Shown here piece by piece: positions 1 to 64,000 of a stretch of 64,000 nucleotides of DNA (positions are counted from its first letter, which is position 1; each line of letters begins with the position of its first letter). The notes beneath the pieces were generated by a model, which did not search any database, was not told where the DNA came from, and saw only the letters and a program-made list of their open reading frames with translations. Source of the stretch: Marivirga arenosa (GTDB lineage Bacteria > Bacteroidota > Bacteroidia > Cytophagales > Cyclobacteriaceae); contig NZ_CP129970.2 in the NCBI RefSeq assembly GCF_030503895.2, positions 3,457,001 to 3,521,000 of the forward strand. Direction: 5' to 3'. A program made the position numbers and the translations under genes.

Positions 1-1017
1 CTAAAATTCGATCAAGAAAATTTCAACTTAGAAATCTATGATTATGAAGCATACTTAAGCAAGCTTCAAGAAAGAATTGAGAAAGAAGTAATCCCATTTA
101 AAGCACTGTTACTTAAAACAGTTAATGATTTTAATTCAGATTTAAGTAATAATACAGAGGCTCAAGATCCCACTGACTTGAGGGATTTAGAAATTCCTGA
201 AAACTTAAGCTTAGGATTAAAAGAATTAGACAAAACAAATACTATATTCAATATCTTAGCTTATAAAATTCAAAAAAATGAGACGAACCTATTCAATAAT
301 GCTAATCTATACCCCGTATTAGCTGACTCAACTAATATTTATCAAAGGGCTAATTTGGTTGAATTATATCAAGTAGAATTAAGTAAGCAATTAGCTTTAA
401 TTGAGCAGATAGAAGATTTAATATCTGAAAGGATATTTAATGATTTTAATTCTTTCTTTGAGGAATTTGAGCCTTCATTTGAAGCATATTTAGAAACGGA
501 GAAAACAATTGTAAAGCAAATATTAGAATTGGCGACAAAAAGGAGTGATGAAATGGCAAAACAAATTCAATTTTTCTCCTATGAATCAGATTCAATTTTT
601 TCTTCTTATGAGGTAGCGGCTACTTATGAAAGTAATAAATATGTATTAAACACTATTGAATTAGATTCTACATTGATATTAAATGGATCAATTGCAGATA
701 ATCCTTTCATAGCATCAGCAGCCTTTGATATGAATATCGGTTCATTGGTATTATTACATGATAGTACATTTACTTTAAATAAGATGATATTATTGAATGA
801 TAACATACTTATAAATTTAGAGTCTAGCAAAGATGATCAGCGAGTTCAAGTATTACATTATTATACTACAGATTTAGAAGAATTATGGAGCATTGAATAT
901 GAGAGTGAATTAGTTTTAGCAGACGCTAAAGTTGAAGCGGGAATATTTTTTATTTACAGTGAAAAAGGAGAGGTTATACAAACATTAAACTCACAAGGGG
1001 AGATAATAGGTAATTAA
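1..1017 (+). CDS. Hypothetical protein, 5' end outside window
   Basis: The reading frame is open from base 1 to the TAA at 1015-1017, so this is the C-terminal 338 residues of a longer protein. I do not recognise a family. The first half is rich in Glu, Leu, Asn and Lys and looks helical, possibly coiled coil. The second half, from about residue 190, reads as short beta-strands with repeated Leu-Asp-Ser or Leu-Asn-Asp patterns, as in a small beta domain. The TTG at 178 could be taken as a start, but the frame upstream is open and shows the same style of sequence, so I treat the gene as truncated by the window edge. No function is proposed. Confidence 0.7.
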   Translation, partial: LKFDQENFNLEIYDYEAYLSKLQERIEKEVIPFKALLLKTVNDFNSDLSNNTEAQDPTDLRDLEIPENLSLGLKELDKTNTIFNILAYKIQKNETNLFNNANLYPVLADSTNIYQRANLVELYQVELSKQLALIEQIEDLISERIFNDFNSFFEEFEPSFEAYLETEKTIVKQILELATKRSDEMAKQIQFFSYESDSIFSSYEVAATYESNKYVLNTIELDSTLILNGSIADNPFIASAAFDMNIGSLVLLHDSTFTLNKMILLNDNILINLESSKDDQRVQVLHYYTTDLEELWSIEYESELVLADAKVEAGIFFIYSEKGEVIQTLNSQGEIIGN

Positions 1018-1125
1018 TATAATTTTACCTCCGATCATTTTGCGCTTATTAAATCAAAAATTGCATATTTGTATTTTATATTTCTAGGTAAGTATTGCCT
1101 TAGGTATTTCAAGAATTAAGATATA

Positions 1126-3090
1126 ATGAGTCAAAAAATAAATATCACTTTGCCTGATGGCACAGTAAAAGAATTTGATAAAGGAATTACAGGACATGAG
1201 ATTGCTTTAAGCATAAGTGAAGGCTTAGCGCGAAATGTATTGTCAACTAAAGTTAATGGTCAGGTTTGGGATTCTTCACGTGAGATTAATGAAGATTCAC
1301 ATGTCCAATTATTGACATGGAATGACCCTGAGGGACAAAATACATTTTGGCACTCTTCTGCTCACTTATTAGCGGAGGCACTGGAAGAACTTTATCCTGG
1401 AATCAAATTTGGTATTGGACCACCCATAGCAAATGGTTTTTATTATGATGTGGATTTTGGTGATAAAGTCTTAGAAGGAGAGGAGCTTGAAAAAATTGAG
1501 CAGAAAATGCTTGAGTTGGCTCGTCAAAAAAATGAATTTAAACGTTCTGAGATTTCTAAGAAAGATGCGGTTGAATACTATCAAGAAAAAGGTGATGAGT
1601 ATAAACTAGAACTAATTGATGGCTTAAATGATGGCGAAATTACGTTCTATCAACAAGGTAATTTCACTGATTTATGTAGAGGGCCTCATATACCTCATAC
1701 TGGCTATATCAAAGCAGTTAAGTTATTAAATATAGCAGGTGCATACTGGAGAGGAGATGAAAAGAGGAAACAGCTTACTAGAATCTATGGTATCACATTT
1801 CCTAAGCAAAAAGAGCTTAAAGAATATTTAACACTTTTAGAAGAAGCTAAAAAGCGTGACCATAGAAAGCTTGGTAAAGAAATGGAATTGTTTGCCTTTT
1901 CTGAAAAAGTAGGGATGGGGTTGCCATTGTGGCTTCCTAAAGGTACTATGTTGAGGGATCGATTAGAAAATTTCTTAAAGAAAGCTCAGATCAAAGCAGG
2001 TTACCAAGCTGTAATCACTCCTCACATTGGTAATAAAAAATTATACATCACTTCTGGTCATTATGAAAAATATGGAAAAGATTCTTTCCAGCCGATAGCT
2101 GCTCCATCTGACGATGACCATGAAAGCGATGAGGAATATTTATTAAAACCAATGAACTGTCCGCATCATTGTGAAATCTATAAAACAAAACCAAGAAGTT
2201 ATAAAGAACTTCCTGTTCGGTTGGCTGAGTTTGGGACTGTTTATAGATATGAGCAAAGTGGTGAGCTTCATGGGTTAACAAGAGTAAGAAGTTTTACTCA
2301 AGATGACGCACATATATTCTGTAGACCAGATCAGGTTAAAGAGGAGTTCATTAAAGTAATTGATTTAGTGCTATTCGTATTCAATTCTTTAGGCTTTGAA
2401 GATTTCGTTACTCAGGTTTCATTAAGGGACCCTGATAATAAGGAGAAATATATAGGGGGAGATGAAGTTTGGGATAAAGCTGAAAAAGCAATTATTGAAG
2501 CAGCAGAAGAAAAAGGGTTGAAAACAGTAGTTGAAACAGGAGAGGCTGCATTCTATGGCCCTAAGCTTGATTTCATGGTGAAAGATGCCTTGGGAAGAAG
2601 TTGGCAATTAGGAACTATACAGGTAGATTATAATTTGCCTGAACGATTCGAATTAGAATACGTTGGTGCAGATAATAGTAAACACAGACCGGTAATGATC
2701 CATAGAGCACCATTTGGTAGTATGGAAAGGTTTGTAGCCGTATTGATAGAACACTGTGCGGGTAATTTCCCATTATGGTTATCACCTGAGCAAGTTGCAA
2801 TACTCCCTATTTCTGAGAAATATGCTGAGTACGCCAATAAAGTATATTCTGAATTAGAGGCGAATGACATCACTGGTTTTATTGATCATAGAGATGAGAA
2901 AATCGGAAGAAAGATTAGAGATGCAGAAGTCAAAAAGATTCCATACATGTTAATAGTAGGTGAACAAGAAGCTAATGAAGGGAAAGTGTCGATTAGGAAA
3001 CATGGTGAAGGAGATCAAGGATCTATGAGTTTAGAAGATTTTAAATCTTTTTTTAATCAAAAGATTACAGATAGTATAGAAAATAAATAA
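1126..3090 (+). CDS. thrS: Threonyl-tRNA synthetase
   Basis: Charges tRNA(Thr) with threonine in the cytoplasm. The 654-residue length is normal for bacterial ThrRS. An N-terminal TGS domain (about 1-62) is followed by the second additional (editing) domain, with a [11 protein letters not shown] stretch, then the class II catalytic core with motif [11 protein letters not shown] (zinc-binding Cys), the motif 2 region [17 protein letters not shown] and motif 3 [11 protein letters not shown], and the C-terminal anticodon-binding domain. It heads the classical thrS-infC-rpmI-rplT cluster. A hairpin with a T-tract follows it, so infC can be expressed separately. The start is the ATG at 1126, in an A-rich context without a Shine-Dalgarno sequence. 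Confidence 0.97.
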
Positions 3091-3106
3091 TAATTAAAGG
3101 TTAGAA

Positions 3107-3136
3107 ATTGGATTGTAATTTTGTAATCCAATTTTT
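3107..3136 (+). terminator. Terminator after thrS
   Basis: The 8-bp stem ATTGGATT (3107-3114) pairs with AATCCAAT (3125-3132), extended by two wobble pairs and followed by a T-run to 3136. It lies 17 bases after the thrS stop and just before the infC promoter. Confidence 0.65.
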
Positions 3137-3149
3137 ATCACGATATTTG
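3121..3149 (+). promoter_or_regulatory. Probable infC promoter
   Basis: TTG at 3121-3123, an 18-base spacer, then GATATTTG at 3142-3149. This differs by one base from the Bacteroidota -7 consensus TAnnTTTG. The -33 element overlaps the thrS terminator hairpin. The inferred leader before the ATT start is about 25 bases. Confidence 0.4.
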
Positions 3150-3168
3150 CACATTGTAAATTAAAAAA

Positions 3169-3182
3169 AGGAGGTTAATATT
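3169..3182 (+). promoter_or_regulatory. Strong Shine-Dalgarno plus ATT start of infC
   Basis: AGGAGGT at 3169-3175, spacer TAAT, ATT at 3180-3182. It is the only full anti-SD complement I noticed before a gene in this window. It favours the non-canonical start over the ATG three codons downstream. Confidence 0.75.
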
Positions 3183-3737
3183 AGTAAAATGCGAAAAAAA
3201 GGCAGCTACAGACCTAGAGGTAGGGAGGAAGAACCTTACAAGGTAAATAGTAAAATTAGAGCTAGAGAGGTTCGTGTAGTTGGTGATAATGTAAAAGTTG
3301 ACGTCTATACAATTGGTGAAGCACTAAGAATGGCTGAAGAGCAAGGGCTAGACTTAGTAGAAATATCTCCTAAAGCTGACCCTCCTGTTTGTAAAATTAT
3401 AGACTATTCAAAGTTTAAATACGAACAGAAGAAAAAGCAAAAAGAGATAAAAGCTAAAGCCCAAAAAACGGTGATCAAAGAGATACGGTTTGGGCCTAAC
3501 ACTGACGATCATGATTTTGAATTTAAGTTAAATCATGCTAAAAAATTCCTTAAAGATGGTGCAAAAGTTAAAGCTTATGTACACTTCGTAGGAAGAACCA
3601 TTGTATTTAAAGATAGAGGTGAGCTTTTATTATTGCGTTTTGCTTCTGAATTAGAAGAGTACGGAAAAGTGGAACAAATGCCTAAGTTAGAGGGTAAAAG
3701 AATGACTCTTTTCATTGCTGCTAAGCAAGCTAAATAA
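3180..3737 (+). CDS. infC: Translation initiation factor IF-3, probable ATT start
   Basis: IF-3 binds the 30S subunit and rejects non-cognate start codons. The N-domain motifs ([12 protein letters not shown]-like segment, [20 protein letters not shown]) and the C-domain ([22 protein letters not shown]) are clear. I place the start at ATT 3180 instead of ATG 3189. A full AGGAGGT lies at 3169-3175, only 4 bases before ATT but 13 before ATG, and infC starts with ATT in many bacteria, where it lets IF-3 repress its own synthesis. The product is then 185 residues; from the ATG it would be 182. A strong Shine-Dalgarno is unusual here: rpmI, rplT and gyrA have A-rich leaders without one. Confidence 0.93.
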
Positions 3738-3762
3738 GTAACCAATTTAAATAAATAGATAA

Positions 3763-3957
3763 ATGCCTAAAGTAAAAACAAAATCAGGCGCGAAAAAAAG
3801 GTTTAAATTGACTGGAAGCGGTAAAATTAAAAGAAAACACGCTTTCAAAAGTCACATTTTAACCAAAAAGGAAACTAAGCAGAAAAGACGCTTAACTGAC
3901 ATGGGACTTGTACATAAGTCTGATGAAGGAAGAGTAAAAGATATGCTTAACCTTTAA
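3763..3957 (+). CDS. rpmI: 50S ribosomal protein bL35
   Basis: A small basic ribosomal protein of 64 residues, the usual length. It starts [20 protein letters not shown] and has the typical [14 protein letters not shown] segment. It lies 25 bases after infC and is probably co-transcribed with it and rplT. Confidence 0.97.
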
Positions 3958-3996
3958 TATTTCGCAAAATTACAAAAAGAACGAAGGTTCAATGTT

Positions 3997-4016
3997 AAAC
4001 CGGGATATTTGGTTTT
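3997..4016 (+). other. Small hairpin in rpmI-rplT spacer
   Basis: In the 108-base gap between rpmI and rplT, AAACC and GGTTT can pair around a short loop. In other bacteria bL20 represses its own operon by binding mRNA structures in this region, so this may be a leader element. The stem is short and the assignment is weak. Confidence 0.2.
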
Positions 4017-4065
4017 ATCAAGAGTCAATACAAGTTGATCACCAATTTCCAAAAAATTAAAATTT

Positions 4066-4410
4066 ATGCCAAGATCAGTAAATCACGTAGCTTCAAGAGC
4101 TAGAAGAAAGAAAATCCTTAAGTATGCTAAAGGCTACTGGGGTAGAAAGAAAAACGTTTGGACAGTAGCAAAAAATGCTGTTGAAAAAGGTTGGTTGTAT
4201 GCCTACAGAGATAGGAAACAAAAGAAAAGAGAATTCAGAAAATTATGGATTCAAAGAATTAATGCTGGTGCTAGACAGCACGGTATGTCTTACTCTCAGT
4301 TTATGGGAGCTGCAAACAAAAAAGGAATAGAATTAAATAGAAAAGTATTAGCTGATTTAGCTATGAATCATCCAGAAGCTTTCAAAAGCGTAGTTGATTC
4401 AGTTAAATAA
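4066..4410 (+). CDS. rplT: 50S ribosomal protein bL20
   Basis: An assembly protein of the large ribosomal subunit with the normal length of 114 residues. It starts [20 protein letters not shown] and carries the [20 protein letters not shown] and [20 protein letters not shown] signatures. It is the last gene of the infC-rpmI-rplT unit and is closed by a strong bidirectional terminator. Confidence 0.98.
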
Positions 4411-4432
4411 TACTTTTTAACTGATATAATTC

Positions 4433-4465
4433 AAGCCTCTTTGCTAACGCAAAGAGGCTTTTTTA
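4433..4465 (+). terminator. Terminator after rplT
   Basis: A 12-bp perfect stem (4433-4444 with 4449-4460) with a TAAC loop, followed by a T-rich tail. It lies between convergent genes, and its tail overlaps the stop codon of the minus-strand gene. Confidence 0.9.
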
Positions 4466-5233
4466 TTTTAGAGCCAATTTTCTCAATAATAAAAATGGAA
4501 TTGTAAGTGCAGTATAATATATAAAGAATGGTAAAATTAAGTTGATCATACCTAATACTAATAAAATAGCCATTAGCATTAATTGAAATCCTAAACCATA
4601 AAGGGAAATCATAGTCATAAACCAATTAGGAAACCTTTTGCTTTTTGAAGCTTTCGAATCTAGTGCATACATCAAGCTGTCAAAAGGGAGATAAAGAATT
4701 TTAAAAGTTTTAAATAAAATATTCACTGACTTTTGACTTTCAATTGGAAATGCTTTTGGTGGTTCCATTTCAAATATCTGACTTGTAGTATCACCGCCTA
4801 CAGAATTATGTCTTAGTATTACATAATAATAATTATAAAGTGTTCCTTGAAACTGAATACATACATAGGATAAAACAGCGATTGAAAAAGCTTGATTTGT
4901 TACAATAGCTATTACAAATATAAATAATAGATTCAGCAAACTGTCAAATATAGAATCTAGATATCTTCCTGAGTAAGAGGGGGTCATCTTTATCCTTGCT
5001 AACTCCCCATCCATTGCATCAACAATAGACTTTAGAATTAAACCAACAGCAGCTATAGCAAAGGTTTCTAAATATATGGCGTAAGCAGATAACACTCCAA
5101 TAATTCCGAACCCAATAGTAACATGAATAGGAGTTATATTAGTGTTTTTTATTACAGTTGCCATGAAAATTGCAGGCATTCTTCCATAGTCGGAAAAATC
5201 AAAAAACTTGTGATCTTTATGGATTTTTGGCAT
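4463..5233 (-). CDS. CDP-alcohol phosphatidyltransferase family protein
   Basis: A membrane enzyme that transfers a phosphatidyl or phospho-alcohol group from a CDP-activated donor to an alcohol acceptor. The full family motif DG-x2-AR-x8-G-x3-D-x3-D is present, beginning MDGELAR and ending RYLDSIFD, with all catalytic Asp residues. There are about six hydrophobic segments in 256 residues. The sequence does not show whether the acceptor is glycerophosphate, serine, inositol or choline. It is a single gene facing rplT, with 229 AT-rich bases before the next gene. Confidence 0.85.
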   Translation of the reverse strand: MPKIHKDHKFFDFSDYGRMPAIFMATVIKNTNITPIHVTIGFGIIGVLSAYAIYLETFAIAAVGLILKSIVDAMDGELARIKMTPSYSGRYLDSIFDSLLNLLFIFVIAIVTNQAFSIAVLSYVCIQFQGTLYNYYYVILRHNSVGGDTTSQIFEMEPPKAFPIESQKSVNILFKTFKILYLPFDSLMYALDSKASKSKRFPNWFMTMISLYGLGFQLMLMAILLVLGMINLILPFFIYYTALTIPFLLLRKLALK

Positions 5234-5462
5234 TCAGTATTTACGTATAACCACCGTATTATTTCGGGAGCTAGAGTGAATTAAAACTCATAAACTAGTC
5301 ATTTCATTATTATGTTTGAAATATTAACACAGTTTATATTTTTTATGAATATTAAAATAATAATATATTAATGTATTCAATGTTGAATAAGTGAATTTTT
5401 TATGAAATAATACAATTTTCAATTGGTTGATACTATCCCACTACATAAATTAAGATGTTATA

Positions 5463-6413
5463 ATGCTTATTTTAAAAAATATTTGGAATGATTGTGATTA
5501 TTTCGGGAGAGCTTCTTTGCTTTTTCGATATGCAGGATATATATTTTTAGCTATTTATTTATTCCTATACTTACATATATCCAACAATAGTTTTAATTCA
5601 TTGCATATTTTTACAGCTGTAGTTGCTGTTGTATTACCTTATTTATTATTTCATTATTATGTTAAAAATAATAATGATAAGGGAATTGGAATTCGTCAAA
5701 ATTTATTTGATTTCTTTTTTATTGGATGGATTATAGGTCTTATCCATTTACCCTACATTCCAACTGTAATTTTTAGTTTAGGGATTATCTGTAATTATGT
5801 TGCTGCAAGAGGATTCCATAAACTTCATAGAATACTGTTGATTCCAACTGGTTATCTCTTCACAATGCCTTTCGTAGGTTTTAGTTTTCAGGAAAATACA
5901 CCAGATATTATGATTCATCTGGCATTGAGTTATGCTATTATTCATTTTCTTTCTACTGCTTATATTAGTTATACATTTTCTAAAACTATGCAGCTAATTA
6001 ATAAAAAGGTAACCATACAACAGAAGGAAATATTAGCGCAATCAGAAGAATTAAAATCCTTAAATGATACTTTACAATCGCTTAATAATCACTTGGAAGA
6101 AAAGGTGCATGAAAGGACTAAGGAATTAGAGAGAAAAAATGAAAAGTTGGCCGAATACACTTTTATAAATGGACATCAATTAAGAGCTCCTGTAGCCACA
6201 ATGCTTGGTTTATGTAATTTAATGGAATACAGTAAAGAAGTTGAGGAAAAAGAATTGTTAATAAATAAGTTAACTAATGAAGTTAAGCTTTTAGATATCA
6301 CTATTAAAGAAATCAGGTTAAAGCTGGAAACTGATCAAGTAATTGTAGATAAAGTGAAAAAAGTAGAAACTGAGCATTCCCATTTTGAAAAATTCAAAGA
6401 CTCTGTGGCCTAA
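5463..6413 (+). CDS. Membrane protein with coiled coil and histidine-kinase H-box, no ATPase domain
   Basis: About six membrane helices (residues 20-175), a coiled coil (180-230), then a DHp-like segment with the H-box NGHQLRAPVATMLGL (His238). The protein ends at residue 316, so the HATPase_c domain (N, G1 and G2 boxes) is missing and it cannot phosphorylate itself. It could be phosphorylated in trans by another kinase, act as a dimerisation decoy, or be a truncated remnant. The stop codon is clean, and the bases up to the next (convergent) gene, 22 in all, hold no remnant of an ATPase domain. The gene at 19037 has the same unusual ending. Confidence 0.7.
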   Translation: MLILKNIWNDCDYFGRASLLFRYAGYIFLAIYLFLYLHISNNSFNSLHIFTAVVAVVLPYLLFHYYVKNNNDKGIGIRQNLFDFFFIGWIIGLIHLPYIPTVIFSLGIICNYVAARGFHKLHRILLIPTGYLFTMPFVGFSFQENTPDIMIHLALSYAIIHFLSTAYISYTFSKTMQLINKKVTIQQKEILAQSEELKSLNDTLQSLNNHLEEKVHERTKELERKNEKLAEYTFINGHQLRAPVATMLGLCNLMEYSKEVEEKELLINKLTNEVKLLDITIKEIRLKLETDQVIVDKVKKVETEHSHFEKFKDSVA

Positions 6414-6435
6414 GGAAATGCTCAGGATAAGCTGC

Positions 6436-7599
6436 TTAAATACTCATTTCAACTATTTCTTTCGCTATTTCTGGACCTACTTTTTGTCTCTCACCCAAAC
6501 CTAACCATTTTCTTTCCTTAAATCTATCATACACAGTTTGAGGAGTTGCTTCATACTGTGATGTGTAATCAGAAAGTTTGGTATCTATTCCAAGAGATTG
6601 GAAAAAAGAGACGGTCATTTCAATAGCTTTTTCGGCTATTTCAATTTCAGATTCACCACTTAACCCCCATACTCTTTTACCATATTGCACTAATTTCTCC
6701 TTTTTATCGTCAAACAATTTCTTGTAAAGATTTGGAGCAATAATGGCTAATGTTCTAGCGTGATCAATTCCATGCAGAGCAGTTAACTCATGAGCTATCA
6801 TATGAGTAGCCCAGTCTGTAGGAACTCCTAATCTAAGTATTCCATTTAATGCCATTGTGGCTGACCACATGAAATTAGATGCTGCTTTATAATCCGCTGG
6901 ATCCTCCATAACCTTAGGACCAATCTCAATTAATGTTTGTAAAATACCTTCCGCTATTCTGTCCTGCAAAATAGCATCATGTTTGTAAGTAAGATATTGC
7001 TCTAAAGTATGAGTGAAAGCATCTACTACTCCGTTTGCTATTTGTCGTTTTGGTAAAGATTTTATCACGGTAGGATCACAAATTGAGAAAACCGGGAAAT
7101 ATTGTGGCCCTCCAAAAGTTCTTTTCTCCTGTGTAGAAGCTTTCGTCACCACTGATCCGGAATTCATTTCAGATCCTGTAGCAGGTAAAGTTAAAACTGT
7201 ACCAAACGGTAAAACTTTTTCTTGTTTTCGTGCGAGACCTTTTGCCACTAAATCCCATTCATCTCCATCATAAAAAGTTGCTGCAGATAAGAATTTACAT
7301 CCATCGATCACGGATCCACCACCAACAGCTAAAATGAAATCAATTTTTTCATTACGTATGATTTCAACTGCCTTCATTAAGGTTTCAAAATGTGGGTTAG
7401 GCTCTATACCAGAAAATTCAGTAACCTTAAAATCTTTAGTAGCTTCAATTACCTGATCATAAATGCCATTTTTCTTAATGCTTCCACCTCCATATGCTAG
7501 TAAAATATGGCTATTCGCAGGTATATTATCAGAAAGCTTTTTTATTTCACCTTCTCCAAAAATTATCTTAGTAGGATTTTTAAATTCAAATGAGTTCAT
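6436..7599 (-). CDS. yqhD: YqhD-type iron-containing alcohol/aldehyde dehydrogenase
   Basis: An NAD(P)H-dependent reductase of the iron-containing alcohol dehydrogenase family, expected to reduce reactive aldehydes to alcohols. At 387 residues it is collinear with E. coli YqhD from memory: the N-terminus has NPTKIIFGEGEI and LAYGGGSIKKNG, the dinucleotide loop is AVGGGSVIDGCKF, then TLPATGSEMNSGSVV. Metal ligands come from VVDAFTHTLEQY and the HMIAHELTALHGIDHA stretch. It is transcribed alone on the minus strand. The cofactor and physiological substrate cannot be read from the sequence. Confidence 0.9.
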   Translation of the reverse strand: MNSFEFKNPTKIIFGEGEIKKLSDNIPANSHILLAYGGGSIKKNGIYDQVIEATKDFKVTEFSGIEPNPHFETLMKAVEIIRNEKIDFILAVGGGSVIDGCKFLSAATFYDGDEWDLVAKGLARKQEKVLPFGTVLTLPATGSEMNSGSVVTKASTQEKRTFGGPQYFPVFSICDPTVIKSLPKRQIANGVVDAFTHTLEQYLTYKHDAILQDRIAEGILQTLIEIGPKVMEDPADYKAASNFMWSATMALNGILRLGVPTDWATHMIAHELTALHGIDHARTLAIIAPNLYKKLFDDKKEKLVQYGKRVWGLSGESEIEIAEKAIEMTVSFFQSLGIDTKLSDYTSQYEATPQTVYDRFKERKWLGLGERQKVGPEIAKEIVEMSI

Positions 7600-7760
7600 A
7601 ACTAAATTTTTATTTCAAAAAGTAAACGCCCCAATCATATTAGAGTTTTTATATTTTTCGATATTTTTAATTATTTGTAAATTGAGAATATTGTATTGTT
7701 GGCGATTAGTAATACAATGAAAGATTAAGCGTTTGTATTATTTTCCAATCTTAATAACTT

Positions 7761-8423
7761 ATGCATAGAGGGATTTTATTTATTGGCCTTTTGATTTTTG
7801 GAATTTCATGTTCTGAGCCTGATGATAAGGGTTTGGTTAAAATATACGATTCACTCGTTAACCAAAAGCAGTTTTACTATCAAGTAGAATATAGTCAGTA
7901 TAAAATTCAGGATCAGTATGCTGAAAAACTATTTGGTATAGTTGATTTAAATCGTAATTCTTATAGTGGTATTTCCAATGCTTATTTCGGCAAATCTGAA
8001 TCTGAAATAAATAATTTTTTGCAAACTATTTATACTGGTAAGAACTGGTTATATAATTTATCAAGTTTTCAATTTAAGTACTCTGATTCGGATATTTTAA
8101 CTGACAGTTTGCATAGTCCATTGCTTATAAACCCAGAAGTATTATTTAACATAAAAGACAATTCTTCTAATATAAGCTTCCAAGAGTTGAACAATGATCT
8201 GCAAAAATGGGTGTTTGAATTAAAAAATAAACCTGATCATTTGATTTTAATTTGGAGTAAAAAGGACAAAAAATTAACTGAATTAGAATATGTGTATAAT
8301 GTAAATTCTAAAGATTCCTATAGCAGAAAATGGGTTTTTGATTATTTGACTCCTGAATTATATAAAAGTCTTCAAAATGATCATGAAGCGCTGTTAAAAA
8401 ATAGTCAAGAATCATTTTTATAA
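7761..8423 (+). CDS. Hypothetical lipoprotein
   Basis: The N-terminus MHRGILFIGLLIFGISCSEP is a type II signal peptide with lipobox GISC, so the mature protein should be lipid-anchored. The rest (about 200 residues) is rich in Tyr, Asn and Ser and looks mainly beta. I recognise no family. The following gene starts 89 bases downstream on the same strand. Confidence 0.7.
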   Translation: MHRGILFIGLLIFGISCSEPDDKGLVKIYDSLVNQKQFYYQVEYSQYKIQDQYAEKLFGIVDLNRNSYSGISNAYFGKSESEINNFLQTIYTGKNWLYNLSSFQFKYSDSDILTDSLHSPLLINPEVLFNIKDNSSNISFQELNNDLQKWVFELKNKPDHLILIWSKKDKKLTELEYVYNVNSKDSYSRKWVFDYLTPELYKSLQNDHEALLKNSQESFL

Positions 8424-8512
8424 TATCTATCTAATAATTTTTATGCTTTATCTATAAATATTGTATTCTGCAATTATTTAATGTATTTTAACTTTTATAA
8501 ACCAAAATAAGT

Positions 8513-9109
8513 ATGTTTACTGAAGCAGAAATAGCAGTTATTATAGAAGATAAATCCATTGACAAGATTGTGGAAGACTTGAAAAAAGATTTCATTGAAA
8601 AAGTCGCGCCATACTTTGAGATCAGCAATCATGATTTTCTTTCATTAATATTATTAAGTCCAGCTGTTGGGATAGCAATGGCTAATGATAATATAAGTTT
8701 CAAAGAAGAGATGTCACTGCAAAAAAAGGCTAGAAAATTATCTAAAGGGGGCTTTTTTCTATCAAAAGACCCTGTTGCAGATTGCATGAAGTTTTTAATT
8801 AAAAATTTTAAAGACTGGGAAGCTTCATTTTATACTGCTATTAAAAACATATTTAATATATTATTTGAGGAAAAAACTTTGCAAAAAGCAAATGAGGTAG
8901 AGACTCCTTATAAGATAAGAGTAATGCGTGCGCCTTACATCTTAATTCGTTTTATATCATCATTATTTCTTGAAAGAGATGAGGATATTTTAAATCCAGG
9001 GAAAATCCGAAAAATTGAATGGGATAAAATAAAAAATATTGGGGCTCAAACAGGCTTAGAGGAAGTTGAATTATTTAATAATTTTGTTGACTCGTTTGAG
9101 GTAAAATAG
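8513..9109 (+). CDS. Hypothetical cytoplasmic protein
   Basis: 198 residues, without signal peptide or membrane helix. It is predominantly helical and has a central basic KKARKLSKGG segment. I do not recognise the family. The general helical layout with an MANDNISFKEE stretch recalls TerB-like proteins, but that is only an impression. The -33 element of the next gene's promoter begins within ten bases of its stop codon. Confidence 0.6.
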   Translation: MFTEAEIAVIIEDKSIDKIVEDLKKDFIEKVAPYFEISNHDFLSLILLSPAVGIAMANDNISFKEEMSLQKKARKLSKGGFFLSKDPVADCMKFLIKNFKDWEASFYTAIKNIFNILFEEKTLQKANEVETPYKIRVMRAPYILIRFISSLFLERDEDILNPGKIRKIEWDKIKNIGAQTGLEEVELFNNFVDSFEVK

Positions 9110-9118
9110 ATGTATTAC

Positions 9119-9146
9119 TTGCTTTAGCATAATTTTTGTACTTTTG
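9119..9146 (+). promoter_or_regulatory. Bacteroidota-type promoter
   Basis: TTG at 9119-9121, a 17-base spacer, then TACTTTTG at 9139-9146, a full match to TAnnTTTG. The inferred transcript starts about 17 bases before the TTG start of the next gene. Confidence 0.65.
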
Positions 9147-9167
9147 TACAACTAAAATTATCAATCG

Positions 9168-10238
9168 TTGGGGAGAAACCGATTTAATATAAAATATTTC
9201 ACATTCTTTATTCTATTATTGGCTTTTATTAGCATTAAGCCAACTTTAGGGCAGGTTTTTAATCCCTGGGGGCCACCTCCTAATGATAAGAATATTGATG
9301 CGAACTTTTTAAGAAAAGTTCTTAATCACTTTTCTGCGGAAGTAGCCGTGGGCTATGGTTCAACTCGATACCGACAAAATCTCGATACTTACAGACTTTT
9401 TAGTAATAATAATGGTTTATATTTGCTAGGTCAAGATTCCTCAGGAAATCAAATTGGATTATCAAATTGGATTAACCAACCACAAATTGTTGATTCATTA
9501 GATACATCATCAGCTATTCGTTTTCAAACTACCGAATTGGAGTCTGATTCTAATGGAACTTATATAATCGATAGTTTAGAACAAAGACTAGTCGGGGGAG
9601 GAAATGCAATTCCTATACATCTTAAAATCCACTTTAATTACAATAGGTTTAGAGTAGGTGCGGGTGCTACATTTGAAATAAATTCAAAAGCTAATTTAGC
9701 GCTGAAAGGATTTCCTGATTACATATCTAACTATGAATCGGATTATTCCAGATTCTACACTAAAAAGTATTATTTGACTGCCGGTGTTCGATACTACGAC
9801 TTTTGGGATTTTTCCTATTTTGCTGATATTGAGTATGGTATCTTCAGATTATCAAATAATGTGTTTCCTGCTGGCCTTGTAAGCTTAAGTAATTATTGGA
9901 ATGTTAGTTTACCAATTGAAAAGAATTTTTCTGAATATTTCCGATTGGTTATGAGACCTTCTGTTGATTTTAAATCTATTAACACCTTTATGCCTTCAGG
10001 TGAATCCATTAATACAAAAATGTGGAATTTACAGTTTCAATTGGGTGTAAGAATCAGTTTTCCGCTATTCAAAGATTGTCCAATAGGAAATTGCGAAGCA
10101 CAAAAAGAACACCGTCATGGTTCTAAAAAATTCAGAGGACAGCCAATTTACAAATGGCAGAATCCAAAAGTAGGTGAGAATTATCCGTATAATTTGAATG
10201 AAAAAAGAGAGGCATTTCCCTTTTTAAAACGCAAATGA
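9168..10238 (+). CDS. Hypothetical exported, probably outer-membrane beta-barrel protein
   Basis: The N-terminal signal peptide ends near LGQ (about residue 29). The body is rich in alternating aromatic and polar residues, with many Tyr/Phe-x-Tyr/Phe strands typical of a Bacteroidota outer-membrane barrel. Near residues 305-310 there is a DCPIGNCE pair of cysteines, followed by a basic tail. The start is the TTG at 9168; it puts the signal peptide at the N-terminus and fits the promoter just upstream. I know no function. Confidence 0.65.
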   Translation: MGRNRFNIKYFTFFILLLAFISIKPTLGQVFNPWGPPPNDKNIDANFLRKVLNHFSAEVAVGYGSTRYRQNLDTYRLFSNNNGLYLLGQDSSGNQIGLSNWINQPQIVDSLDTSSAIRFQTTELESDSNGTYIIDSLEQRLVGGGNAIPIHLKIHFNYNRFRVGAGATFEINSKANLALKGFPDYISNYESDYSRFYTKKYYLTAGVRYYDFWDFSYFADIEYGIFRLSNNVFPAGLVSLSNYWNVSLPIEKNFSEYFRLVMRPSVDFKSINTFMPSGESINTKMWNLQFQLGVRISFPLFKDCPIGNCEAQKEHRHGSKKFRGQPIYKWQNPKVGENYPYNLNEKREAFPFLKRK

Positions 10239-10244
10239 AATGAT

Positions 10245-10252
10245 TATTTTTG
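10245..10252 (+). promoter_or_regulatory. Probable gyrA -7 box
   Basis: TATTTTTG matches TAnnTTTG, 61 bases before the gyrA ATG. I see no clear -33 TTG at the usual distance. Confidence 0.4.
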
Positions 10253-10313
10253 TCACCGCTTAATAAAAATCCTTAAATTGCACTTTATTTATTTTTAGAC
10301 AGTAAACAAATCT

Positions 10314-12833
10314 ATGGCTGAAGGAGAAAATGAAAAAATCATCCCAATTAATATAGAGGATGAAATGAGAGGTGCCTACATTGATTATTCAATGTCGGTA
10401 ATTATTTCAAGGGCTTTACCTGATGTTAGAGACGGATTAAAACCCGTACACAGAAGAATTCTTTTCGGAATGCAAGAGTTGGGGCTTGCTCATAATAGAC
10501 CCTATAAAAAGTCAGCCAGAATCGTAGGAGAGGTTTTAGGTAAGTATCACCCGCATGGTGATTCTGCTGTTTATGATACCATGGTTCGTATGGCTCAACC
10601 ATGGTCACTTCGCTATCAAATGGTGGATGGTCAAGGAAATTTTGGATCCATTGATGGTGATTCTCCTGCAGCAATGCGTTATACAGAGGCTAGGCTTCAA
10701 CGGATAGCGGAAGAAATGTTAACAGATATTAATAAAAATACTGTTGACTATCAATTCAACTTCGATGATTCTTTAAAAGAGCCTACCGTATTACCAGCTA
10801 AGGTTCCTAATCTTCTATTAAATGGTGCTTCAGGTATTGCAGTGGGTATGGCAACCAATATGGCTCCTCATAACTTAACTGAGGTAGTAAATGGAATTCA
10901 TGCTTACATCGATAATAACGATATTACGATACCCGAATTAATGGAACATATTTCAGCTCCTGATTTCCCAACAGGCGCTGCAATATATGGTTATCAAGGA
11001 GTTAAGGCTGCATTTGAAACAGGTAGAGGACGTATCGTAATGCGTGCTAAAGCTGAGATAGAAGTGCTTAAAAATGGACGTGAGCGAATCATCGTTACTG
11101 AAATTCCTTATTTGGTAAACAAAGCTAGCATGATTGAAAAAACTGCTGGCTTAGTGAATGAAAAGAAAATTGAAGGTATTTCCGATATAAGAGACGAATC
11201 TGATAGAAATGGATTGAGAATCGTATATGAGATACGTAAAGATGCTATTCCTAACGTTGTTTTAAATAATTTATATAAATATACTCAGCTTCAAACTTCA
11301 TTTAGCGTTAACAATGTAGCCTTAGTTAAAGGTCGTCCTGAAACGCTTAACCTGAAGGATATGATTAAGCATTATGTTGATCATAGACATGAGGTAATCG
11401 TTAGAAGAACACAATACGAATTAGATGAGGCTCAAAAAAGAGCGCATATTTTAGAAGGATACTTAATTGCCCTTGATAATCTTGACGAGGTCATAAAATT
11501 AATCCGTGAATCTAGAGATCCTGAAATAGCTAGAACAGGATTAATGGAGAAGTTTGAATTATCTGAAATTCAAGCGAAAGCTATACTTGACATGAGACTC
11601 CAAAGACTAACAGGTCTTGAAAGAGAAAAAATTGTTAAGGAATATGAAGAGATCAAGAAATTAATAGAATACTTGGAATCGGTGCTTGCTGATGAAGGTT
11701 TAAGAATGAACATCATCAAAGATGAAATGCAAGAAATGCAGGACAAATATGGTGATGAAAGAAGGACTGAAATCATCCATAGTGCTGAGGAATTCACTGA
11801 TGAGGATATGATCCCTAATGAAGATGTGGTTATCACCTTATCACATCAAGGATATATAAAGAGAACCTTATTAAATGAATATAAAACTCAAGGTAGAGGT
11901 GGTGTAGGTTCAAAAGGAGCAGGAAGTAAAGATGATGATTTTACTGAACTATTATTTGTCGCTAAAACACATAATTACCTGCTTATATTCACAGAATTGG
12001 GAAAAGTATTCTGGATAAAAGTATACAGATTACCTGAAGGTTCTAAAACTTCTAAAGGAAGAGCAATACAGAACTTAATTAATATAGAATCAGATGATTC
12101 TGTTAGGGCTGTAATAAACGTTGAAAACCTTGATGATGAAGATTACATCAACAATAATTATTTGGTGATGTGTACTCAGCAAGGTACCATCAAGAAAACT
12201 ACTTTAGAAGCGTATTCAAGACCTAGAGCTAATGGTATTAATGCCATCTCTATTAAAGAAGGTGATAGATTACTCAATGTTAAATTGACAAATGGCGATA
12301 ATGATATTATAATTGCGGCTCGTTCTGGAAGGGCAATTCGCTTCCACGAAAGTAATGTTAGACCAATGGGTAGAACCGCAGCCGGAGTTCGAGGAATTAC
12401 CTTAAAAGATGATTCTGATATAGTTGTAGAAATGGTTGCTATAACCCGAGAAAATGCTAATTTATTGGTTGTTTCTGAAAAAGGTTATGGTAAGCGGTCA
12501 GATATTGATGATTACAGAATTACCAAGCGTGGTGGTAAAGGTGTGAAAACACTAAATGTTACCGAAAAAACTGGTGAGCTTGTTGCTATTAAAGAAGTAA
12601 TTGACACTGATGATTTAATGATTATTAATAAATCAGGTATAACAATACGATTAGCGGTAGAAAGCTTAAGAGTTATGGGAAGAGCCACACAAGGTGTTAA
12701 GCTTATAAAGGTTAGTGAAACTGACAGTATTTCATCCGTAGAAAAAGTTGAAAAGATTGATGATATAGAAGAAGAGACAGAGGCAACTGAAGAAGGAGAA
12801 AATACAAATCAGTCGGATCAAAGTGAATCATAA
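10314..12833 (+). CDS. gyrA: DNA gyrase subunit A
   Basis: The breakage-reunion subunit of gyrase, which introduces negative supercoils with GyrB. The N-terminal winged-helix and tower domain has catalytic Tyr123 in AAMRYTEAR. The quinolone pocket [11 protein letters not shown] has Ser84 and Asp88, equivalent to E. coli Ser83 and Asp87, so it is of the sensitive type. The C-terminal beta-pinwheel contains a GyrA-box-like TKRGGKG, which supports GyrA over ParC. It ends in a long acidic Glu/Asp/Thr/Ser tail of about 35 residues. The length of 839 is normal. Confidence 0.95.
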
Positions 12834-12885
12834 ATAGAATAAACAAGTATAAGTAAGTATTAATTGTAAAATAAAAAGTATAGAA

Positions 12886-14037
12886 ATGAAAAAACTCGCA
12901 TTATTTTTCGCCTTTTTTTTAGTGATAGGTCAGGCGTTTGCGCAGAATTCGAATGTTCGTAAAGCAGAAAATGCTTTAGAAAATGGAGAGTTTCAGGAAG
13001 CAATAGAATTAATTAATGAAGCCTCAGAACATGAGAAAACAATGGATGATCCTAAGACATGGTATGTAAGAGGGACAATATATCAGGCGAAATTGAATAA
13101 AGAAGGTTATGATGAAAATTTGGTAAAAGAGGCTACAAAGAGCTACAATAAAGTTTTCGATATGGTAAGTGAAGGTGATAAGTACTTTACTTTAACGGAT
13201 CTTAAAGTTCAAGAGCTTTGGGGAGGATTCATTAATGAAGGATCAAATGCTTATTCAGCTCAAAACTTTGAAGGTGCTGTTGATGCCTTTAAAAGAGCTT
13301 TATTAGTATTACCAGAGGATACTACCGCTACACTTTATGCTGGTATCTCTGCACAACAAATGAAAGATAACAAAACAGCTCTTAAGTATTATTACAGACT
13401 TTTAGATTTGGATTACAAATCTGAAGATATCTATGGCAGTATCATTTCAATTGAGAGATATGCTAATGAAGATATTGAAAAAGCTTTAGAAGTAACTAGA
13501 ATGGCTAAAGAGGTTTTTCCTGAAAATGATCAATTTCAGAAACAAGAAATTAATTTATTAATTGAATCTGGTCAAGTTGACATTGCTAAAGATAGAATAA
13601 ATGATGCTATCGAAAAAGAACCAAATAATGCTAATTTATATTTTAATTTAGGTTATTTATATGAGCAATTAGAGCAACCAGAAAAAGCTGAAGCGGCATA
13701 TTTAAAAGCAATCGAAATAAATCCAGATTATTTAGATGCCAACTATAACTATGCAGTTTATTACTACAATAAAGCTGCAGACTTATTAGCTGAAGCTAGA
13801 GACATGGATTTACAGACTTATAAAAAAGAAGGTAAAAAGCTTGAGAATAAAGCGAAAGAATATTTGAAAAAGTCTAAGCCATATTTTGAGAAAGCATTAG
13901 AAATTTCTCCTAAAGAATTAGCAGTAATTGAAACATTGCAAACTGTTTACACTCAGTTGGGTGAGAATGCAAAGGCAGAAGAGATGATGGATAAGGCTGA
14001 TGCTATTAAAGCTGAAAATTCAGAAGGTCAAAACTAA
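12886..14037 (+). CDS. Exported TPR-repeat protein
   Basis: The signal peptide MKKLALFFAFFLVIGQAFAQ is followed by tetratricopeptide repeats through most of the 383 residues, including NLYFNLGYLYEQLEQPEKAE and a long interrupted repeat near 300-345. It is likely a periplasmic scaffold for protein interactions; no partner can be named. It lies 52 bases after gyrA and ends before a good terminator. Confidence 0.85.
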   Translation: MKKLALFFAFFLVIGQAFAQNSNVRKAENALENGEFQEAIELINEASEHEKTMDDPKTWYVRGTIYQAKLNKEGYDENLVKEATKSYNKVFDMVSEGDKYFTLTDLKVQELWGGFINEGSNAYSAQNFEGAVDAFKRALLVLPEDTTATLYAGISAQQMKDNKTALKYYYRLLDLDYKSEDIYGSIISIERYANEDIEKALEVTRMAKEVFPENDQFQKQEINLLIESGQVDIAKDRINDAIEKEPNNANLYFNLGYLYEQLEQPEKAEAAYLKAIEINPDYLDANYNYAVYYYNKAADLLAEARDMDLQTYKKEGKKLENKAKEYLKKSKPYFEKALEISPKELAVIETLQTVYTQLGENAKAEEMMDKADAIKAENSEGQN

Positions 14038-14061
14038 TTAGTATAACAAAATCATATAATT

Positions 14062-14091
14062 AAGGTTATCCTAGTGGATAGCCTTTTTTTT
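14062..14091 (+). terminator. Terminator after TPR gene
   Basis: A 10-bp stem (14062-14071 with 14076-14085, one G-T wobble), TAGT loop and a run of eight T. Confidence 0.88.
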
Positions 14092-14121
14092 ATCTCTACA
14101 AAAACTAGAAATATTTAATTT

Positions 14122-14670
14122 ATGAGTCATTCCTCTCAAGATTTAGAAAAAGCAACGCTTGGAGCTGGATGTTTTTGGTGTATTGACGCAGTTTTAAGAA
14201 AACTTAAGGGGGTTCAAAAAGTTGAGTCGGGTTTTTCCGGAGGGCATATTAAAAATCCACCCTACAGAGAAGTGGTACAAGGAAGAACTGGTCATGCCGA
14301 AGTAGCAAATATTACTTTTGATCCAAGCATTATTAGTTATCAGGAAATATTAGAGGTGTTTTGGCAAGTACATGATCCCACAACCTTAAATAGACAAGGA
14401 GCTGATGTGGGAGAACATTATCGTTCGATAATTCTGACGCATAATTCAAAACAGGCCGAAATAGCTCAAGAAATGAAATTGCAATTAGACCAATCTGGGA
14501 TTTTTGATGATCCCATAGTTACGGAAATCAAAGCCTTTGAAGCTTTTTACCCAGCAGAAACTGCACACCAAGATTTTTATAATAGAAATGTTGAAATGCC
14601 GTATTGTACTTTTGTTATAAAGCCTAAACTCGATAAAATAAAAAGATTATTTACTGATAAATTAAAGTGA
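14122..14670 (+). CDS. msrA: Peptide-methionine (S)-S-oxide reductase MsrA
   Basis: Repairs methionine-S-sulfoxide in proteins using thioredoxin-type reductant. The catalytic motif GAGCFWC is at residues 14-20 (nucleophile Cys17). The family segments GFSGGHIKNPPYREVV, GHAEVANITFDP and FWQVHDPTTLNRQGADVGEHYRS are all present. The length of 182 is normal. There is no signal peptide, so it should be cytoplasmic. No MsrB domain is fused to it. Confidence 0.97.
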   Translation: MSHSSQDLEKATLGAGCFWCIDAVLRKLKGVQKVESGFSGGHIKNPPYREVVQGRTGHAEVANITFDPSIISYQEILEVFWQVHDPTTLNRQGADVGEHYRSIILTHNSKQAEIAQEMKLQLDQSGIFDDPIVTEIKAFEAFYPAETAHQDFYNRNVEMPYCTFVIKPKLDKIKRLFTDKLK

Positions 14671-14695
14671 TAATATTTATATAATCTCCTTTTCT

Positions 14696-15775
14696 TTAAA
14701 ATCTTAGCGTTAACTGACCATGTGAATCAATTGGGTTTTCTACTTCAAAATTAGAAAGAGAGCATCCTACTAATCTAACTTTGTTTTCCATATTAAATGA
14801 GTCTACCAGTTCGGCTAATGCTTTATCAAATACTACAGCAGACTCAATGATTTCTTCTAAGGTTTTACTTCTTGTAATCTGTTTAAAATCATCAAACTTT
14901 ACCTTTAAAGTGACTGTATGTGCTTGTGCTTTGGTCTGTTTATAACGATTCCAGCATTTTTCAGCTATAGTTTGCAAAGCTTCTATTATCTCTTCTTTTG
15001 ATTGCAAACTTTCAGAAAAGGTATTTTCAGCCCCAACAGATTTTCTTATCCGATTAGGATTTACCCTCCTGTAATCTTCTCCACGACTTACGGAATAAAA
15101 ATAGCGTCCTTGCTTACCAAAATGCTTAATAAGTTCTTTTAAGGACTTAGCTTTTAAATCAGCACCTGTTTTAATTTGAAGTTCATGCATTTTTTCAGCA
15201 GTCTTTTTACCTACCCCAAAAAACTTCTCGATAGGTAATTCTTCGATAAAAGGTACTACCTGATGTGGCTTTATAACAAACAATCCATCAGGTTTTCTAT
15301 AATCTGAAGCAATTTTAGCTAAGAATTTATTAATTGATACTCCAGCTGAAGCTGTCAAACCTATTTCTTTCTTTATCGCTTCTTTTATTTCAATAGCAAT
15401 ATCAGTGGCAGTTGAAATTCCTTTTTTATTTTCAGTTACATCTAAATATGCTTCATCTAGTGAAAGTGGCTCTACTAAATCAGTGTACCTGTAAAATATC
15501 TCCCTAATTTGTTGACTTAATTGCTTATATCGATCAAATCTAGCTTTTACAAATATTAAGGATCTACATTTTGAAGCTGCAATTTTAGACGGCATTGCGG
15601 AATGTACTCCATATTTACGAGCCTCATAGCTAGCAGCTGCTACAACACCCCGTTGGCTGTTTCCGCCCACAGCAATTGGTTTACACTTCAATTTAGGGTT
15701 GTCCATTTGTTCAACAGATGCATAAAAAGCATCCATATCAACATGTATAATTTTGCGTTCTATCTCTTTTTCCAA
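14696..15775 (-). CDS. dinB: DNA polymerase IV (Y family)
   Basis: An error-prone translesion polymerase. The palm motifs HVDMDAFYASVEQ and PLSLDEAYLDVT carry the metal-binding acidic residues. A helix-hairpin-helix FFGVGKKTAEKMHELQI and the little-finger domain follow. The C-terminal QLTLRF resembles the sliding-clamp-binding motif seen at the end of DinB. At 359 residues it is normal. It faces msrA convergently. I saw no obvious SOS box upstream. Confidence 0.95.
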   Translation of the reverse strand: MEKEIERKIIHVDMDAFYASVEQMDNPKLKCKPIAVGGNSQRGVVAAASYEARKYGVHSAMPSKIAASKCRSLIFVKARFDRYKQLSQQIREIFYRYTDLVEPLSLDEAYLDVTENKKGISTATDIAIEIKEAIKKEIGLTASAGVSINKFLAKIASDYRKPDGLFVIKPHQVVPFIEELPIEKFFGVGKKTAEKMHELQIKTGADLKAKSLKELIKHFGKQGRYFYSVSRGEDYRRVNPNRIRKSVGAENTFSESLQSKEEIIEALQTIAEKCWNRYKQTKAQAHTVTLKVKFDDFKQITRSKTLEEIIESAVVFDKALAELVDSFNMENKVRLVGCSLSNFEVENPIDSHGQLTLRF

Positions 15776-15890
15776 AGCTTATCCGCTTATGTTTTTGTAT
15801 TACCGTTTATCCTTTTGTAGTAGTGAAATAATGAAATAAAAAGGATATTATTATTACAAAATAAATCAATTCATTTTTAATAATAACCAA

Positions 15891-17531
15891 ATGAAGAGAA
15901 GAGAGTTTTTACAACTAGCTGGAATGGGTATAGGAGGGGCAATGTTAACTGTACCATTAATTGGTAATGCTGTTGATGTTGATCGACTTCTGGAAAGCCC
16001 ATTAGATGTATTACAAAAGAAAAGATTAGCAGATATTGGACTTAATTCAGCAAAAGCGAACGGTGCTTCTTATGCTGATGTTCGAATCGGAAGGTACCTG
16101 AACCAGTACATATTCACCAGAGAAGACAAATTGCAAAATGCCGTAAATACGGAATCTTTTGGTGTTGGTATTAGAGTTATCGCTAATGGGACTTGGGGAT
16201 TTGCCTCAACCTCTGATGTTAGTGATGAAGGAATTAAAAAAGCAGCAGAGCAAGCAACAGCCATCGCTAAAGCAAATGCCAAAATTCAGACTGAGCCTGT
16301 CAAATTAGCACCTGTCCAATCTCATGGTGAGGTAAGCTGGAAAACACCGCTTGAAAAAAATGCGGTAGCAGTTCCACTACAAGAAAAAGTAGATTTACTA
16401 TTATCGGCTAATGCAGAAGCAATAAATAATGGGGCTAATTATGTAAATAGCGCCTTATTTTTAATAAATGAACAAAAATATTTCGCTAGTACTGAAGGTT
16501 CATATATTGATCAAGATGTACACCGAATATGGCCTAATTTTAATGTAACTGCTATTGACCCAGATACTGGAAAATATAAATCTCGCCAAGCATTAAGTTC
16601 TCCTATGGGAATGGGTTTTGAGTATATGGATCCTAGACCAGAGAGTATGAAAGAAGGACCTGGTGGAACGCTACATTTCTATGATCGCTATGATATGATC
16701 AAAGATGCTGGTTTGGCAGGTAAGCAAGCTAAAGAAATGCTTAAAGCAGATTCAATTAAAGCTGGGAAATATGATCTAGTATTAGATCCAAATCATTTAG
16801 GCTTAACCATTCATGAAAGTATTGGTCATGCCACTGAACTAGATAGGGTATTAGGTTATGAAGCAAACTATGCTGGTACAAGTTTCGCAACTCTTGACAA
16901 ATGGAGAAGTAAAGATTTTAAATATGGTAGCGATATCGTAAATGTTTTTGCTGATAAAACTCAACAAGGTTCCTTAGGTGCTGTTGGATATGATGATGAA
17001 GGAGTAAAAACTAAAAAGTGGGATCTTATTAAGGATGGAGTTTTAGTGAATTACCAAGCGATCAGAGATCAAGCTCATATTATAAATGAAGATGAGTCTC
17101 ATGGTTGTTGCTATTCTCAAAGCTGGAATGATGTTCAGTTCCAAAGAATGCCGAATGTGTCTTTATCTCCAGGAAAAGAAAAGTATAGTCCTGATGATAT
17201 GATTAAGGATGTTGAAAAAGGAATTTATATAGTAGGTAGAGGATCGTATTCAATTGACCAGCAGCGCTATAACTTCCAGTTTGGCGGCACATTATTTTTC
17301 GAAATTGAAGATGGAAAAATAAAAGGGCCAGTAAATGATGTGGCTTACCAATCTAATACTCAGGAATTCTGGAATTCTTGTACAAAAATATGTGATGAAA
17401 GTGATTATAAAACTTTCGGATCATTCTTTGATGGAAAAGGGCAGCCTTCTCAGATCAGTTCGGTCTCTCACGGAAGTGCGACTACCCGATTCAATGGTGT
17501 TAATGTAATTAATACTGCAAGAAATATTTAA
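15891..17531 (+). CDS. tldD: TldD-type metalloprotease with Tat-like signal
   Basis: The catalytic subunit of a TldD/TldE heterodimeric peptidase. It contains the zinc motif HESIGH (HExxxH, His308 and His313) within a conserved region followed by ATELDR. The N-terminus is MKRREFLQLAGMGIGGAMLT, a twin-arginine type leader with RREFLQ and a hydrophobic stretch, so export is predicted, whereas E. coli TldD is cytoplasmic. It is followed 65 bases later by its partner subunit. Native substrates are unknown; E. coli TldDE trims partly unfolded peptides such as microcin B17 precursor and CcdA. Confidence 0.92.
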   Translation: MKRREFLQLAGMGIGGAMLTVPLIGNAVDVDRLLESPLDVLQKKRLADIGLNSAKANGASYADVRIGRYLNQYIFTREDKLQNAVNTESFGVGIRVIANGTWGFASTSDVSDEGIKKAAEQATAIAKANAKIQTEPVKLAPVQSHGEVSWKTPLEKNAVAVPLQEKVDLLLSANAEAINNGANYVNSALFLINEQKYFASTEGSYIDQDVHRIWPNFNVTAIDPDTGKYKSRQALSSPMGMGFEYMDPRPESMKEGPGGTLHFYDRYDMIKDAGLAGKQAKEMLKADSIKAGKYDLVLDPNHLGLTIHESIGHATELDRVLGYEANYAGTSFATLDKWRSKDFKYGSDIVNVFADKTQQGSLGAVGYDDEGVKTKKWDLIKDGVLVNYQAIRDQAHIINEDESHGCCYSQSWNDVQFQRMPNVSLSPGKEKYSPDDMIKDVEKGIYIVGRGSYSIDQQRYNFQFGGTLFFEIEDGKIKGPVNDVAYQSNTQEFWNSCTKICDESDYKTFGSFFDGKGQPSQISSVSHGSATTRFNGVNVINTARNI

Positions 17532-17596
17532 TTCTATGTTTGGTTAATGAGCATAGTCTCAATTAGCTATTTGCTAAAATTTAAAAACATTAAAAA

Positions 17597-18913
17597 ATGG
17601 CAATATTATCAAAACAAGAAGCAAAGCAGATTTTAGAAAAAGTAATGAGCTTTTCTACTGCTGATAGCTTAGAAGCAAGCCTCTCTGGAAGTGGAAGAGG
17701 TAATATTAGATATGCAAGGAATACAGTTACAACAAGTGGTTATAATGATGACGTAAGTTTAGGAGTTACGGCAAACTTTGGTAAAAAATCTGCATCTTCC
17801 ACTATTAATGAATTTGATGATGAATCATTAAGAAAAGTAGTGAAGAGAGCGGAAGAGTTAGCGAAATTAGCTCCGGAGAATCCTGAGTTTATGGAACCTT
17901 TAGGTCCACAAGATTATAAAGAGTCAAAAACTTTTTATAAAAGTACTGCAGACATCACTCCAGAGTACCGAGCTGAATTAGCAAAGAAAAGTATTGAACC
18001 AGCCAAAGCTAAAGATGTAACAGCTGCTGGTTATTTAGAAGATACTTCTGGTTTTTCGAGTATTATGAATTCTAAAGGTTTATTTGCTTATTCGCAAGAA
18101 TCTGAACTTGAGTTCACTGTTACTATGCGTACTAATGATGGTACCGGTTCAGGTTGGGTTACTCGTGATTTTAATGATGTTAACCAATTCAATGGCGAAG
18201 AAGCTTCAGCTGTTGCACTAGAAAAGTCTATCATGAGTAGAAATGCTAAGGCAATTGAGCCTGGTAAATATACTGTGATTTTAGAACCTGCTGCATCTGT
18301 TCAATTACTTGGCAATATGTTGTTTAACATGGGAGCCAGACAAGCAGATGAAGGAAGAAGTTTTCTTTCAAAGCAAGGGGGAGGAACTAAATTAGGAGAG
18401 AAGCTTGTGGATGAAAGAGTGAATATTTATTCTGATCCTTTCAATGAAAGAGTACCCGCTAATGCATGGAATGGTGATGGATTACCAAGAGAAAGAACCA
18501 GCTGGATAGAAAATGGTGTAGTAAAGAATATGTCATACAGCCGTTACTGGGCTGATAAAAAAGGAGTTAAGCCAGTGCCAGGTCCAGCAAATGGTATAAT
18601 GGTAGGGGGTGATGCTTCTACAGAGGATTTAATTAAAAGTACTAAACGAGGTATTTTAGTTACTCGTTTATGGTATATTCGTACCGTTGATCCGCAAACT
18701 TTACTTTATACAGGTTTAACTCGTGATGGAACCTTCTATATCGAAAATGGCAAAATTAAACATCCTATTAAAAACATGAGATTTAATGAGAGCCCTATTA
18801 TTATGTTAAACAATCTTGAAGAATTAGGACAACAACAAAGAATAAACGGAAGTTTAATTCCGGTTATGAAGATCAGAGACTTTACTTTTACAAGTTTATC
18901 TGATGCTGTATAA
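17597..18913 (+). CDS. TldE/PmbA-like partner subunit
   Basis: The 438-residue TldD/PmbA family partner that lacks the HExxxH motif, as expected for the TldE side of the heterodimer. Family features include an N-terminal ARNTVTTSGYNDDVSLGV region and a C-terminal TRLWYIRTVDPQTLLYTGLT segment. Unlike the preceding subunit it has no visible signal peptide or twin-arginine leader. If the pair is exported, this subunit might travel as a folded passenger. A terminator follows. Confidence 0.88.
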   Translation: MAILSKQEAKQILEKVMSFSTADSLEASLSGSGRGNIRYARNTVTTSGYNDDVSLGVTANFGKKSASSTINEFDDESLRKVVKRAEELAKLAPENPEFMEPLGPQDYKESKTFYKSTADITPEYRAELAKKSIEPAKAKDVTAAGYLEDTSGFSSIMNSKGLFAYSQESELEFTVTMRTNDGTGSGWVTRDFNDVNQFNGEEASAVALEKSIMSRNAKAIEPGKYTVILEPAASVQLLGNMLFNMGARQADEGRSFLSKQGGGTKLGEKLVDERVNIYSDPFNERVPANAWNGDGLPRERTSWIENGVVKNMSYSRYWADKKGVKPVPGPANGIMVGGDASTEDLIKSTKRGILVTRLWYIRTVDPQTLLYTGLTRDGTFYIENGKIKHPIKNMRFNESPIIMLNNLEELGQQQRINGSLIPVMKIRDFTFTSLSDAV

Positions 18914-18935
18914 GTAATTATCTAAAAGTATAGAG

Positions 18936-18970
18936 AAGAGCTTTAGGATTATTCTTAAAGCTCTTTTTTT
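18936..18970 (+). terminator. Terminator after tldD operon
   Basis: The stem AAGAGCTTTAGGA (18936-18948) pairs with its complement ending in AAAGCTCTT (one wobble), with a TTAT-type loop and a long T-run to 18970. Confidence 0.88.
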
Positions 18971-19036
18971 ATGTTAATATATTTAGATATATTGTATATA
19001 AAGGGGGGTAATAAAAACTGAACCAATCAATAATAA

Positions 19037-20848
19037 ATGAATAGTAGACTAAATAAACCTTTCTTTTTTGCATTTTCAGTGGGGTTGGCTACAGCAATAG
19101 TGTTTTCTATTACTATTATTTTAAGCTATCAGTATTATCAAAAACAGAAAATTCAACAGCTGCAGTTAGAATTGAATTTTGTAAAAGAAAATATCCGTAA
19201 AATTATGACGAACAGTAATTTGGCGGCATTTTCAGTAGGCTTAACAATTGATCCTGTTCAAGATACAGTTAAGAATTTTGACTTTGTTGCTAAAGAAATA
19301 ATGCAACAACACCCGTATATTTTTGGTGTTCAAATTCTTAGAAAAGGCGAAATTCAATATGTTTATCCTTTTGAAAGACATAAGTCTGTTCTGGGGTATG
19401 ATATTCTTGAAAATCAAAGTACTCAAATAGAAGCTCAAAGGGCTATTGACGAAAAAGAGATTTATTATGCTGGTCCGTTAAGCTTTAAACAAGGAGGGCA
19501 AGGAATTATTGCTAGATTACCAATTTTTCATAATCAGAAATTTTGGGGATTTTCTGCTGTTTTAATCCGTATGGATGATTTTCTAGAAGCATCTGGAATA
19601 CGAAAGTCTGAATTCGATAATTTTATTTTCGAATTATCTAAAATAAATCCAAACACTGGTAAAGAAGAATATTTTACAAATAGGAGTGGGGCTAGCGATT
19701 TAAGTCTAGATTATACTTTTGCAGAGTCAGGATGGAAAATAACTGCAAATTATCAAAGTGAATCTATAGTATATATTATACTTTCTATTTTAATCATTTT
19801 GGGCATTTTTTCAACGGCAGGTAGTTCACAACATGCTTATCAAATACTTAAAAGGCCTGAAAAACTGGAGGCTTTATTGAATGAGAAAACGAAAGAAATT
19901 GAAGAGAATAATGCTTATCTCCAATCAATGGTTCAGGCTATACCAGACATTATTTTTATTTATGATGAACAAGCCACTTATTTAGATTTCCATGCCTATA
20001 AAACTGAGTTTCTATTATACAAACCTAAAGATTTCATAGGCAAAACTGCATATGAATTATTTGATAAAGGGTTTGCAAAGGAAACCCATGCTTGTATATT
20101 AAAAGCTTTAAAGACAAGTGAAGTAATTGAACATTCATATTATTTAGATTTTAAGGAAGATAGAAAATTCTTTGAAGGAAGGTATATCTCAATTAATTCT
20201 GAAAAAGTGTTAGCAGTAATTCGGGAAGTAACAGAAAGGGTATTATCAGCCCAAAGACTAGAAAAAAGCGAGCAAAAGTATCGAGGACTAGTTTCACAAG
20301 CTTCAGATACTATTTTCCTTTCTGATGAAAATGGAAATTTAATTGAATTGAATAACAAAGGAATTGAAATGACTGGTTTAAATGAAAAGCAGATTAAAGA
20401 ATATAACCTTAATGATATTATAATTCTTTCAAATGAAAAACATTCCAAGATCACAGAATTGATTCATGAAAAAGGAAATACATTACAAGAAGGTAGTTTA
20501 AAAAAATCAGATGGCACTGAAATTCCTGTTGAAATAAATTGTAAAATAACAGCTTCAAAACAAATACAAGGGATTATCAGAGATGTTTCCGCAAGAAAAA
20601 AGTATATACAATCAATTCAATTACAAAATGAAAAGCTAAAGGAAATTGCATGGATACAAAGTCATGAAGTACGAGCACCTTTAGCTAGAATTTTAGGATT
20701 ATTGGATTATCTTGAAAAGTATGATGAGGGAACAAAAGCAGATAACAATCATATTATTAGTTCTTTACGTAAGAGTTCTCTTGATCTAGATTTGATAATA
20801 AGAGATTTAGTAAAGAAATCTGAGGAAGCAGAAAGTAGTACTTCATAA
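19037..20848 (+). CDS. Membrane sensor with two PAS domains and H-box, no ATPase domain
   Basis: A membrane anchor at residues 9-30, an extracytoplasmic sensor region (about 35-240) and a second helix near 243-262, followed by a coiled linker and two PAS domains (about 285-400 and 410-525). The C-terminus holds a DHp-like helix with H-box IQSHEVRAPLARILGLLDYL (His543) and stops at 603. There is no HATPase_c domain and none is encoded just downstream; the next gene is a helicase. It shares this ending with the protein at 5463, which suggests a functional class more than random truncation. It may be a receiver of phosphate from other kinases or a scaffold. Confidence 0.75.
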   Translation: MNSRLNKPFFFAFSVGLATAIVFSITIILSYQYYQKQKIQQLQLELNFVKENIRKIMTNSNLAAFSVGLTIDPVQDTVKNFDFVAKEIMQQHPYIFGVQILRKGEIQYVYPFERHKSVLGYDILENQSTQIEAQRAIDEKEIYYAGPLSFKQGGQGIIARLPIFHNQKFWGFSAVLIRMDDFLEASGIRKSEFDNFIFELSKINPNTGKEEYFTNRSGASDLSLDYTFAESGWKITANYQSESIVYIILSILIILGIFSTAGSSQHAYQILKRPEKLEALLNEKTKEIEENNAYLQSMVQAIPDIIFIYDEQATYLDFHAYKTEFLLYKPKDFIGKTAYELFDKGFAKETHACILKALKTSEVIEHSYYLDFKEDRKFFEGRYISINSEKVLAVIREVTERVLSAQRLEKSEQKYRGLVSQASDTIFLSDENGNLIELNNKGIEMTGLNEKQIKEYNLNDIIILSNEKHSKITELIHEKGNTLQEGSLKKSDGTEIPVEINCKITASKQIQGIIRDVSARKKYIQSIQLQNEKLKEIAWIQSHEVRAPLARILGLLDYLEKYDEGTKADNNHIISSLRKSSLDLDLIIRDLVKKSEEAESSTS

Positions 20849-20939
20849 GCCAATATAAAACATTCTTTCTTTATATGTCACTGCTATTCATTACCTTTGA
20901 TACAGTTTCTGTAATTTCAAATCTATAAAAGCAATTAAA

Positions 20940-22157
20940 TTGGAATTTAATCAATTAAATTTTCACCCTACTTTAAGTGAAGGCCTTGAGATGATGGGCT
21001 TCAAAAAAGCAACACCTATTCAAACAGAAGCAATTCCTAAAATTTTAGAAGGTAAAGATTTAATTGCTTGTGCTCAAACAGGAACTGGTAAAACTGCAGC
21101 TTTTGTTTTGCCCATACTACATAAAATCGCTTCAGGAATTGAAACAAAAGGAGTAAATACGGTTATAATTGCCCCTACCAGAGAACTTGTACAGCAAATA
21201 GATCAGCAAATTGAGGGCTTTTCATACTTTACACACGCAAGCAGTATTGCTATTTATGGAGGTGGTGATGGTGCTGCATGGGAGCAACAGAAAAAAGCTA
21301 TTCGAGCGGGAGTAGATATACTGGTTGCAACCCCAGGTAGATTGATTGCCTTATTAAATTCAAATAAAACCCAACTTGATAATGTACAACATTTAATTCT
21401 TGATGAAGCGGACAGAATGTTGGATATGGGGTTTTATGATGATATCATGAGAATTATCAAGCAATTACCTACAGAAAGGCAAACCTTATTATTCTCGGCT
21501 ACCATGCCTCCTAAAATCAAAAAACTTGCGGGTGCAATTTTGAATAATCCAGAAGAAATCACATTATCGATTTCTAAGCCGGCAGCAGGTATTTCTCAAA
21601 AAGCATTTTTGACATATGATGATCAGAAAATCCCACTTTCAAAGTTTCTGTTGGGCTCAGGATTATATGAAACAGCAATTATTTTTGCTAGCAAAAAGGA
21701 TAAGGTAAAAGCTTTAGAAAGAGAATTGAAAGATATAGGAATGAAAATGAAAGCCTTTTCAAGTGATCTGGATCAATCAGAACGAGAAGTTATCATGCGT
21801 GATTTTCGTTCAAAAAAGGTGCAAGTATTAATTGGAACAGACATCATTTCAAGAGGTATTGATGTAGAAAATATAAGCTTAGTGATCAACTATGATGTTC
21901 CGGGTGATCCAGAAGATTACGTTCATAGAATTGGAAGAACTGCTAGAGCTGCTACGAAAGGGGAGGCTATAACTTTCATTAACGAAGCGGATATGGAAAA
22001 ATTCAATAGAATTGAATCCTTAATAGAAAAATCTGTTTTGAAAACAAATAGCTTGCCTAATCAAATTGGGCAAGGGCCGGAATATCAAGAAAATGCCAGA
22101 AAGAGAAAACCTGGTGGTTTTAACAAAAGAAAATCATTTAAAAAGCGTAATAAATAA
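20940..22157 (+). CDS. rhlE: DEAD-box RNA helicase, RhlE-like
   Basis: An ATP-dependent RNA helicase. The Q-motif region GFKKATPIQTEAIP is followed by motif I AQTGTGKTAAF, Ia PTRELVQQ, II DEADRMLDMGF, III SATMP and VI HRIGRTARA, then a short basic tail (RKRKPGGFNKRKSFKKRNK) of the RhlE kind. The start is the TTG at 20940, which places the N-terminal Q-motif helix at the standard distance. It lies 14 bases before a second helicase, so the two are probably co-transcribed. Confidence 0.9.
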   Translation: MEFNQLNFHPTLSEGLEMMGFKKATPIQTEAIPKILEGKDLIACAQTGTGKTAAFVLPILHKIASGIETKGVNTVIIAPTRELVQQIDQQIEGFSYFTHASSIAIYGGGDGAAWEQQKKAIRAGVDILVATPGRLIALLNSNKTQLDNVQHLILDEADRMLDMGFYDDIMRIIKQLPTERQTLLFSATMPPKIKKLAGAILNNPEEITLSISKPAAGISQKAFLTYDDQKIPLSKFLLGSGLYETAIIFASKKDKVKALERELKDIGMKMKAFSSDLDQSEREVIMRDFRSKKVQVLIGTDIISRGIDVENISLVINYDVPGDPEDYVHRIGRTARAATKGEAITFINEADMEKFNRIESLIEKSVLKTNSLPNQIGQGPEYQENARKRKPGGFNKRKSFKKRNK

Positions 22158-22171
22158 TATTACAATTCATT

Positions 22172-23287
22172 ATGACATTTAAGGAATTAGGAATCTCTAA
22201 AGATCTAATAAAAGGATTAACAGAGCTTAATATTAATCAACCGACTAAAATTCAAGAGCTAGTTATTGGTCATCTAATGCAGAATTCAGGTGATTTAATT
22301 GCTCAGGCACAGACTGGAACGGGTAAAACAGCAGCTTTCGGATTACCAATATTAGAAAGAATTAATACCAAAGATAATAAAATACAAGCTGTAATTCTTT
22401 CACCCACAAGAGAATTAGCTCAGCAAATCAAGCAGCAAATCTTCAAGTTCACAAAATATTCAGAGAAGGTTTTTACTGAGGTTGTATTTGGTGGAGAGAA
22501 GATTGAAAAGCAAATTCAAAACTTAAGAAGGCCTACGCATATCTTAGTCGCAACTCCCGGTAGATTAGCAGATTTAATTAGAAGAAAAGCGGTTGATATT
22601 CGTCAAGCTAAGCTGATGGTATTAGATGAAGCAGATGAAATGTTAAGCATGGGTTTTAAAAAGGATTTGGAATTCATTTTAAATACTATGAAACACCAAA
22701 AAGATATTTGGCTGTTTTCTGCTACTATTCCTACCGATATTAAATATATCATCAAACAATACCTTGATCCTAATGCTAAGCAATTAAAAGCATCGGGTAA
22801 TGAATTGGTTAATGAAAAAATATTACACCAATATGTGCCTTGTGACACAGATGAAAAGTTTATGGTGTTAGACTATTTCCTGAAAACTCAGAAAAAGGAG
22901 AGAGGTATAATTTTCTGTAATACTAAAAATTCAGCTAGATCCTTATTTGAAAAACTCAAATCTAGAAAATTAGCGGTTGGTATTCTTGAAGGAGATATGC
23001 ATCAAAAAGATCGTGATAAGGAATTGCGATCATTCAAAAGTAAAAAGCTTGATTTATTAATTGCTACCGATGTTGCGGCAAGAGGTATTGATGTTGCTAA
23101 TCTTGCTTACGTAGTACATTATGAGATTCCGAAGCAATTAGATTATTATATACATAGAAGTGGTAGAACTGCAAGAGCGGGAAAAACGGGTATAAGTATG
23201 GCGCTTTGTACCAAAAATGAAATGGTCCAAATCAAAAACATTCAAAAAGAGTTAGGAATAAAAATGAAACAGGTTCCTTTTGGATAA
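22172..23287 (+). CDS. Second DEAD-box RNA helicase (core only)
   Basis: It has all helicase motifs: AQTGTGKTAAF, PTRELAQQ, DEADEMLSMGF, SATIP, ATDVAARGID and HRSGRTARAG. At 371 residues it ends right after the core and has no RNA-binding C-terminal domain of the DeaD/CshA type. It is only moderately similar to the preceding helicase, so a recent tandem duplication is unlikely. Its stop codon lies 28 bases before the start chosen for the next gene. Confidence 0.9.
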   Translation: MTFKELGISKDLIKGLTELNINQPTKIQELVIGHLMQNSGDLIAQAQTGTGKTAAFGLPILERINTKDNKIQAVILSPTRELAQQIKQQIFKFTKYSEKVFTEVVFGGEKIEKQIQNLRRPTHILVATPGRLADLIRRKAVDIRQAKLMVLDEADEMLSMGFKKDLEFILNTMKHQKDIWLFSATIPTDIKYIIKQYLDPNAKQLKASGNELVNEKILHQYVPCDTDEKFMVLDYFLKTQKKERGIIFCNTKNSARSLFEKLKSRKLAVGILEGDMHQKDRDKELRSFKSKKLDLLIATDVAARGIDVANLAYVVHYEIPKQLDYYIHRSGRTARAGKTGISMALCTKNEMVQIKNIQKELGIKMKQVPFG

Positions 23288-23315
23288 AGTTTTAGCAAAG
23301 ACAGATTCATTAATT

Positions 23316-24356
23316 ATGAAAATACATCTTATTAAATATCTAACTCTTGTATTTATTGTTTCAGGAATAGCTATCTCATGTTCTACTAAGGAACAAAGAC
23401 AGCAAACCCTTATTCAAAAAGGCTATCAATCACTTGATAAGGGTCAAACTAAACAAGCCCTGGGTTATTTTGAAAGTGCTATAGAATTAAACGATGAAAA
23501 TGCTGCTGCCTGGAATGCTAAAGGAATTGCGCATTATCAGGACGGTCATCCTTATGAAGCCATTCAGGCTTATGGAAAAGCATTACAATATAAACCTGAT
23601 TACACAAGAGCCTATTTTAATCGGAGTAATGCCTTCTATCAGACAGGAGAATTTTATAGAGCTCTTGATGACTTAGAACCAGTTTTGGACTCATATCAAG
23701 ATTCTGCATTTGCTCATCTAGCTAAAGGATTAGCATTAGTAGGCTTAAAAAAGTATGATGAAGCAGAATTATCTTTTAATAAGGCTTTGGAATTAGATTC
23801 TTCAAATTCAGAAATATACACTAATAAAGCGGCAGTTCATTATTACAAAAAGGATTATGAATCTGCTATTACTGCAATTAATAAAGCATTAGAGATAAAT
23901 CCGAAAGAAGCAAACGCCTGGAACTTACTTGCCTTAATTCAATCTGAAAACAAACAATTTGATCAAGCTTTAGTGTCAGTGAATAAAGCTTTGGAAATAG
24001 AAGCAGGTCAACCTTATTTCCTTAATAATAGGGGATATATTTATACCTTTTTGGACAATTATGATAAAGCGTATACTGATTTGAGAAGGAGTATTGTGAT
24101 CGATGAGAAAAATCCGTATGTCTACAGGAATCTTGGGATTTTGGCTTTAAAAAAGGGAGAAATAGAAGATGCAATACGCCAGTTTGAAAATGCTTTAAAT
24201 AAAAATAATGACTTACCTTCTACCAATTTTTACTATGGAGAAGCACTTAGGCTTAATGATCAAGTAGATAAGGCTTGTGCAGCTTATCAAAAAGCAGCCA
24301 AAAATAAAGACAAAGAAGCAATTGCAGCAATAGAACAATACTGTAATTCACTATAA
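23316..24356 (+). CDS. TPR-repeat lipoprotein
   Basis: I place the start at ATG 23316, which gives the signal peptide MKIHLIKYLTLVFIVSGIA with lipobox AISC. The longer in-frame TTG start at 23280 would overlap the helicase gene and spoil the signal peptide. The mature protein is almost entirely tetratricopeptide repeats (about nine, for example NAAAWNAKGIAHYQDGHPYE). It is likely a periplasmic or outer-membrane interaction scaffold. It closely follows the helicases and may be in their operon. Confidence 0.85.
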   Translation: MKIHLIKYLTLVFIVSGIAISCSTKEQRQQTLIQKGYQSLDKGQTKQALGYFESAIELNDENAAAWNAKGIAHYQDGHPYEAIQAYGKALQYKPDYTRAYFNRSNAFYQTGEFYRALDDLEPVLDSYQDSAFAHLAKGLALVGLKKYDEAELSFNKALELDSSNSEIYTNKAAVHYYKKDYESAITAINKALEINPKEANAWNLLALIQSENKQFDQALVSVNKALEIEAGQPYFLNNRGYIYTFLDNYDKAYTDLRRSIVIDEKNPYVYRNLGILALKKGEIEDAIRQFENALNKNNDLPSTNFYYGEALRLNDQVDKACAAYQKAAKNKDKEAIAAIEQYCNSL

Positions 24357-24397
24357 TTCAAAAATAGAATTTCTTCGGATTAGTACGATAAATTCAT

Positions 24398-24405
24398 TAC
24401 TTTTG
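24398..24405 (+). promoter_or_regulatory. Probable ffh -7 box
   Basis: TACTTTTG matches TAnnTTTG, 23 bases before the ffh ATG. The -33 element is weak. Confidence 0.45.
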
Positions 24406-24428
24406 CCCAAAATTTCATCCTATAAGAT

Positions 24429-25760
24429 ATGTTTGATAATCTCAGTTATAAGTTAGATCGCGCTTTTAAAACCCTGAAAGGTCAGGGGCAAATTACGGAA
24501 GTTAACGTTGCTACTACCGTAAAAGAAATCAGAAGAGCATTGGTAGATGCCGATGTTAACTTCAAAGTAGCAAAAGAAGTTACGGATAAAATTAAGGAAG
24601 AAGCATTAGGTCGTGATGTACTTATTTCAGTATCTCCAGGTCAGTTATTGGTTAAAATTACTCAAGAAGAGTTAGCCAAAATGATGGGGGAGAAACAGGA
24701 GGATATTAATGTAGAAGGTTCTCCTGCCACTATTTTAATCTCAGGTCTTCAAGGATCAGGTAAAACAACCTTCTCAGGAAAATTAGCTAATAGATTAAAG
24801 AAACAAGGAAAGCAAGTGCTTTTAGCTGCTTGTGATATATACAGACCTGCCGCTATTGACCAGTTAAAGGTGTTAGGAGAGCAAATTGGAGTAGAAGTTT
24901 ATGCTGAGCCTGAAAATAAGGACGCAGTTAAAATTGCTAATAATGCAATTAAATATGCCAAAGAAAATGGTAAAAGTATAGTCGTAGTCGATACTGCTGG
25001 TCGATTAGCTGTCGATGAGCAAATGATGAAAGAGATTTCAAGCTTAAAGAAAGAGCTTAATCCTTCAGAAACATTATTTGTAGTTGACTCCATGACTGGT
25101 CAAGATGCTGTTAATACGGCTAAGACCTTTAATGAGCAATTAGATTTTGATGGCGTTGTTTTAACCAAATTAGATGGTGATACAAGAGGTGGTGCTGCTC
25201 TATCCATTCGTAACGTAGTTGAAAAGCCAATCAAATTTGTAAGTAGTGGAGAAAAAATGGATGCCATTGACCTATTCTATCCTGACAGGATGGCCCAAAG
25301 AATATTGGGCATGGGGGATGTGGTTTCATTAGTTGAGAAAGCACAAGAAACTTTTGATCAGGAAGAGACTAATCGATTATCCAAAAAGATCCGTAAGAAT
25401 CAATTTGACTTTGAGGACTTCTTATCTCAGCTACAACAAATTAAGAAGATGGGTAATGTTAAAGATCTTTTAGGGATGTTACCTGGAATGGGTAAACAAA
25501 TCAAAGATCTTGACATAGATGATGATGCGTTCAAGCCAGTCGAAGCCATTATTCGCTCAATGACGAAAGAGGAAAGAACAAATCCTGAATTAATGAATGC
25601 GAGTAGAAAGAAAAGAATTGCATCGGGTAGTGGTACATCAGTACAAGAGATTAATAACCTATTGAAGCAATTCAAGGATATGAGAAAGATGATGAAGACC
25701 ATGAATAAAATGAGTGGTAGTAAAAGAGGTTTAGCCGGTTTTAATCCGTTTGGAAAATAA
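24429..25760 (+). CDS. ffh: Signal recognition particle protein Ffh
   Basis: The GTPase of the signal recognition particle, which with 4.5S RNA targets membrane proteins to the Sec translocon. An N-domain helical bundle is followed by the G domain with GLQGSGKTTFSGKL, DTAGRLAVDEQM and TKLDGDTRGGAAL. The methionine-rich M domain (from about 300) has LLGMLPGMGKQ and RIASGSGTSVQEINNLLKQF. The length of 443 is normal. Confidence 0.97.
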   Translation: MFDNLSYKLDRAFKTLKGQGQITEVNVATTVKEIRRALVDADVNFKVAKEVTDKIKEEALGRDVLISVSPGQLLVKITQEELAKMMGEKQEDINVEGSPATILISGLQGSGKTTFSGKLANRLKKQGKQVLLAACDIYRPAAIDQLKVLGEQIGVEVYAEPENKDAVKIANNAIKYAKENGKSIVVVDTAGRLAVDEQMMKEISSLKKELNPSETLFVVDSMTGQDAVNTAKTFNEQLDFDGVVLTKLDGDTRGGAALSIRNVVEKPIKFVSSGEKMDAIDLFYPDRMAQRILGMGDVVSLVEKAQETFDQEETNRLSKKIRKNQFDFEDFLSQLQQIKKMGNVKDLLGMLPGMGKQIKDLDIDDDAFKPVEAIIRSMTKEERTNPELMNASRKKRIASGSGTSVQEINNLLKQFKDMRKMMKTMNKMSGSKRGLAGFNPFGK

Positions 25761-25797
25761 TTATTAATATATAAGTCATTTCTTACATGAAATATTT

Positions 25798-25832
25798 AAA
25801 GGCCTGTAAATAATTTATTTGCAGGCTTTTTA
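25798..25832 (+). terminator. Terminator after ffh
   Basis: The stem GCCTGTAAAT (25802-25811) pairs with ATTTGCAGGC (25817-25826, one wobble) and is followed by a T-rich tail. Confidence 0.85.
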
Positions 25833-26083
25833 ATTTATATACGGTCGTAACTTTCTTATTTTCAATGCAATACGCTATTACTTAAGTGTGCTATGGCATA
25901 ATTTTCCCTCCTTTATGTAAAGCATATTTATTTTTTTATATAATAATTTCTTGTTTTTGATTATTATTTTTGATTAAATTGAAACTTCAATATTAGAAAC
26001 GTAAATCACTGATAATTAAAGTGTTTTATAAATAATTAAAAACTATTAAACTTTTTATCTTTAATAGTATTATATCAAGACAG
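25833..26083 (+). other. AT-rich leader before histidine kinase, with inverted repeat
   Basis: The 323-base gap after ffh holds the ffh terminator and then very AT-rich sequence. A 9-bp inverted repeat, ACTATTAAA (26042-26050) and TTTAATAGT (26060-26068), lies 15 bases before the kinase start and may form a leader hairpin or an operator. I see no gene. Confidence 0.35.
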
Positions 26084-27382
26084 GTGTTTGTGAGAAATTA
26101 TTTCAACTATTCAATTGTATTAACCCTTATTAGCTTTTTGCTTTTGGTTGTTGCTCAACCTATAGAGGCATCCGGTACTAATAATATAAGCTCAGAAGAG
26201 TTAGGGATTCTTACATACTTTTTTGAGTTGAATCCTGATGAGTTAAGTAATATAGTTAGAGCTTTATCTTTCGGCTTACTAAGTTTAGGCATTGTGGGTA
26301 TTGCTTTTAGCTTTATGGATGCAGGTTCTAAAAGGATTAGAAGACATAATGATTATTTAGAGGTATTAGTAAAAGAAAGAACCAGAACCTTAGAAGAAAA
26401 GCATAATCAATTAGTAGCTCAAAACACCGATTATAAAGAAGCTTTAGCACTTATTTCTGAGCAAAAGGAAGAAATAGAAACAGCCCAACAAGATTTAGTA
26501 ACTAAAAATAAAGATCTTACTGAAGCTCTAGAGGAAATACAATCACAGAACGAGGTAATTGATCGTGAAAGAACAAAATTAGAACAGGCAAAAAGAATTA
26601 TTCAAACCCAGAATAAGAAATTATTATCAATAGCAAGAAATTTAGATCAGCAAGTTCAGGAAAGAACAATTGAATTATCTAAATCAAATCAGTTATTGAT
26701 TGAAAAGAATAAAGAATTAGATGAATTTATTTATAAATCAGCGCATGACTTAAGGGGCCCTATAGCACGCTTTAAAGGCTTAAGTCAATTAATTCAAATG
26801 GAATATGAGCAGAATAATGACATATCTACTCACTTAGATCATTTAAATCATTCTGCTAACCATATGGATAATATGCTAAGAAGATTGAGTAATGTATATG
26901 AAATAAGTGCTCGGCCTATTAGCCCACAACCTATTGATATTCAATTAATTCTAGATACTGTTTTTGACAGATTATCAGGTGAAGAAAACTTAGATATAAT
27001 TGATATTGATATTGAGAATAATTTAGCAAAGCCTGTAAAAATCGACCCATCTTTATTGCATTTAATATTAAAGAACTTAATAGGTAATGCAGTTAGATTT
27101 CAAGATCCGTTAAAGCTACAAAAGTGGGTTAAGGTTAAATTTGATATGGTCGATCATAATTTAATAATAAGTGTAAAGGATAACGGTATTGGAATTAAAA
27201 AAGATCAAATCCAAAATATTTTTGATTTATTCTATGTAGGCTCAGAATTGCCTAAAGGACCAGGTTTAGGTCTTTATATTTGTAAAATCATTACCAATAA
27301 ATTAAATGGAGATATAAACCTTAATTATTCAGAGCTTGAGAGAGAAACTGAATTTAAAGCTTCTATTCCAATTATTGATTAA
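26084..27382 (+). CDS. Membrane histidine kinase with long coiled coil
   Basis: Two membrane helices (about 10-25 and 60-80) flank a short extracytoplasmic loop. A coiled coil of about 130 residues (85-215) leads to the DHp H-box KSAHDLRGPIARFKGLSQL (His221). The ATPase domain is complete: N-box LILKNLIGNAVRF, G1 VKDNGIGIKK and G2 GPGLGLYI. With almost no sensory domain outside the membrane, the coiled coil probably carries the signal. The start is the GTG at 26084 (or the GTG at 26090). No response regulator is adjacent, so it is an orphan kinase. Confidence 0.88.
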   Translation: MFVRNYFNYSIVLTLISFLLLVVAQPIEASGTNNISSEELGILTYFFELNPDELSNIVRALSFGLLSLGIVGIAFSFMDAGSKRIRRHNDYLEVLVKERTRTLEEKHNQLVAQNTDYKEALALISEQKEEIETAQQDLVTKNKDLTEALEEIQSQNEVIDRERTKLEQAKRIIQTQNKKLLSIARNLDQQVQERTIELSKSNQLLIEKNKELDEFIYKSAHDLRGPIARFKGLSQLIQMEYEQNNDISTHLDHLNHSANHMDNMLRRLSNVYEISARPISPQPIDIQLILDTVFDRLSGEENLDIIDIDIENNLAKPVKIDPSLLHLILKNLIGNAVRFQDPLKLQKWVKVKFDMVDHNLIISVKDNGIGIKKDQIQNIFDLFYVGSELPKGPGLGLYICKIITNKLNGDINLNYSELERETEFKASIPIID

Positions 27383-27464
27383 TTTTACCTTCCAACTATA
27401 TTTTATCGCCTAATTTGAAATAAATAGTAAACTAAATAGTTAGTGTTAAAAAACTATTTTATTT

Positions 27465-28193
27465 ATGAAATTATCAAGCTGATTTATTACCCTAGCATTA
27501 CTTATTTTTTCTACTAATGTTTTTTCGCAATCCAAGTTTTATATTGGAGTAGAGGCGAATTTTATTCAAGATCAGTATCTGATAAAGGATGAAGGTACCG
27601 CAGTTAGTACCCCTAACATGCATGCAATTGATATCCCAGGTACAACATTTCTTTTAGGTTATCAATTTAACCCAGTTTTTAGTCTTGAAACTGGAATAGC
27701 AACTCGCCCTGTAAAAATAGGTTATGGTTTAAATTTTGATGATGTAAGAACAATGTCAGAAAGTTCTAATGCTTATTATCATATACCTTTGAGAACTCGG
27801 GCAGTGGTCCCTTTAATCGGAAATTGGTTGTCAGGTACAGCTAGTGTCGGTGTTCAGTTAAGTGTTACTGATCCTACTAGAATTGGCACAACTTCAACTG
27901 GAGGTTATGGAGAAGGAGGCGGAACTAGAAATGGGGAGCCGCTATACTCCAGAAGGTCTTCTTATACTTCTTATAATAGTATTTTCTTCACTGTTTCATC
28001 TGATTTAGGCTTACAATTTAACCTTAGTAAAAAGTTTAGTTTGTACACCACTATTTCATACAATCGTGGTTTTAAGGACTTGGAAAAAGTAGATATTGAA
28101 TATCAGTATATGAATGAACCCGTTAAAAAAGCTAATATTCGTCATCAAGGGACATATATAAGTCCAAACTTTGGATTAAAATACCGATTCTAG
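27465..28193 (+). pseudogene. Outer-membrane beta-barrel gene with in-frame TGA in the signal peptide
   Basis: From ATG 27465 the frame reads MKLSS, then TGA (27480-27482), then FITLALLIFSTNVFSQ, a perfect signal peptide core and cleavage site. It continues open to the TAG at 28191 as a barrel protein with strands such as YIGVEANF, SLETGIATRP and the terminal FGLKYRF. The TGA therefore interrupts an otherwise intact gene of 242 codons. A single C-to-T change from CGA (Arg) would explain it. A start at ATG 27618 would leave 191 residues without an export signal. Sequencing error, a recent null allele or readthrough are all possible. Confidence 0.65.
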
Positions 28194-28209
28194 TTATATT
28201 TAGCCATAT

Positions 28210-29445
28210 ATGGCGAATCATCACTTTGATTTAATTATAGTAGGCGCAGGTCCAGCTGGCTGTACCTGCGCTTATCAGTTAAGACATACAAAATTACGTA
28301 TTGCAGTAATTGATAAAGCCACATTTCCTAGGGATAAAATATGCGGTGACGCATTGAGTGCTGATGTAGTAAATCAGCTAGATCGGATGGATCCAACTTT
28401 AGTTGATTCATTTAAAAAATTCAATCAAAAACTTCCATCACAAGGCGTTAGTTTTTTTGCACCCAACGGACAAAAACTAGATATTCCCTTCACTAATCCT
28501 AATTTTGATGAAGCAGCAGGATATATTTCAAAACGCGTTGATTTTGATCAATTTATGTTTGATCAGATTAAAGACCAAGCTAATGTAGAACTATTCGTAA
28601 ATGAAAAAATAGAAAAGATTGAATATGAATCAGATTTGGTAAAGTTAGAAAGTAAGCTACACACTTTTACATCTAAGCTGATTATTGGAGCTGATGGAGC
28701 GTATTCAGTAGTAAATAAATATTTAGGAAATATTAAAGTTGAAAAAGAGCATTATTGTGCAGGTTTAAGGCAATACTATAAAAATGTGAATGGTTTTAAT
28801 GATCAAAATCACATTGAATTACATTTCTATAAAGAATTATTACCAGGTTATTTTTGGGTGTTTCCATTGCCAAATGGACAAGCAAATGTTGGTTTAGGTA
28901 TGTTATCAAGTGAGGTTAGTAAAAGACAGCTAAATTTAAAAAGTATTTTATACGACTTGATTCATAATCATCCCAATCTAAAGGATCGTTTTAAAAATGC
29001 TGAGCCAATTGAAGACATAAAAGGATTTGGATTACCAATAGGATCTAAGAAAAGAGCTATTTCGGGCAGACAATTTTTATTATTAGGCGATGCAGCTAGT
29101 TTGATAGACCCATTTACTGGAGAAGGCATTGGAAATGCTATCAGAAGTGGGAGAATAGCTGCTGAAGTAGTTGAGGAAGCTTTTTACAAAAATCGTTTTG
29201 ATTCTAAATACCTCCATAAATATGATCAGATCATTGAACATAAAATGCGTAATGAACTACGTATAAGCAGATCAATGCAGAAACTTTTAAAATATCCTAA
29301 ATTGTTCAATTTTGTAGTAAAAAAAGCTAACTCTAATTCATCCGTCAGGACCTTATTAACTTCAATGCTCGATAATGTGGATTTAAAGAAAGAACTAATA
29401 AAACCTAGATTCTATGTACAACTATTATTTGGAAGCTTAAAATAA
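28210..29445 (+). CDS. FAD-dependent geranylgeranyl-reductase-family oxidoreductase
   Basis: A flavoprotein with the N-terminal Rossmann motif LIIVGAGPAGCTCAYQL, a DKATFPRDKICGDALSADVV segment typical of geranylgeranyl reductase/halogenase-like monooxygenases, and the C-terminal FAD motif LLGDAASLIDPFTGEGIG. At 411 residues it is normal. It may reduce isoprenoid double bonds in quinone side chains or lipids, but the substrate cannot be assigned. It starts 16 bases after the broken barrel gene. Confidence 0.85.
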   Translation: MANHHFDLIIVGAGPAGCTCAYQLRHTKLRIAVIDKATFPRDKICGDALSADVVNQLDRMDPTLVDSFKKFNQKLPSQGVSFFAPNGQKLDIPFTNPNFDEAAGYISKRVDFDQFMFDQIKDQANVELFVNEKIEKIEYESDLVKLESKLHTFTSKLIIGADGAYSVVNKYLGNIKVEKEHYCAGLRQYYKNVNGFNDQNHIELHFYKELLPGYFWVFPLPNGQANVGLGMLSSEVSKRQLNLKSILYDLIHNHPNLKDRFKNAEPIEDIKGFGLPIGSKKRAISGRQFLLLGDAASLIDPFTGEGIGNAIRSGRIAAEVVEEAFYKNRFDSKYLHKYDQIIEHKMRNELRISRSMQKLLKYPKLFNFVVKKANSNSSVRTLLTSMLDNVDLKKELIKPRFYVQLLFGSLK

Positions 29446-29506
29446 TAGTCTAGTCTTATCACTTTGGCTTCTATATCCTTTGTCTACCTTAGGTTTAAAT
29501 AAAATC

Positions 29507-29514
29507 TAATTTTG
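29507..29514 (+). promoter_or_regulatory. Probable -7 box for the adhesin operon
   Basis: TAATTTTG matches TAnnTTTG, 76 bases before the GTG start of the HYR protein. I see no well-placed -33 TTG. Confidence 0.4.
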
Positions 29515-29590
29515 TTTTTTATTAAATCACTTTTACATAAATTACTTTTTATAATAATTTGAACATGAAAATATTTTAATTGCTCTCATA

Positions 29591-32500
29591 GTGCGTGTAA
29601 ATATAAAAATACCCATATTTTTCTTAATTTATTTTAGTCTTCATAGTGTTGATATTTATGGAGGAAATGAAAAAACGTTATATCCAATATTTGACGCGAA
29701 TATCTCATTTAGTAAAGTTGCTCCCACGATTTCTGATTGTCCTCCAGATAAGGAAACACAAATAGTTAATTCATGTTCTGTCCCAGTAAGCTGGACTGAA
29801 CCAACCGCAACCGACCCTAGTGGGATTAAATCAGTTACCAAATCCCATAACCCTGGTGATGATTTCCAAGTAGGCATCACCACAGTTACCTATACCTTTA
29901 CTAATAATAATGACGTGCAATCCAGTTGTAGCTTTGATGTTACTGTTAAATATAAATTCTTTGATCTGCCAAACAATCAGACCATAGATATTTCCAGTGG
30001 TTGTAATACTCAAGTATTTTGGGGCGAACCATCAAATTGTGGGATCAGTGTTTCTTCCAATATACCCTCTGGAGTTTCTTTTCCTATTGGGACTACTACT
30101 GTAACTTATACTGCTACTCGGGCTGGCTTTTTTCCTGATGATGAAGCATCCTTTACTGTGACGGTCAATGATAATGTAGACCCTTCATTTACTAGCTGCC
30201 CTAACGATATAACAATTGATGCAAATCAAAATTGTGAAGCTACAGGGAATTGGAGCTTACCTGTTGCTAGTGATAATTGTGATTCTTCTCCTAATTTAAC
30301 TTCTAATTTTAATCCTGGTGATGTATTTCCTTTGGGAACTACAACTGTTACTTATACTGCTACTGATGAGGGGGGTAATACTGCTCAGTGTTCCTTTAAT
30401 GTTACAGTAGAAGATAATAGTCCACCAACTTTTAACAATTTACCCACTGAAATCCGTGTTGTGGCAGAGGGAAATTGTACTGCTATTGCAACTTGGCCTG
30501 GCGTAACGGCTTCTGATAATTGTGATTCAAATGTCGATATTTCAAGTAATATCAATTCTGGAACTTCTTTTATATTGGGAACTACTGCCATAAATTATAC
30601 GGCTATAGATGATGCAGGAAATGTCGCAAATGCGAGTTTTAATGTTATAGTGGAAGACAATACTTCACCCACAGTTTTAAGTTGTCCTGGAGATATAACA
30701 GTATCTGCTGATGGCGATTGCTCTGCGGTTGCAAGATGGAGTTTACCCACTTTCGATGATAACTGTGATAATGATCTTAGCATTACATCAAATCATAATC
30801 CTGGTGAGGCCTTTTTGTTAGGTTCAACTACAGTTACCTATACTGCTGAAGATGATGCAGGAAATAGTATTGATTGTAGTTTTCAAGTAACAGTTATTGA
30901 TGATACTGCTCCAAGCATTGAGCCACTCAATGATATAACAGTTTCTACTTCTGGTGATGGATGTCAAGCGATTGTAAGCTGGGATCCCATCATTATTTCG
31001 GATAATTGCAGCAGCTCAATTACAGCGGATACTTCTCCTAGTTCAGGTGATATATTTTCTTTAGGAGAAACCGTTGTAACCGTTACGGCAACAGATGAAG
31101 CAGGTAATCAAAGTACCTCAAATTTTTCAGTATTTGTCGAAGATAATACTGCAGCGGTAGTTAATAATTGTCCTCAGGATATAGTAATCAGTAGCAATGC
31201 CAATTGTACAGCAACAGCAACATGGTCTTCACCAGTATTTACTGATAACTGTGATGCAAATCTAACCATAAGTTCTTCTCATCAGTCTGGAGATGTTTTT
31301 CCATTAGGAACTACATTAGTTACATATTCTGCAATTGATAAAGCAGGGAACTCAATTAGTTGTAGTTTTAATGTGATAGTAGAAGATAGGTCTGCACCAG
31401 TTTTTGCTGCTTGTGTAAATGACATTATAATTACAGCAAATCAGAATTGTGGAGCAATTGTAGAATGGACTGAACCTACTTTATCTGATAATTGTAGCAC
31501 TGAATTTAATATTGGAAGTAATTATAATTCTGGTGATTTATTTCTTGTAGGAACAACTGAAGTTATTTACTCAGCAACGGATCAAGCAGGAAACACTAGT
31601 AGTTGTAGTTTTAATGTTATAGTAGAAGACAATTCTAACCCTACTGTTGCCTTTTGCCCTGCCAATAGAGTTATAAATATTAATGAGAATTGTAATGGAA
31701 TAGCCAATTGGGAAACTCCAATCTTTAATGATTGTACTAATCTGACTATCAGCAGTAATTTTAATGTAGGAGATGTATTACCATTGGGAACCAACTTAAT
31801 TGAATATACGGCAACTGATGTAAATGGTGCAACAGCTTTATGTTCTTTTACGGTTGAAGTTGTCGATCAGAATCCGCCTGTAATTGAAGACTGTCCTGAA
31901 GATATAGTGATTAGTGCTGCAAGTACTTGTGATGCTACAGTGGAATGGACTGAACCCACTGCATCGGACTATTGCTCTAGTATCACCTTTGATTCTAATT
32001 ATGAACCAGGAGCGACTTTTCCATTGGGTGTAACCACTGTTGAATATACGTTTACAGATACAAATGGTAATAGTAGTATTTGTAGTTTTTCAATCAATGT
32101 AATAGATGATTCTGAGTTGATAATAGAAAACTGTCCAGATGATATTATTATTCAGGCTGATAATGATCAAGGAACTGCCAATGTGGATTGGACCGAGCCT
32201 TCTATTCAAGCTTCTGAATGCTCTGAAATTTCTATTGAATCAAATTTTAAACCTGGTGATCTATTTGAATTAGGAACCACTGAAGTAGTTTATTCCTTTG
32301 AAAGAGAAGATAGTGAACCTATAAATTGCTCATTTAACGTAACAGTTGAGCCAGCAGAATTACAAATTGAAATTAGTCAGATCATTAGCCCAAATGGCGA
32401 TAATCAAAATGACACATGGATTATAGAAGGCATAGAAAAATTTCCTGATAATCAAGTGGTCATTGTGGATAGATGGGGGACTGAGATATATTCAGTGAGG

Positions 32501-32644
32501 GGTTATAATAATCATGAAACCGTATGGGATGGACGAAATAGAAATGGTGATCTTGTAGCTAGAGGTACTTATTATTTTTTTATCACAGTTCGAAACAATG
32601 AAAATGTTTTAAATGAAAAAGGCTTTATTGAAATTTTAAGGTGA
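29591..32644 (+). CDS. Large secreted HYR-repeat adhesin with type IX sorting domain
   Basis: An N-terminal signal peptide (about 1-25), then eleven tandem HYR (hyalin-repeat, Ig-like) domains of 78-83 residues with recurring cores such as FPLGTTTVTYTATD and a conserved Cys pair. It ends in a gliding-motility-associated C-terminal (type-B T9SS) domain containing SPNGDNQNDTW and VVIVDRWGTEIY. The protein should be secreted by the type IX system and held at the cell surface. The PorP/SprF-family gene 45 bases downstream fits, because type-B proteins need a partner of that kind. The start is the GTG at 29591. Confidence 0.9.
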   Translation: MRVNIKIPIFFLIYFSLHSVDIYGGNEKTLYPIFDANISFSKVAPTISDCPPDKETQIVNSCSVPVSWTEPTATDPSGIKSVTKSHNPGDDFQVGITTVTYTFTNNNDVQSSCSFDVTVKYKFFDLPNNQTIDISSGCNTQVFWGEPSNCGISVSSNIPSGVSFPIGTTTVTYTATRAGFFPDDEASFTVTVNDNVDPSFTSCPNDITIDANQNCEATGNWSLPVASDNCDSSPNLTSNFNPGDVFPLGTTTVTYTATDEGGNTAQCSFNVTVEDNSPPTFNNLPTEIRVVAEGNCTAIATWPGVTASDNCDSNVDISSNINSGTSFILGTTAINYTAIDDAGNVANASFNVIVEDNTSPTVLSCPGDITVSADGDCSAVARWSLPTFDDNCDNDLSITSNHNPGEAFLLGSTTVTYTAEDDAGNSIDCSFQVTVIDDTAPSIEPLNDITVSTSGDGCQAIVSWDPIIISDNCSSSITADTSPSSGDIFSLGETVVTVTATDEAGNQSTSNFSVFVEDNTAAVVNNCPQDIVISSNANCTATATWSSPVFTDNCDANLTISSSHQSGDVFPLGTTLVTYSAIDKAGNSISCSFNVIVEDRSAPVFAACVNDIIITANQNCGAIVEWTEPTLSDNCSTEFNIGSNYNSGDLFLVGTTEVIYSATDQAGNTSSCSFNVIVEDNSNPTVAFCPANRVININENCNGIANWETPIFNDCTNLTISSNFNVGDVLPLGTNLIEYTATDVNGATALCSFTVEVVDQNPPVIEDCPEDIVISAASTCDATVEWTEPTASDYCSSITFDSNYEPGATFPLGVTTVEYTFTDTNGNSSICSFSINVIDDSELIIENCPDDIIIQADNDQGTANVDWTEPSIQASECSEISIESNFKPGDLFELGTTEVVYSFEREDSEPINCSFNVTVEPAELQIEISQIISPNGDNQNDTWIIEGIEKFPDNQVVIVDRWGTEIYSVRGYNNHETVWDGRNRNGDLVARGTYYFFITVRNNENVLNEKGFIEILR
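29717..32352 (+). repeat. Eleven tandem HYR-domain coding repeats
   Basis: Each unit encodes a Cys-Pro-x-Asp-Ile opening, a Trp-x-x-Pro middle strand, a DNC motif and a G-T-T-x-V-x-Y-T-A strand. Units are related at protein level but clearly diverged at DNA level, so recent expansion is not evident. The first two, the ninth and the last are the most divergent. Confidence 0.8.
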
Positions 32645-32689
32645 TGTGTTTATGATCATTATCTAAAGTTTCATTCTAAGAAATTTATT

Positions 32690-33625
32690 ATGAATTTAAA
32701 TAACAATGTAGTATATAATAGATCAATACTTATTATGATCATAATAAGCATTTGGGCTAGTATGTATGCTAATGCACAACAGGGCGTACAGTATACTCAA
32801 TATATGTATGATGGATCTCTTATAAATCCTGCTTATGCGGGGGCAAGCGAAGCCTTGAGCATTTCCTTATTGCATAGAGACCAATGGACAGGATTGGAAG
32901 GAGCACCACAGTCTCAAACCTTGTCAGCTCACACACTTTTCAAAAATCCTCATTTAGGAACTGGATTAATGATCCACAGAGAAAGTATTGGAGTTCATTC
33001 AAATGTTACAATAGCGAGTAATTTCGCTTACCATTTAAAGGTTGGAAAAGACAAAATACTTTCATTTGGATTAAAAGCGGGAATGCTGAATGTGAATTCT
33101 AATTATCAGTCAATACAAAATAGTAATCCAGACCCCTCGGTAAATGATGATAGTTTTTCTGGTACAGACTTTAACGCAGGTTTTGGCTTTTATTATCGAA
33201 GTAAATACCTTGAAACGGGTTATTCAATTCCTTCTATAATTAATCGCAGCATTAACATTAATGATTCCATAACATTAGATCCCATCAATCTAAACCATTT
33301 AATTTTTAGTCAAGTACATATTCCTTTAGGGAATAACTTTAAATTAAGCCCTGGTTTTTTGATCAAATGCTTTTCAGGCACATCCCTAAGTTATGATATT
33401 AACTTTTTAACTTCCTACAAAGAGGTGCTATCTGCTGGGGTTTCCTATCGAAAGGAAGAATCAGTTGATTTTTTATTAAAGTTTAATGTATCGCCTCAAT
33501 TTCAACTTGCCTATGCTTATGATATGCCTATTGGAACGGTTAGTAATTTATCTCAGGCTTCAAATGAAATAATGTTGCGATATATTTTTAAGTTCAGCTA
33601 TGATAATGTCAATTCTCCTCAATGA
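32690..33625 (+). CDS. PorP/SprF family outer-membrane protein
   Basis: A type IX secretion-associated barrel. After the signal peptide comes the family signature QGVQYTQYMYDGSLINPAYAG and LLHRDQWTGLEGAPQSQTL. Members of this family pair with type-B secreted proteins, as SprF does with the adhesin SprB. It is encoded right after the HYR adhesin and overlaps the next gene by 4 bases, so the three form an operon. Confidence 0.93.
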   Translation: MNLNNNVVYNRSILIMIIISIWASMYANAQQGVQYTQYMYDGSLINPAYAGASEALSISLLHRDQWTGLEGAPQSQTLSAHTLFKNPHLGTGLMIHRESIGVHSNVTIASNFAYHLKVGKDKILSFGLKAGMLNVNSNYQSIQNSNPDPSVNDDSFSGTDFNAGFGFYYRSKYLETGYSIPSIINRSININDSITLDPINLNHLIFSQVHIPLGNNFKLSPGFLIKCFSGTSLSYDINFLTSYKEVLSAGVSYRKEESVDFLLKFNVSPQFQLAYAYDMPIGTVSNLSQASNEIMLRYIFKFSYDNVNSPQ

Positions 33626-35283
33626 TGAAGGCTAAAAGAAAAACTTTTATTACCAATACGAAACTATATATTTCTTTATTGGGTATCCTATTTTCTCTTT
33701 TATGCATTACTACTATTCATGCACAAGAATCGGTATTTTCAGCATTTAAATATTCTGTTCAAGATGCGGATAAAGCTTTTATAGCAGGTAATTATCAAAA
33801 GGCATTAGAGATATATGAAGTAATTAATAAACAGAAAGGTGCTCCTGAAAATATAGAATTACGATTAGCTAGAAGCTATTATTTTACTTATCAATACCAG
33901 AAAGCTGTCCAGTTTTATAAGTCCTTTGAAAAAAAGAAACAGGAATTCCCTATAGATGATTATTACTATTATGCTGAAGCATTAATGATAACAGGGGATA
34001 TTGTAAATGCTCTTGAGTATTATAAATTATGTTTGGAAAATAGACCTAATAATGAATTATATAGTGAAAGGATATGGAGACTTAATAATTTGTCGTATTT
34101 GTATGAGGATTCCTCAAAGAATATTACGCATTTCTCTAATATCAATACTAATTATAGTGAATTACAAATGCTAAAATCTGCAACTAATGAGGTAATGTAT
34201 ATTTCAAACAGTCCTTCGGTAAGTCTTTTTAAGAAAATTGATGTAAAAGAAAATGCCGGGTTCTATACCTTAAAGCAGAATAGAACCTATGCAGATCCAT
34301 TTTCAATTGTTGCTCTTAATTACGAAGACCAAAAAACAATCGGTGGCCATTTAAATACTCCATTTCATATTAGCTCCATAAGTCTATACAATAATGGGAA
34401 TTCAATGGCTTATACTGCTTCCGCAAATCAAAAAAATAATGCGGGAAATTTTCCTCTTCAATTATATTTTGCTGATAAAATTAAAGGTAAATGGAAAATG
34501 ACAAATGCTTTCCAATTCAATAACTCAAACTTTGATATTTCAGAGGTGTGGATCAGTGAAGATGGAAAGAAATTGATATTTAGTGCTAATTTTAAAGATA
34601 GCTTTGGGGGAAAAGACCTTTATCAATCTGAAAAAAATGAAAAGGGCTGGACTAAGCCTGTTAATATTGGAAATGAGGTTAATACTGAGCGTGACGAGCG
34701 TTTCCCGTATCTTCAGGGCTCAACTTTATATTTTTCATCAAATGGGCATTCCGGCTTAGGTGGCTTTGATATATATAGGTATAAAACAAATCAAAACGGA
34801 ATGAAAGAAATTGAAAACCTAGGTTATCCTATCAATTCAAATTTTGATGAAATATCCTTTACAATTGACAGCTTGGGACAGGAGGGATTTCTAAGTTCAA
34901 ACAGAAAAAATAAAGGATTTGATTATGATATATATGAATTTGCACTCGATTTACAAAGCTACCCTATGTCAGTAGAAGGTAATGTTAAATTTATTGAGCA
35001 TAATTGGATGGACTCAACCGAATTAGAGACATTACCTAATGTAAAAATGGAGTTAATCGATTTAACCAAAAATGTGGTAGTTGCAACTACAAGTACTGAT
35101 TCAAAAGGTAATTTTAAATTGAGAGTACCTTTCTACAGTAGGTTCAAGATCAGAATAATTGGTAATGATTTAGATGGTCTGGTAAGTTTTGAAGTACCAA
35201 AGTTTGCGAAACAGGATTTAAGTTACGAAATAGTTGTGGTGAATGATGATTTCAAAAATACAATTCCAAGAAATGCAGAATAA
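33622..35283 (+). CDS. TPR and PD40 beta-propeller protein, PorE-like but without OmpA domain
   Basis: A signal peptide, TPR-like repeats (about 40-165), a PD40/WD40-like propeller (about 190-440, with ISEDGKKLIFSANF, GGKDLYQSEKNEKG and SSNGHSGLGGFDIY blades), and a C-terminal carboxypeptidase-regulatory-like beta domain (about 455-540). PorE-type proteins continue with an OmpA peptidoglycan-binding domain, but this one ends at 553 without it. It overlaps its upstream and downstream neighbours, which indicates translational coupling. It is probably a periplasmic partner of the PorP-type barrel. Confidence 0.8.
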   Translation: MMKAKRKTFITNTKLYISLLGILFSLLCITTIHAQESVFSAFKYSVQDADKAFIAGNYQKALEIYEVINKQKGAPENIELRLARSYYFTYQYQKAVQFYKSFEKKKQEFPIDDYYYYAEALMITGDIVNALEYYKLCLENRPNNELYSERIWRLNNLSYLYEDSSKNITHFSNINTNYSELQMLKSATNEVMYISNSPSVSLFKKIDVKENAGFYTLKQNRTYADPFSIVALNYEDQKTIGGHLNTPFHISSISLYNNGNSMAYTASANQKNNAGNFPLQLYFADKIKGKWKMTNAFQFNNSNFDISEVWISEDGKKLIFSANFKDSFGGKDLYQSEKNEKGWTKPVNIGNEVNTERDERFPYLQGSTLYFSSNGHSGLGGFDIYRYKTNQNGMKEIENLGYPINSNFDEISFTIDSLGQEGFLSSNRKNKGFDYDIYEFALDLQSYPMSVEGNVKFIEHNWMDSTELETLPNVKMELIDLTKNVVVATTSTDSKGNFKLRVPFYSRFKIRIIGNDLDGLVSFEVPKFAKQDLSYEIVVVNDDFKNTIPRNAE

Positions 35284-37351
35284 ATTAATTGATGACCATA
35301 AAATCTATATCCTCCCCAAAGCTTTTCTAATTTTATTTTTAGTAATTCTCTTTTCAAATTCTTATAGTCTTCTGGCTCAAAATACTCAGGTAATACAAGT
35401 AAAAACATTCACAGAAAGCCTTCAGCCGTATCCGAATTTAAGCATTTCCATTAATAATAGGGATTTTACCGACCTTAATGAGAAAGCTGTTATTTTTATC
35501 AATTTACCTTCAGATGAAATCCCGATTAAATCAATTAAACTGAAAGATGAATTATTAGAAGTAGCTTCATGGAATCTTAGCAAAGGTACACTTGAAGTAA
35601 TAATCAGGAAAAAAAGCTACATAGATAAAAAAATTAAGGTAATTGATGTAAATGATAATATTTTAGTAGATCTAAATATTACATATAACGGTAAAAAGTC
35701 CATAACTAAGCAAACTGATCAGGATGGATATGTAACCATTCCCTTAGGATTAAATGAACGAATTGCATCTAAAAATCAATTCGTTATTAAAAATTTTGAT
35801 ATCATTAGCTTTAGAAATTTAGAAACTCCAATACTTACCATAAAAAAGGTAGAGATAGCAAATAGTAAGGATGATTCTCCGATACCGGAAAATAATGTTA
35901 GAATTTCTCAAGCTTCGGAACAGATTTCAAGTCAAAGTATAGATACCTTATCAAACTTAATATCATTTTATAATTTATTAAATACAATAAGAAAGTCTGA
36001 GATTGATACTCGTACACAAGCACGGCTTGATAGCAAATTCAATGAGTTATTGAGTAGAATGAATAATGGTTCTTCAAACACTACTAATGAGCTGCTTAAT
36101 GAAATCTCTGATTCGACCATTGTGCAGGAAGATATCGATATACTATTGGAGCAAGCTAGAAGTGATAATAAAGAAATGTCTCGGAAGAGAATCATTTTAG
36201 AGGATAAGATTCAAATTGTAAGGGATAAACTTAATGTTGGATTTGAAAATATGACAGAGGAATCAAAAGAATCCTTGTTATCGGAGATCGAAGCTTTAGA
36301 AATTTTGCTGAAAGAAAATAAAGATGAGTTTAATGAAAATTTAAATTCCTACTTAACCGTTATAACCGAATTAAAAAGAAGGTTTTTTGATCTTCAAGAA
36401 TTAGAATCAAAACTAACCGAAAGTGAAAAAGAAAGGTTAAAAGAAAAGAAACTATACCAAGAGCGTCTATTAATCACCTTTGGTGTCGTCTTTATTTTTT
36501 CGTTGCTCATCATATTACTTTTCTATTTCAGAGCTCGTCTTAAAAAGCAGAAACAGGCTCTAATAGAAGCTAATAAAGTAGTTAAATTGACTAATGAAAA
36601 TTTAGAAAATATAGTTTCAGAACGTACATATCTTCTGAACAAAACCTTTAAAGAACTTGATACAGTATTGTATAAAGCATCTCACGATTTAAGAGCCCCT
36701 TTAAGTTCCATCGCTGGCATAAGTAATCTGATTAACAGGGAAACAAATAATGTCGAATTGACTAATCTATTATTCAAAACCAATAATAGAATGGATAAAC
36801 TACTTAAAAAACTAAGTACAGTAAGTGAAATCCATCAACCGGGTCAATTTGAAGAAATTATTATCTCTGATATCGTTAAAAGAATTATGGATTCCTTTCA
36901 GGAAATAATTAAGGAGAGGAATATTGATTTTAATCTTCAGATCGATGTTCCTAAAAATGTATTGAGTATTTCAAAATTAGTTGAAGTAAGTATTTACCAT
37001 TTGATAGAAAACGCATTATATTTTTCATGGGTAGATAATAATCAACAGCCAAGAGTTGAATTAAATATTCAATTAGAGGATAACGCTTTAAAAATAAAAG
37101 TCTCTGATAATGGAGTAGGTGTGGATAAAAATATTGAACCTAAACTTTTCGAAATGTTCCATGTGGGAAGTGAATATTCTGATGGAAATGGATTAGGATT
37201 ATATATTGTACAAAAATCAGCTGAATTGCTAAACGGCAAAGTTTATTATGAAAATACCCAGGATGGTTTAACCACTTTTACAGTTATTTTACCCACAGAT
37301 GGTAAAGGAAGCAATACGCTTGAATATCTGGGAAGTCTTAATCATAATTAG
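35273..37351 (+). CDS. Histidine kinase coupled to the PorP/adhesin operon
   Basis: From ATG 35273 the protein has a signal peptide ending SNSYSLLAQ, an extracytoplasmic region (two small beta domains, then helices), a coiled coil, a membrane helix (LLITFGVVFIFSLLIILLFY), then the DHp H-box YKASHDLRAPLSSIAGISNL and a full ATPase domain (YHLIENALYFSW, SDNGVGVDKN, GNGLGLYI). The start at 35243 is also possible, but it lengthens the overlap with the upstream gene and adds a polar stretch before the signal peptide. No response regulator is adjacent. The operon suggests it senses the state of the surface adhesin machinery. Confidence 0.85.
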   Translation: MQNKLIDDHKIYILPKAFLILFLVILFSNSYSLLAQNTQVIQVKTFTESLQPYPNLSISINNRDFTDLNEKAVIFINLPSDEIPIKSIKLKDELLEVASWNLSKGTLEVIIRKKSYIDKKIKVIDVNDNILVDLNITYNGKKSITKQTDQDGYVTIPLGLNERIASKNQFVIKNFDIISFRNLETPILTIKKVEIANSKDDSPIPENNVRISQASEQISSQSIDTLSNLISFYNLLNTIRKSEIDTRTQARLDSKFNELLSRMNNGSSNTTNELLNEISDSTIVQEDIDILLEQARSDNKEMSRKRIILEDKIQIVRDKLNVGFENMTEESKESLLSEIEALEILLKENKDEFNENLNSYLTVITELKRRFFDLQELESKLTESEKERLKEKKLYQERLLITFGVVFIFSLLIILLFYFRARLKKQKQALIEANKVVKLTNENLENIVSERTYLLNKTFKELDTVLYKASHDLRAPLSSIAGISNLINRETNNVELTNLLFKTNNRMDKLLKKLSTVSEIHQPGQFEEIIISDIVKRIMDSFQEIIKERNIDFNLQIDVPKNVLSISKLVEVSIYHLIENALYFSWVDNNQQPRVELNIQLEDNALKIKVSDNGVGVDKNIEPKLFEMFHVGSEYSDGNGLGLYIVQKSAELLNGKVYYENTQDGLTTFTVILPTDGKGSNTLEYLGSLNHN

Positions 37352-37382
37352 ATCTAGAAATCTTTTTGGTCGCTAACATAGA

Positions 37383-37408
37383 TTGTTCGATTATAGCTGC
37401 TAATTTTG
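37383..37408 (+). promoter_or_regulatory. Promoter of small gene 37433
   Basis: TAATTTTG (37401-37408) matches TAnnTTTG. A TTG at 37383-37385 is 15 bases upstream, slightly closer than usual. Confidence 0.45.
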
Positions 37409-37432
37409 GATATAATTAATTAGAAAAACCTA

Positions 37433-37684
37433 ATGTTTGACGGAGCAGCTTTTCCTAAACCCTTAGAAGAAGAGATATTTGAACAATGGCTTGAAAATGG
37501 TCGTGAAAGTAAAATTGGTTATAAGTATATGCTCATTATCTGGGATAATTATGATGATGCATATAATCCGGTTTATGTAGAAGAAAGAGAAAATATCAAT
37601 CGATTTGAACGTTATGAGAATTCAACAGGAAGAGAATCTCTGGTAGCGGCTTATGATTTATATTCAGAGAGTAGGGTAGGTTAA
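37433..37684 (+). CDS. Small hypothetical acidic protein
   Basis: 83 residues starting MFDGAAFPKPLEEEIFEQWL, acidic, rich in Tyr, Glu and Asn, with no signal peptide. A well-placed -7 box lies 25 bases upstream and the frame shows normal codon use. I do not recognise the family. Confidence 0.6.
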   Translation: MFDGAAFPKPLEEEIFEQWLENGRESKIGYKYMLIIWDNYDDAYNPVYVEERENINRFERYENSTGRESLVAAYDLYSESRVG

Positions 37685-37705
37685 TTCATACCTATTTTAT
37701 TACCC

Positions 37706-37885
37706 TTATGCACTGGAAATAATATGTTGGAGCTCTTCAATTTCTTTCTGCTTATTATCAAGTTCTTTTCTCTTCGAATCCAAAGGACCACCTTTTAGCT
37801 CATCTAATTCGAGAGACAATTTGTACATTTTATCTTCTAGTACTTCCAAAAGTACGTTTTTATATTTTATATCGATCTTTATCAT
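37706..37885 (-). CDS. Small hypothetical coiled-coil protein
   Basis: From the ATG at 37885 the protein is 59 residues, starting MIKIDIKYKNVLLEVLEDKM and continuing as a Lys/Glu/Leu heptad-like helix. The frame extends to 37969 (87 residues), but the extra N-terminus looks like translated spacer. It faces the preceding gene with 21 bases between stops. No family is recognised. Confidence 0.5.
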   Translation of the reverse strand: MIKIDIKYKNVLLEVLEDKMYKLSLELDELKGGPLDSKRKELDNKQKEIEELQHIISSA

Positions 37886-38099
37886 TCTATCAACAAATAA
37901 TGTAATTAATACTATATACGATGATTTGTCTTGATTTGGTGATGATTTATTTAATAAAATATCAATCAAAATAAATATTTATCATTGTTTGAATTATCAA
38001 TTCGACCATAAGAACAGAAATTGCACCAAAAAAGGATTTTATATGCAATAAATGAACTTTAAATTAATAACTTAATACATAAAACATATATTTATCTTA

Positions 38100-40049
38100 A
38101 TGAAAATTCTTAATTACATTATCCTCATCTTAGGATCAATTTTCCTAATTAATTGCCAAACAAATCAGGACAGCTCAAATCAGGAAAATCAACTTGATGA
38201 AGTCGTTCTAAAGAAAACTGCTCTAAAAGCAGAAGTAAATGGAGTTATTTTCCGTGATCTTAATAAAAACAACAAGCTTGATGTATATGAGGATGTTAAT
38301 GCTCCGATAGAGAAAAGGATAGAGGATTTAATCGCTCAAATGACAGTTGAAGAAAAGGCTGGAATGCTATTTATACCTGGAGTTGCTGTTAATGAAGATG
38401 GTAGCTTGGATAAAGACCCGGATGCTACAGGACCTGGAGCAAGATACCCAACGGCTAAAAATAATATTGATAAAGGTAAACTGAACCATTTTAATGTATG
38501 GAGTATTCCATCTGATCCCCAAATTATGGCAATCTGGTATAATAATTTGCAGCAGTATGCCGAAAATTCAAGACTAGGTATTCCTGTTACGATTGCTTCT
38601 GATCCTAGACACCATTTTAGTAATTCTATTTTCTCAATGGAAGCAAGTGGGTTTACACAGTTTTGTGAAACATTAGGTTTGGCGGCAATTGGGAATGACT
38701 CTATTGTAAAGGAGTTTGCAGAGATAGTCAGGAAAGAATATAACGCTGTTGGTTTAAGATTAGCTTTACATCCTCAAATCGATTTAGCAACTGAACCTAG
38801 ATGGGCTAGAATAAGCGGGACATTTGGAGAAGATGCAGAATTGACGGCTAAAATGGTGAAAGCGTACATTAAGGGTATGCAAGGAGAGACCTTATCGGAA
38901 AATAGTGTGGCTTGTATGACAAAACACTTTCCTGGTGGTGGTCCCCAAAAGGAAGGATTAGATCCTCATTTTTCTTTCCAAAAAGGTCAAATATATCCTG
39001 GTGATAATTTTGACTATCATTTAATTCCATTTGAAGCAGCTTTCGAAGCTAATACTGCTTCCATTATGCCGTATTATGGCGTTCCTATAGATCAAACAGA
39101 TGAAAATGTTGCTATGGCGTTTAATAAAGCTATCATCACTGATTTATTGAGGAATAAATACAACTATGATGGAGTTGTTTGTACAGATTGGGGATTGTTA
39201 ACTGATACACCAATGGGACCAGATGTAATATGGTCAGCCAGAGCATGGGGTGTGGAAGATTTAGCTGTAACAGATAAAGTTTTAAAGGTTATTGAAGTAG
39301 GTTGTGATCAATTCGGTGGTGAAAATAGACCAGAAGTTGTGGTTAAGTTAGTGAAATCAGGACAATTATCGGAAGAGAGATTAGATATCTCAATAAAACG
39401 TTTACTAAAACAAAAATTCCAATTAGGCCTATTTGATAATCCTTTTGTGGACGAAGCGAAAGTAGGGGAGCGATTGATGAAAAAAGAATATGTTGAATTA
39501 GGGGATGCTACACAACAAATGGCGATGACTCTTCTTAAGAATGATGAGGATGTATTGCCATTAAAAGAAAATGAATTGAAGGTATATTTGGAGGGAATGG
39601 ATAGCGCAATTGTTTCAAAATATGCAAAAGTAGTGACTGAGCCCAATGAAGCAGATTTCGCTATAGTAAGATTAAATACTCCTTGGTATCCGGTTGATAC
39701 TAAAAATCCTTTTGCTCAATCTTTTCACCACGGGGACCTAAATTTTAAAGGAGAAGAAAAGGCTAGATTGATAGAGTTAATGGAAACAGTACCTACAGTG
39801 GTAGATCTATATCTTGATAGACCAGCTGTAATTCCTGAATTATCAGAGAAATCAAAAGCACTTATTGCTGATTATGGTGCTAGTGACGAAAATGTTTGTA
39901 AAGTGATTTTCGGGAAAGCTAAGCCTCAAGGAAAGCTACCTTTTGAATTACCTTCTTCAATGGAGACTGTTGAAAATCAGCTGACGGATGTTCCTTATGA
40001 TAGTGAAAACCCATTATACGAATTTGGTTTTGGTTTAACATATCAATGA
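38100..40049 (+). CDS. Glycoside hydrolase family 3 lipoprotein (beta-glucosidase type)
   Basis: A lipoprotein signal peptide (MKILNYIILILGSIFLINC, lipobox LINC). A DLNKNNKLDVYED segment near residue 57 is an EF-hand-like calcium loop. The GH3 TIM-barrel carries TKHFPGGGPQKEGLDPH and the nucleophile Asp in YDGVVCTDWGLLTD. A C-terminal alpha/beta sandwich ends near LYEFGFGLTYQ. It should act on short beta-linked gluco-oligosaccharides in the periplasm or at the outer membrane. It stands alone, without SusC/D neighbours. Confidence 0.9.
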   Translation: MKILNYIILILGSIFLINCQTNQDSSNQENQLDEVVLKKTALKAEVNGVIFRDLNKNNKLDVYEDVNAPIEKRIEDLIAQMTVEEKAGMLFIPGVAVNEDGSLDKDPDATGPGARYPTAKNNIDKGKLNHFNVWSIPSDPQIMAIWYNNLQQYAENSRLGIPVTIASDPRHHFSNSIFSMEASGFTQFCETLGLAAIGNDSIVKEFAEIVRKEYNAVGLRLALHPQIDLATEPRWARISGTFGEDAELTAKMVKAYIKGMQGETLSENSVACMTKHFPGGGPQKEGLDPHFSFQKGQIYPGDNFDYHLIPFEAAFEANTASIMPYYGVPIDQTDENVAMAFNKAIITDLLRNKYNYDGVVCTDWGLLTDTPMGPDVIWSARAWGVEDLAVTDKVLKVIEVGCDQFGGENRPEVVVKLVKSGQLSEERLDISIKRLLKQKFQLGLFDNPFVDEAKVGERLMKKEYVELGDATQQMAMTLLKNDEDVLPLKENELKVYLEGMDSAIVSKYAKVVTEPNEADFAIVRLNTPWYPVDTKNPFAQSFHHGDLNFKGEEKARLIELMETVPTVVDLYLDRPAVIPELSEKSKALIADYGASDENVCKVIFGKAKPQGKLPFELPSSMETVENQLTDVPYDSENPLYEFGFGLTYQ

Positions 40050-40565
40050 CCAATATCATCAATGCTTATAATTTTCCTCATTGGTAAATTTTTATAGGCT
40101 TAGTATCTTTATAATATCAAGTAAGAGATAAAAGGCAGGCGATAGGCCTTATCAAAATTGAAATATTCTTTGAAATCATTTCAGTAATGAGTTTGGGATA
40201 AGATATCTTCTGTTTTGATAAATTCTTTTGATTTCAATTTTTATTAGAAATGAAAAGAAGTAGCCAAAATAACGGTAACTTGATATTTTGCAACTGCAAA
40301 ATGAGTGGGAAGTTGTTTCGACCAGGAATAATTTCCCACTCTTTGTTTTAATTGAGGAGTAAATTTTAGCATCAGTTATATGATATAAATCATCCTTTCA
40401 GAAAACCCCAGTCATCAATTATCAAAATGCTATTTCCTAGCTTTATGTAGCAAATTAATCTGAAGAGATTATTAATTAACGTTCCAGTAAAATGGTAATT
40501 TTTCTAGCCTAGAATTACCAGATAGCTAGAGCAAGAATACATTCTTTGAATCATAATTTTAAATC
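40050..40565 (+). other. 516-base intergenic region before ppsA
   Basis: No gene is seen. It contains an inverted repeat TTTTGC...GCAAAA (about 40287-40301) directly followed by a long hairpin, GAGTGGGAA (40303-40311) pairing with TTCCCACTC (40333-40341), trailed by CTTTGTTTT. Next come the FNR-type palindrome at 40381 and the ppsA -7 box at 40438. The hairpin may end a small transcript of its own, because it is about 250 bases from the preceding gene. Confidence 0.5.
40381..40445 (+). promoter_or_regulatory. FNR/CRP-type site and -7 box of ppsA operon (class I spacing)
   Basis: The palindrome ATGATATAAATCAT has its core at 40381-40392. The -7 box TAGCTTTA at 40438-40445 begins 51.5 bases from the palindrome centre, which puts the site near -63.5. 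The leader to the ppsA ATG is about 115 bases. Confidence 0.6.
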
Positions 40566-42983
40566 ATGAATCAGTTCATATATCCCTTTAAAGAGCTTTC
40601 TCTTTCCGATTTAGGAAGAGTAGGCGGTAAGAATGCTTCCCTAGGTGAGTTGTATAAGGAATTAGTGTCAAAAGGAATAAATGTTCCTGATGGTTTTGCG
40701 ATATCGGCTGAAGCCTATTGGGATGTATTAGATTCTAATAATATAAGAGATAAATTAAAATCTACCCTAAGTGAATTAGATACTAAAGGATTTAAAAACC
40801 TTGCTGAAATTGGAGAGAAGTGTAGGAAATTATTAGGTAAAGCTAAATTACCAACTGATTTAATAAATCAAATCATTGAAGCTTATCAATCTTTAAAATC
40901 AAATTATCCCGATTCACTACAATTAGCAGTAAGAAGCAGTGCAACAGCTGAAGATTTACCAGAAGCTAGTTTTGCCGGGCAACAAGAAAGCTATTTAAAT
41001 ATTGAATCAGAGCAAGAATTGTTAGCTGCTTGTAATGCGTGTTATGCTTCTTTATTTACAAATAGAGCTATTAAATACAGAGAGGATAATGGATTTAATC
41101 ATATGGATGTAGCCCTTTCAATTGGTGTACAAAAAATGGTACGATCAGATCTTGGTTCTGCAGGGGTTTGTTTCAGTTTAGATACAGAAACGGGTTTTGA
41201 TAAAGTTGTGAATATAACTGGAGCATGGGGCTTAGGTGAAAATGTAGTAAAAGGCACAGTTTCTCCAGATGATTTTTGTCTTTATAAACCAGCTATCAAA
41301 GCAGGTAAGAAAGCTATTCTTTTTAAGCATTTAGGGCAAAAAGAAAAAACCATGACCTATGCTGCTAAAGATGAGAATAAGAAATTCACATATAAAACAA
41401 AAACTATCAACCTCAAGACAGCTAAAGAAAAACAAAAACAATATGTATTAACTGATACCGAACTAGAAAAACTCGCAAAATGGACCATTCAAATTGAAGA
41501 ACATTATCAAAAGCCTATGGATATTGAATGGGCAAAGGATGGAATAAACCAACAATTATATATTGTTCAGGCAAGAGCTGAAACAGTTCATTCTTTACGA
41601 TCGAAGTTTCAATTCTTTGATTATAAACTAAAGTCAAAAAGCAAAATTATTGTAGAAGGCCGGAATGTAGGAGGGAAAATTGCAGCTGGGAAAGCAAAAA
41701 TTCTACAAAGTCCGGCTGAAATTGACAAATTGAATGAAGGGGAAATACTGGTAACAAATTTAACCAATCCAGATTGGGACCCTATTCTTAAAAGGGCAGC
41801 GGCTATTGTTACCAATACAGGAGGTCGGACAAGTCATGCAGCTATAGTAGCTCGTGAAACTGGAGCTGTAGCTGTAGTTGGCGCTCATGGAGCTACAAAA
41901 TTAATAAAAGATGGACAAGAGATTACCGTAAGCTGTGCAGATGGAAAAAAAGGAACTATTTATGAAGGGAAATTAGACTGGGAAAGCACAGAAATTGATA
42001 CCAGAGAAATAAAACTACCCCAAACAGAAGTCATGTTTATTCTGGCTGATCCTGATCAAGCCTTCAAACTATCATTTCTACCCAATAATGGAGTAGGACT
42101 AATGAGATTAGAGTTTGTAATAAATAATAGCATAAAGGTTCATCCTATGGCATTAGCACATTTTAAAAACTTAAAGGATAAGAAAGCCAAAGCTGAAATA
42201 GAAGAATTAACCTTTGCCTATCCTAACAAAGAGGATTATTTCACAGAGAAATTATCTCAAGCTGTAGGAACTATTGCGGCTGCCTTTTACCCTAAAGATG
42301 TAATCGTAAGAATGAGCGATTTCAAAACGAATGAATATGCAAATTTATTAGGCGGTAAGGAATTTGAAACAGAGGAGCAAAACCCGATGATAGGCTGGAG
42401 AGGCGCTTCAAGATATTATAGTGAGGGTTACAAAGACGGATTCAAATTAGAATGTGAATCCATGAGAATTGTAAGAGAAGAGATGGGATTTACAAATGTT
42501 AAATTGATGATCCCTTTTTGTAGAACCTTAGATGAAGCTAAAAAAGTAGTGGATATTATGGCCAAATATGGTCTTAAAAGAGGGGTTAATGGATTGGAAT
42601 TATATATGATGGTAGAAATACCTAGTAATGTTATACTTGCGGAAAAATTTGCTGAATATTTTGATGGATTTTCCATTGGATCAAATGATTTAACACAATT
42701 AACATTAGGAATAGATAGAGATTCTGAAGCGTTGCAATCTATGTTTGATGCTGAAAATGAAGCAGTTAAAAAACTTATTAAGGAAGCTATTACTAGTGCA
42801 AAAAATACAGGCACTAAAATTGGATTATGTGGTCAGGCTGCTAGTGATTCTTCAGATTTCACTTATTTTTTAGTTAAAAATGGGATCGACAGCATATCCT
42901 TTAACCCCGATGCTTTGATTAAAGGGATAAAAAGTATTAATCATGCTGAATCTATGATTAACCAACAAATAGATGCGATTTGA
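40566..42983 (+). CDS. ppsA: Phosphoenolpyruvate synthase
   Basis: Converts pyruvate and ATP to PEP, AMP and phosphate. The N-terminal ATP-binding domain starts GRVGGKNASLGELYKEL and carries AVRSSATAEDLPEASFAGQQ. The central phosphohistidine domain has GGRTSHAAIVARETG with the catalytic His. The C-terminal PEP/pyruvate domain has GSNDLTQLTLGIDRD and KIGLCGQAASD. The length of 805 is normal. Its end overlaps the next gene by 11 bases. It is preceded by a predicted FNR-type promoter. Confidence 0.95.
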   Translation: MNQFIYPFKELSLSDLGRVGGKNASLGELYKELVSKGINVPDGFAISAEAYWDVLDSNNIRDKLKSTLSELDTKGFKNLAEIGEKCRKLLGKAKLPTDLINQIIEAYQSLKSNYPDSLQLAVRSSATAEDLPEASFAGQQESYLNIESEQELLAACNACYASLFTNRAIKYREDNGFNHMDVALSIGVQKMVRSDLGSAGVCFSLDTETGFDKVVNITGAWGLGENVVKGTVSPDDFCLYKPAIKAGKKAILFKHLGQKEKTMTYAAKDENKKFTYKTKTINLKTAKEKQKQYVLTDTELEKLAKWTIQIEEHYQKPMDIEWAKDGINQQLYIVQARAETVHSLRSKFQFFDYKLKSKSKIIVEGRNVGGKIAAGKAKILQSPAEIDKLNEGEILVTNLTNPDWDPILKRAAAIVTNTGGRTSHAAIVARETGAVAVVGAHGATKLIKDGQEITVSCADGKKGTIYEGKLDWESTEIDTREIKLPQTEVMFILADPDQAFKLSFLPNNGVGLMRLEFVINNSIKVHPMALAHFKNLKDKKAKAEIEELTFAYPNKEDYFTEKLSQAVGTIAAAFYPKDVIVRMSDFKTNEYANLLGGKEFETEEQNPMIGWRGASRYYSEGYKDGFKLECESMRIVREEMGFTNVKLMIPFCRTLDEAKKVVDIMAKYGLKRGVNGLELYMMVEIPSNVILAEKFAEYFDGFSIGSNDLTQLTLGIDRDSEALQSMFDAENEAVKKLIKEAITSAKNTGTKIGLCGQAASDSSDFTYFLVKNGIDSISFNPDALIKGIKSINHAESMINQQIDAI

Positions 42984-45105
42984 TAATAAATATTTTGATC
43001 AATTATTCAATCCAAAATCTATTGCAGTTATTGGGGCATCAACTCATACCGATAAAGTAGGCTATGCTTTACTAAAAAATTTACTTGATGGAGGGTTTAC
43101 TGGGAAAATTTATCCTGTAAACCCAAATACAAACTCAATTTTAGGGTTGAAAGCTTATTCAAGTGTAGAGCAAATAAATAATAATGTTGATTTAGCTATT
43201 ATTGCAGTTGATGCCGTAAGGGTTCCAGATATACTAAATCAAGCTTACAAAAAAGGAATCAAAACCTTTATAATCATTACTGCTGGCTTTAAGGAAAGCA
43301 CATCAATTGGAGCTAAAGTATTAGAAGAAAAATTAGTTGAAGTAGTTTACGCTTACGAATTATTTGTAATTGGTCCGAATTGCTTGGGAGTTATCAATAC
43401 TCAACCAACTATTAATATGAATGCAACCTTTGCTCGTGTTGCTCCTAAGAAAGGCAACATAGCTTTTGTTTCACAAAGTGGTGCCATCGGTATACATGCT
43501 TTGGAATATGCAGCGAGGCAAGATATTGGATTCAGTAAATTTGTAACAATTGGTAATAAAACAGCTATAAATGAAAATGATCTATTGAATTATTTAATTG
43601 ATGATGAAGAAACTAAAGTGATATTGTTATATCTAGAAAGTTTTTCAGATGGTATTAGATTTAAGGAGATAATTCAATCAAAAAATCAACAGCAGTTAAA
43701 ACCCATTATTATATTAAAATCAGGAAGAACTGAAAGTGGTATTAAAGCAGCACTTTCCCATACAGGCGCATTAACTGGCGAAGATAATATTGTTAGTCAG
43801 TTTCTTGATGATTGTGGTGTACTTAGAGTAGATTCCATTGAAGAATTATTTACAACTGCTTTGCTTATTGCGAATCAACCCAAGCCAAAAGGTAATAAAT
43901 TATTAGTATTGACTAATGCAGGTGGATTAGGAATTATGGCAATGGATGCCACTAAGGATACAAGCTTAGTGGCTATAAAATTAATGAAACCTGAGCAAGA
44001 CATTCTTCAAAAAGAGTTACCTAATGCAGCCTCAACTGCTAATCCCGTAGATATATTAGGAGATGCAGGGGCAGAACGGTATAGTCATACATTAAAGACC
44101 CTTCTTGATATAAATAGCTTTGATTTGTTGTTGATGATTTGTACTCCTCAATTTATGACGAATAGAGCCCAAATTTTGAATTCAATACTAGATTTGGTAG
44201 CTAAAGCTAGAAAAAATCAAATTACACTTGCCGCTGTGTTTCCTTCTATCAATGAGGAATTGTTCACTATTTTTGATGCCTATGATTTACCCAACTATGA
44301 ATTTCCAGAACAAGCCATAAATGCCTTTTCTAATTATGTAAGATTTGCTAATTATAAGTTCGAGGACGCACTAGTTCAAAACACAAAGTTAATTAACAGA
44401 AAATATAATCATCTAAAAAAATTATTCGATAAAGCTAAGCACCATAATCAAGAATACTTGAATGAAGTTGAAAGTTATAGTATACTCAAAGAATATGGGG
44501 TTACCTTGGCCCCTCATTATGTGACCAAGCATATTGGTGAAGCCATTTCTTTAGCGGATAAAATCGGGTATCCAGTGGTTGCTAAAATCATAGTCAAAGG
44601 TGTTCTCCACAAATTTGATCAAGGAGGTGTAATCCTTAATATTAATACTAAAACTGAATTGATTGAAGCCTATAATCGCTTACATGAGAGCTTTAATTCT
44701 AAAAGGGTGGAAGGGGTACTGATACAATCACAAATTAAAAAAGGAATTGAATTTATTATTGGTAGTAAATTTCATGAAGGTTTTGGCCATTTTATAATGT
44801 TTGGTTTAGGTGGAACCTATGTTGAAATATTAAAGGATATTAAATTAGCAATGTCACCACTCACAAAAGTTAAAGCTTACGAGTTAATAGAATCAATAAG
44901 AGCTAAGGAAATAATGGAAGGCTATCGTGGTATTAAACCTATTAATAAAGAAGCGCTTGTTAATCTACTTTTAAAAGTCTCCAATATAGTTAATGATTTT
45001 CCAGAGATTGAATCCTTAGATTTAAACCCGGTATTTGCTCTTGAGAATGACGCCATTGTAGCAGATGCTCGCATCATTTTGAAAAAAGAGGTTACTAAAA
45101 AATGA
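42973..45105 (+). CDS. ADP-forming acyl/acetyl-CoA synthetase, alpha-beta fusion
   Basis: Interconverts acyl-CoA + ADP + Pi with acid + ATP + CoA, giving ATP by substrate-level phosphorylation. The N-terminal CoA-binding domain has FNPKSIAVIGASTHTDKVG and VIGPNCLGVIN. The ligase domain has VSQSGAIGIHALEYA and the likely phosphohistidine in ALSHTGALTGED. The C-terminal ATP-grasp domain has YPVVAKIIVKGVLHKFDQGG. At 710 residues it lacks the acetyltransferase domain of Pat-type relatives. Translational coupling to ppsA suggests a joint role at the pyruvate/acetyl-CoA/acetate node. A hairpin follows. Confidence 0.9.
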   Translation: MRFDNKYFDQLFNPKSIAVIGASTHTDKVGYALLKNLLDGGFTGKIYPVNPNTNSILGLKAYSSVEQINNNVDLAIIAVDAVRVPDILNQAYKKGIKTFIIITAGFKESTSIGAKVLEEKLVEVVYAYELFVIGPNCLGVINTQPTINMNATFARVAPKKGNIAFVSQSGAIGIHALEYAARQDIGFSKFVTIGNKTAINENDLLNYLIDDEETKVILLYLESFSDGIRFKEIIQSKNQQQLKPIIILKSGRTESGIKAALSHTGALTGEDNIVSQFLDDCGVLRVDSIEELFTTALLIANQPKPKGNKLLVLTNAGGLGIMAMDATKDTSLVAIKLMKPEQDILQKELPNAASTANPVDILGDAGAERYSHTLKTLLDINSFDLLLMICTPQFMTNRAQILNSILDLVAKARKNQITLAAVFPSINEELFTIFDAYDLPNYEFPEQAINAFSNYVRFANYKFEDALVQNTKLINRKYNHLKKLFDKAKHHNQEYLNEVESYSILKEYGVTLAPHYVTKHIGEAISLADKIGYPVVAKIIVKGVLHKFDQGGVILNINTKTELIEAYNRLHESFNSKRVEGVLIQSQIKKGIEFIIGSKFHEGFGHFIMFGLGGTYVEILKDIKLAMSPLTKVKAYELIESIRAKEIMEGYRGIKPINKEALVNLLLKVSNIVNDFPEIESLDLNPVFALENDAIVADARIILKKEVTKK

Positions 45106-45122
45106 GTTATATCTAAATCATC

Positions 45123-45172
45123 AAAAAAAGAGATTAAAATTTTTAGTATTAAACCAATCCTTTTAATCTCTT
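45123..45172 (-). terminator. Bidirectional terminator hairpin
   Basis: A 12-bp stem, AAGAGATTAAAA (45128-45139) and TTTTAATCTCTT (45161-45172). The A-run at 45123-45129 gives a U-tract to transcripts on the minus strand. It lies between convergent operons. Confidence 0.65.
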
Positions 45173-45185
45173 ACAATTCGAGTGA

Positions 45186-45689
45186 TTAGGTTGAAGAAGG
45201 GGAGAGAATTTCATGATTTAACTGCTTTGTAAGTTTAGTCATTTTACGATCCATTTTTCGTTCTTCTTCCAGAGAAATACTAAACAATCTGTTAGCACTA
45301 GAATCTTCCAATTCATTTGCATAACTAACCATAGCAATATAACCCGCTATTTTGAAATGGTTAAAATGCTGTATAGCATTCACAATTTCTATATCCTTCA
45401 ATCGTGTATCAGCTATTTTATTAATCCATTGGTTTCTTTTGTTAATTAATGCACCGAATGGTTCGCTGTGTTCACTTTCCAGTTCGATTCCATAATCATC
45501 AAATGCATTTTCCAATCGACCTTGCTGTCTCCAAACCTGTTTGATATACTGACGAATTATTTCTCGTAAATCCTCTGAATTAATGGATTTTCTAAATTTT
45601 GTCAGAATATTGATTTCCTGTTCTTGAGAATTATACAATTCTTTTCCCTGTTCGATAAATAAGTCTTTAAGTGCCGCTATAGTTTTCAT
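45186..45689 (-). CDS. DUF892/YciF-like ferritin-like protein
   Basis: A four-helix ferritin-like stress protein of the DUF892 family, by its MKTIAALKDLFIEQGKELYN start and the pattern of Glu/His residues in long helices (VNAIQHFNHFKIAGYIAMVS, SLEEERKMDRKM). I choose ATG 45689 (167 residues). The longer frame to 45743 adds a hydrophobic stretch that overlaps the next gene. It lies downstream of the curli locus on the same strand. A metal or redox function is unproven. Confidence 0.75.
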   Translation of the reverse strand: MKTIAALKDLFIEQGKELYNSQEQEINILTKFRKSINSEDLREIIRQYIKQVWRQQGRLENAFDDYGIELESEHSEPFGALINKRNQWINKIADTRLKDIEIVNAIQHFNHFKIAGYIAMVSYANELEDSSANRLFSISLEEERKMDRKMTKLTKQLNHEILSPSST

Positions 45690-45733
45690 AATTCTATTGT
45701 TTATTGTTATAAATAATGGTTTAAAGTTGATTT

Positions 45734-47221
45734 CTATTGCCAATTAGGCATTTCAGCATCTTCAAATAATAAAGTTCTATTAGTGCCATTGGTATCCATC
45801 TTCCAAATAGATTTTAATCCTGAACCATCATTTGATGTATTCATGAATATTATACTGGCACCATCAGGTGAAAATCTTGCTTGCAAATCATTGGTTCCAT
45901 TGGGTTTATTATTTGATAGATCTGTAATTTCCTTAGTTTCAATATTTATTTTAAAGATATGGGCGTTTAATTGTCTTCCATTAGCGGATTCATAGCCTGA
46001 AATATCCTGTGTATACAATACTTCCTTGCCATCTATTGAGAAGCTTGGGTTTTGGATAATTCCAGGTAAATCATCTACTAAGCGGATAGTGTCAGAACCA
46101 TCGCTATTCATTAAGTATATTTCAGATTCATAGATGGTAGAACCAATAGTTTCAACTACAATTTTATCGTTTACTGAGGTCCAGTCTGAACTTCTAAAAT
46201 GCTTGCCATTAGGAGCTGTGGCTATTTGATTTAAACCCGTTCCATTTCGGTTGATTGTGTATAATTTTTCGTAATGACTATACAGCAATTTTCCATTATC
46301 AGGTGACCAACAAAAAGCTATACCTTGATTGTGGAATCCTGCTATCGGAATGTTAGTTACTTTTTTTGAGTTGCTGCCATCCTTATTCATCAAATAAATA
46401 TGATAGTCGACTTCTGCATTAGATGAATAAGCAATTAAATCTCTATTATTTGAATACAATGGTTTTAGTTCAAAATCATTGTTTTCAGTTATTTGGGTCA
46501 ATTTCCCACCCTCTAAGTCTGATGAATAAATATTATAATCTCCTTCACGGTTAGAAGTGAATAGAAAACGATTATCAGGGAATACTACAGTAGAAAAACT
46601 CCAAATATCACCTTTTGTAATATTGCCTGTTGAGCTAATCACGTTGACTTGCCAAAAGTAATTCGAATTATAATTTAAGTCTTCTACCGTTAGTGTAGTA
46701 TCTGTATAATCATCTACTTGTTGAAATATATGATTGTCATCATCTTCATATAATAGAATCTGGTATTTTAGATTTTCTTGTTCTCCTTGATCTGATATTG
46801 ACCAAATAAGATTTAACGTAAGGGCTTGATCAATAGCATTATTTTGAGGAATAGGGTTTATGGGGATTGAGGCAATTCGATTTGCAATGTTTAATTTAAG
46901 AGTTACATCGGTAACTTCATTATTAGTAACATTTATTTTAATGTTTTCATTCTCAAAACCAAAGGCATTAGCATATACCGTATATTCACCGATCGGTATA
47001 TTTTCTATGATAAATTCTCCTAAATCATTTGTGTAAACTTCATTGGTAGCAGGAAGAGTGTTTATTTCTACATTCTCAACAGGCGCATTTGTAGTTTTAT
47101 TAATGGATACTCCACTTATTGTACCAGTTAAAATAGGAGTGACCACATCTTCAGTACAAGAACTTAGGTTAAGAATAAGAATCAAAACTATTGCTAGATA
47201 TCTTATTGAAATTCGTTCCAT
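45734..47221 (-). CDS. Lipoprotein with carboxypeptidase-regulatory, Fn3-like and TolB-type propeller domains
   Basis: A signal peptide with lipobox LSSC, then a CarboxypepD_reg-like beta domain (about 32-110, GTISGVSINKTTNAPVENV), an Fn3-like domain (about 118-210) and a PD40/TolB-like six-bladed propeller (215-495) with repeated FTSNREGDYNIY and FSPDGASIIF strands. It is probably a surface or periplasmic protein. It lies directly downstream of the curli subunits behind a terminator hairpin, so it may be an accessory factor expressed by readthrough. Confidence 0.8.
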   Translation of the reverse strand: MERISIRYLAIVLILILNLSSCTEDVVTPILTGTISGVSINKTTNAPVENVEINTLPATNEVYTNDLGEFIIENIPIGEYTVYANAFGFENENIKINVTNNEVTDVTLKLNIANRIASIPINPIPQNNAIDQALTLNLIWSISDQGEQENLKYQILLYEDDDNHIFQQVDDYTDTTLTVEDLNYNSNYFWQVNVISSTGNITKGDIWSFSTVVFPDNRFLFTSNREGDYNIYSSDLEGGKLTQITENNDFELKPLYSNNRDLIAYSSNAEVDYHIYLMNKDGSNSKKVTNIPIAGFHNQGIAFCWSPDNGKLLYSHYEKLYTINRNGTGLNQIATAPNGKHFRSSDWTSVNDKIVVETIGSTIYESEIYLMNSDGSDTIRLVDDLPGIIQNPSFSIDGKEVLYTQDISGYESANGRQLNAHIFKINIETKEITDLSNNKPNGTNDLQARFSPDGASIIFMNTSNDGSGLKSIWKMDTNGTNRTLLFEDAEMPNWQ

Positions 47222-47234
47222 GACGATAGTAGAT

Positions 47235-47264
47235 AAAAAAGCCGAAATTATATTCCGGCTTTTT
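47235..47264 (-). terminator. Terminator after csgB-like gene
   Basis: The stem AAAAAGCCG (47236-47244) and CGGCTTTTT (47256-47264) works on both strands. For the minus-strand transcript it sits just after the csgB-like stop and before the propeller lipoprotein. Confidence 0.75.
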
Positions 47265-47266
47265 AG

Positions 47267-47794
47267 TTAATATGATCTAATGATCAATTGCATATTATTT
47301 CCTCTTTGCTGAATATTCAATTCAGGGGAATCTGTAGCAGTAGAAGTGTGTATAACACTATTATATTGACCATCTTGCACAATATTACTTTTCGCAAAAT
47401 TGCTAGAGATCTGTTGTTGTACTGTATTATAATTCCCATCTTGAGTAATATAGACTTCTATAAAATCACCATTAAGTTCTCCATAGTAATTATTCATACT
47501 CCCTGTTTGGCTTAGCGCAAATTGTCCATTTAAACCATTTTGTAAAACATACATTGAGTTATTTAATCCTTGCTGATTAACAGTGGTTGTATGAAGTCCG
47601 ACTTGCTTGATGTAAGCATTATTTTCGTCCCCTAATTGAAGTAATGACACTTCATTATTTAGAGCATTTTGTTGTTCATTTTCAATATTAATTTGTTCTA
47701 TGTCGATAGCATTATCATTATTTTGAGCTTTAACCATAGAGATTGGGTTATAAAGCAATAATGCTATAGTTGCTATGACAAATAGATTTTTCAT
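47267..47794 (-). CDS. Minor curlin-like subunit (CsgB-like)
   Basis: The signal peptide ends near MVKAQ. The mature part has about a dozen degenerate 11-residue curlin half-repeats of the form x-Q-x-G-x-x-N (for example VLQNGLNGQ, ITQDGNYNT, IVQDGQYNS). Repeats are less regular than in the neighbouring gene, and the last ends in a charged LIIRSY, as expected for a nucleator. The assignment to CsgB as opposed to a second CsgA is by position and divergence only. The product is 175 residues. Confidence 0.8.
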   Translation of the reverse strand: MKNLFVIATIALLLYNPISMVKAQNNDNAIDIEQINIENEQQNALNNEVSLLQLGDENNAYIKQVGLHTTTVNQQGLNNSMYVLQNGLNGQFALSQTGSMNNYYGELNGDFIEVYITQDGNYNTVQQQISSNFAKSNIVQDGQYNSVIHTSTATDSPELNIQQRGNNMQLIIRSY

Positions 47795-47816
47795 TTCCTT
47801 TTTTTTAACTGTTATT

Positions 47817-47852
47817 AAAAATACTTTCGCCCTTGGAGCGAAAGTATTTTTT
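47817..47852 (-). terminator. Intercistronic hairpin between csgA-like and csgB-like genes
   Basis: A 14-bp perfect stem (47817-47830 with 47838-47851), loop CCTTGGA, with A- and T-runs at its ends so it can terminate on either strand. It could reduce readthrough from the major to the minor subunit gene or stabilise the csgA mRNA. Confidence 0.75.
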
Positions 47853-47857
47853 CAAGT

Positions 47858-48790
47858 TTAGAATTGAGTTACGAATGCTGAGTTACCATTTCCTGCTTGG
47901 TTTACAAATGAATTGTGTCCTGCATTAAATTGGAAAACTTCAGATCTGTTCATAGTACCTTCTTGGATAGTCATTGAATAGTTTTCAAAACCATTTTGTT
48001 CTTGCCAAGAACTGTTTGATCTACCATCTTGAACACTCCAAGCTTCATTAGATTCTCCTAATTGGTACTGAATAGAACTGTTTCCACTACCATTTTGAAG
48101 AACGTTTGCATAATTATATTCAGCTGAGTGTGGGTGATCGTTTTCACCTTCACCTAAGCCTTCACCATCATCATTACCTTGGGTTTGTGAAGCATAATTT
48201 TCATCTCCCCATTGTTCCACATCAGCAACATTCATAATTCCTGATTGGAATTGTTCAGAAAGATTGCCAACGCCTGATTGGAATGCGTTTGCTACATTTT
48301 CTCTATGAAGTTGTTCTTGAAAAGCTTCATTGCCTTCTCTCATTTGCATAATGCTTGCATTATTGCTGTTTCCTTGTTGATATTGATAAGCATAGTTTTC
48401 GAATCCCATTTGATTGACTGTTGCTTGACCCAACTTTCCACGTTGAATTTGTTCAGAAACATTGTCATTCATAAATTGAATTGATAAAGCTGAATTTCCA
48501 TTGCCGTGTTGGTCTTGTGTTCCCAAATTACCAATACCACCTTGTTCAGACATTCCCATGTTTAGAGTTCCTCTTTGGGTTTTAAATGCTTGATTTGCTT
48601 CACCCATTTGACCAACAAAAACATTATTTCCTTCTCCTTGTTGATCTGAGAAGTTATAGTTTAATGCACCTGCTTGCATCACAACTGCCCCGTTTGCTTC
48701 ACCAGATTGATACACATCACTGGTATTCTGTGCGATTGAATAAAAGCCGATAAACATAAATACGGCTATTATACTGATTAACTTTTTCAT
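47858..48790 (-). CDS. csgA: Major curlin-like amyloid subunit (CsgA-like)
   Basis: The start is the ATG at 48790, which gives the signal peptide MKKLISIIAVFMFIGFYSIA (310 residues in all); the frame extends upstream but with no signal. The mature protein is built of about 24 half-repeats with a strict 11-residue period, consensus x-x-x-x-Q-x-G-x-x-N-x, one amyloid strand each. E. coli CsgA has ten such strands. Residues 205-225 interrupt the array with an Asp/Glu/Gly-rich, His-containing insert (QGNDDGEGLGEGENDHPH). It should be secreted through CsgG and polymerise at the surface. Confidence 0.88.
   Translation of the reverse strand: MKKLISIIAVFMFIGFYSIAQNTSDVYQSGEANGAVVMQAGALNYNFSDQQGEGNNVFVGQMGEANQAFKTQRGTLNMGMSEQGGIGNLGTQDQHGNGNSALSIQFMNDNVSEQIQRGKLGQATVNQMGFENYAYQYQQGNSNNASIMQMREGNEAFQEQLHRENVANAFQSGVGNLSEQFQSGIMNVADVEQWGDENYASQTQGNDDGEGLGEGENDHPHSAEYNYANVLQNGSGNSSIQYQLGESNEAWSVQDGRSNSSWQEQNGFENYSMTIQEGTMNRSEVFQFNAGHNSFVNQAGNGNSAFVTQF
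47861..48721 (-). repeat. Curlin half-repeat array, 11-residue (33-base) period
   Basis: About 24 units with conserved Gln, Gly and Asn at fixed positions. The DNA is diverged between units. A single non-repeat insert lies about two-thirds of the way along. Confidence 0.8.
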
Positions 48791-48902
48791 CGTTCTTTTT
48801 TTAAAAATTAAACATCTATTATTAAAATACCTGATGAAACAGACTTGCAATACCAGCAATTACAAATCCCTTTTTCAAATATTTTGGGGAATTTCAATAC
48901 TT

Positions 48903-50396
48903 TTATTTTTGCTTATTACTCTTAGTACTTTTTTCATTAATTATTCTACTCCATAAGTTATTATTGTTGTCTTCCCTCAATTCACCCATTTTTTGCTTTA
49001 CTTCTTTAGGCTTTTTATTGATGGAAAAATATTTAGTAATCCCTACATTTACACCCCATATAAAGTCATCAAACTTTCCAACTTCTAAGCCATCCAAATT
49101 ATCAGTAAGTATATGTTTGTAATTTACAGAAGCTTGTATCCCTAATTTATTAGTGATTAAATGCTCTATACCTAATTCTATTTTGGCATGGGGATAGAAG
49201 TATTCCCAATACTTAATATCATTATCGAAATCATTTTTAAGCTCTTTTACCGTACCGGCACCTACGTATAAGTAGGGTGTTGTAATATGGTAGTTCAGAA
49301 GTTTATATTTTAATCCAATGTCTGCATATCCAACAGTAGTAGTGAATGCATCTTTAGCACCTATTTCATGCGCTCCAATACTTGACATCAAAGTAAATCG
49401 GGAATTAGAAGAGTATTCTAAATTCAGTTCCCCACCAGCAAAAGGTTTAGCTTTAACATAATCACCTTGGTAGGAGCGAGCAGTTGCATTTAGTCCTACT
49501 CCAAATGTTGCTCTTCTATTTTGTGTATTAATACCGAAAGCATCGATATTAGTGTTTTCATTTCGTTCATTTTTATATTCAGTTATAACAGCTGACTGAA
49601 GTTCAGATTCATCCAAAAGCTGCCATAAACTTTCCTCTATACCTTCAATTATTAATCCTATAACTGCTTTTTCAATTGCTTCTTTTACAGCCATCTCGCC
49701 TGGTTCATTATAGGTATAACCCATCTCAGCTTCTAACAATCTTCTTAAACTTACGAATCTAAATACCCCTACATCTATTTGTTGAGAAAGGATAGTTTTC
49801 GAAGTATAGATAGTTTTTAATATTCTACCGGTGCTTGTAGAAACTGCTCTTAAATATATGGTAACTCTATCTTCTCTATACTCACCTGAACTGCCAGTAC
49901 CAAAATATCTGACCCCTGCACCACCGGTTTTGATATTGCTATCATAAGATACTATTCCCCCTTCAATGATAATACCTGCAAAAATCAGTGGGGGTAATAG
50001 CTGGTCTTTTTGATCAGTATAGTTTGCCCTACTTGAGCGAATAATCTTTCTTTCGTTTAATAGATTGGACAAACCCTCTCTTTCTATTGGAATAAACCAT
50101 CCGGATTCCTCCATTGCTCTCAGTAGGATAGAAGTAGCACCTTGGGTTACCGCAGTGGACCAACTTGCACCAGTTTGAGATTCTTTATATTGGCCAGTCT
50201 GATCTCTAAATTTATATACCGCAGCTACAATTTTTTCTTTAGGTTCTGGAAGCTTAGTTAATTCTTTATAATGTTGAGTTTCAGCACCAAGTCTAGCTTC
50301 TTTTACTCGCATTGGCTCATACAAATAATTCGTACATGCAGAAAATATAAGCATCGATGTTATTAATAAATAATATGTGAGATGTATAGTTTTCAT
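48903..50396 (-). CDS. csgG: Curli secretion channel CsgG fused to a C-terminal beta-barrel
   Basis: A lipoprotein (lipobox SAC, Cys21). Residues about 30-262 are the CsgG domain, with the VAAVYKFRDQTGQYK start, GWFIPIEREGLSNLLNERKI and IYLRAVSTSTGRILKTIYTSK, which form the nonameric outer-membrane curli pore. E. coli CsgG ends there (277 residues). This protein continues to 497 with about 165 residues (294-460) of alternating strands (TFGVGLNATARSY, PFAGGELNLEYS, YLYVGAGTV) resembling an eight-stranded outer-membrane barrel, and a basic tail. It lies between csgF and csgA in the operon. Confidence 0.92.
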   Translation of the reverse strand: MKTIHLTYYLLITSMLIFSACTNYLYEPMRVKEARLGAETQHYKELTKLPEPKEKIVAAVYKFRDQTGQYKESQTGASWSTAVTQGATSILLRAMEESGWFIPIEREGLSNLLNERKIIRSSRANYTDQKDQLLPPLIFAGIIIEGGIVSYDSNIKTGGAGVRYFGTGSSGEYREDRVTIYLRAVSTSTGRILKTIYTSKTILSQQIDVGVFRFVSLRRLLEAEMGYTYNEPGEMAVKEAIEKAVIGLIIEGIEESLWQLLDESELQSAVITEYKNERNENTNIDAFGINTQNRRATFGVGLNATARSYQGDYVKAKPFAGGELNLEYSSNSRFTLMSSIGAHEIGAKDAFTTTVGYADIGLKYKLLNYHITTPYLYVGAGTVKELKNDFDNDIKYWEYFYPHAKIELGIEHLITNKLGIQASVNYKHILTDNLDGLEVGKFDDFIWGVNVGITKYFSINKKPKEVKQKMGELREDNNNNLWSRIINEKSTKSNKQK

Positions 50397-50406
50397 TATC
50401 TATAAT

Positions 50407-50817
50407 TTAATAGTAGGGTACTATAATCTGTGTTTCTGCTCCATCTGTAGTATCAAAAATTGTAATATTAATACCTTCAATGCTTGATAAAATCTCAATT
50501 TGAAAGCTTCCTATTTCAAATGTTCCATCCTGTATACCTTCCTCACCAAAAAGATTACTAACAAGTTCTCTAGATAGTTGAGAAAGAATTTGACGATTTA
50601 TGCTGTTTTCGAAGTCAGATAAAGGATCTTGTTGAAATGAAGGTATGTCTGATTCCTCCTTAAAATCATTCTGTTCTGATGCAGAGCTTAGCAGCCATTG
50701 ATAATTAAATGTATCACCACCAAAAGCCGGATTTATTGGTTTATAAACAAAATCTTGTGATAGACCCATGTTCATTGCTCCGAATAAAATAAATAGTATT
50801 GCAATTAGCTTTTTCAT
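50407..50817 (-). CDS. csgF: Curli assembly factor CsgF
   Basis: A small secreted protein that plugs the CsgG pore and anchors the nucleator. After the signal peptide the mature start QDFVYKPINPAFGGDTFNYQ matches the conserved CsgF N-terminus that inserts in CsgG, and LLSSASEQNDFKE follows. It is 136 residues from ATG 50817; an alternative ATG lies at 50823. It is 5 bases from csgE and 10 from csgG, so all are one operon. Confidence 0.93.
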   Translation of the reverse strand: MKKLIAILFILFGAMNMGLSQDFVYKPINPAFGGDTFNYQWLLSSASEQNDFKEESDIPSFQQDPLSDFENSINRQILSQLSRELVSNLFGEEGIQDGTFEIGSFQIEILSSIEGINITIFDTTDGAETQIIVPYY

Positions 50818-50828
50818 GATCATTGATT

Positions 50829-51311
50829 TTAAAATATTCCACTTCCTTTAATGTCTTCTCCTTCTAATGATTTAAGGATCTCTCTATAGTTATTTATAAA
50901 ACCTTGCGTTCTTTCTCTGGCTATTTCAGCAATTGATTCTAAATAATCATATCTTGCTTGAAGGGGCATTTCAAAAATCAGCATATCATTTACTTTAATA
51001 CTGATTTGTGTCATATTACCTCTGAGAGGTTTTTCTTTAATTACAATGATAAATGCTTGGTTTGATTGATCTGGCCATACCCATTTACTATAAAACAGTT
51101 CATGAAAATCATTACCGGCTTTGGTCATGGTTTCATTCACTATTAATTCATTGATTTCAATTTCTAATTGATCAATTTCTTCCACATTTTTAGGGGTGTC
51201 TTGTTTTAATAGAACTGCTGCTTTTAATTTTTGAATTAATAAGCTATCACCCTGAGCATTTAGAGTGCTTATAATCAAAAGGTTAAATAATATGAGTGTT
51301 ATCGTTTTCAT
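50829..51311 (-). CDS. csgE: Curli secretion specificity factor CsgE
   Basis: A periplasmic adaptor that caps CsgG and admits curlin subunits. After the signal peptide (ending LNAQ) and an N-terminal helix comes the family core ELIVNETMTKAGNDFHELFY and IIVIKEKPLRGNMTQISIKV, then FEMPLQARYDYLE. It is 160 residues, first gene of the minus-strand curli operon, with a predicted FNR-type class II promoter giving a very short leader. Confidence 0.92.
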   Translation of the reverse strand: MKTITLILFNLLIISTLNAQGDSLLIQKLKAAVLLKQDTPKNVEEIDQLEIEINELIVNETMTKAGNDFHELFYSKWVWPDQSNQAFIIVIKEKPLRGNMTQISIKVNDMLIFEMPLQARYDYLESIAEIARERTQGFINNYREILKSLEGEDIKGSGIF

Positions 51312-51331
51312 TTCTCCCCCATTATTTGAAT

Positions 51332-51374
51332 CAAAATTGGCTCAGTATGGCCTTTTTATCAATGATAGAGATCA
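51332..51374 (-). promoter_or_regulatory. FNR/CRP-type site and -7 box of curli operon (class II spacing)
   Basis: The palindrome ATGATAGAGATCAT has its core at 51363-51374. On the minus strand the -7 box CAATTTTG (51339-51332) begins 29.5 bases from the palindrome centre, which puts the site near -41.5. The leader to csgE is about 16 bases. Confidence 0.6.
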
Positions 51375-51487
51375 TTTGTCATCATGATTGTGTGCTTAAT
51401 AGCTTATGATAAAGATTAAGTATTGGATTGATTTAGATTGTAACTAAATCATTCATTTATTAGAGTGATAAATATTTCATTTTCCAC

Positions 51488-51530
51488 TGACCGCCATCAT
51501 GGTTTGAGTAATCATAAGTCATTATTTTTA
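51488..51530 (+). promoter_or_regulatory. FNR/CRP-type site and -7 box of gene 51547 (class II spacing)
   Basis: The site TGACCGCCATCA (51488-51499) is an imperfect member of the set. The -7 box TATTTTTA at 51523-51530 begins exactly 29.5 bases from its centre. It shares the 235-base intergenic region with the divergent curli promoter. Confidence 0.5.
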
Positions 51531-51546
51531 TATTAAAATCAATAAG

Positions 51547-51969
51547 ATGGCAGAGGTTATTACACATACTAAAGAATTTTATGAATCATTGGCGTCCATT
51601 TTTTATTCGATGGTTGTAGTGGATAATAATGTGAATAAAAATGAAAAATTGCGCATTAAGGCATTGGTAGATGAACATTGGTCAAATGATAATAAAATTA
51701 AAAATAGCGAAGAGATCATATTTAATAAACTAAATCAATTATTTACAGGGAATTATGACAAGGAATCAGCTTTTTTTGATTTTAAACGGTATTTTCTAAA
51801 TCATCCGGAAGAATTCAATGATGAATTAAAATTTCAAATATTGAAAGATGTAGACAGTATAAGCATGGCATTTTCAAGAAGAAACAAATCTGAAAGTATC
51901 TTAAATAGCCAGCTATATTTTCTATTATTTAAATCTCATGGTTTGTTTGATAGCGACATTACAAATTGA
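51547..51969 (+). CDS. Hypothetical helical protein, possibly TerB-like
   Basis: 140 residues, no signal peptide, helical. It has VVDNNVNKNEKLRIKALVDEHW near the N-terminus, which resembles the acidic metal-binding helix pair of TerB-like domains (an impression, not a firm match). It is divergent from the curli operon and has its own predicted FNR-type promoter, so its function is probably linked to that regulon. Confidence 0.6.
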   Translation: MAEVITHTKEFYESLASIFYSMVVVDNNVNKNEKLRIKALVDEHWSNDNKIKNSEEIIFNKLNQLFTGNYDKESAFFDFKRYFLNHPEEFNDELKFQILKDVDSISMAFSRRNKSESILNSQLYFLLFKSHGLFDSDITN

Positions 51970-51988
51970 TAATATTCATTTTTAATTC

Positions 51989-52031
51989 TGATGTAAGTCA
52001 GTGTTTTTCAATTTTTATAAGCCTACTTTTA
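51989..52031 (+). promoter_or_regulatory. FNR/CRP-type site and -7 box of permease-ATPase operon (class II spacing)
   Basis: The palindrome CTGATGTAAGTCAG has its core at 51989-52000. The -7 box TACTTTTA at 52024-52031 begins 29.5 bases from its centre. The leader to the permease ATG is about 86 bases. Confidence 0.6.
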
Positions 52032-52121
52032 ATGATGTCAAAATAACCAATTCATTTATATTAATTAATCTAAAGGTTTAAATGGTTAGGTGAAATTTTG
52101 ATACTTTAAATTAGGATAAAA

Positions 52122-53222
52122 ATGAAAACCTTAGCACAGAATAGGAAAGTACAATGGTTGAATTTCTTTCAATACGTGTTTTTTATATCTATAATTCTCT
52201 ATTTAGGTCGCTCATTATTCATTCCTTTAACTACAGGATTACTTATTAGCTTCATACTCTATCCATTTTGTCGTTGGCTCGAAAATCATAAAATACCTAG
52301 AATAGTCTCAATCCTAATTGGATTAAGCGTATTCTTTCTCATTAGCCTGTCTTTTATTGGATTGTTGATTTATCAATTTTCAAAATTCATGGAAGAGTGG
52401 CCGCAGATAAATGAAAAATTAGTACTTTTATTAAACGAATTAGATACGAATATCAGTAGTTCTAAGCTTCAGAAATTCATTGATCCTGAATTAGGCTTAA
52501 TTGGAAGTATAACGGATTATATCAGTGTTCATTTGATTCCTGAGATTCCTTCCACTCTTTATAATTCATCAATCTCATTAGTTCTTTTTATCATAATCCC
52601 GATATTCTCGGCTCTTATATTAATGTACAGAGAAGTTTTAGTAGCATTTTTGTATGAGATCTTTCCTGTAGCCGCTAAAAAATACATTGAAAAAATACTA
52701 CCTGATGTAATTGTTACTTATTATAATTTTATAAAAGGAATGATAGTGGTGTATTTGATTGTAGGTGTTTTAAATAGTCTTGGCCTATTCCTAATTGGTA
52801 TCCCAAATCCAATTTTCTTTGGATTCATAGCCTCTATTCTCACTTTTATACCCTATGTAGGAATCACAGTGGGAGCCTTACTTCCTATGGCCATTTCGTG
52901 GATTAAATTCAATTCTATCTTTTATCCGATAGGAGTAATAGTCGTTTTTACTATTGTACAAATTCTTGAGGCTAATGTTATTTTTCCATTGGAGGTAAGC
53001 CAAAAATTGAAAATAAATGCTTTGGTAACCCTTATTGTTATTGTAGCAGGAGGAATTATATGGGGCGCAATGGGAATGATATTGTTTTTGCCATTAATAG
53101 CGATCTTAAAATTAATAGCCGATCAAGTAAAAGAATTGAGAGCGATTTCTATTTTATTAGGTACTAAAAAGGATTTAGATCAAGATGCTTTTGAGAAAGG
53201 AAAGAGTTTGAATCAGAAATAA
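52122..53222 (+). CDS. AI-2E family transporter (PerM/YdiK type)
   Basis: An integral inner-membrane protein of 366 residues with about eight helices and the usual periplasmic domain after the third. Family features are the N-terminal LGRSLFIPLTTGLLISFILY, the FIPYVGITVGALLPM stretch and the C-terminal NALVTLIVIVAGGIIWGAMGM. Members export autoinducer-2 or act as ion antiporters; which applies here is not visible. It lies 47 bases before a P-type ATPase in the same unit, which leans towards ion homeostasis. Confidence 0.88.
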   Translation: MKTLAQNRKVQWLNFFQYVFFISIILYLGRSLFIPLTTGLLISFILYPFCRWLENHKIPRIVSILIGLSVFFLISLSFIGLLIYQFSKFMEEWPQINEKLVLLLNELDTNISSSKLQKFIDPELGLIGSITDYISVHLIPEIPSTLYNSSISLVLFIIIPIFSALILMYREVLVAFLYEIFPVAAKKYIEKILPDVIVTYYNFIKGMIVVYLIVGVLNSLGLFLIGIPNPIFFGFIASILTFIPYVGITVGALLPMAISWIKFNSIFYPIGVIVVFTIVQILEANVIFPLEVSQKLKINALVTLIVIVAGGIIWGAMGMILFLPLIAILKLIADQVKELRAISILLGTKKDLDQDAFEKGKSLNQK

Positions 53223-53269
53223 ATACTTAAATTAAGAAAGAGAATAATCTAATGTTAATTGAAAGTTAA

Positions 53270-55813
53270 ATGAACCAGCAACACAAAGGCTTAAATGATC
53301 ATCAAATTCATCAAAAGTTAAAGGAATATGGTCCAAATGTGTTGGCTAGGGCTCACAAAATTAGTCCCATTAAAATCTTTTTAAGTCAGTTTAAATCCCC
53401 ATTAATCATTATTCTAATTGTAGCTGCTATTATATCTTTTTCAGTAGGGTTTTTACCTGATCAAGAATCAAAATTAGTGGATACAATTTTAATTTTAGTC
53501 ATTGTTTTGCTTTCGGGAATAATGGGGTTTGTTCAGGACTATAATGCTGAAAAAACGATTGAAGCACTTCAAAATCTTGCATCGCCAAATTCGAGGGTAA
53601 TAAGAAATGGAAAGGAAGAAGAAATCGATTCATCGGAAATTGTGCCAGAGGATATTCTTGTAATTGAATCAGGTGATATGATAACCGCTGATGTTGAAAT
53701 TCTTGAAGCTTTTCAATTAGAAGTGGATGAATCTGTATTGACAGGTGAATCAAATTCAGTTAAGAAAAAGGAAGGTGATTTAGCTTTCATGAATACCTAT
53801 GTTTTAGGAGGAAAGGCCACTGCTTTGGTAAAAGCTACAGGAATGAAAACTCAAATTGGAAAAGTAGCGGATAAGCTTGAAAGTCTTAAACGTGAAAAAT
53901 CATCTTTTCAAATTGAATTAAATTCTTTAAGTAAAAAACTATCAATAACCGCCTTAATTATTACTGTAATAATTACTTTAATTGGTATTCAGAAATTTGG
54001 TTTATATGATTCATTATTGACAGCCATTTCTTTAGCGGTTGCAGCAATTCCTGAGGGATTGCCTGCTGTGGTTGTACTTGCATTGGCAGTTGGCTCTAAA
54101 ATAATGGCGAAAAGAAATGCTCTTATTAGAAAATTAACTAAAGTAGAATCAATAGGGGCAGTCAATATTATATGTACTGATAAAACGGGTACCCTTACAA
54201 AAAATGAGATGACCATCACTCATTTATATTTCAATAATACAGTACATGAGGTGAGTAAAAATAGTTTTAAACCTCAGGAAAGTGAGGAAGGTAAAATGCT
54301 CATGAAATGTGCTTATACTTGTAATAATGCAAGTGTATCCAAAGATGAATTCGGACAACAAAAATATTTTGGAAGCCAAACGGAAATTGCTTTAAAGAAA
54401 TATTCAGCTAAACATTTAGATGAAAATTTCGAGAACTCTTTTTCCAAAACACAGGAAATATCATTTAGCTCAAAGCGTAAAATGATGTCGGTAGTGGTTG
54501 AAGATGAAAGTCAAAAATCTTTCGCATTTTCAAAAGGTGCACCTGAAGTATTAATAGAAAAATGTAGTTTTATCATGCTAAATGGTAAAATTGAAAAGCT
54601 TACTGAATCAATCAAGCAGGAAATAAATCAACAAAATAAAGATTTTGCCAAAAAAGCACTAAGAGTATTAGGATTTGCTTTTAAAGAGAATATCACACAT
54701 TCATCTGATGCAGAAAAAGATATGGTTTGGTTAGGATTACAAGCCATGATAGATCCACCAAGACCAGAGGTTTATGATGCTATTTCAGATTGTAAGACCG
54801 CAGGTATCAGGGTGATTATGATAACGGGTGATAATCCTATTACAGCGGCAGCAATCGCGAAAGAAGTAGGCTTAGACTCAAATCATGTATTAGAAGGAAC
54901 CGACATTGATGAAATGTCCGATGAGCAATTAAATAAAGCCCTTAATGACCAAACTAATATATTTGCCAGAACAACCCCTTTCCATAAACTAAGATTACTT
55001 GAATTATTAGAGGAAAAAAATACAGTTGCTATGACGGGTGATGGCGTTAATGATGCTTTAGCAATAAAGAAAGCAGCTATAGGTATTGCAATGGGTAAAA
55101 AAGGAACCGAGGTAGCCAAACAAGCAAGTGATATTATTTTATTAGATGATAATTTTAGTACTATCACAAACGCCATAAAGCAAGGAAGAACCATTTTCTA
55201 TAATATTCGCAAGTTTATTAACTATTTATTAACCTGCAACTTAGCTGAAGTTGGAATTATCTTTACTGCCACGGTCTTTTTTTCCTTAGACGAACCTCTT
55301 TTATATCCAGTTCAATTATTATGGATTAACCTTTTAACAGATGGTTTAGTAGCCTTAGCATTAGGGGTGGATCCATCAGCAGAAGATGTTATGAAAGAGG
55401 CACCAAGAAAGCTTAATGAACCTATAATCGATAAAAAAACGGCATGGCTAATAGTTAGTATAGGTATTAAAATGGCCGCTTTATTAATTATAGTATTCAT
55501 ATTTGTTTTACCAATGGGAATAGAAAGGGCTCGAACTACTTTAATTACAGGTGTTGTAGTTTTTGAGTTTGTAAGAATAGGTGCTATTCGTTACCAAGAA
55601 AAAATAGGTTGGTTCGCCAATAAATGGTTAGTGATGGGATTAATCATTTCATTAGTGCTTCATGTAGCATTAATATACTCCCCTCTAAATAGCTTTTTCT
55701 ATTTAATCCCAATTGGTTTAAAGGAATGGGGCATAATATTATCTGGAGCTATAATAGGATACTTATTCGCTATTTCCATCACTTCAATTATCATGAAAAC
55801 TGTAAAAACTTGA
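53270..55813 (+). CDS. P2A-type cation ATPase (Ca2+-ATPase-like)
   Basis: A P-type ATPase that pumps a cation, probably calcium, out of the cytoplasm. It has an N-terminal cation-ATPase domain, actuator motif LTGES, phosphorylation motif CTDKTGTLTKNEMT (Asp304), nucleotide-binding KGAPEVLIEKC, hinge MTGDGVNDALAIKKAAIGIA and ten membrane helices. The M4 motif AAIPEGLPAVVVLALAVG contains the PEGL ion site of SERCA/PMR1-type pumps. The length of 847 is normal. The mycobacterial DosR regulon also includes a P2A pump (CtpF). Confidence 0.93.
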   Translation: MNQQHKGLNDHQIHQKLKEYGPNVLARAHKISPIKIFLSQFKSPLIIILIVAAIISFSVGFLPDQESKLVDTILILVIVLLSGIMGFVQDYNAEKTIEALQNLASPNSRVIRNGKEEEIDSSEIVPEDILVIESGDMITADVEILEAFQLEVDESVLTGESNSVKKKEGDLAFMNTYVLGGKATALVKATGMKTQIGKVADKLESLKREKSSFQIELNSLSKKLSITALIITVIITLIGIQKFGLYDSLLTAISLAVAAIPEGLPAVVVLALAVGSKIMAKRNALIRKLTKVESIGAVNIICTDKTGTLTKNEMTITHLYFNNTVHEVSKNSFKPQESEEGKMLMKCAYTCNNASVSKDEFGQQKYFGSQTEIALKKYSAKHLDENFENSFSKTQEISFSSKRKMMSVVVEDESQKSFAFSKGAPEVLIEKCSFIMLNGKIEKLTESIKQEINQQNKDFAKKALRVLGFAFKENITHSSDAEKDMVWLGLQAMIDPPRPEVYDAISDCKTAGIRVIMITGDNPITAAAIAKEVGLDSNHVLEGTDIDEMSDEQLNKALNDQTNIFARTTPFHKLRLLELLEEKNTVAMTGDGVNDALAIKKAAIGIAMGKKGTEVAKQASDIILLDDNFSTITNAIKQGRTIFYNIRKFINYLLTCNLAEVGIIFTATVFFSLDEPLLYPVQLLWINLLTDGLVALALGVDPSAEDVMKEAPRKLNEPIIDKKTAWLIVSIGIKMAALLIIVFIFVLPMGIERARTTLITGVVVFEFVRIGAIRYQEKIGWFANKWLVMGLIISLVLHVALIYSPLNSFFYLIPIGLKEWGIILSGAIIGYLFAISITSIIMKTVKT

Positions 55814-55878
55814 TGATTTACATCATCCTTCACATTGATTCATGACATAGGAAATAACTCTTTAAATTTTGATTTTTG
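55814..55878 (+). promoter_or_regulatory. FNR/CRP-type site and -7 box of the 55937 operon (class I spacing)
   Basis: The palindrome ATGATTTACATCAT has its core at 55814-55825, starting immediately after the ATPase stop codon. The -7 box GATTTTTG at 55871-55878 begins 51.5 bases from its centre. The leader is about 54 bases. Confidence 0.6.
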
Positions 55879-55936
55879 AATATACCAAAGGTATTACCAT
55901 TGGTAGGAAAAAAAGTTAAAATTAAATGTTAAGGTC

Positions 55937-56377
55937 ATGGATTTTGTTAGAAACACTGAAAGCTTAGAGGTCTATTCACAATACTACATTGAGGCCGAGA
56001 ATTGGAAATCAGATATTGAGTTTTATATAATAGAACACAAGTTTATGAGTACGCTCATCAATAAATACTTTACTTTTTTAATTAGCGAAGAATATCTAGA
56101 TGAAACTCAAGATATAGTCCTTCGACTAAGTAAATTAGAAAATATTGGCAAGGATTTAATCAAAGATGTTGAGGACTTTATGCATGGTGTAAAAACCAAT
56201 TTGACTAAAGATGATCAAATGTTTTACAAAAGACTTAATTCTGAAAAAGAGAAGTTGGGAAGAAGAGTTGAAGCCTTTTCTCATATTTTTAAACATATCA
56301 AAACAGATGTGTTTAAAATCACTGAAAAAATTCTAGGGAATGAAAAGGTCAAAAAACTTATTAGCGCTGTTCATTAA
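55937..56377 (+). CDS. Hypothetical helical protein
   Basis: 146 residues starting MDFVRNTESLEVYSQYYIEA, almost wholly helical and highly charged, without signal peptide. The arrangement of long amphipathic helices could be a four-helix bundle, but I recognise no family and see no metal ligands with certainty. It is first in a three-gene unit under a predicted FNR-type promoter. Confidence 0.6.
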   Translation: MDFVRNTESLEVYSQYYIEAENWKSDIEFYIIEHKFMSTLINKYFTFLISEEYLDETQDIVLRLSKLENIGKDLIKDVEDFMHGVKTNLTKDDQMFYKRLNSEKEKLGRRVEAFSHIFKHIKTDVFKITEKILGNEKVKKLISAVH

Positions 56378-56396
56378 ATGTTATTAATCTGCTGCA

Positions 56397-56807
56397 ATGG
56401 AATTAGTTATTTATCATAATTATCAATCAGTTATTGATAAAATTGAGGCATACATTAAGGTGCTTAGAGAAAATGAACTCAACTATGATTCTCAGGAATT
56501 ACAATCCTTAGGATTAAAGCATAAAGATCAAATACACTCAGCAATTGAAAAAACACAGCAGATTTTATACTTAGCAGGTGAGGACCTAAATTTCCATATC
56601 AAAATTTACTATGTCGATAAGAATGGAGTGTTGTCAAAAGCATGGCGACTTTCCAAATTAGCCTATACACTTTGTTTGTTGAAAGCTGATGTTTTTGATT
56701 ATGAAGGTGCAAACTTACAAACGTTAATGGCTAATAAAATTTCGAATTTATTTTTAGATAAAGATCGATTTAAAAGCAGAAAATATAAAAGCTCTACTTT
56801 CACATAA
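56397..56807 (+). CDS. Hypothetical protein
   Basis: 136 residues with no recognised family or signal peptide. It is helical in the first half, then a beta segment (NFHIKIYYVDKNGV) and a helical end. It lies 19 bases after the preceding gene and 27 before the next; co-transcription is likely. Confidence 0.55.
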   Translation: MELVIYHNYQSVIDKIEAYIKVLRENELNYDSQELQSLGLKHKDQIHSAIEKTQQILYLAGEDLNFHIKIYYVDKNGVLSKAWRLSKLAYTLCLLKADVFDYEGANLQTLMANKISNLFLDKDRFKSRKYKSSTFT

Positions 56808-56834
56808 CTTTTATAATGTTAAATACTCAAAACC

Positions 56835-58388
56835 ATGCGTTACTTTCTCACTTTTTTAATAGTCTTCTTCATAACAATTGATAAGCTTAAACTATACGCT
56901 CAAGATGAGAAAACAGAATTCAATCTAAACGAAGTTTTTAACAATAATGAAGAATTAGAAGCTCTTGCTTTATATCCAAATGATATAAGAGCGGCAATAT
57001 TAGAATTATCCACACATCCTGAATTAATAGTAAAACTAGGTTTAATTCAAGAAAAAAGTCAAGAAGCTTTTCAGGAAATTATTTCTACTGAAACAGAAGA
57101 AGTTCAAAAGAATTTATGGGAACTCTTGAGGTATCCTGGTTTGGTGGAAGATTTAGTTGAAGGAGGCCCTAAAAGTAAAATAGAACTTAAAGATATAACA
57201 GCCTCTTATCCTGAAGAAATCAATGATATTTCAATGGAAATAGGGGTTGGGCAATATGATAAATTAGTAAGCATAAATCAAATAGATCAAGAAGTAAACC
57301 AGACCTTAGAGGTACTATTGAAACAATATGATGATGATACAGAAGAAAAGGTTAAGCTATTACTTATGTTTCCTGAAGTACTACATATTATAGTAGATAA
57401 TCTTGATGCCGCAGTATTAGTAGGGAATGAATATCAGAGAAATCCTGCATTAGTGCTTTCCCAACTAGAGGATATGAAATTAGAGGTAGCACAAAAGCAC
57501 CAAAAAGATATAGATGATTGGAAAAAAGGATTAGAAGAAGATCCTCAAGCTTTAGTTGAATTTGAAGAAGCTTCTCAATCTTTTCGTTCTGAAGAAGAAA
57601 TATATGAAAATTATGATCCATTGTATCCTAACGCTTTAACTCCAGAGGAAGAACAGAATAAGGAGATTGAAAAAACTGAAGATGTGAATATAGAATACAA
57701 TTATTATCCATATCCTTATTGGTATGGTTATCCTATATGGTTTCCAAATGTTTACTGGTATAGATATCCCTATTGGTACCATTGGGGTTATTATTACGGA
57801 CCAGAGCAATCAATCGTAATACTAGGCTTGCCTTCATATTACTATTTCTACTGGTATTTTAATTTTCCCACTCATTATTACCGTTATCCTTATTTATCGA
57901 ATTACATCATTAGATATTATCGATCTCGTATCTCAAGAAGTTCAACTAGCAATAGTTTGGATCGATCCGTTGAGCACTGGAGAACTAGCTCTAGGAGCAG
58001 AATTCCAAATTCTATTTTAGAAGAAGACAATGATAGAATAAGAATCGAAAAGATTAGAGAATATGGAAGATTTGAGCAAGATTATCAGAGAAGAATAGAA
58101 CGTAAACCTAATAGAGTAGTAACAAGAGAACAGTTCTTAAACCAAAATAGTAATCGTTATCGCTATTTATCAGGTCAAACCAGAATCATAAAAGATAATG
58201 AAACCATCAGAACGATACGTACACAAACTACAATAAGACGTTCATCAGCAATTCGATCCAATACTTTCAATCGAGCTAGAGACATACATCAGAGAACATG
58301 GCAGAGATCAATTCCTTCTCGAAGTGGGGCATCAATCCCAAGCTCACGCTCCAGAAGTACATCAACAAAGCGAGGTCGAGATAATTAA
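56835..58388 (+). CDS. Exported protein with extreme Tyr/Trp/Pro-rich core and Arg-rich tail (DUF3300-like start)
   Basis: A signal peptide (1-22). The helical region (35-260) begins LEALALYPNDIRAAILELST, which resembles the opening of DUF3300 proteins. In residues 288-362 about half of all positions are Tyr, Trp or Phe, with motifs such as YPYPYWYGYP and YWYRYPYWYHWGYYYG. The tail (363-517) is rich in Arg, Ser and Thr. Such composition suggests a cell-surface or matrix protein that binds or cross-links, but no function is known. It is last in a unit with two unknown genes. Confidence 0.7.
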   Translation: MRYFLTFLIVFFITIDKLKLYAQDEKTEFNLNEVFNNNEELEALALYPNDIRAAILELSTHPELIVKLGLIQEKSQEAFQEIISTETEEVQKNLWELLRYPGLVEDLVEGGPKSKIELKDITASYPEEINDISMEIGVGQYDKLVSINQIDQEVNQTLEVLLKQYDDDTEEKVKLLLMFPEVLHIIVDNLDAAVLVGNEYQRNPALVLSQLEDMKLEVAQKHQKDIDDWKKGLEEDPQALVEFEEASQSFRSEEEIYENYDPLYPNALTPEEEQNKEIEKTEDVNIEYNYYPYPYWYGYPIWFPNVYWYRYPYWYHWGYYYGPEQSIVILGLPSYYYFYWYFNFPTHYYRYPYLSNYIIRYYRSRISRSSTSNSLDRSVEHWRTSSRSRIPNSILEEDNDRIRIEKIREYGRFEQDYQRRIERKPNRVVTREQFLNQNSNRYRYLSGQTRIIKDNETIRTIRTQTTIRRSSAIRSNTFNRARDIHQRTWQRSIPSRSGASIPSSRSRSTSTKRGRDN

Positions 58389-58440
58389 TAACATTTCAGT
58401 ATTAATTTTATATTTCGTTATTCTTGACCCATTCTAAAGA

Positions 58441-58505
58441 TGATCAAAATCATCTGTAAGCTGCATTTGAATCATTTCAAACTAGTGATTTAAGTACTAA
58501 TTTTA
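58441..58505 (+). promoter_or_regulatory. FNR/CRP-type site and -7 box of gene 58530 (class I spacing)
   Basis: The palindrome ATGATCAAAATCAT has its core at 58441-58452. The -7 box TAATTTTA at 58498-58505 begins 51.5 bases from its centre. The leader is about 20 bases. Confidence 0.6.
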
Positions 58506-58529
58506 ATTAAGATTTTAAACAAAAAGGTT

Positions 58530-58952
58530 ATGAAAAAATTAGCTCTGGTGTTCATATCAATGTTATTCTTGATAGGCACCGCATTTGCACAGGATCAAGA
58601 TCGTGATAGAAATCAAGATAGAGTCCATGATCATTATACCCTCAAAGATGGTAAAATGTATCAATTTAAGAATGGGGAGCAATTAATGCTTCAAAATCAA
58701 GTAAGACTTGAAAACGGTACTGTAATAAATCCTAACGGTACTTACCAATTACAGAATAGGGAAATGAAACAGCTAAGAGATGGTGAATGTCTTGATATGC
58801 TTGGTAAAAAGTACCGTAATCGTGAACATTTTGAAAAACAAATTAAACGACAAAGAGAAAGAGATATGAGAGTGAAAGAAAGAAATAAAAATCAAGAAAA
58901 GGGAACCAAAGAAAGAAAAGGGGGTGGAAAAGGCAATGGTAAAAACATTTAA
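58530..58952 (+). CDS. Exported DUF6799-type small protein
   Basis: The signal peptide MKKLALVFISMLFLIGTAFAQ is followed by two copies of a short beta motif (DGKMYQFKNGEQLML... and NGTYQLQNREMKQLRDGE...) like DUF6799, and a highly basic Lys/Arg/Gly tail ending GGGKGNGKNI. It is 140 residues. It is probably periplasmic or surface-associated; function unknown. It has its own predicted FNR-type promoter and is followed by a hairpin. Confidence 0.7.
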   Translation: MKKLALVFISMLFLIGTAFAQDQDRDRNQDRVHDHYTLKDGKMYQFKNGEQLMLQNQVRLENGTVINPNGTYQLQNREMKQLRDGECLDMLGKKYRNREHFEKQIKRQRERDMRVKERNKNQEKGTKERKGGGKGNGKNI

Positions 58953-58990
58953 TAATAGACTATCCTAATACCATTCATAAATGAACTAAC

Positions 58991-59040
58991 ACCTCCATTT
59001 CTCTTGATATAAATTTTATTATAGAGGAATGGAGGTATTT
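58991..59040 (+). terminator. Hairpin after gene 58530
   Basis: A 13-bp stem (58991-59003 with 59024-59036, one wobble) around a 20-base AT-rich loop. The T-tract after it is weak, so termination may be partial and the next genes may be read through. Confidence 0.5.
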
Positions 59041-59101
59041 CAAATTCAAATTTATTTTATAAGCCTGCAATGATTTAAAACTATAAATTCAATTAAAAAA
59101 G

Positions 59102-59980
59102 ATGAAAAAGACCCTTCTCATATTGCTTTTTGTATTAATGGTCTTTCCACTAATCTCACAAAATGAAACTTCAGTAGAAAAGTCTTATGTCAAAATCAAT
59201 TTAAAATACAGTAGCGATTATGTTTTTATGGGTCGTACAGATTCTTTAGCTGCTCCTTATTTATCCCCATCGATTAGTTATTACCATAAAAGTGGATTCT
59301 ATACCAGAGGATCTTTATCTTATCTTACTACAGCCGATCAAAATAGAATAGATCTCTCTATAGTGTCATTAGGCTATGATGCTACATCAAAAAATTTATA
59401 TGGTGGTATAGGCTTGAGTGCTTACTTTTTCAATCAAGAAAGTTATGCAGTGCCCTCTTCATTATTTGGTTTTTTAGATGCTTATTTAGGGTATGACTTC
59501 TACTGGTTTGAAATAAATACTGATTTAAGTTTAGGTATGAGCGACAATATGGACGTTTTTACAGGAATTGAAGTGTTTAGAATATTTTATCTATTTGATT
59601 CTAAATTATTAATTACCCCTTCTTTTTACACTAATGCCGCTACTCAAAATTATTATAATGAATACTACAATACACGAAATTCAAAAATGACGCTAGGGGG
59701 TGGTTTTACAAAGGGAAAAGGAGCTAATGGGAATATTAATAATGTAAATAATGTTCAAGAATCAGTTACTTTGGAAGAAGCTTCTAAATTTCAAGTTTTA
59801 GATTATGAATTTAGTAATTCAGCAACCTATAGATTGAAGAACTGGCGGATAAATGCTACAGCAAAATTCTTTATTCCTGTAAATGCTTCAACTGTTACAG
59901 CGGACGGGGAGACTGTTTATGAGGAAGAGTTAAATAATGTATTTTTTTATTCTTTTGGTATTGGCTATATAATTAAATAG
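59102..59980 (+). CDS. Probable outer-membrane beta-barrel protein
   Basis: The signal peptide ends near PLISQ. It is followed by about twelve amphipathic strands (VKINLKYSSDYVFMG, GFYTRGSLSYLT, LYGGIGLSAYFF) and a terminal FSFGIGYIIK-like aromatic strand, typical of Bacteroidota outer-membrane barrels. It is 292 residues. An Asn/Gly-rich loop lies near residue 205. No specific transport role can be read. It starts a unit with two kinase-like genes, 11 and 5 bases apart. Confidence 0.7.
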   Translation: MKKTLLILLFVLMVFPLISQNETSVEKSYVKINLKYSSDYVFMGRTDSLAAPYLSPSISYYHKSGFYTRGSLSYLTTADQNRIDLSIVSLGYDATSKNLYGGIGLSAYFFNQESYAVPSSLFGFLDAYLGYDFYWFEINTDLSLGMSDNMDVFTGIEVFRIFYLFDSKLLITPSFYTNAATQNYYNEYYNTRNSKMTLGGGFTKGKGANGNINNVNNVQESVTLEEASKFQVLDYEFSNSATYRLKNWRINATAKFFIPVNASTVTADGETVYEEELNNVFFYSFGIGYIIK

Positions 59981-59991
59981 TATGTAAAGAT

Positions 59992-60489
59992 ATGATTATT
60001 ATTGTTTTCGGACTTCCGGGAGTTGGAAAAAGCTTTTTCGCCAAAACTTTAGCTCAAAAACTAAAAGCGAAATATCTTAATACAGATATCATTCGCAATG
60101 AAAAGTATGAGCATTTCGATTACAATGAACATAACAAAACGGATGTATATAAGCATTTGATCAATGAAATGTATAATTACGCCCATTGCAAAAAGGATTT
60201 AGTTTTAGACGGCACTTTTTACAAAAAAAGAATAAGAGAAGCCTTCTTGAAATTATCAAATGACTTAAATATTAAATTGAATTGGATTGAAATAACAGCA
60301 GATGAAGATGTGGTCAAAGGTAGATTAAGTGAAAAAAGAGAGCATAGTGAAGCTGATTATAATGTTTATCTAAAAATAAAAGAAGATTTTGAGCCCATCA
60401 ATACGCATGAGTATTTAAGTTTAAAATCGACCAATTTTAATATGGATGATATGATAAAAAAGGCTATTGATTTTATAAATGATAAATAG
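59992..60489 (+). CDS. P-loop kinase (AAA_33 / COG0645 type)
   Basis: A small ATP-binding protein of 165 residues with Walker A GLPGVGKSFFAKT, an LNTDIIRNEKYEH segment and LVLDGTFYKKRIREAFL. It belongs to the zeta-toxin/AAA_33 type of nucleotide kinases. The next gene encodes an APH-like kinase. In mycobacterial Rv2004c, a DosR-regulon protein, these two modules are fused in one chain, so here they look like a split version. The substrate is unknown. Confidence 0.8.
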   Translation: MIIIVFGLPGVGKSFFAKTLAQKLKAKYLNTDIIRNEKYEHFDYNEHNKTDVYKHLINEMYNYAHCKKDLVLDGTFYKKRIREAFLKLSNDLNIKLNWIEITADEDVVKGRLSEKREHSEADYNVYLKIKEDFEPINTHEYLSLKSTNFNMDDMIKKAIDFINDK

Positions 60490-60494
60490 CAGTT

Positions 60495-61505
60495 ATGAAT
60501 CGTTCTCAAATAGAACATTTAGTAAAAAATGGAAAATTTCCATCAGCATACAAATTTGTTGAGTTATTGGAAACGCACATTTCATGGGTAATTCTTTGTG
60601 ATGAAATTGTTTATAAAATTAAAAAACCTGTCAAATTCGATTTTCTTGACTTTTCAACCCCTCAAAAAAGAGAATTTTATTGCCATAAAGAAGTCGTTCT
60701 AAACAGAAGGTTAGCAAAAGATATTTATCAAAGTGTGGTATATATTCATGATAATAATGGAAAGTTCGAAATCTCATTACAAGAATCTGAAAATACGATA
60801 GATTATGCAGTAATGATGAAGAAAATGAATCCTGATAAAAGAATGGATAAATTACTTCGGTCTAATAAAGTGAGTTTGGAGCAAATAGATCAAATTGCCA
60901 AAACACTAAAAGAATTCCATGATAAAACTGAAACGATATATGATATTCAACCCTTAGATTTAAAATCAAAATTCAATGATATAGATGAAATATCAAACTT
61001 CGTAAAAGAGTCTTTAGGTATCAAATACAAAAACATAATTAAAAATAGTATTCATAAATCAGATCAGTTCTTAAAGCAATATGAGGCCATAATTAAGTTA
61101 CGTTCCGAATTAGGGTTAATTAAAGATTGTCATGGTGATTTACATTCAAAAAACATTTTCTTATTAGACGAACCTATTATTTTTGATTGTATTGAATTCA
61201 ATCCATCATTCCGACATTTAGATATATTAAACGAATTAGCTTTTTTCTGTATGGATTTGGAAGCTTATAATCATCATGAATTAAGCCAATACTTTATGGT
61301 TTGTTATAATAAGCTAGAAGAAATAATTCATAGTAATCAGGAATCGCAATTATTCATTTATTATAAAGCCTATCATGCTAATGTAAGGGCCAAGGTAAGT
61401 GCAATGGAAGCCCAAAAGGCAAATTCAGATAAAATGGATAAAGCTGTAGAAGAAATAAAGCTATATCTGGATTTATTGAATCAATACATTTCTGAATTAG
61501 ATTAA
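60495..61505 (+). CDS. Aminoglycoside-phosphotransferase-like kinase (COG2187 type)
   Basis: 336 residues with an N-terminal SWVILCDEIVYKIKKPVKFDFLDFST segment (nucleotide-binding Lys), the catalytic loop IKDCHGDLHSKNIFLLD and the metal-binding region IIFDCIEFNPSFRHLDILNE. This is the COG2187 family, usually paired or fused with the P-loop kinase encoded 5 bases upstream. Antibiotic resistance is not implied, since related proteins belong to hypoxia/stress regulons. It converges on hsp20. Confidence 0.85.
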   Translation: MNRSQIEHLVKNGKFPSAYKFVELLETHISWVILCDEIVYKIKKPVKFDFLDFSTPQKREFYCHKEVVLNRRLAKDIYQSVVYIHDNNGKFEISLQESENTIDYAVMMKKMNPDKRMDKLLRSNKVSLEQIDQIAKTLKEFHDKTETIYDIQPLDLKSKFNDIDEISNFVKESLGIKYKNIIKNSIHKSDQFLKQYEAIIKLRSELGLIKDCHGDLHSKNIFLLDEPIIFDCIEFNPSFRHLDILNELAFFCMDLEAYNHHELSQYFMVCYNKLEEIIHSNQESQLFIYYKAYHANVRAKVSAMEAQKANSDKMDKAVEEIKLYLDLLNQYISELD

Positions 61506-61526
61506 AATTTTAAAAAGTATACACAA

Positions 61527-61587
61527 TAAACCCTACCTCTTTGGCTTAATATGTCCTTGAATTTACATGCCTTAGAAGGTAGGGTTT
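61527..61587. terminator. Convergent hairpin between the APH-like gene and hsp20
   Basis: AAACCCTACCT pairs with AGGTAGGGTTT (11 bp) around a loop of about 39 bases that has weak internal pairing. T-runs are poor on both sides. Confidence 0.5.
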
Positions 61588-61612
61588 AATCGAAAACTAA
61601 AAACAATCATTT

Positions 61613-62053
61613 TCAATCTATAGCGATTGTTTTTTTATGATTTTTGATTGCTTCTTGTTTTTTAGGTACTGAAAGTTTTAAGATACCATCTTCATATTTT
61701 GCTTTTATCTTTTCAGCATCAATAGTATCTGGTAATAAAAATGATCTTGAAAAGCTATTGTAGCTAAATTCATGACGAGTGTAGTTTTCTTTCTTTTCTT
61801 CTACTTCATCTTCTTTTTCGCTACTAATAGTGAGATATCCATTGTCTACATTCACATCAAAATCACTTTTTTTCATACCTGGTGCAGCCAGTTCCACAGT
61901 GAATGCCTTATCGTTTTCGATTACATTAGCCGAAGGCAAACGACTAAATCCATTATCCAAATCCAAAGAAGGAAGACGTACATCATCAAATAAATCATTA
62001 AATAATGTTGATGTACGGGACATGAGTGATGGTTTTTTCATTACAAGTGTCAT
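61613..62053 (-). CDS. Small heat-shock protein Hsp20
   Basis: An ATP-independent holdase chaperone. The alpha-crystallin domain (about 45-140) has NVIENDKAFTVELAAPGMKK, the strand YLTISSEKE and the C-terminal YEDGILKLSVPKK. The family start MTLVMKKPSLMSRTSTLFND fits ATG 62053 (146 residues); the ATG at 62065 adds four residues. It is preceded by a predicted FNR-type class I promoter. HspX (Acr) of the DosR regulon is of the same family. Confidence 0.93.
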   Translation of the reverse strand: MTLVMKKPSLMSRTSTLFNDLFDDVRLPSLDLDNGFSRLPSANVIENDKAFTVELAAPGMKKSDFDVNVDNGYLTISSEKEDEVEEKKENYTRHEFSYNSFSRSFLLPDTIDAEKIKAKYEDGILKLSVPKKQEAIKNHKKTIAID

Positions 62054-62082
62054 TGCATTAAACATTTAGTTATTTGATACAA

Positions 62083-62147
62083 TAAAGGAACAACTTTCCG
62101 AGCTTATTTGAAATGATAGCAGTCAAAGGCTAAAATGACTTTAATCA
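62083..62147 (-). promoter_or_regulatory. FNR/CRP-type site and -7 box of hsp20 (class I spacing)
   Basis: The palindrome ATGACTTTAATCAT has its core at 62136-62147. On the minus strand the -7 box TTCCTTTA (62090-62083) begins 51.5 bases from its centre. Confidence 0.55.
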
Positions 62148-62219
62148 TTGTAGTGTTAAAAATCTAAATTTCAGTTGGTTTAGAGTAAAATTTGCATTGA
62201 CTGGATAGTGTACAAACAA

Positions 62220-62262
62220 TGATTTATATCATATTGTCAAATGATTGCCCTTATAACTTTTG
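62220..62262 (+). promoter_or_regulatory. FNR/CRP-type site and -7 box of the two-component operon (class II spacing)
   Basis: The palindrome ATGATTTATATCAT has its core at 62220-62231. The -7 box AACTTTTG at 62255-62262 begins 29.5 bases from its centre. It lies 72 bases from the hsp20 site, and the two promoters diverge. Confidence 0.6.
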
Positions 62263-62308
62263 TAAAGAATATTACTGAAATTTAATAATATTCAAATGAA
62301 AGTAAAAA

Positions 62309-63745
62309 ATGTTGTCTAATACTGCCTATTGTAAACTAATATACCAATATATAGATGAAGGTATAATTGTTGTGAGTCAAGGGGGAACAATTCTATGGGT
62401 AAATGAAAGTCTTGAGAAAATCTTCGGTTATGAATCAGGTGAATTATTAAATAAACCACTAGATATCCTCATTCCAAAAGCTTTTATAGGAAGTCATGAC
62501 CAAAAAAGAAAATCCTACATTAAAAATCCAATTCCCAGGCCTAGGCATCATAATTTAGAATTTGAAGGCATAAGAAAGGATGGTAAACCAATATGGTTAA
62601 AAATTGGCCTAAATAGTTTTGAAGATGATGGAGAAGTTTATTCAATAGCTCAACTTACCAATGTAACAGATAAAAGGCTTGCTGAAATTAATATGCAAAA
62701 GTATGCTGATAGAGCAAAACTATTTCTAAAGCTCTCGAAAACCATATTTCTTGAACTTGATCAAAAAGGCAATATTCAATTAATAAATGATGAAGGATGC
62801 CTTATTTTAGGAGTTTCTCAAGATGAAGCCGTAGGCCTAAATTGGTTTAATACTTTCATTTCGGATCATGATAGACCCAGAATAAAGCTACTATTTAATG
62901 AATTAATAAATGGTAGAATTAGTGATACTAAAATTGTGACCTCTTCTATTGAATCGAAATCAGGTGAAAAAAGGCTAATTCAGTGGCACAATACTGTAAT
63001 AAAAAATCAGAAAGATAAAATAACAGGTACTTTAAGCTCTGGAATTGATATTACAGAACAAGAAGCATTGAAGAAGTCACAAAATAATATAGTTTTATTA
63101 GCTACCGAAAAAGAAAGAAAAAGAGTGGCTATGGAATTACACGATGGCGTGATTCAGACACTCTCTGCAGTATCTATGAATTTAAAATCAATAAGAGAGG
63201 CCATCTATACACTTCCTGAAAGCAATCAAAAAGCATTTGACGAGGGACTAAATTTAGTACTCAATACTATTTCAGAAATACGAGCTATTTCACATGATTT
63301 AATGCCATCGATTATTATTAATCACGGCTTAGAGAAAGCTTTAAATGATTTAATTGAAAGAACAACTGAGACCAATAATATTATGGTCAATTATCAATCA
63401 GACGGTTTAAGTAAAAGTTTAGATCAAATGTATGCGCTAAATATATATCGTATTTTACAAGAGCTAATTCAAAATACCATCAAACATGCCGAGGCTGATT
63501 CAATAAGTATCCAAATCCAAAAAATTGAAGAATTCATTCAAATTATTTATCAAGATAACGGTATAGGTTTTAACACTAACCTTCATCTTGGTAACTCTGA
63601 AGGAATGGGAATTCAAAATATAAAAGCAAGAATTGATTCAATGAATGGAGATATTACCATTGAATCATCCAAAGGAAAAGGTGTCATAATAATGGCATCT
63701 CTGCCTATAACAGATAAGATTTTGATGGAACAAACCGTAATTTGA
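62309..63745 (+). CDS. PAS-HisKA_3 histidine kinase (NarX/DosS-like output)
   Basis: A soluble sensor kinase of 478 residues with no membrane helix. PAS 1 (about 10-125) has GGTILWVNESLEKIFGYESG; PAS 2 (about 130-250) has NDEGCLILGVSQDEAVGLNW. The HisKA_3 dimerisation domain has ERKRVAMELHDGVIQTLSAV with phospho-acceptor His278, and the HATPase domain has LQELIQNTIKHAEAD, DNGIGFN and GMGIQNIKARI. The PAS domains could bind haem, flavin or a ligand, but none is evident. Its response regulator starts 39 bases later. Confidence 0.92.
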   Translation: MLSNTAYCKLIYQYIDEGIIVVSQGGTILWVNESLEKIFGYESGELLNKPLDILIPKAFIGSHDQKRKSYIKNPIPRPRHHNLEFEGIRKDGKPIWLKIGLNSFEDDGEVYSIAQLTNVTDKRLAEINMQKYADRAKLFLKLSKTIFLELDQKGNIQLINDEGCLILGVSQDEAVGLNWFNTFISDHDRPRIKLLFNELINGRISDTKIVTSSIESKSGEKRLIQWHNTVIKNQKDKITGTLSSGIDITEQEALKKSQNNIVLLATEKERKRVAMELHDGVIQTLSAVSMNLKSIREAIYTLPESNQKAFDEGLNLVLNTISEIRAISHDLMPSIIINHGLEKALNDLIERTTETNNIMVNYQSDGLSKSLDQMYALNIYRILQELIQNTIKHAEADSISIQIQKIEEFIQIIYQDNGIGFNTNLHLGNSEGMGIQNIKARIDSMNGDITIESSKGKGVIIMASLPITDKILMEQTVI

Positions 63746-63783
63746 AAAAGTCGTATTAGATTATAAATAAGGGCTTATCACTG

Positions 63784-64000
63784 ATGATTAATAAAAATCA
63801 AGTTAATGTATTTTTAGTAGATGACCACCAAATTGTTAGGAATGGTATCCGTGCATTATTAAGTGATAATGAAAATATTAACATAATAGGAGAAGCTGCT
63901 AATGGAAAAGAAGCTATTACTTCCATGCAGGAAAATGCATCAAAAATAAAGGTGGTTATAATGGATATATCAATGCCTGAAATGGATGGAGTAGAAACGA
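63784..64000 (+). CDS. NarL/LuxR-type response regulator, 3' end outside window
   Basis: The frame is open from ATG 63784 to the window end (72 residues). The receiver domain shows acidic pair Asp13-Asp14 in FLVDDHQIVRNGIRALL and phospho-acceptor Asp61 in VVIMDISMPEMDG. The DNA-binding domain is not in the window, so NarL-type is inferred from the VDDHQIVRNGI pattern and the HisKA_3 partner upstream. Confidence 0.9.
   Translation, partial: MINKNQVNVFLVDDHQIVRNGIRALLSDNENINIIGEAANGKEAITSMQENASKIKVVIMDISMPEMDGVET

Follow-up and report, generated by a model that had tools for sequence, protein, structure and literature searches.

The window, i.e. the whole stretch of 64,000 nucleotides of Marivirga arenosa DNA analysed here, harbours the genes and predicted promoters listed below, together with neighbours just past its end. 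Distances in brackets (29.5 or 51.5) run in bp from the centre of a TGAY-N4-RTCA site to the start of the −7 box, and mismatches are those to the full tandem pattern unless assigned to a box.

40047..40111, plus strand: predicted tandem promoter before a candidate RNA; distal site TGACCAATATCA, proximal site TAATTTTCCTCA, box TATCTTTA (51.5); 2 mismatches
40115..40352, plus strand: candidate small RNA of about 235 nt, terminator-like hairpin at its end, z −7.5
40381..40445, plus strand: predicted tandem promoter of ppsA and the acyl-CoA synthetase gene; site 40381 (51.5), distal site perfect, proximal site AAACCCCAGTCA, box TAGCTTTA; 2 mismatches
40566..42983, plus strand: ppsA, PEP synthase/PPDK family (PPDK_N, PEP-utilizers)
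42973..45105, plus strand: gene of the ADP-forming acyl-CoA synthetase family (CoA_binding, Succ_CoA_lig, ATP-grasp_5; under the NCBIfam equivalog cut-offs)
47267..51311, minus strand: curli genes csgE, csgF, csgG and two csgA/B-like genes (CsgG by Pfam; the names of the other genes come from sequence, gene order and an earlier list)
51332..51396, minus strand: predicted tandem promoter of csgEFG and the csgB/A-like genes; site 51363 (29.5), proximal site perfect, distal site AGCACACAATCA (5/8), box CAATTTTG (1 mismatch); 4 mismatches
51466..51530, plus strand: predicted tandem promoter of gene 51547; site 51488 (29.5), proximal site perfect, distal site TGATAAATATTT, box TATTTTTA; 2 mismatches
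51967..52031, plus strand: predicted tandem promoter of an AI-2E-family permease and a P-type cation ATPase; site 51989 (29.5), box TACTTTTA; 1 mismatch
55814..55878, plus strand: predicted tandem promoter of genes 55937, 56397 and 56835, which have no Pfam family; site 55814 (51.5), box GATTTTTG (1 mismatch); 2 mismatches
58441..58505, plus strand: predicted tandem promoter of gene 58530 (DUF6799); site 58441 (51.5), box TAATTTTA; 2 mismatches
62083..62147, minus strand: predicted tandem promoter of hsp20 (HSP20 by family search); sites 62114 (29.5) and 62136 (51.5), both perfect, with a common box TTCCTTTA (1 mismatch)
62220..62284 (reading B, 3 mismatches) or 62198..62262 (reading A, 5 mismatches), plus strand: predicted tandem promoter of the kinase–LuxR pair, a weak unit; site 62220 has box AACTTTTG at 29.5 or GAAATTTA at 51.5, with 1 mismatch each
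62309..63745, plus strand: PAS-PAS-HisKA_3 kinase (domain search)
63784..64000, plus strand: start of a LuxR-type response regulator gene, which ends at window coordinate 64449
64560..65255, outside the window, after the LuxR-type regulator gene: crp gene of the kinase–LuxR–Crp triad
1.4 kb past the window: predicted promoter of the PFOR–Rnf operon (29.5), box TAGATTTA

Aligned on their −7 boxes, these promoters have two TGAY-N4-RTCA sites, the palindrome of FNR-type operators, at 22 bp centre to centre; the end of the proximal site is followed by 23 bp and the Bacteroidota −7 box TAnnTTTR. Sites at this spacing abut and lie on one helix face. In all likelihood the nine promoters of the window, and with the PFOR–Rnf promoter ten, share this one build of two Crp/Fnr-type dimer sites and a −7 box. 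A sequence-only reading had named eight units. A pattern search recovered every one of its sites and boxes, and all eight are real, but the unit at 40047 had been overlooked. The csgE unit, with its four mismatches, is weak and falls outside the 3-mismatch genome list; in Marivirga G121 a 2-mismatch tandem lies 52 bp upstream of csgE (csgE promoters were compared across genomes by pattern position, and the sites did not line up in a MAFFT alignment). The hsp20 promoter of the window has one mismatch to the full pattern, that of G120, Marivirga aurantiaca, none.

The sites are concentrated in this segment: its intergenic DNA has 11 in 2.37 kb, compared with 2 in 34.7 kb of a 400-kb sample of the same genome, so that the densities are not equal but differ about 80-fold (with crude ORF calling). 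Reading each of the 11 sites both ways gave 22 cases, in which the best pair of distances had 6 boxes without mismatch and 12 with at most one; 300 shuffles reached at most 4 and 9, and exact boxes were absent at the other distances from 20.5 to 74.5. The genome scan for a site with its box, suggested earlier as a check, was run for single sites and for the tandem. Single sites followed by an exact box, with 31 distances allowed, gave 49 matches, not strongly above the 33 of the reversed pattern, but the full tandem pattern with up to three mismatches gave 18, of which 11 lie within the 25-kb segment (nine distinct site pairs, two read also in reverse), and its reversed control gave none in this genome. 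Chance is hardly credible as the source of these palindromes, even in AT-rich DNA: the motif is short and the distances had been picked after looking, but density, shuffles, reversed control and recurrence across species all speak against chance.

This recurrence is broad. With up to two mismatches the full pattern is present in 110 of 118 family genomes with 795 matches in total, counts that are not independent since many matches are of common ancestry; the reversed control had 5 matches in 4 genomes. Conservation in related genomes, a further check proposed from the sequence, was seen. Among the perfect-site pairs listed, which cover part of the genomes, 40 of 76 with a gap of 0–30 are spaced at exactly 22 bp, and the next best spacing has 4. 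Around 80 named Crp genes of Bacteroidota, 88 of 95 site pairs (47 of 53 after clustering to a non-redundant set) are exactly 22 bp apart, and downstream of the 88 pairs 23 exact boxes stand at 29.5, compared with a mean of 0.23 at other distances. These loci came from an alignment query of genome contigs; a single-protein query of genome contigs gave no matches. Of the 105 family genomes in which a Crp relative reaches E ≤ 1e-24, one (G098) is without a pattern match, as against 7 of the 13 in which none does; the other 6 of these 13 still have 1–11 matches.

Sequence alone is silent on the sign of regulation, and a repressor from the same family, lifted at low oxygen, might occupy the tandem sites. 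This is very improbable, since the pair stops 23 bp short of the box, where an activator would sit, and leaves the box itself clear. We infer activation rather than repression, and oxygen as the signal.

More has to be said about the proposal, made in the sequence-only reading, that the units are single-site promoters of class II (29.5) and class I (51.5) under one Crp/Fnr protein. At most units one position is clearly stronger and the weaker site is usually degenerate. However, the box-aligned units each carry a second site at the other phase: at 22 bp its score averages 6.4/8 (range 5–8 in ten units, the kinase unit taken by the better of its two readings), compared with a mean of 2.66 and a maximum of 3.9 at other spacings from 12 to 60 and 3.0 in the wrong direction. 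Moreover, many promoters of relatives carry two perfect sites. Single-site promoters are therefore improbable and the division into two classes had to be given up; as a second site lies 22 bp from the first in every unit, 29.5 and 51.5 are the two halves of one tandem operator.

With a −7 box assumed to be centred near −7, the dimers of such a tandem operator would lie near −41 and −63, and the class II position of an activator near −41 fits under the same assumption. At falling oxygen, a Crp/Fnr-family activator would occupy the two sites. Its proximal dimer would contact the polymerase in the manner of class II, and its distal dimer would stabilise the proximal one and/or contact the alpha subunit; such support by the distal dimer would allow one degenerate half to be tolerated.

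Further targets of the pattern in this genome are FixI-like, HemN and Usp genes, and in Pontibacter FixI-like, FixN/O and FixG genes, with the cbb3 oxidase among them. These targets point to low oxygen, and the idea of a Crp/Fnr-type regulon with fixed phasing, kept across species, has held. Its members in M. arenosa are, we consider with good confidence, genes of fermentation (PFOR, Rnf, PpsA, acyl-CoA synthetase), stress (Hsp20, cation ATPase) and curli as well as the kinase pair; the small RNA probably belongs to it, too. The activator is probably of the FNR type and responsive to oxygen.

The 40047 promoter is a candidate for driving a structured, conserved RNA. Marivirga G121 has two similar copies and G116 another, each downstream of a tandem promoter; at E 1e-3 blastn joins only one G121 copy to the window RNA, and the second G121 copy and that of G116 are joined by alignment and two conserved blocks. 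Rfam gave no match at gathering score in 39900–64000, and otherwise matched the RNA region only at E 1.1–4.8.

Two proteins of this genome are candidates for the regulator: a core FNR-like protein (L001) with FNR-type cysteines, and the cysteine-poor Crp beside the kinase–LuxR pair. Among 42 rows, 26 distinct loci, that of this genome among them, have the cysteines of the core protein: a CxxC, a third N-terminal cysteine of varying place and a cysteine at 110–113, which we take to be the position of FNR C122. A CxxC is missing from 7 further non-triad rows, four of which seem to be cut at the N terminus. The triad Crp has 0–2 cysteines in the six proteins compared, fewer than the four of a cluster. 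Against NCBIfam Fnr NF008365 (cut-off 228 bits) the core protein scored 103.5 and the triad Crp 70.4, both below. Receiver-fused Crp proteins were seen as frames of about 357 amino acids.

With its kinase and LuxR regulator as a switch, as in FixL-FixJ-FixK, the triad Crp might be the sole regulator of the segment. Its gene lies inside the site cluster, and kinase, LuxR and Crp genes are grouped in the same order and on the same strand within about 3 kb in 7 of 7 loci (only these three genes were scored; one locus is from the same species and two are in one genome). The PDB entries nearest to the first PAS domain of the kinase are 10jx and the heme oxygen sensors DosP (E 3e-10) and FixL (E 2e-6), and a histidine column shared with DosP in the alignment, presumably the heme-binding residue, is kept in 6 of 8 kinases and absent in G120 and G016b. 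Genomes with the triad have 12, 25, 21, 21 and 4 pattern matches versus a median of 5 (one-sided p 0.006, uncorrected for relatedness), as would be expected if the triad Crp were a further regulator. As sole reader it is weakened by triad-less relatives that keep the sites: the PFOR tandem promoter is present in Marivirga G121 and G116 and the csgE tandem in G121, both genomes without a triad Crp, and the FixI-like, HemN and Usp targets have the same code in triad-less genomes as well. This leaves sole control by the triad Crp doubtful. The PFOR and csgE sites kept in these Marivirga genomes indicate that the core FNR-like protein is probably their reader, and it is the most likely reader of the tandem sites altogether; in genomes that have it, the triad Crp probably reads these sites as well. 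The promoter of the HEPN-PFOR-Rnf genes is kept in three Marivirga species.

It is an evenly balanced question whether Bacteroidota use a fixed two-dimer operator, 22 bp apart and near −41 and −63, as their standard unit of Crp/Fnr activation, which would be cooperative, have an FNR-dependent small RNA among its targets and be read by several paralogues (Fe-S FNR-like, FixK-like and perhaps receiver-fused Crp). The code is sharp and searchable for what looks like low-oxygen regulation in this phylum. If true, it predicts regulons from sequence, offers a testable mechanism of two-dimer activation and a candidate FNR-controlled RNA, and relates oxygen to the curli, fermentation and stress genes of Marivirga.

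In the portions of the Bacteroidota literature searched (including PMC9723704, PMC8510549, PMC1274295 and PMC12747077) a tandem FNR-type operator is not described, and the two-dimer standard unit, if true, would be a promoter class new to them. HcpR2 of Bacteroides, with the motif GTAAC-N4-GTTAC and in most Bacteroides a predicted regulon of hcp only (PMC1274295), and MalR, linked to carbon sources (PMC8510549), are of the same protein family and phylum, but differ in motif or role according to the passages on them, which mention no tandem Crp/Fnr site.

At the outer place of the sites, 133 clustered promoters have T at frequencies of 0.23 and 0.24 and A at 0.39 and 0.33. Outer A is favoured, and ATGAY-N4-RTCAT thus fits better than TTGAT-N4-ATCAA, the consensus of FNR, ANR and FixK; the outer-T consensus is not supported by these frequencies. 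The TGAY/RTCA half-site, the 4-bp spacer and targets such as HemN, cbb3 oxidase, FixI-like, Usp and Hsp20 are shared with those regulons; the outer A, the pairing of sites at 22 bp and the Bacteroidota −7 box are different. In the FixL-FixJ-FixK cascade a PAS kinase, a LuxR-type regulator and a cysteine-poor Crp/Fnr protein act together, and the same arrangement is found side by side here, but with a HisKA_3 kinase with putative heme, in Bacteroidota and with another gene set. The DosR dormancy regulon likewise combines a sensor kinase and a LuxR regulator with Hsp20, P-type ATPase and Usp genes, whereas the operator here is of the Crp/Fnr type. FnrS of E. coli is a small RNA under an FNR-type promoter, as the RNA here would be, but no Rfam relation was found and the latter has about 235 nt. 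In the Class I, II and III CRP/FNR-dependent promoters of E. coli the activator sits near −41 and a distal dimer near −61, which resembles the proximal and distal dimers proposed here. To our knowledge, the dimers of tandem CRP/FNR-type promoters are about 50 bp apart, whereas almost all pairs found in this analysis are of abutting dimers at 22 bp.

All eight transcription units that the sequence-only reading had placed behind a TGAY-N4-RTCA site and a -7 box (TAnnTTTR), 29.5 or 51.5 bp from site centre to box, were found in the sequence at the claimed positions and with the claimed spacings. The division into two separate spacings did not survive. When the promoters were aligned on the box, every unit showed site-like sequence at the second position too.

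Sequence at the second position of the box-aligned promoters
ppsA unit: AAACCCCAGTCA
csgE unit: AGCACACAATCA
51547 unit: TGATAAATATTT
permease unit: TGATAATATTCA
55937 unit: TGATTCATGACA
58530 unit: GCATTTGAATCA
hsp20 unit: perfect site
kinase unit: TGATTGCCCTTA, the better of two readings (the other scores 4/8)
40047 unit: TAATTTTCCTCA
PFOR unit, beyond the window: CGACAAAGATCA

The mean second-site score at 22 bp was 6.4/8 (6.2 without hsp20), compared with 2.66 (sd 0.68, maximum 3.9) at the other spacings from 12 to 60 and 3.0 in the wrong direction. Since the second position is site-like at each unit and the score is high at 22 bp, 29.5 and 51.5 are the two halves of a single tandem operator. 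The genome sequences establish the layout, enrichment, conservation and target classes of these operators.

With intergenic and coding DNA split by crude ORF calling, the intergenic sequence of the 40-66 kb segment holds 11 sites in 2.37 kb. The intergenic DNA to the left of 40 kb has 0 in 2.84 kb, that between 66 and 103 kb has 2 in 3.56 kb, and a genome sample of twenty spread 20-kb stretches has 2 in 34.7 kb. Around the 11 segment sites, each read in both directions, exact boxes occur solely at 29.5 (3) and 51.5 (3); with one mismatch allowed there are 6 at each, the next best distance having 2. In 300 shuffles the totals of the best distance pair stayed below those observed. Coding DNA carries 0.21 sites per kb in the segment, versus 0.10 in the genome sample. 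Throughout the host genome, a single 3.94-Mb contig with the window at C1:3457001-3521000, 49 sites have an exact box downstream at any of 31 distances, versus 33 for the reversed pattern. Ten of the 49 fall at the two claimed distances (6 at 29.5, 4 at 51.5), where an even spread expects 3.2, and six of these ten lie inside or adjoining the segment.

The full pattern (two sites with a 10-bp gap between them, a 23-bp gap, then the box) is found 18 times in the host genome at up to 3 mismatches, and never in the reversed control. Eleven matches lie between 3497 and 3523 kb. They come from 9 distinct site pairs, of which two match in both directions, and do not include the csgE unit at this threshold. 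Two further matches lie at 3534 and 3539 kb, and the remaining five precede the following genes.

Full-pattern matches elsewhere in the host genome
897822: before hemN
2270589: before a FixI-like copper ATPase gene
2692826: before a 204-aa gene, 3 mismatches
3291008: before a usp gene, also read in reverse

In L005, the region running past the right end of the window, the Crp gene is followed (L005:2883-18818) by PFOR, Rnf genes, an NAD-binding oxidoreductase, KorA/B-like genes and a 597-aa gene without Pfam match; RnfDGEAB, KorB, csgE/F/A/B and HEPN were named by sequence and gene order, not by family search. The gap before korA carries a 3-mismatch tandem in the host and in two other genomes, G121 and G116. 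Before PFOR, the start given by mechanical ORF calling overlaps the operator (L005:2439-2499, window coordinate about 65439-65499). Translation more likely begins at the ATG at L005:2499, which is conserved in G121 and G116. A 3-mismatch tandem also lies just before a DUF2267 gene (L005:19003), at G000:C1:3538916-3538980 (L005 about 18916-18980), and a DUF2267 relative is present in one G016 locus with the kinase-LuxR-Crp triad.

The orphan tandem promoter at 40047 is followed by a candidate RNA.

window 40115-40352: structured, conserved candidate RNA

On the strand of this promoter, no ORF longer than 33 aa was found between it and the ppsA promoter. From 40115 on, the sequence aligns over 251 bases, at 68.5% identity, with DNA downstream of a tandem promoter of G121; a second, more distant copy occurs in G121 and one in G116. 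In every copy the blocks TCAAG..AGAGATAAARGG and AATAAC.GTAACTTGA are spaced 151-153 bases. The fold has a z of -7.5, and 13 of 39 consensus pairs, 5 of them in a terminator-like hairpin, show two-sided changes; the sample is small, at four sequences, and the structure was predicted from the same alignment. Rfam at gathering score gave no match.

The tandem operator extends well beyond the host. At up to 2 mismatches, 110 of 118 family genomes were positive (795 matches; reversed control, 5 in 4 genomes), and at up to 1 mismatch 37 of 296 genomes of the phylum (control 0), 35 of them from the class of the host; G392 (10 matches) and G174 (1) lie outside it. The same tandem code is seen in another class, in G392 and relatives (loci L232-L250). 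In that class, scanned because of G392's own matches, 8 of 80 genomes were positive, and the five with 7-12 matches each are all the sampled members of family f46. Exactly 22 bp separate 40 of the 76 site pairs listed for part of the family genomes. Around 80 Crp genes, the same spacing is shown by 88 of the 95 pairs spaced 12-60. After clustering, which removes relatedness only in part, this became 47 of 53, with representatives from 30 loci, 21 of them not Pontibacter. The full pattern occurs in 58 of these 80 loci (190 matches; reversed control 0).

HTH_Crp_2 matched at four places in the host genome.

2009 kb: core FNR-like protein (L001) with CxxC, a third N-terminal cysteine and Cys 112
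0.56 kb past the window end: start of the triad Crp gene, after the kinase and LuxR genes

The cysteine pattern of L001 was found in 26 distinct loci, the host's included, and in 9 of 10 Marivirga genomes; the tenth, G118, holds a 36% match. The triad Crp, with 0-2 cysteines among six proteins compared, is present in 3 of the 10 (G000, G118, G120) and in 4 other genomes of the 118 searched in the family, there with an identity of at least 43%. The order and strand of the triad genes are constant in 7 loci examined (two share a genome, and one comes from the host's own species). An AAA_33 kinase-like gene and a phosphotransferase-looking gene without Pfam match adjoin at window 59992-61505, and both recur in one G016 triad locus with 44% identity.

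The PFOR-Rnf orthologues of G121 and G116 are still preceded by the tandem promoter, at 1 mismatch and with the box unchanged, TAGATTTA, and csgE of G121 has a 2-mismatch tandem 52 bp upstream, CsgE being found in 3 of 10 Marivirga genomes. In G121 and G116 the protein that best matches the triad Crp is of the core type (38%). Use of the code thus does not depend on the triad. The simplest reading of these sequences is that the core FNR-like protein would be the reader. Both proteins may act on the sites, because triad genomes hold more full-pattern matches than others of the family. The number of matches tracks Crp relatives in the family genomes: with a relative at E <= 1e-24, 1 of 105 has no match; without one, 7 of 13 have none and the other 6 carry 1-11. 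Longer Crp proteins (345-390-aa frames), possibly receiver-fused, occur in many family genomes, and in G015, G093 and G033, which are rich in tandem sites, the best match is of this type.

The literature searched, which covered few subscription papers, contained no tandem FNR-type operator from Bacteroidota. A recognition helix with E-T-x-x-R reads TGA half-sites, and this motif is present in both the core and the triad Crp protein. The tandem operators would respond to low oxygen, mediate activation and be bound cooperatively. Cys 112 of L001 presumably corresponds to FNR C122, and PAS1 of the triad kinase resembles PDB 10jx, DosP and FixL, the histidine aligned with DosP being retained in 6 of 8 kinases.
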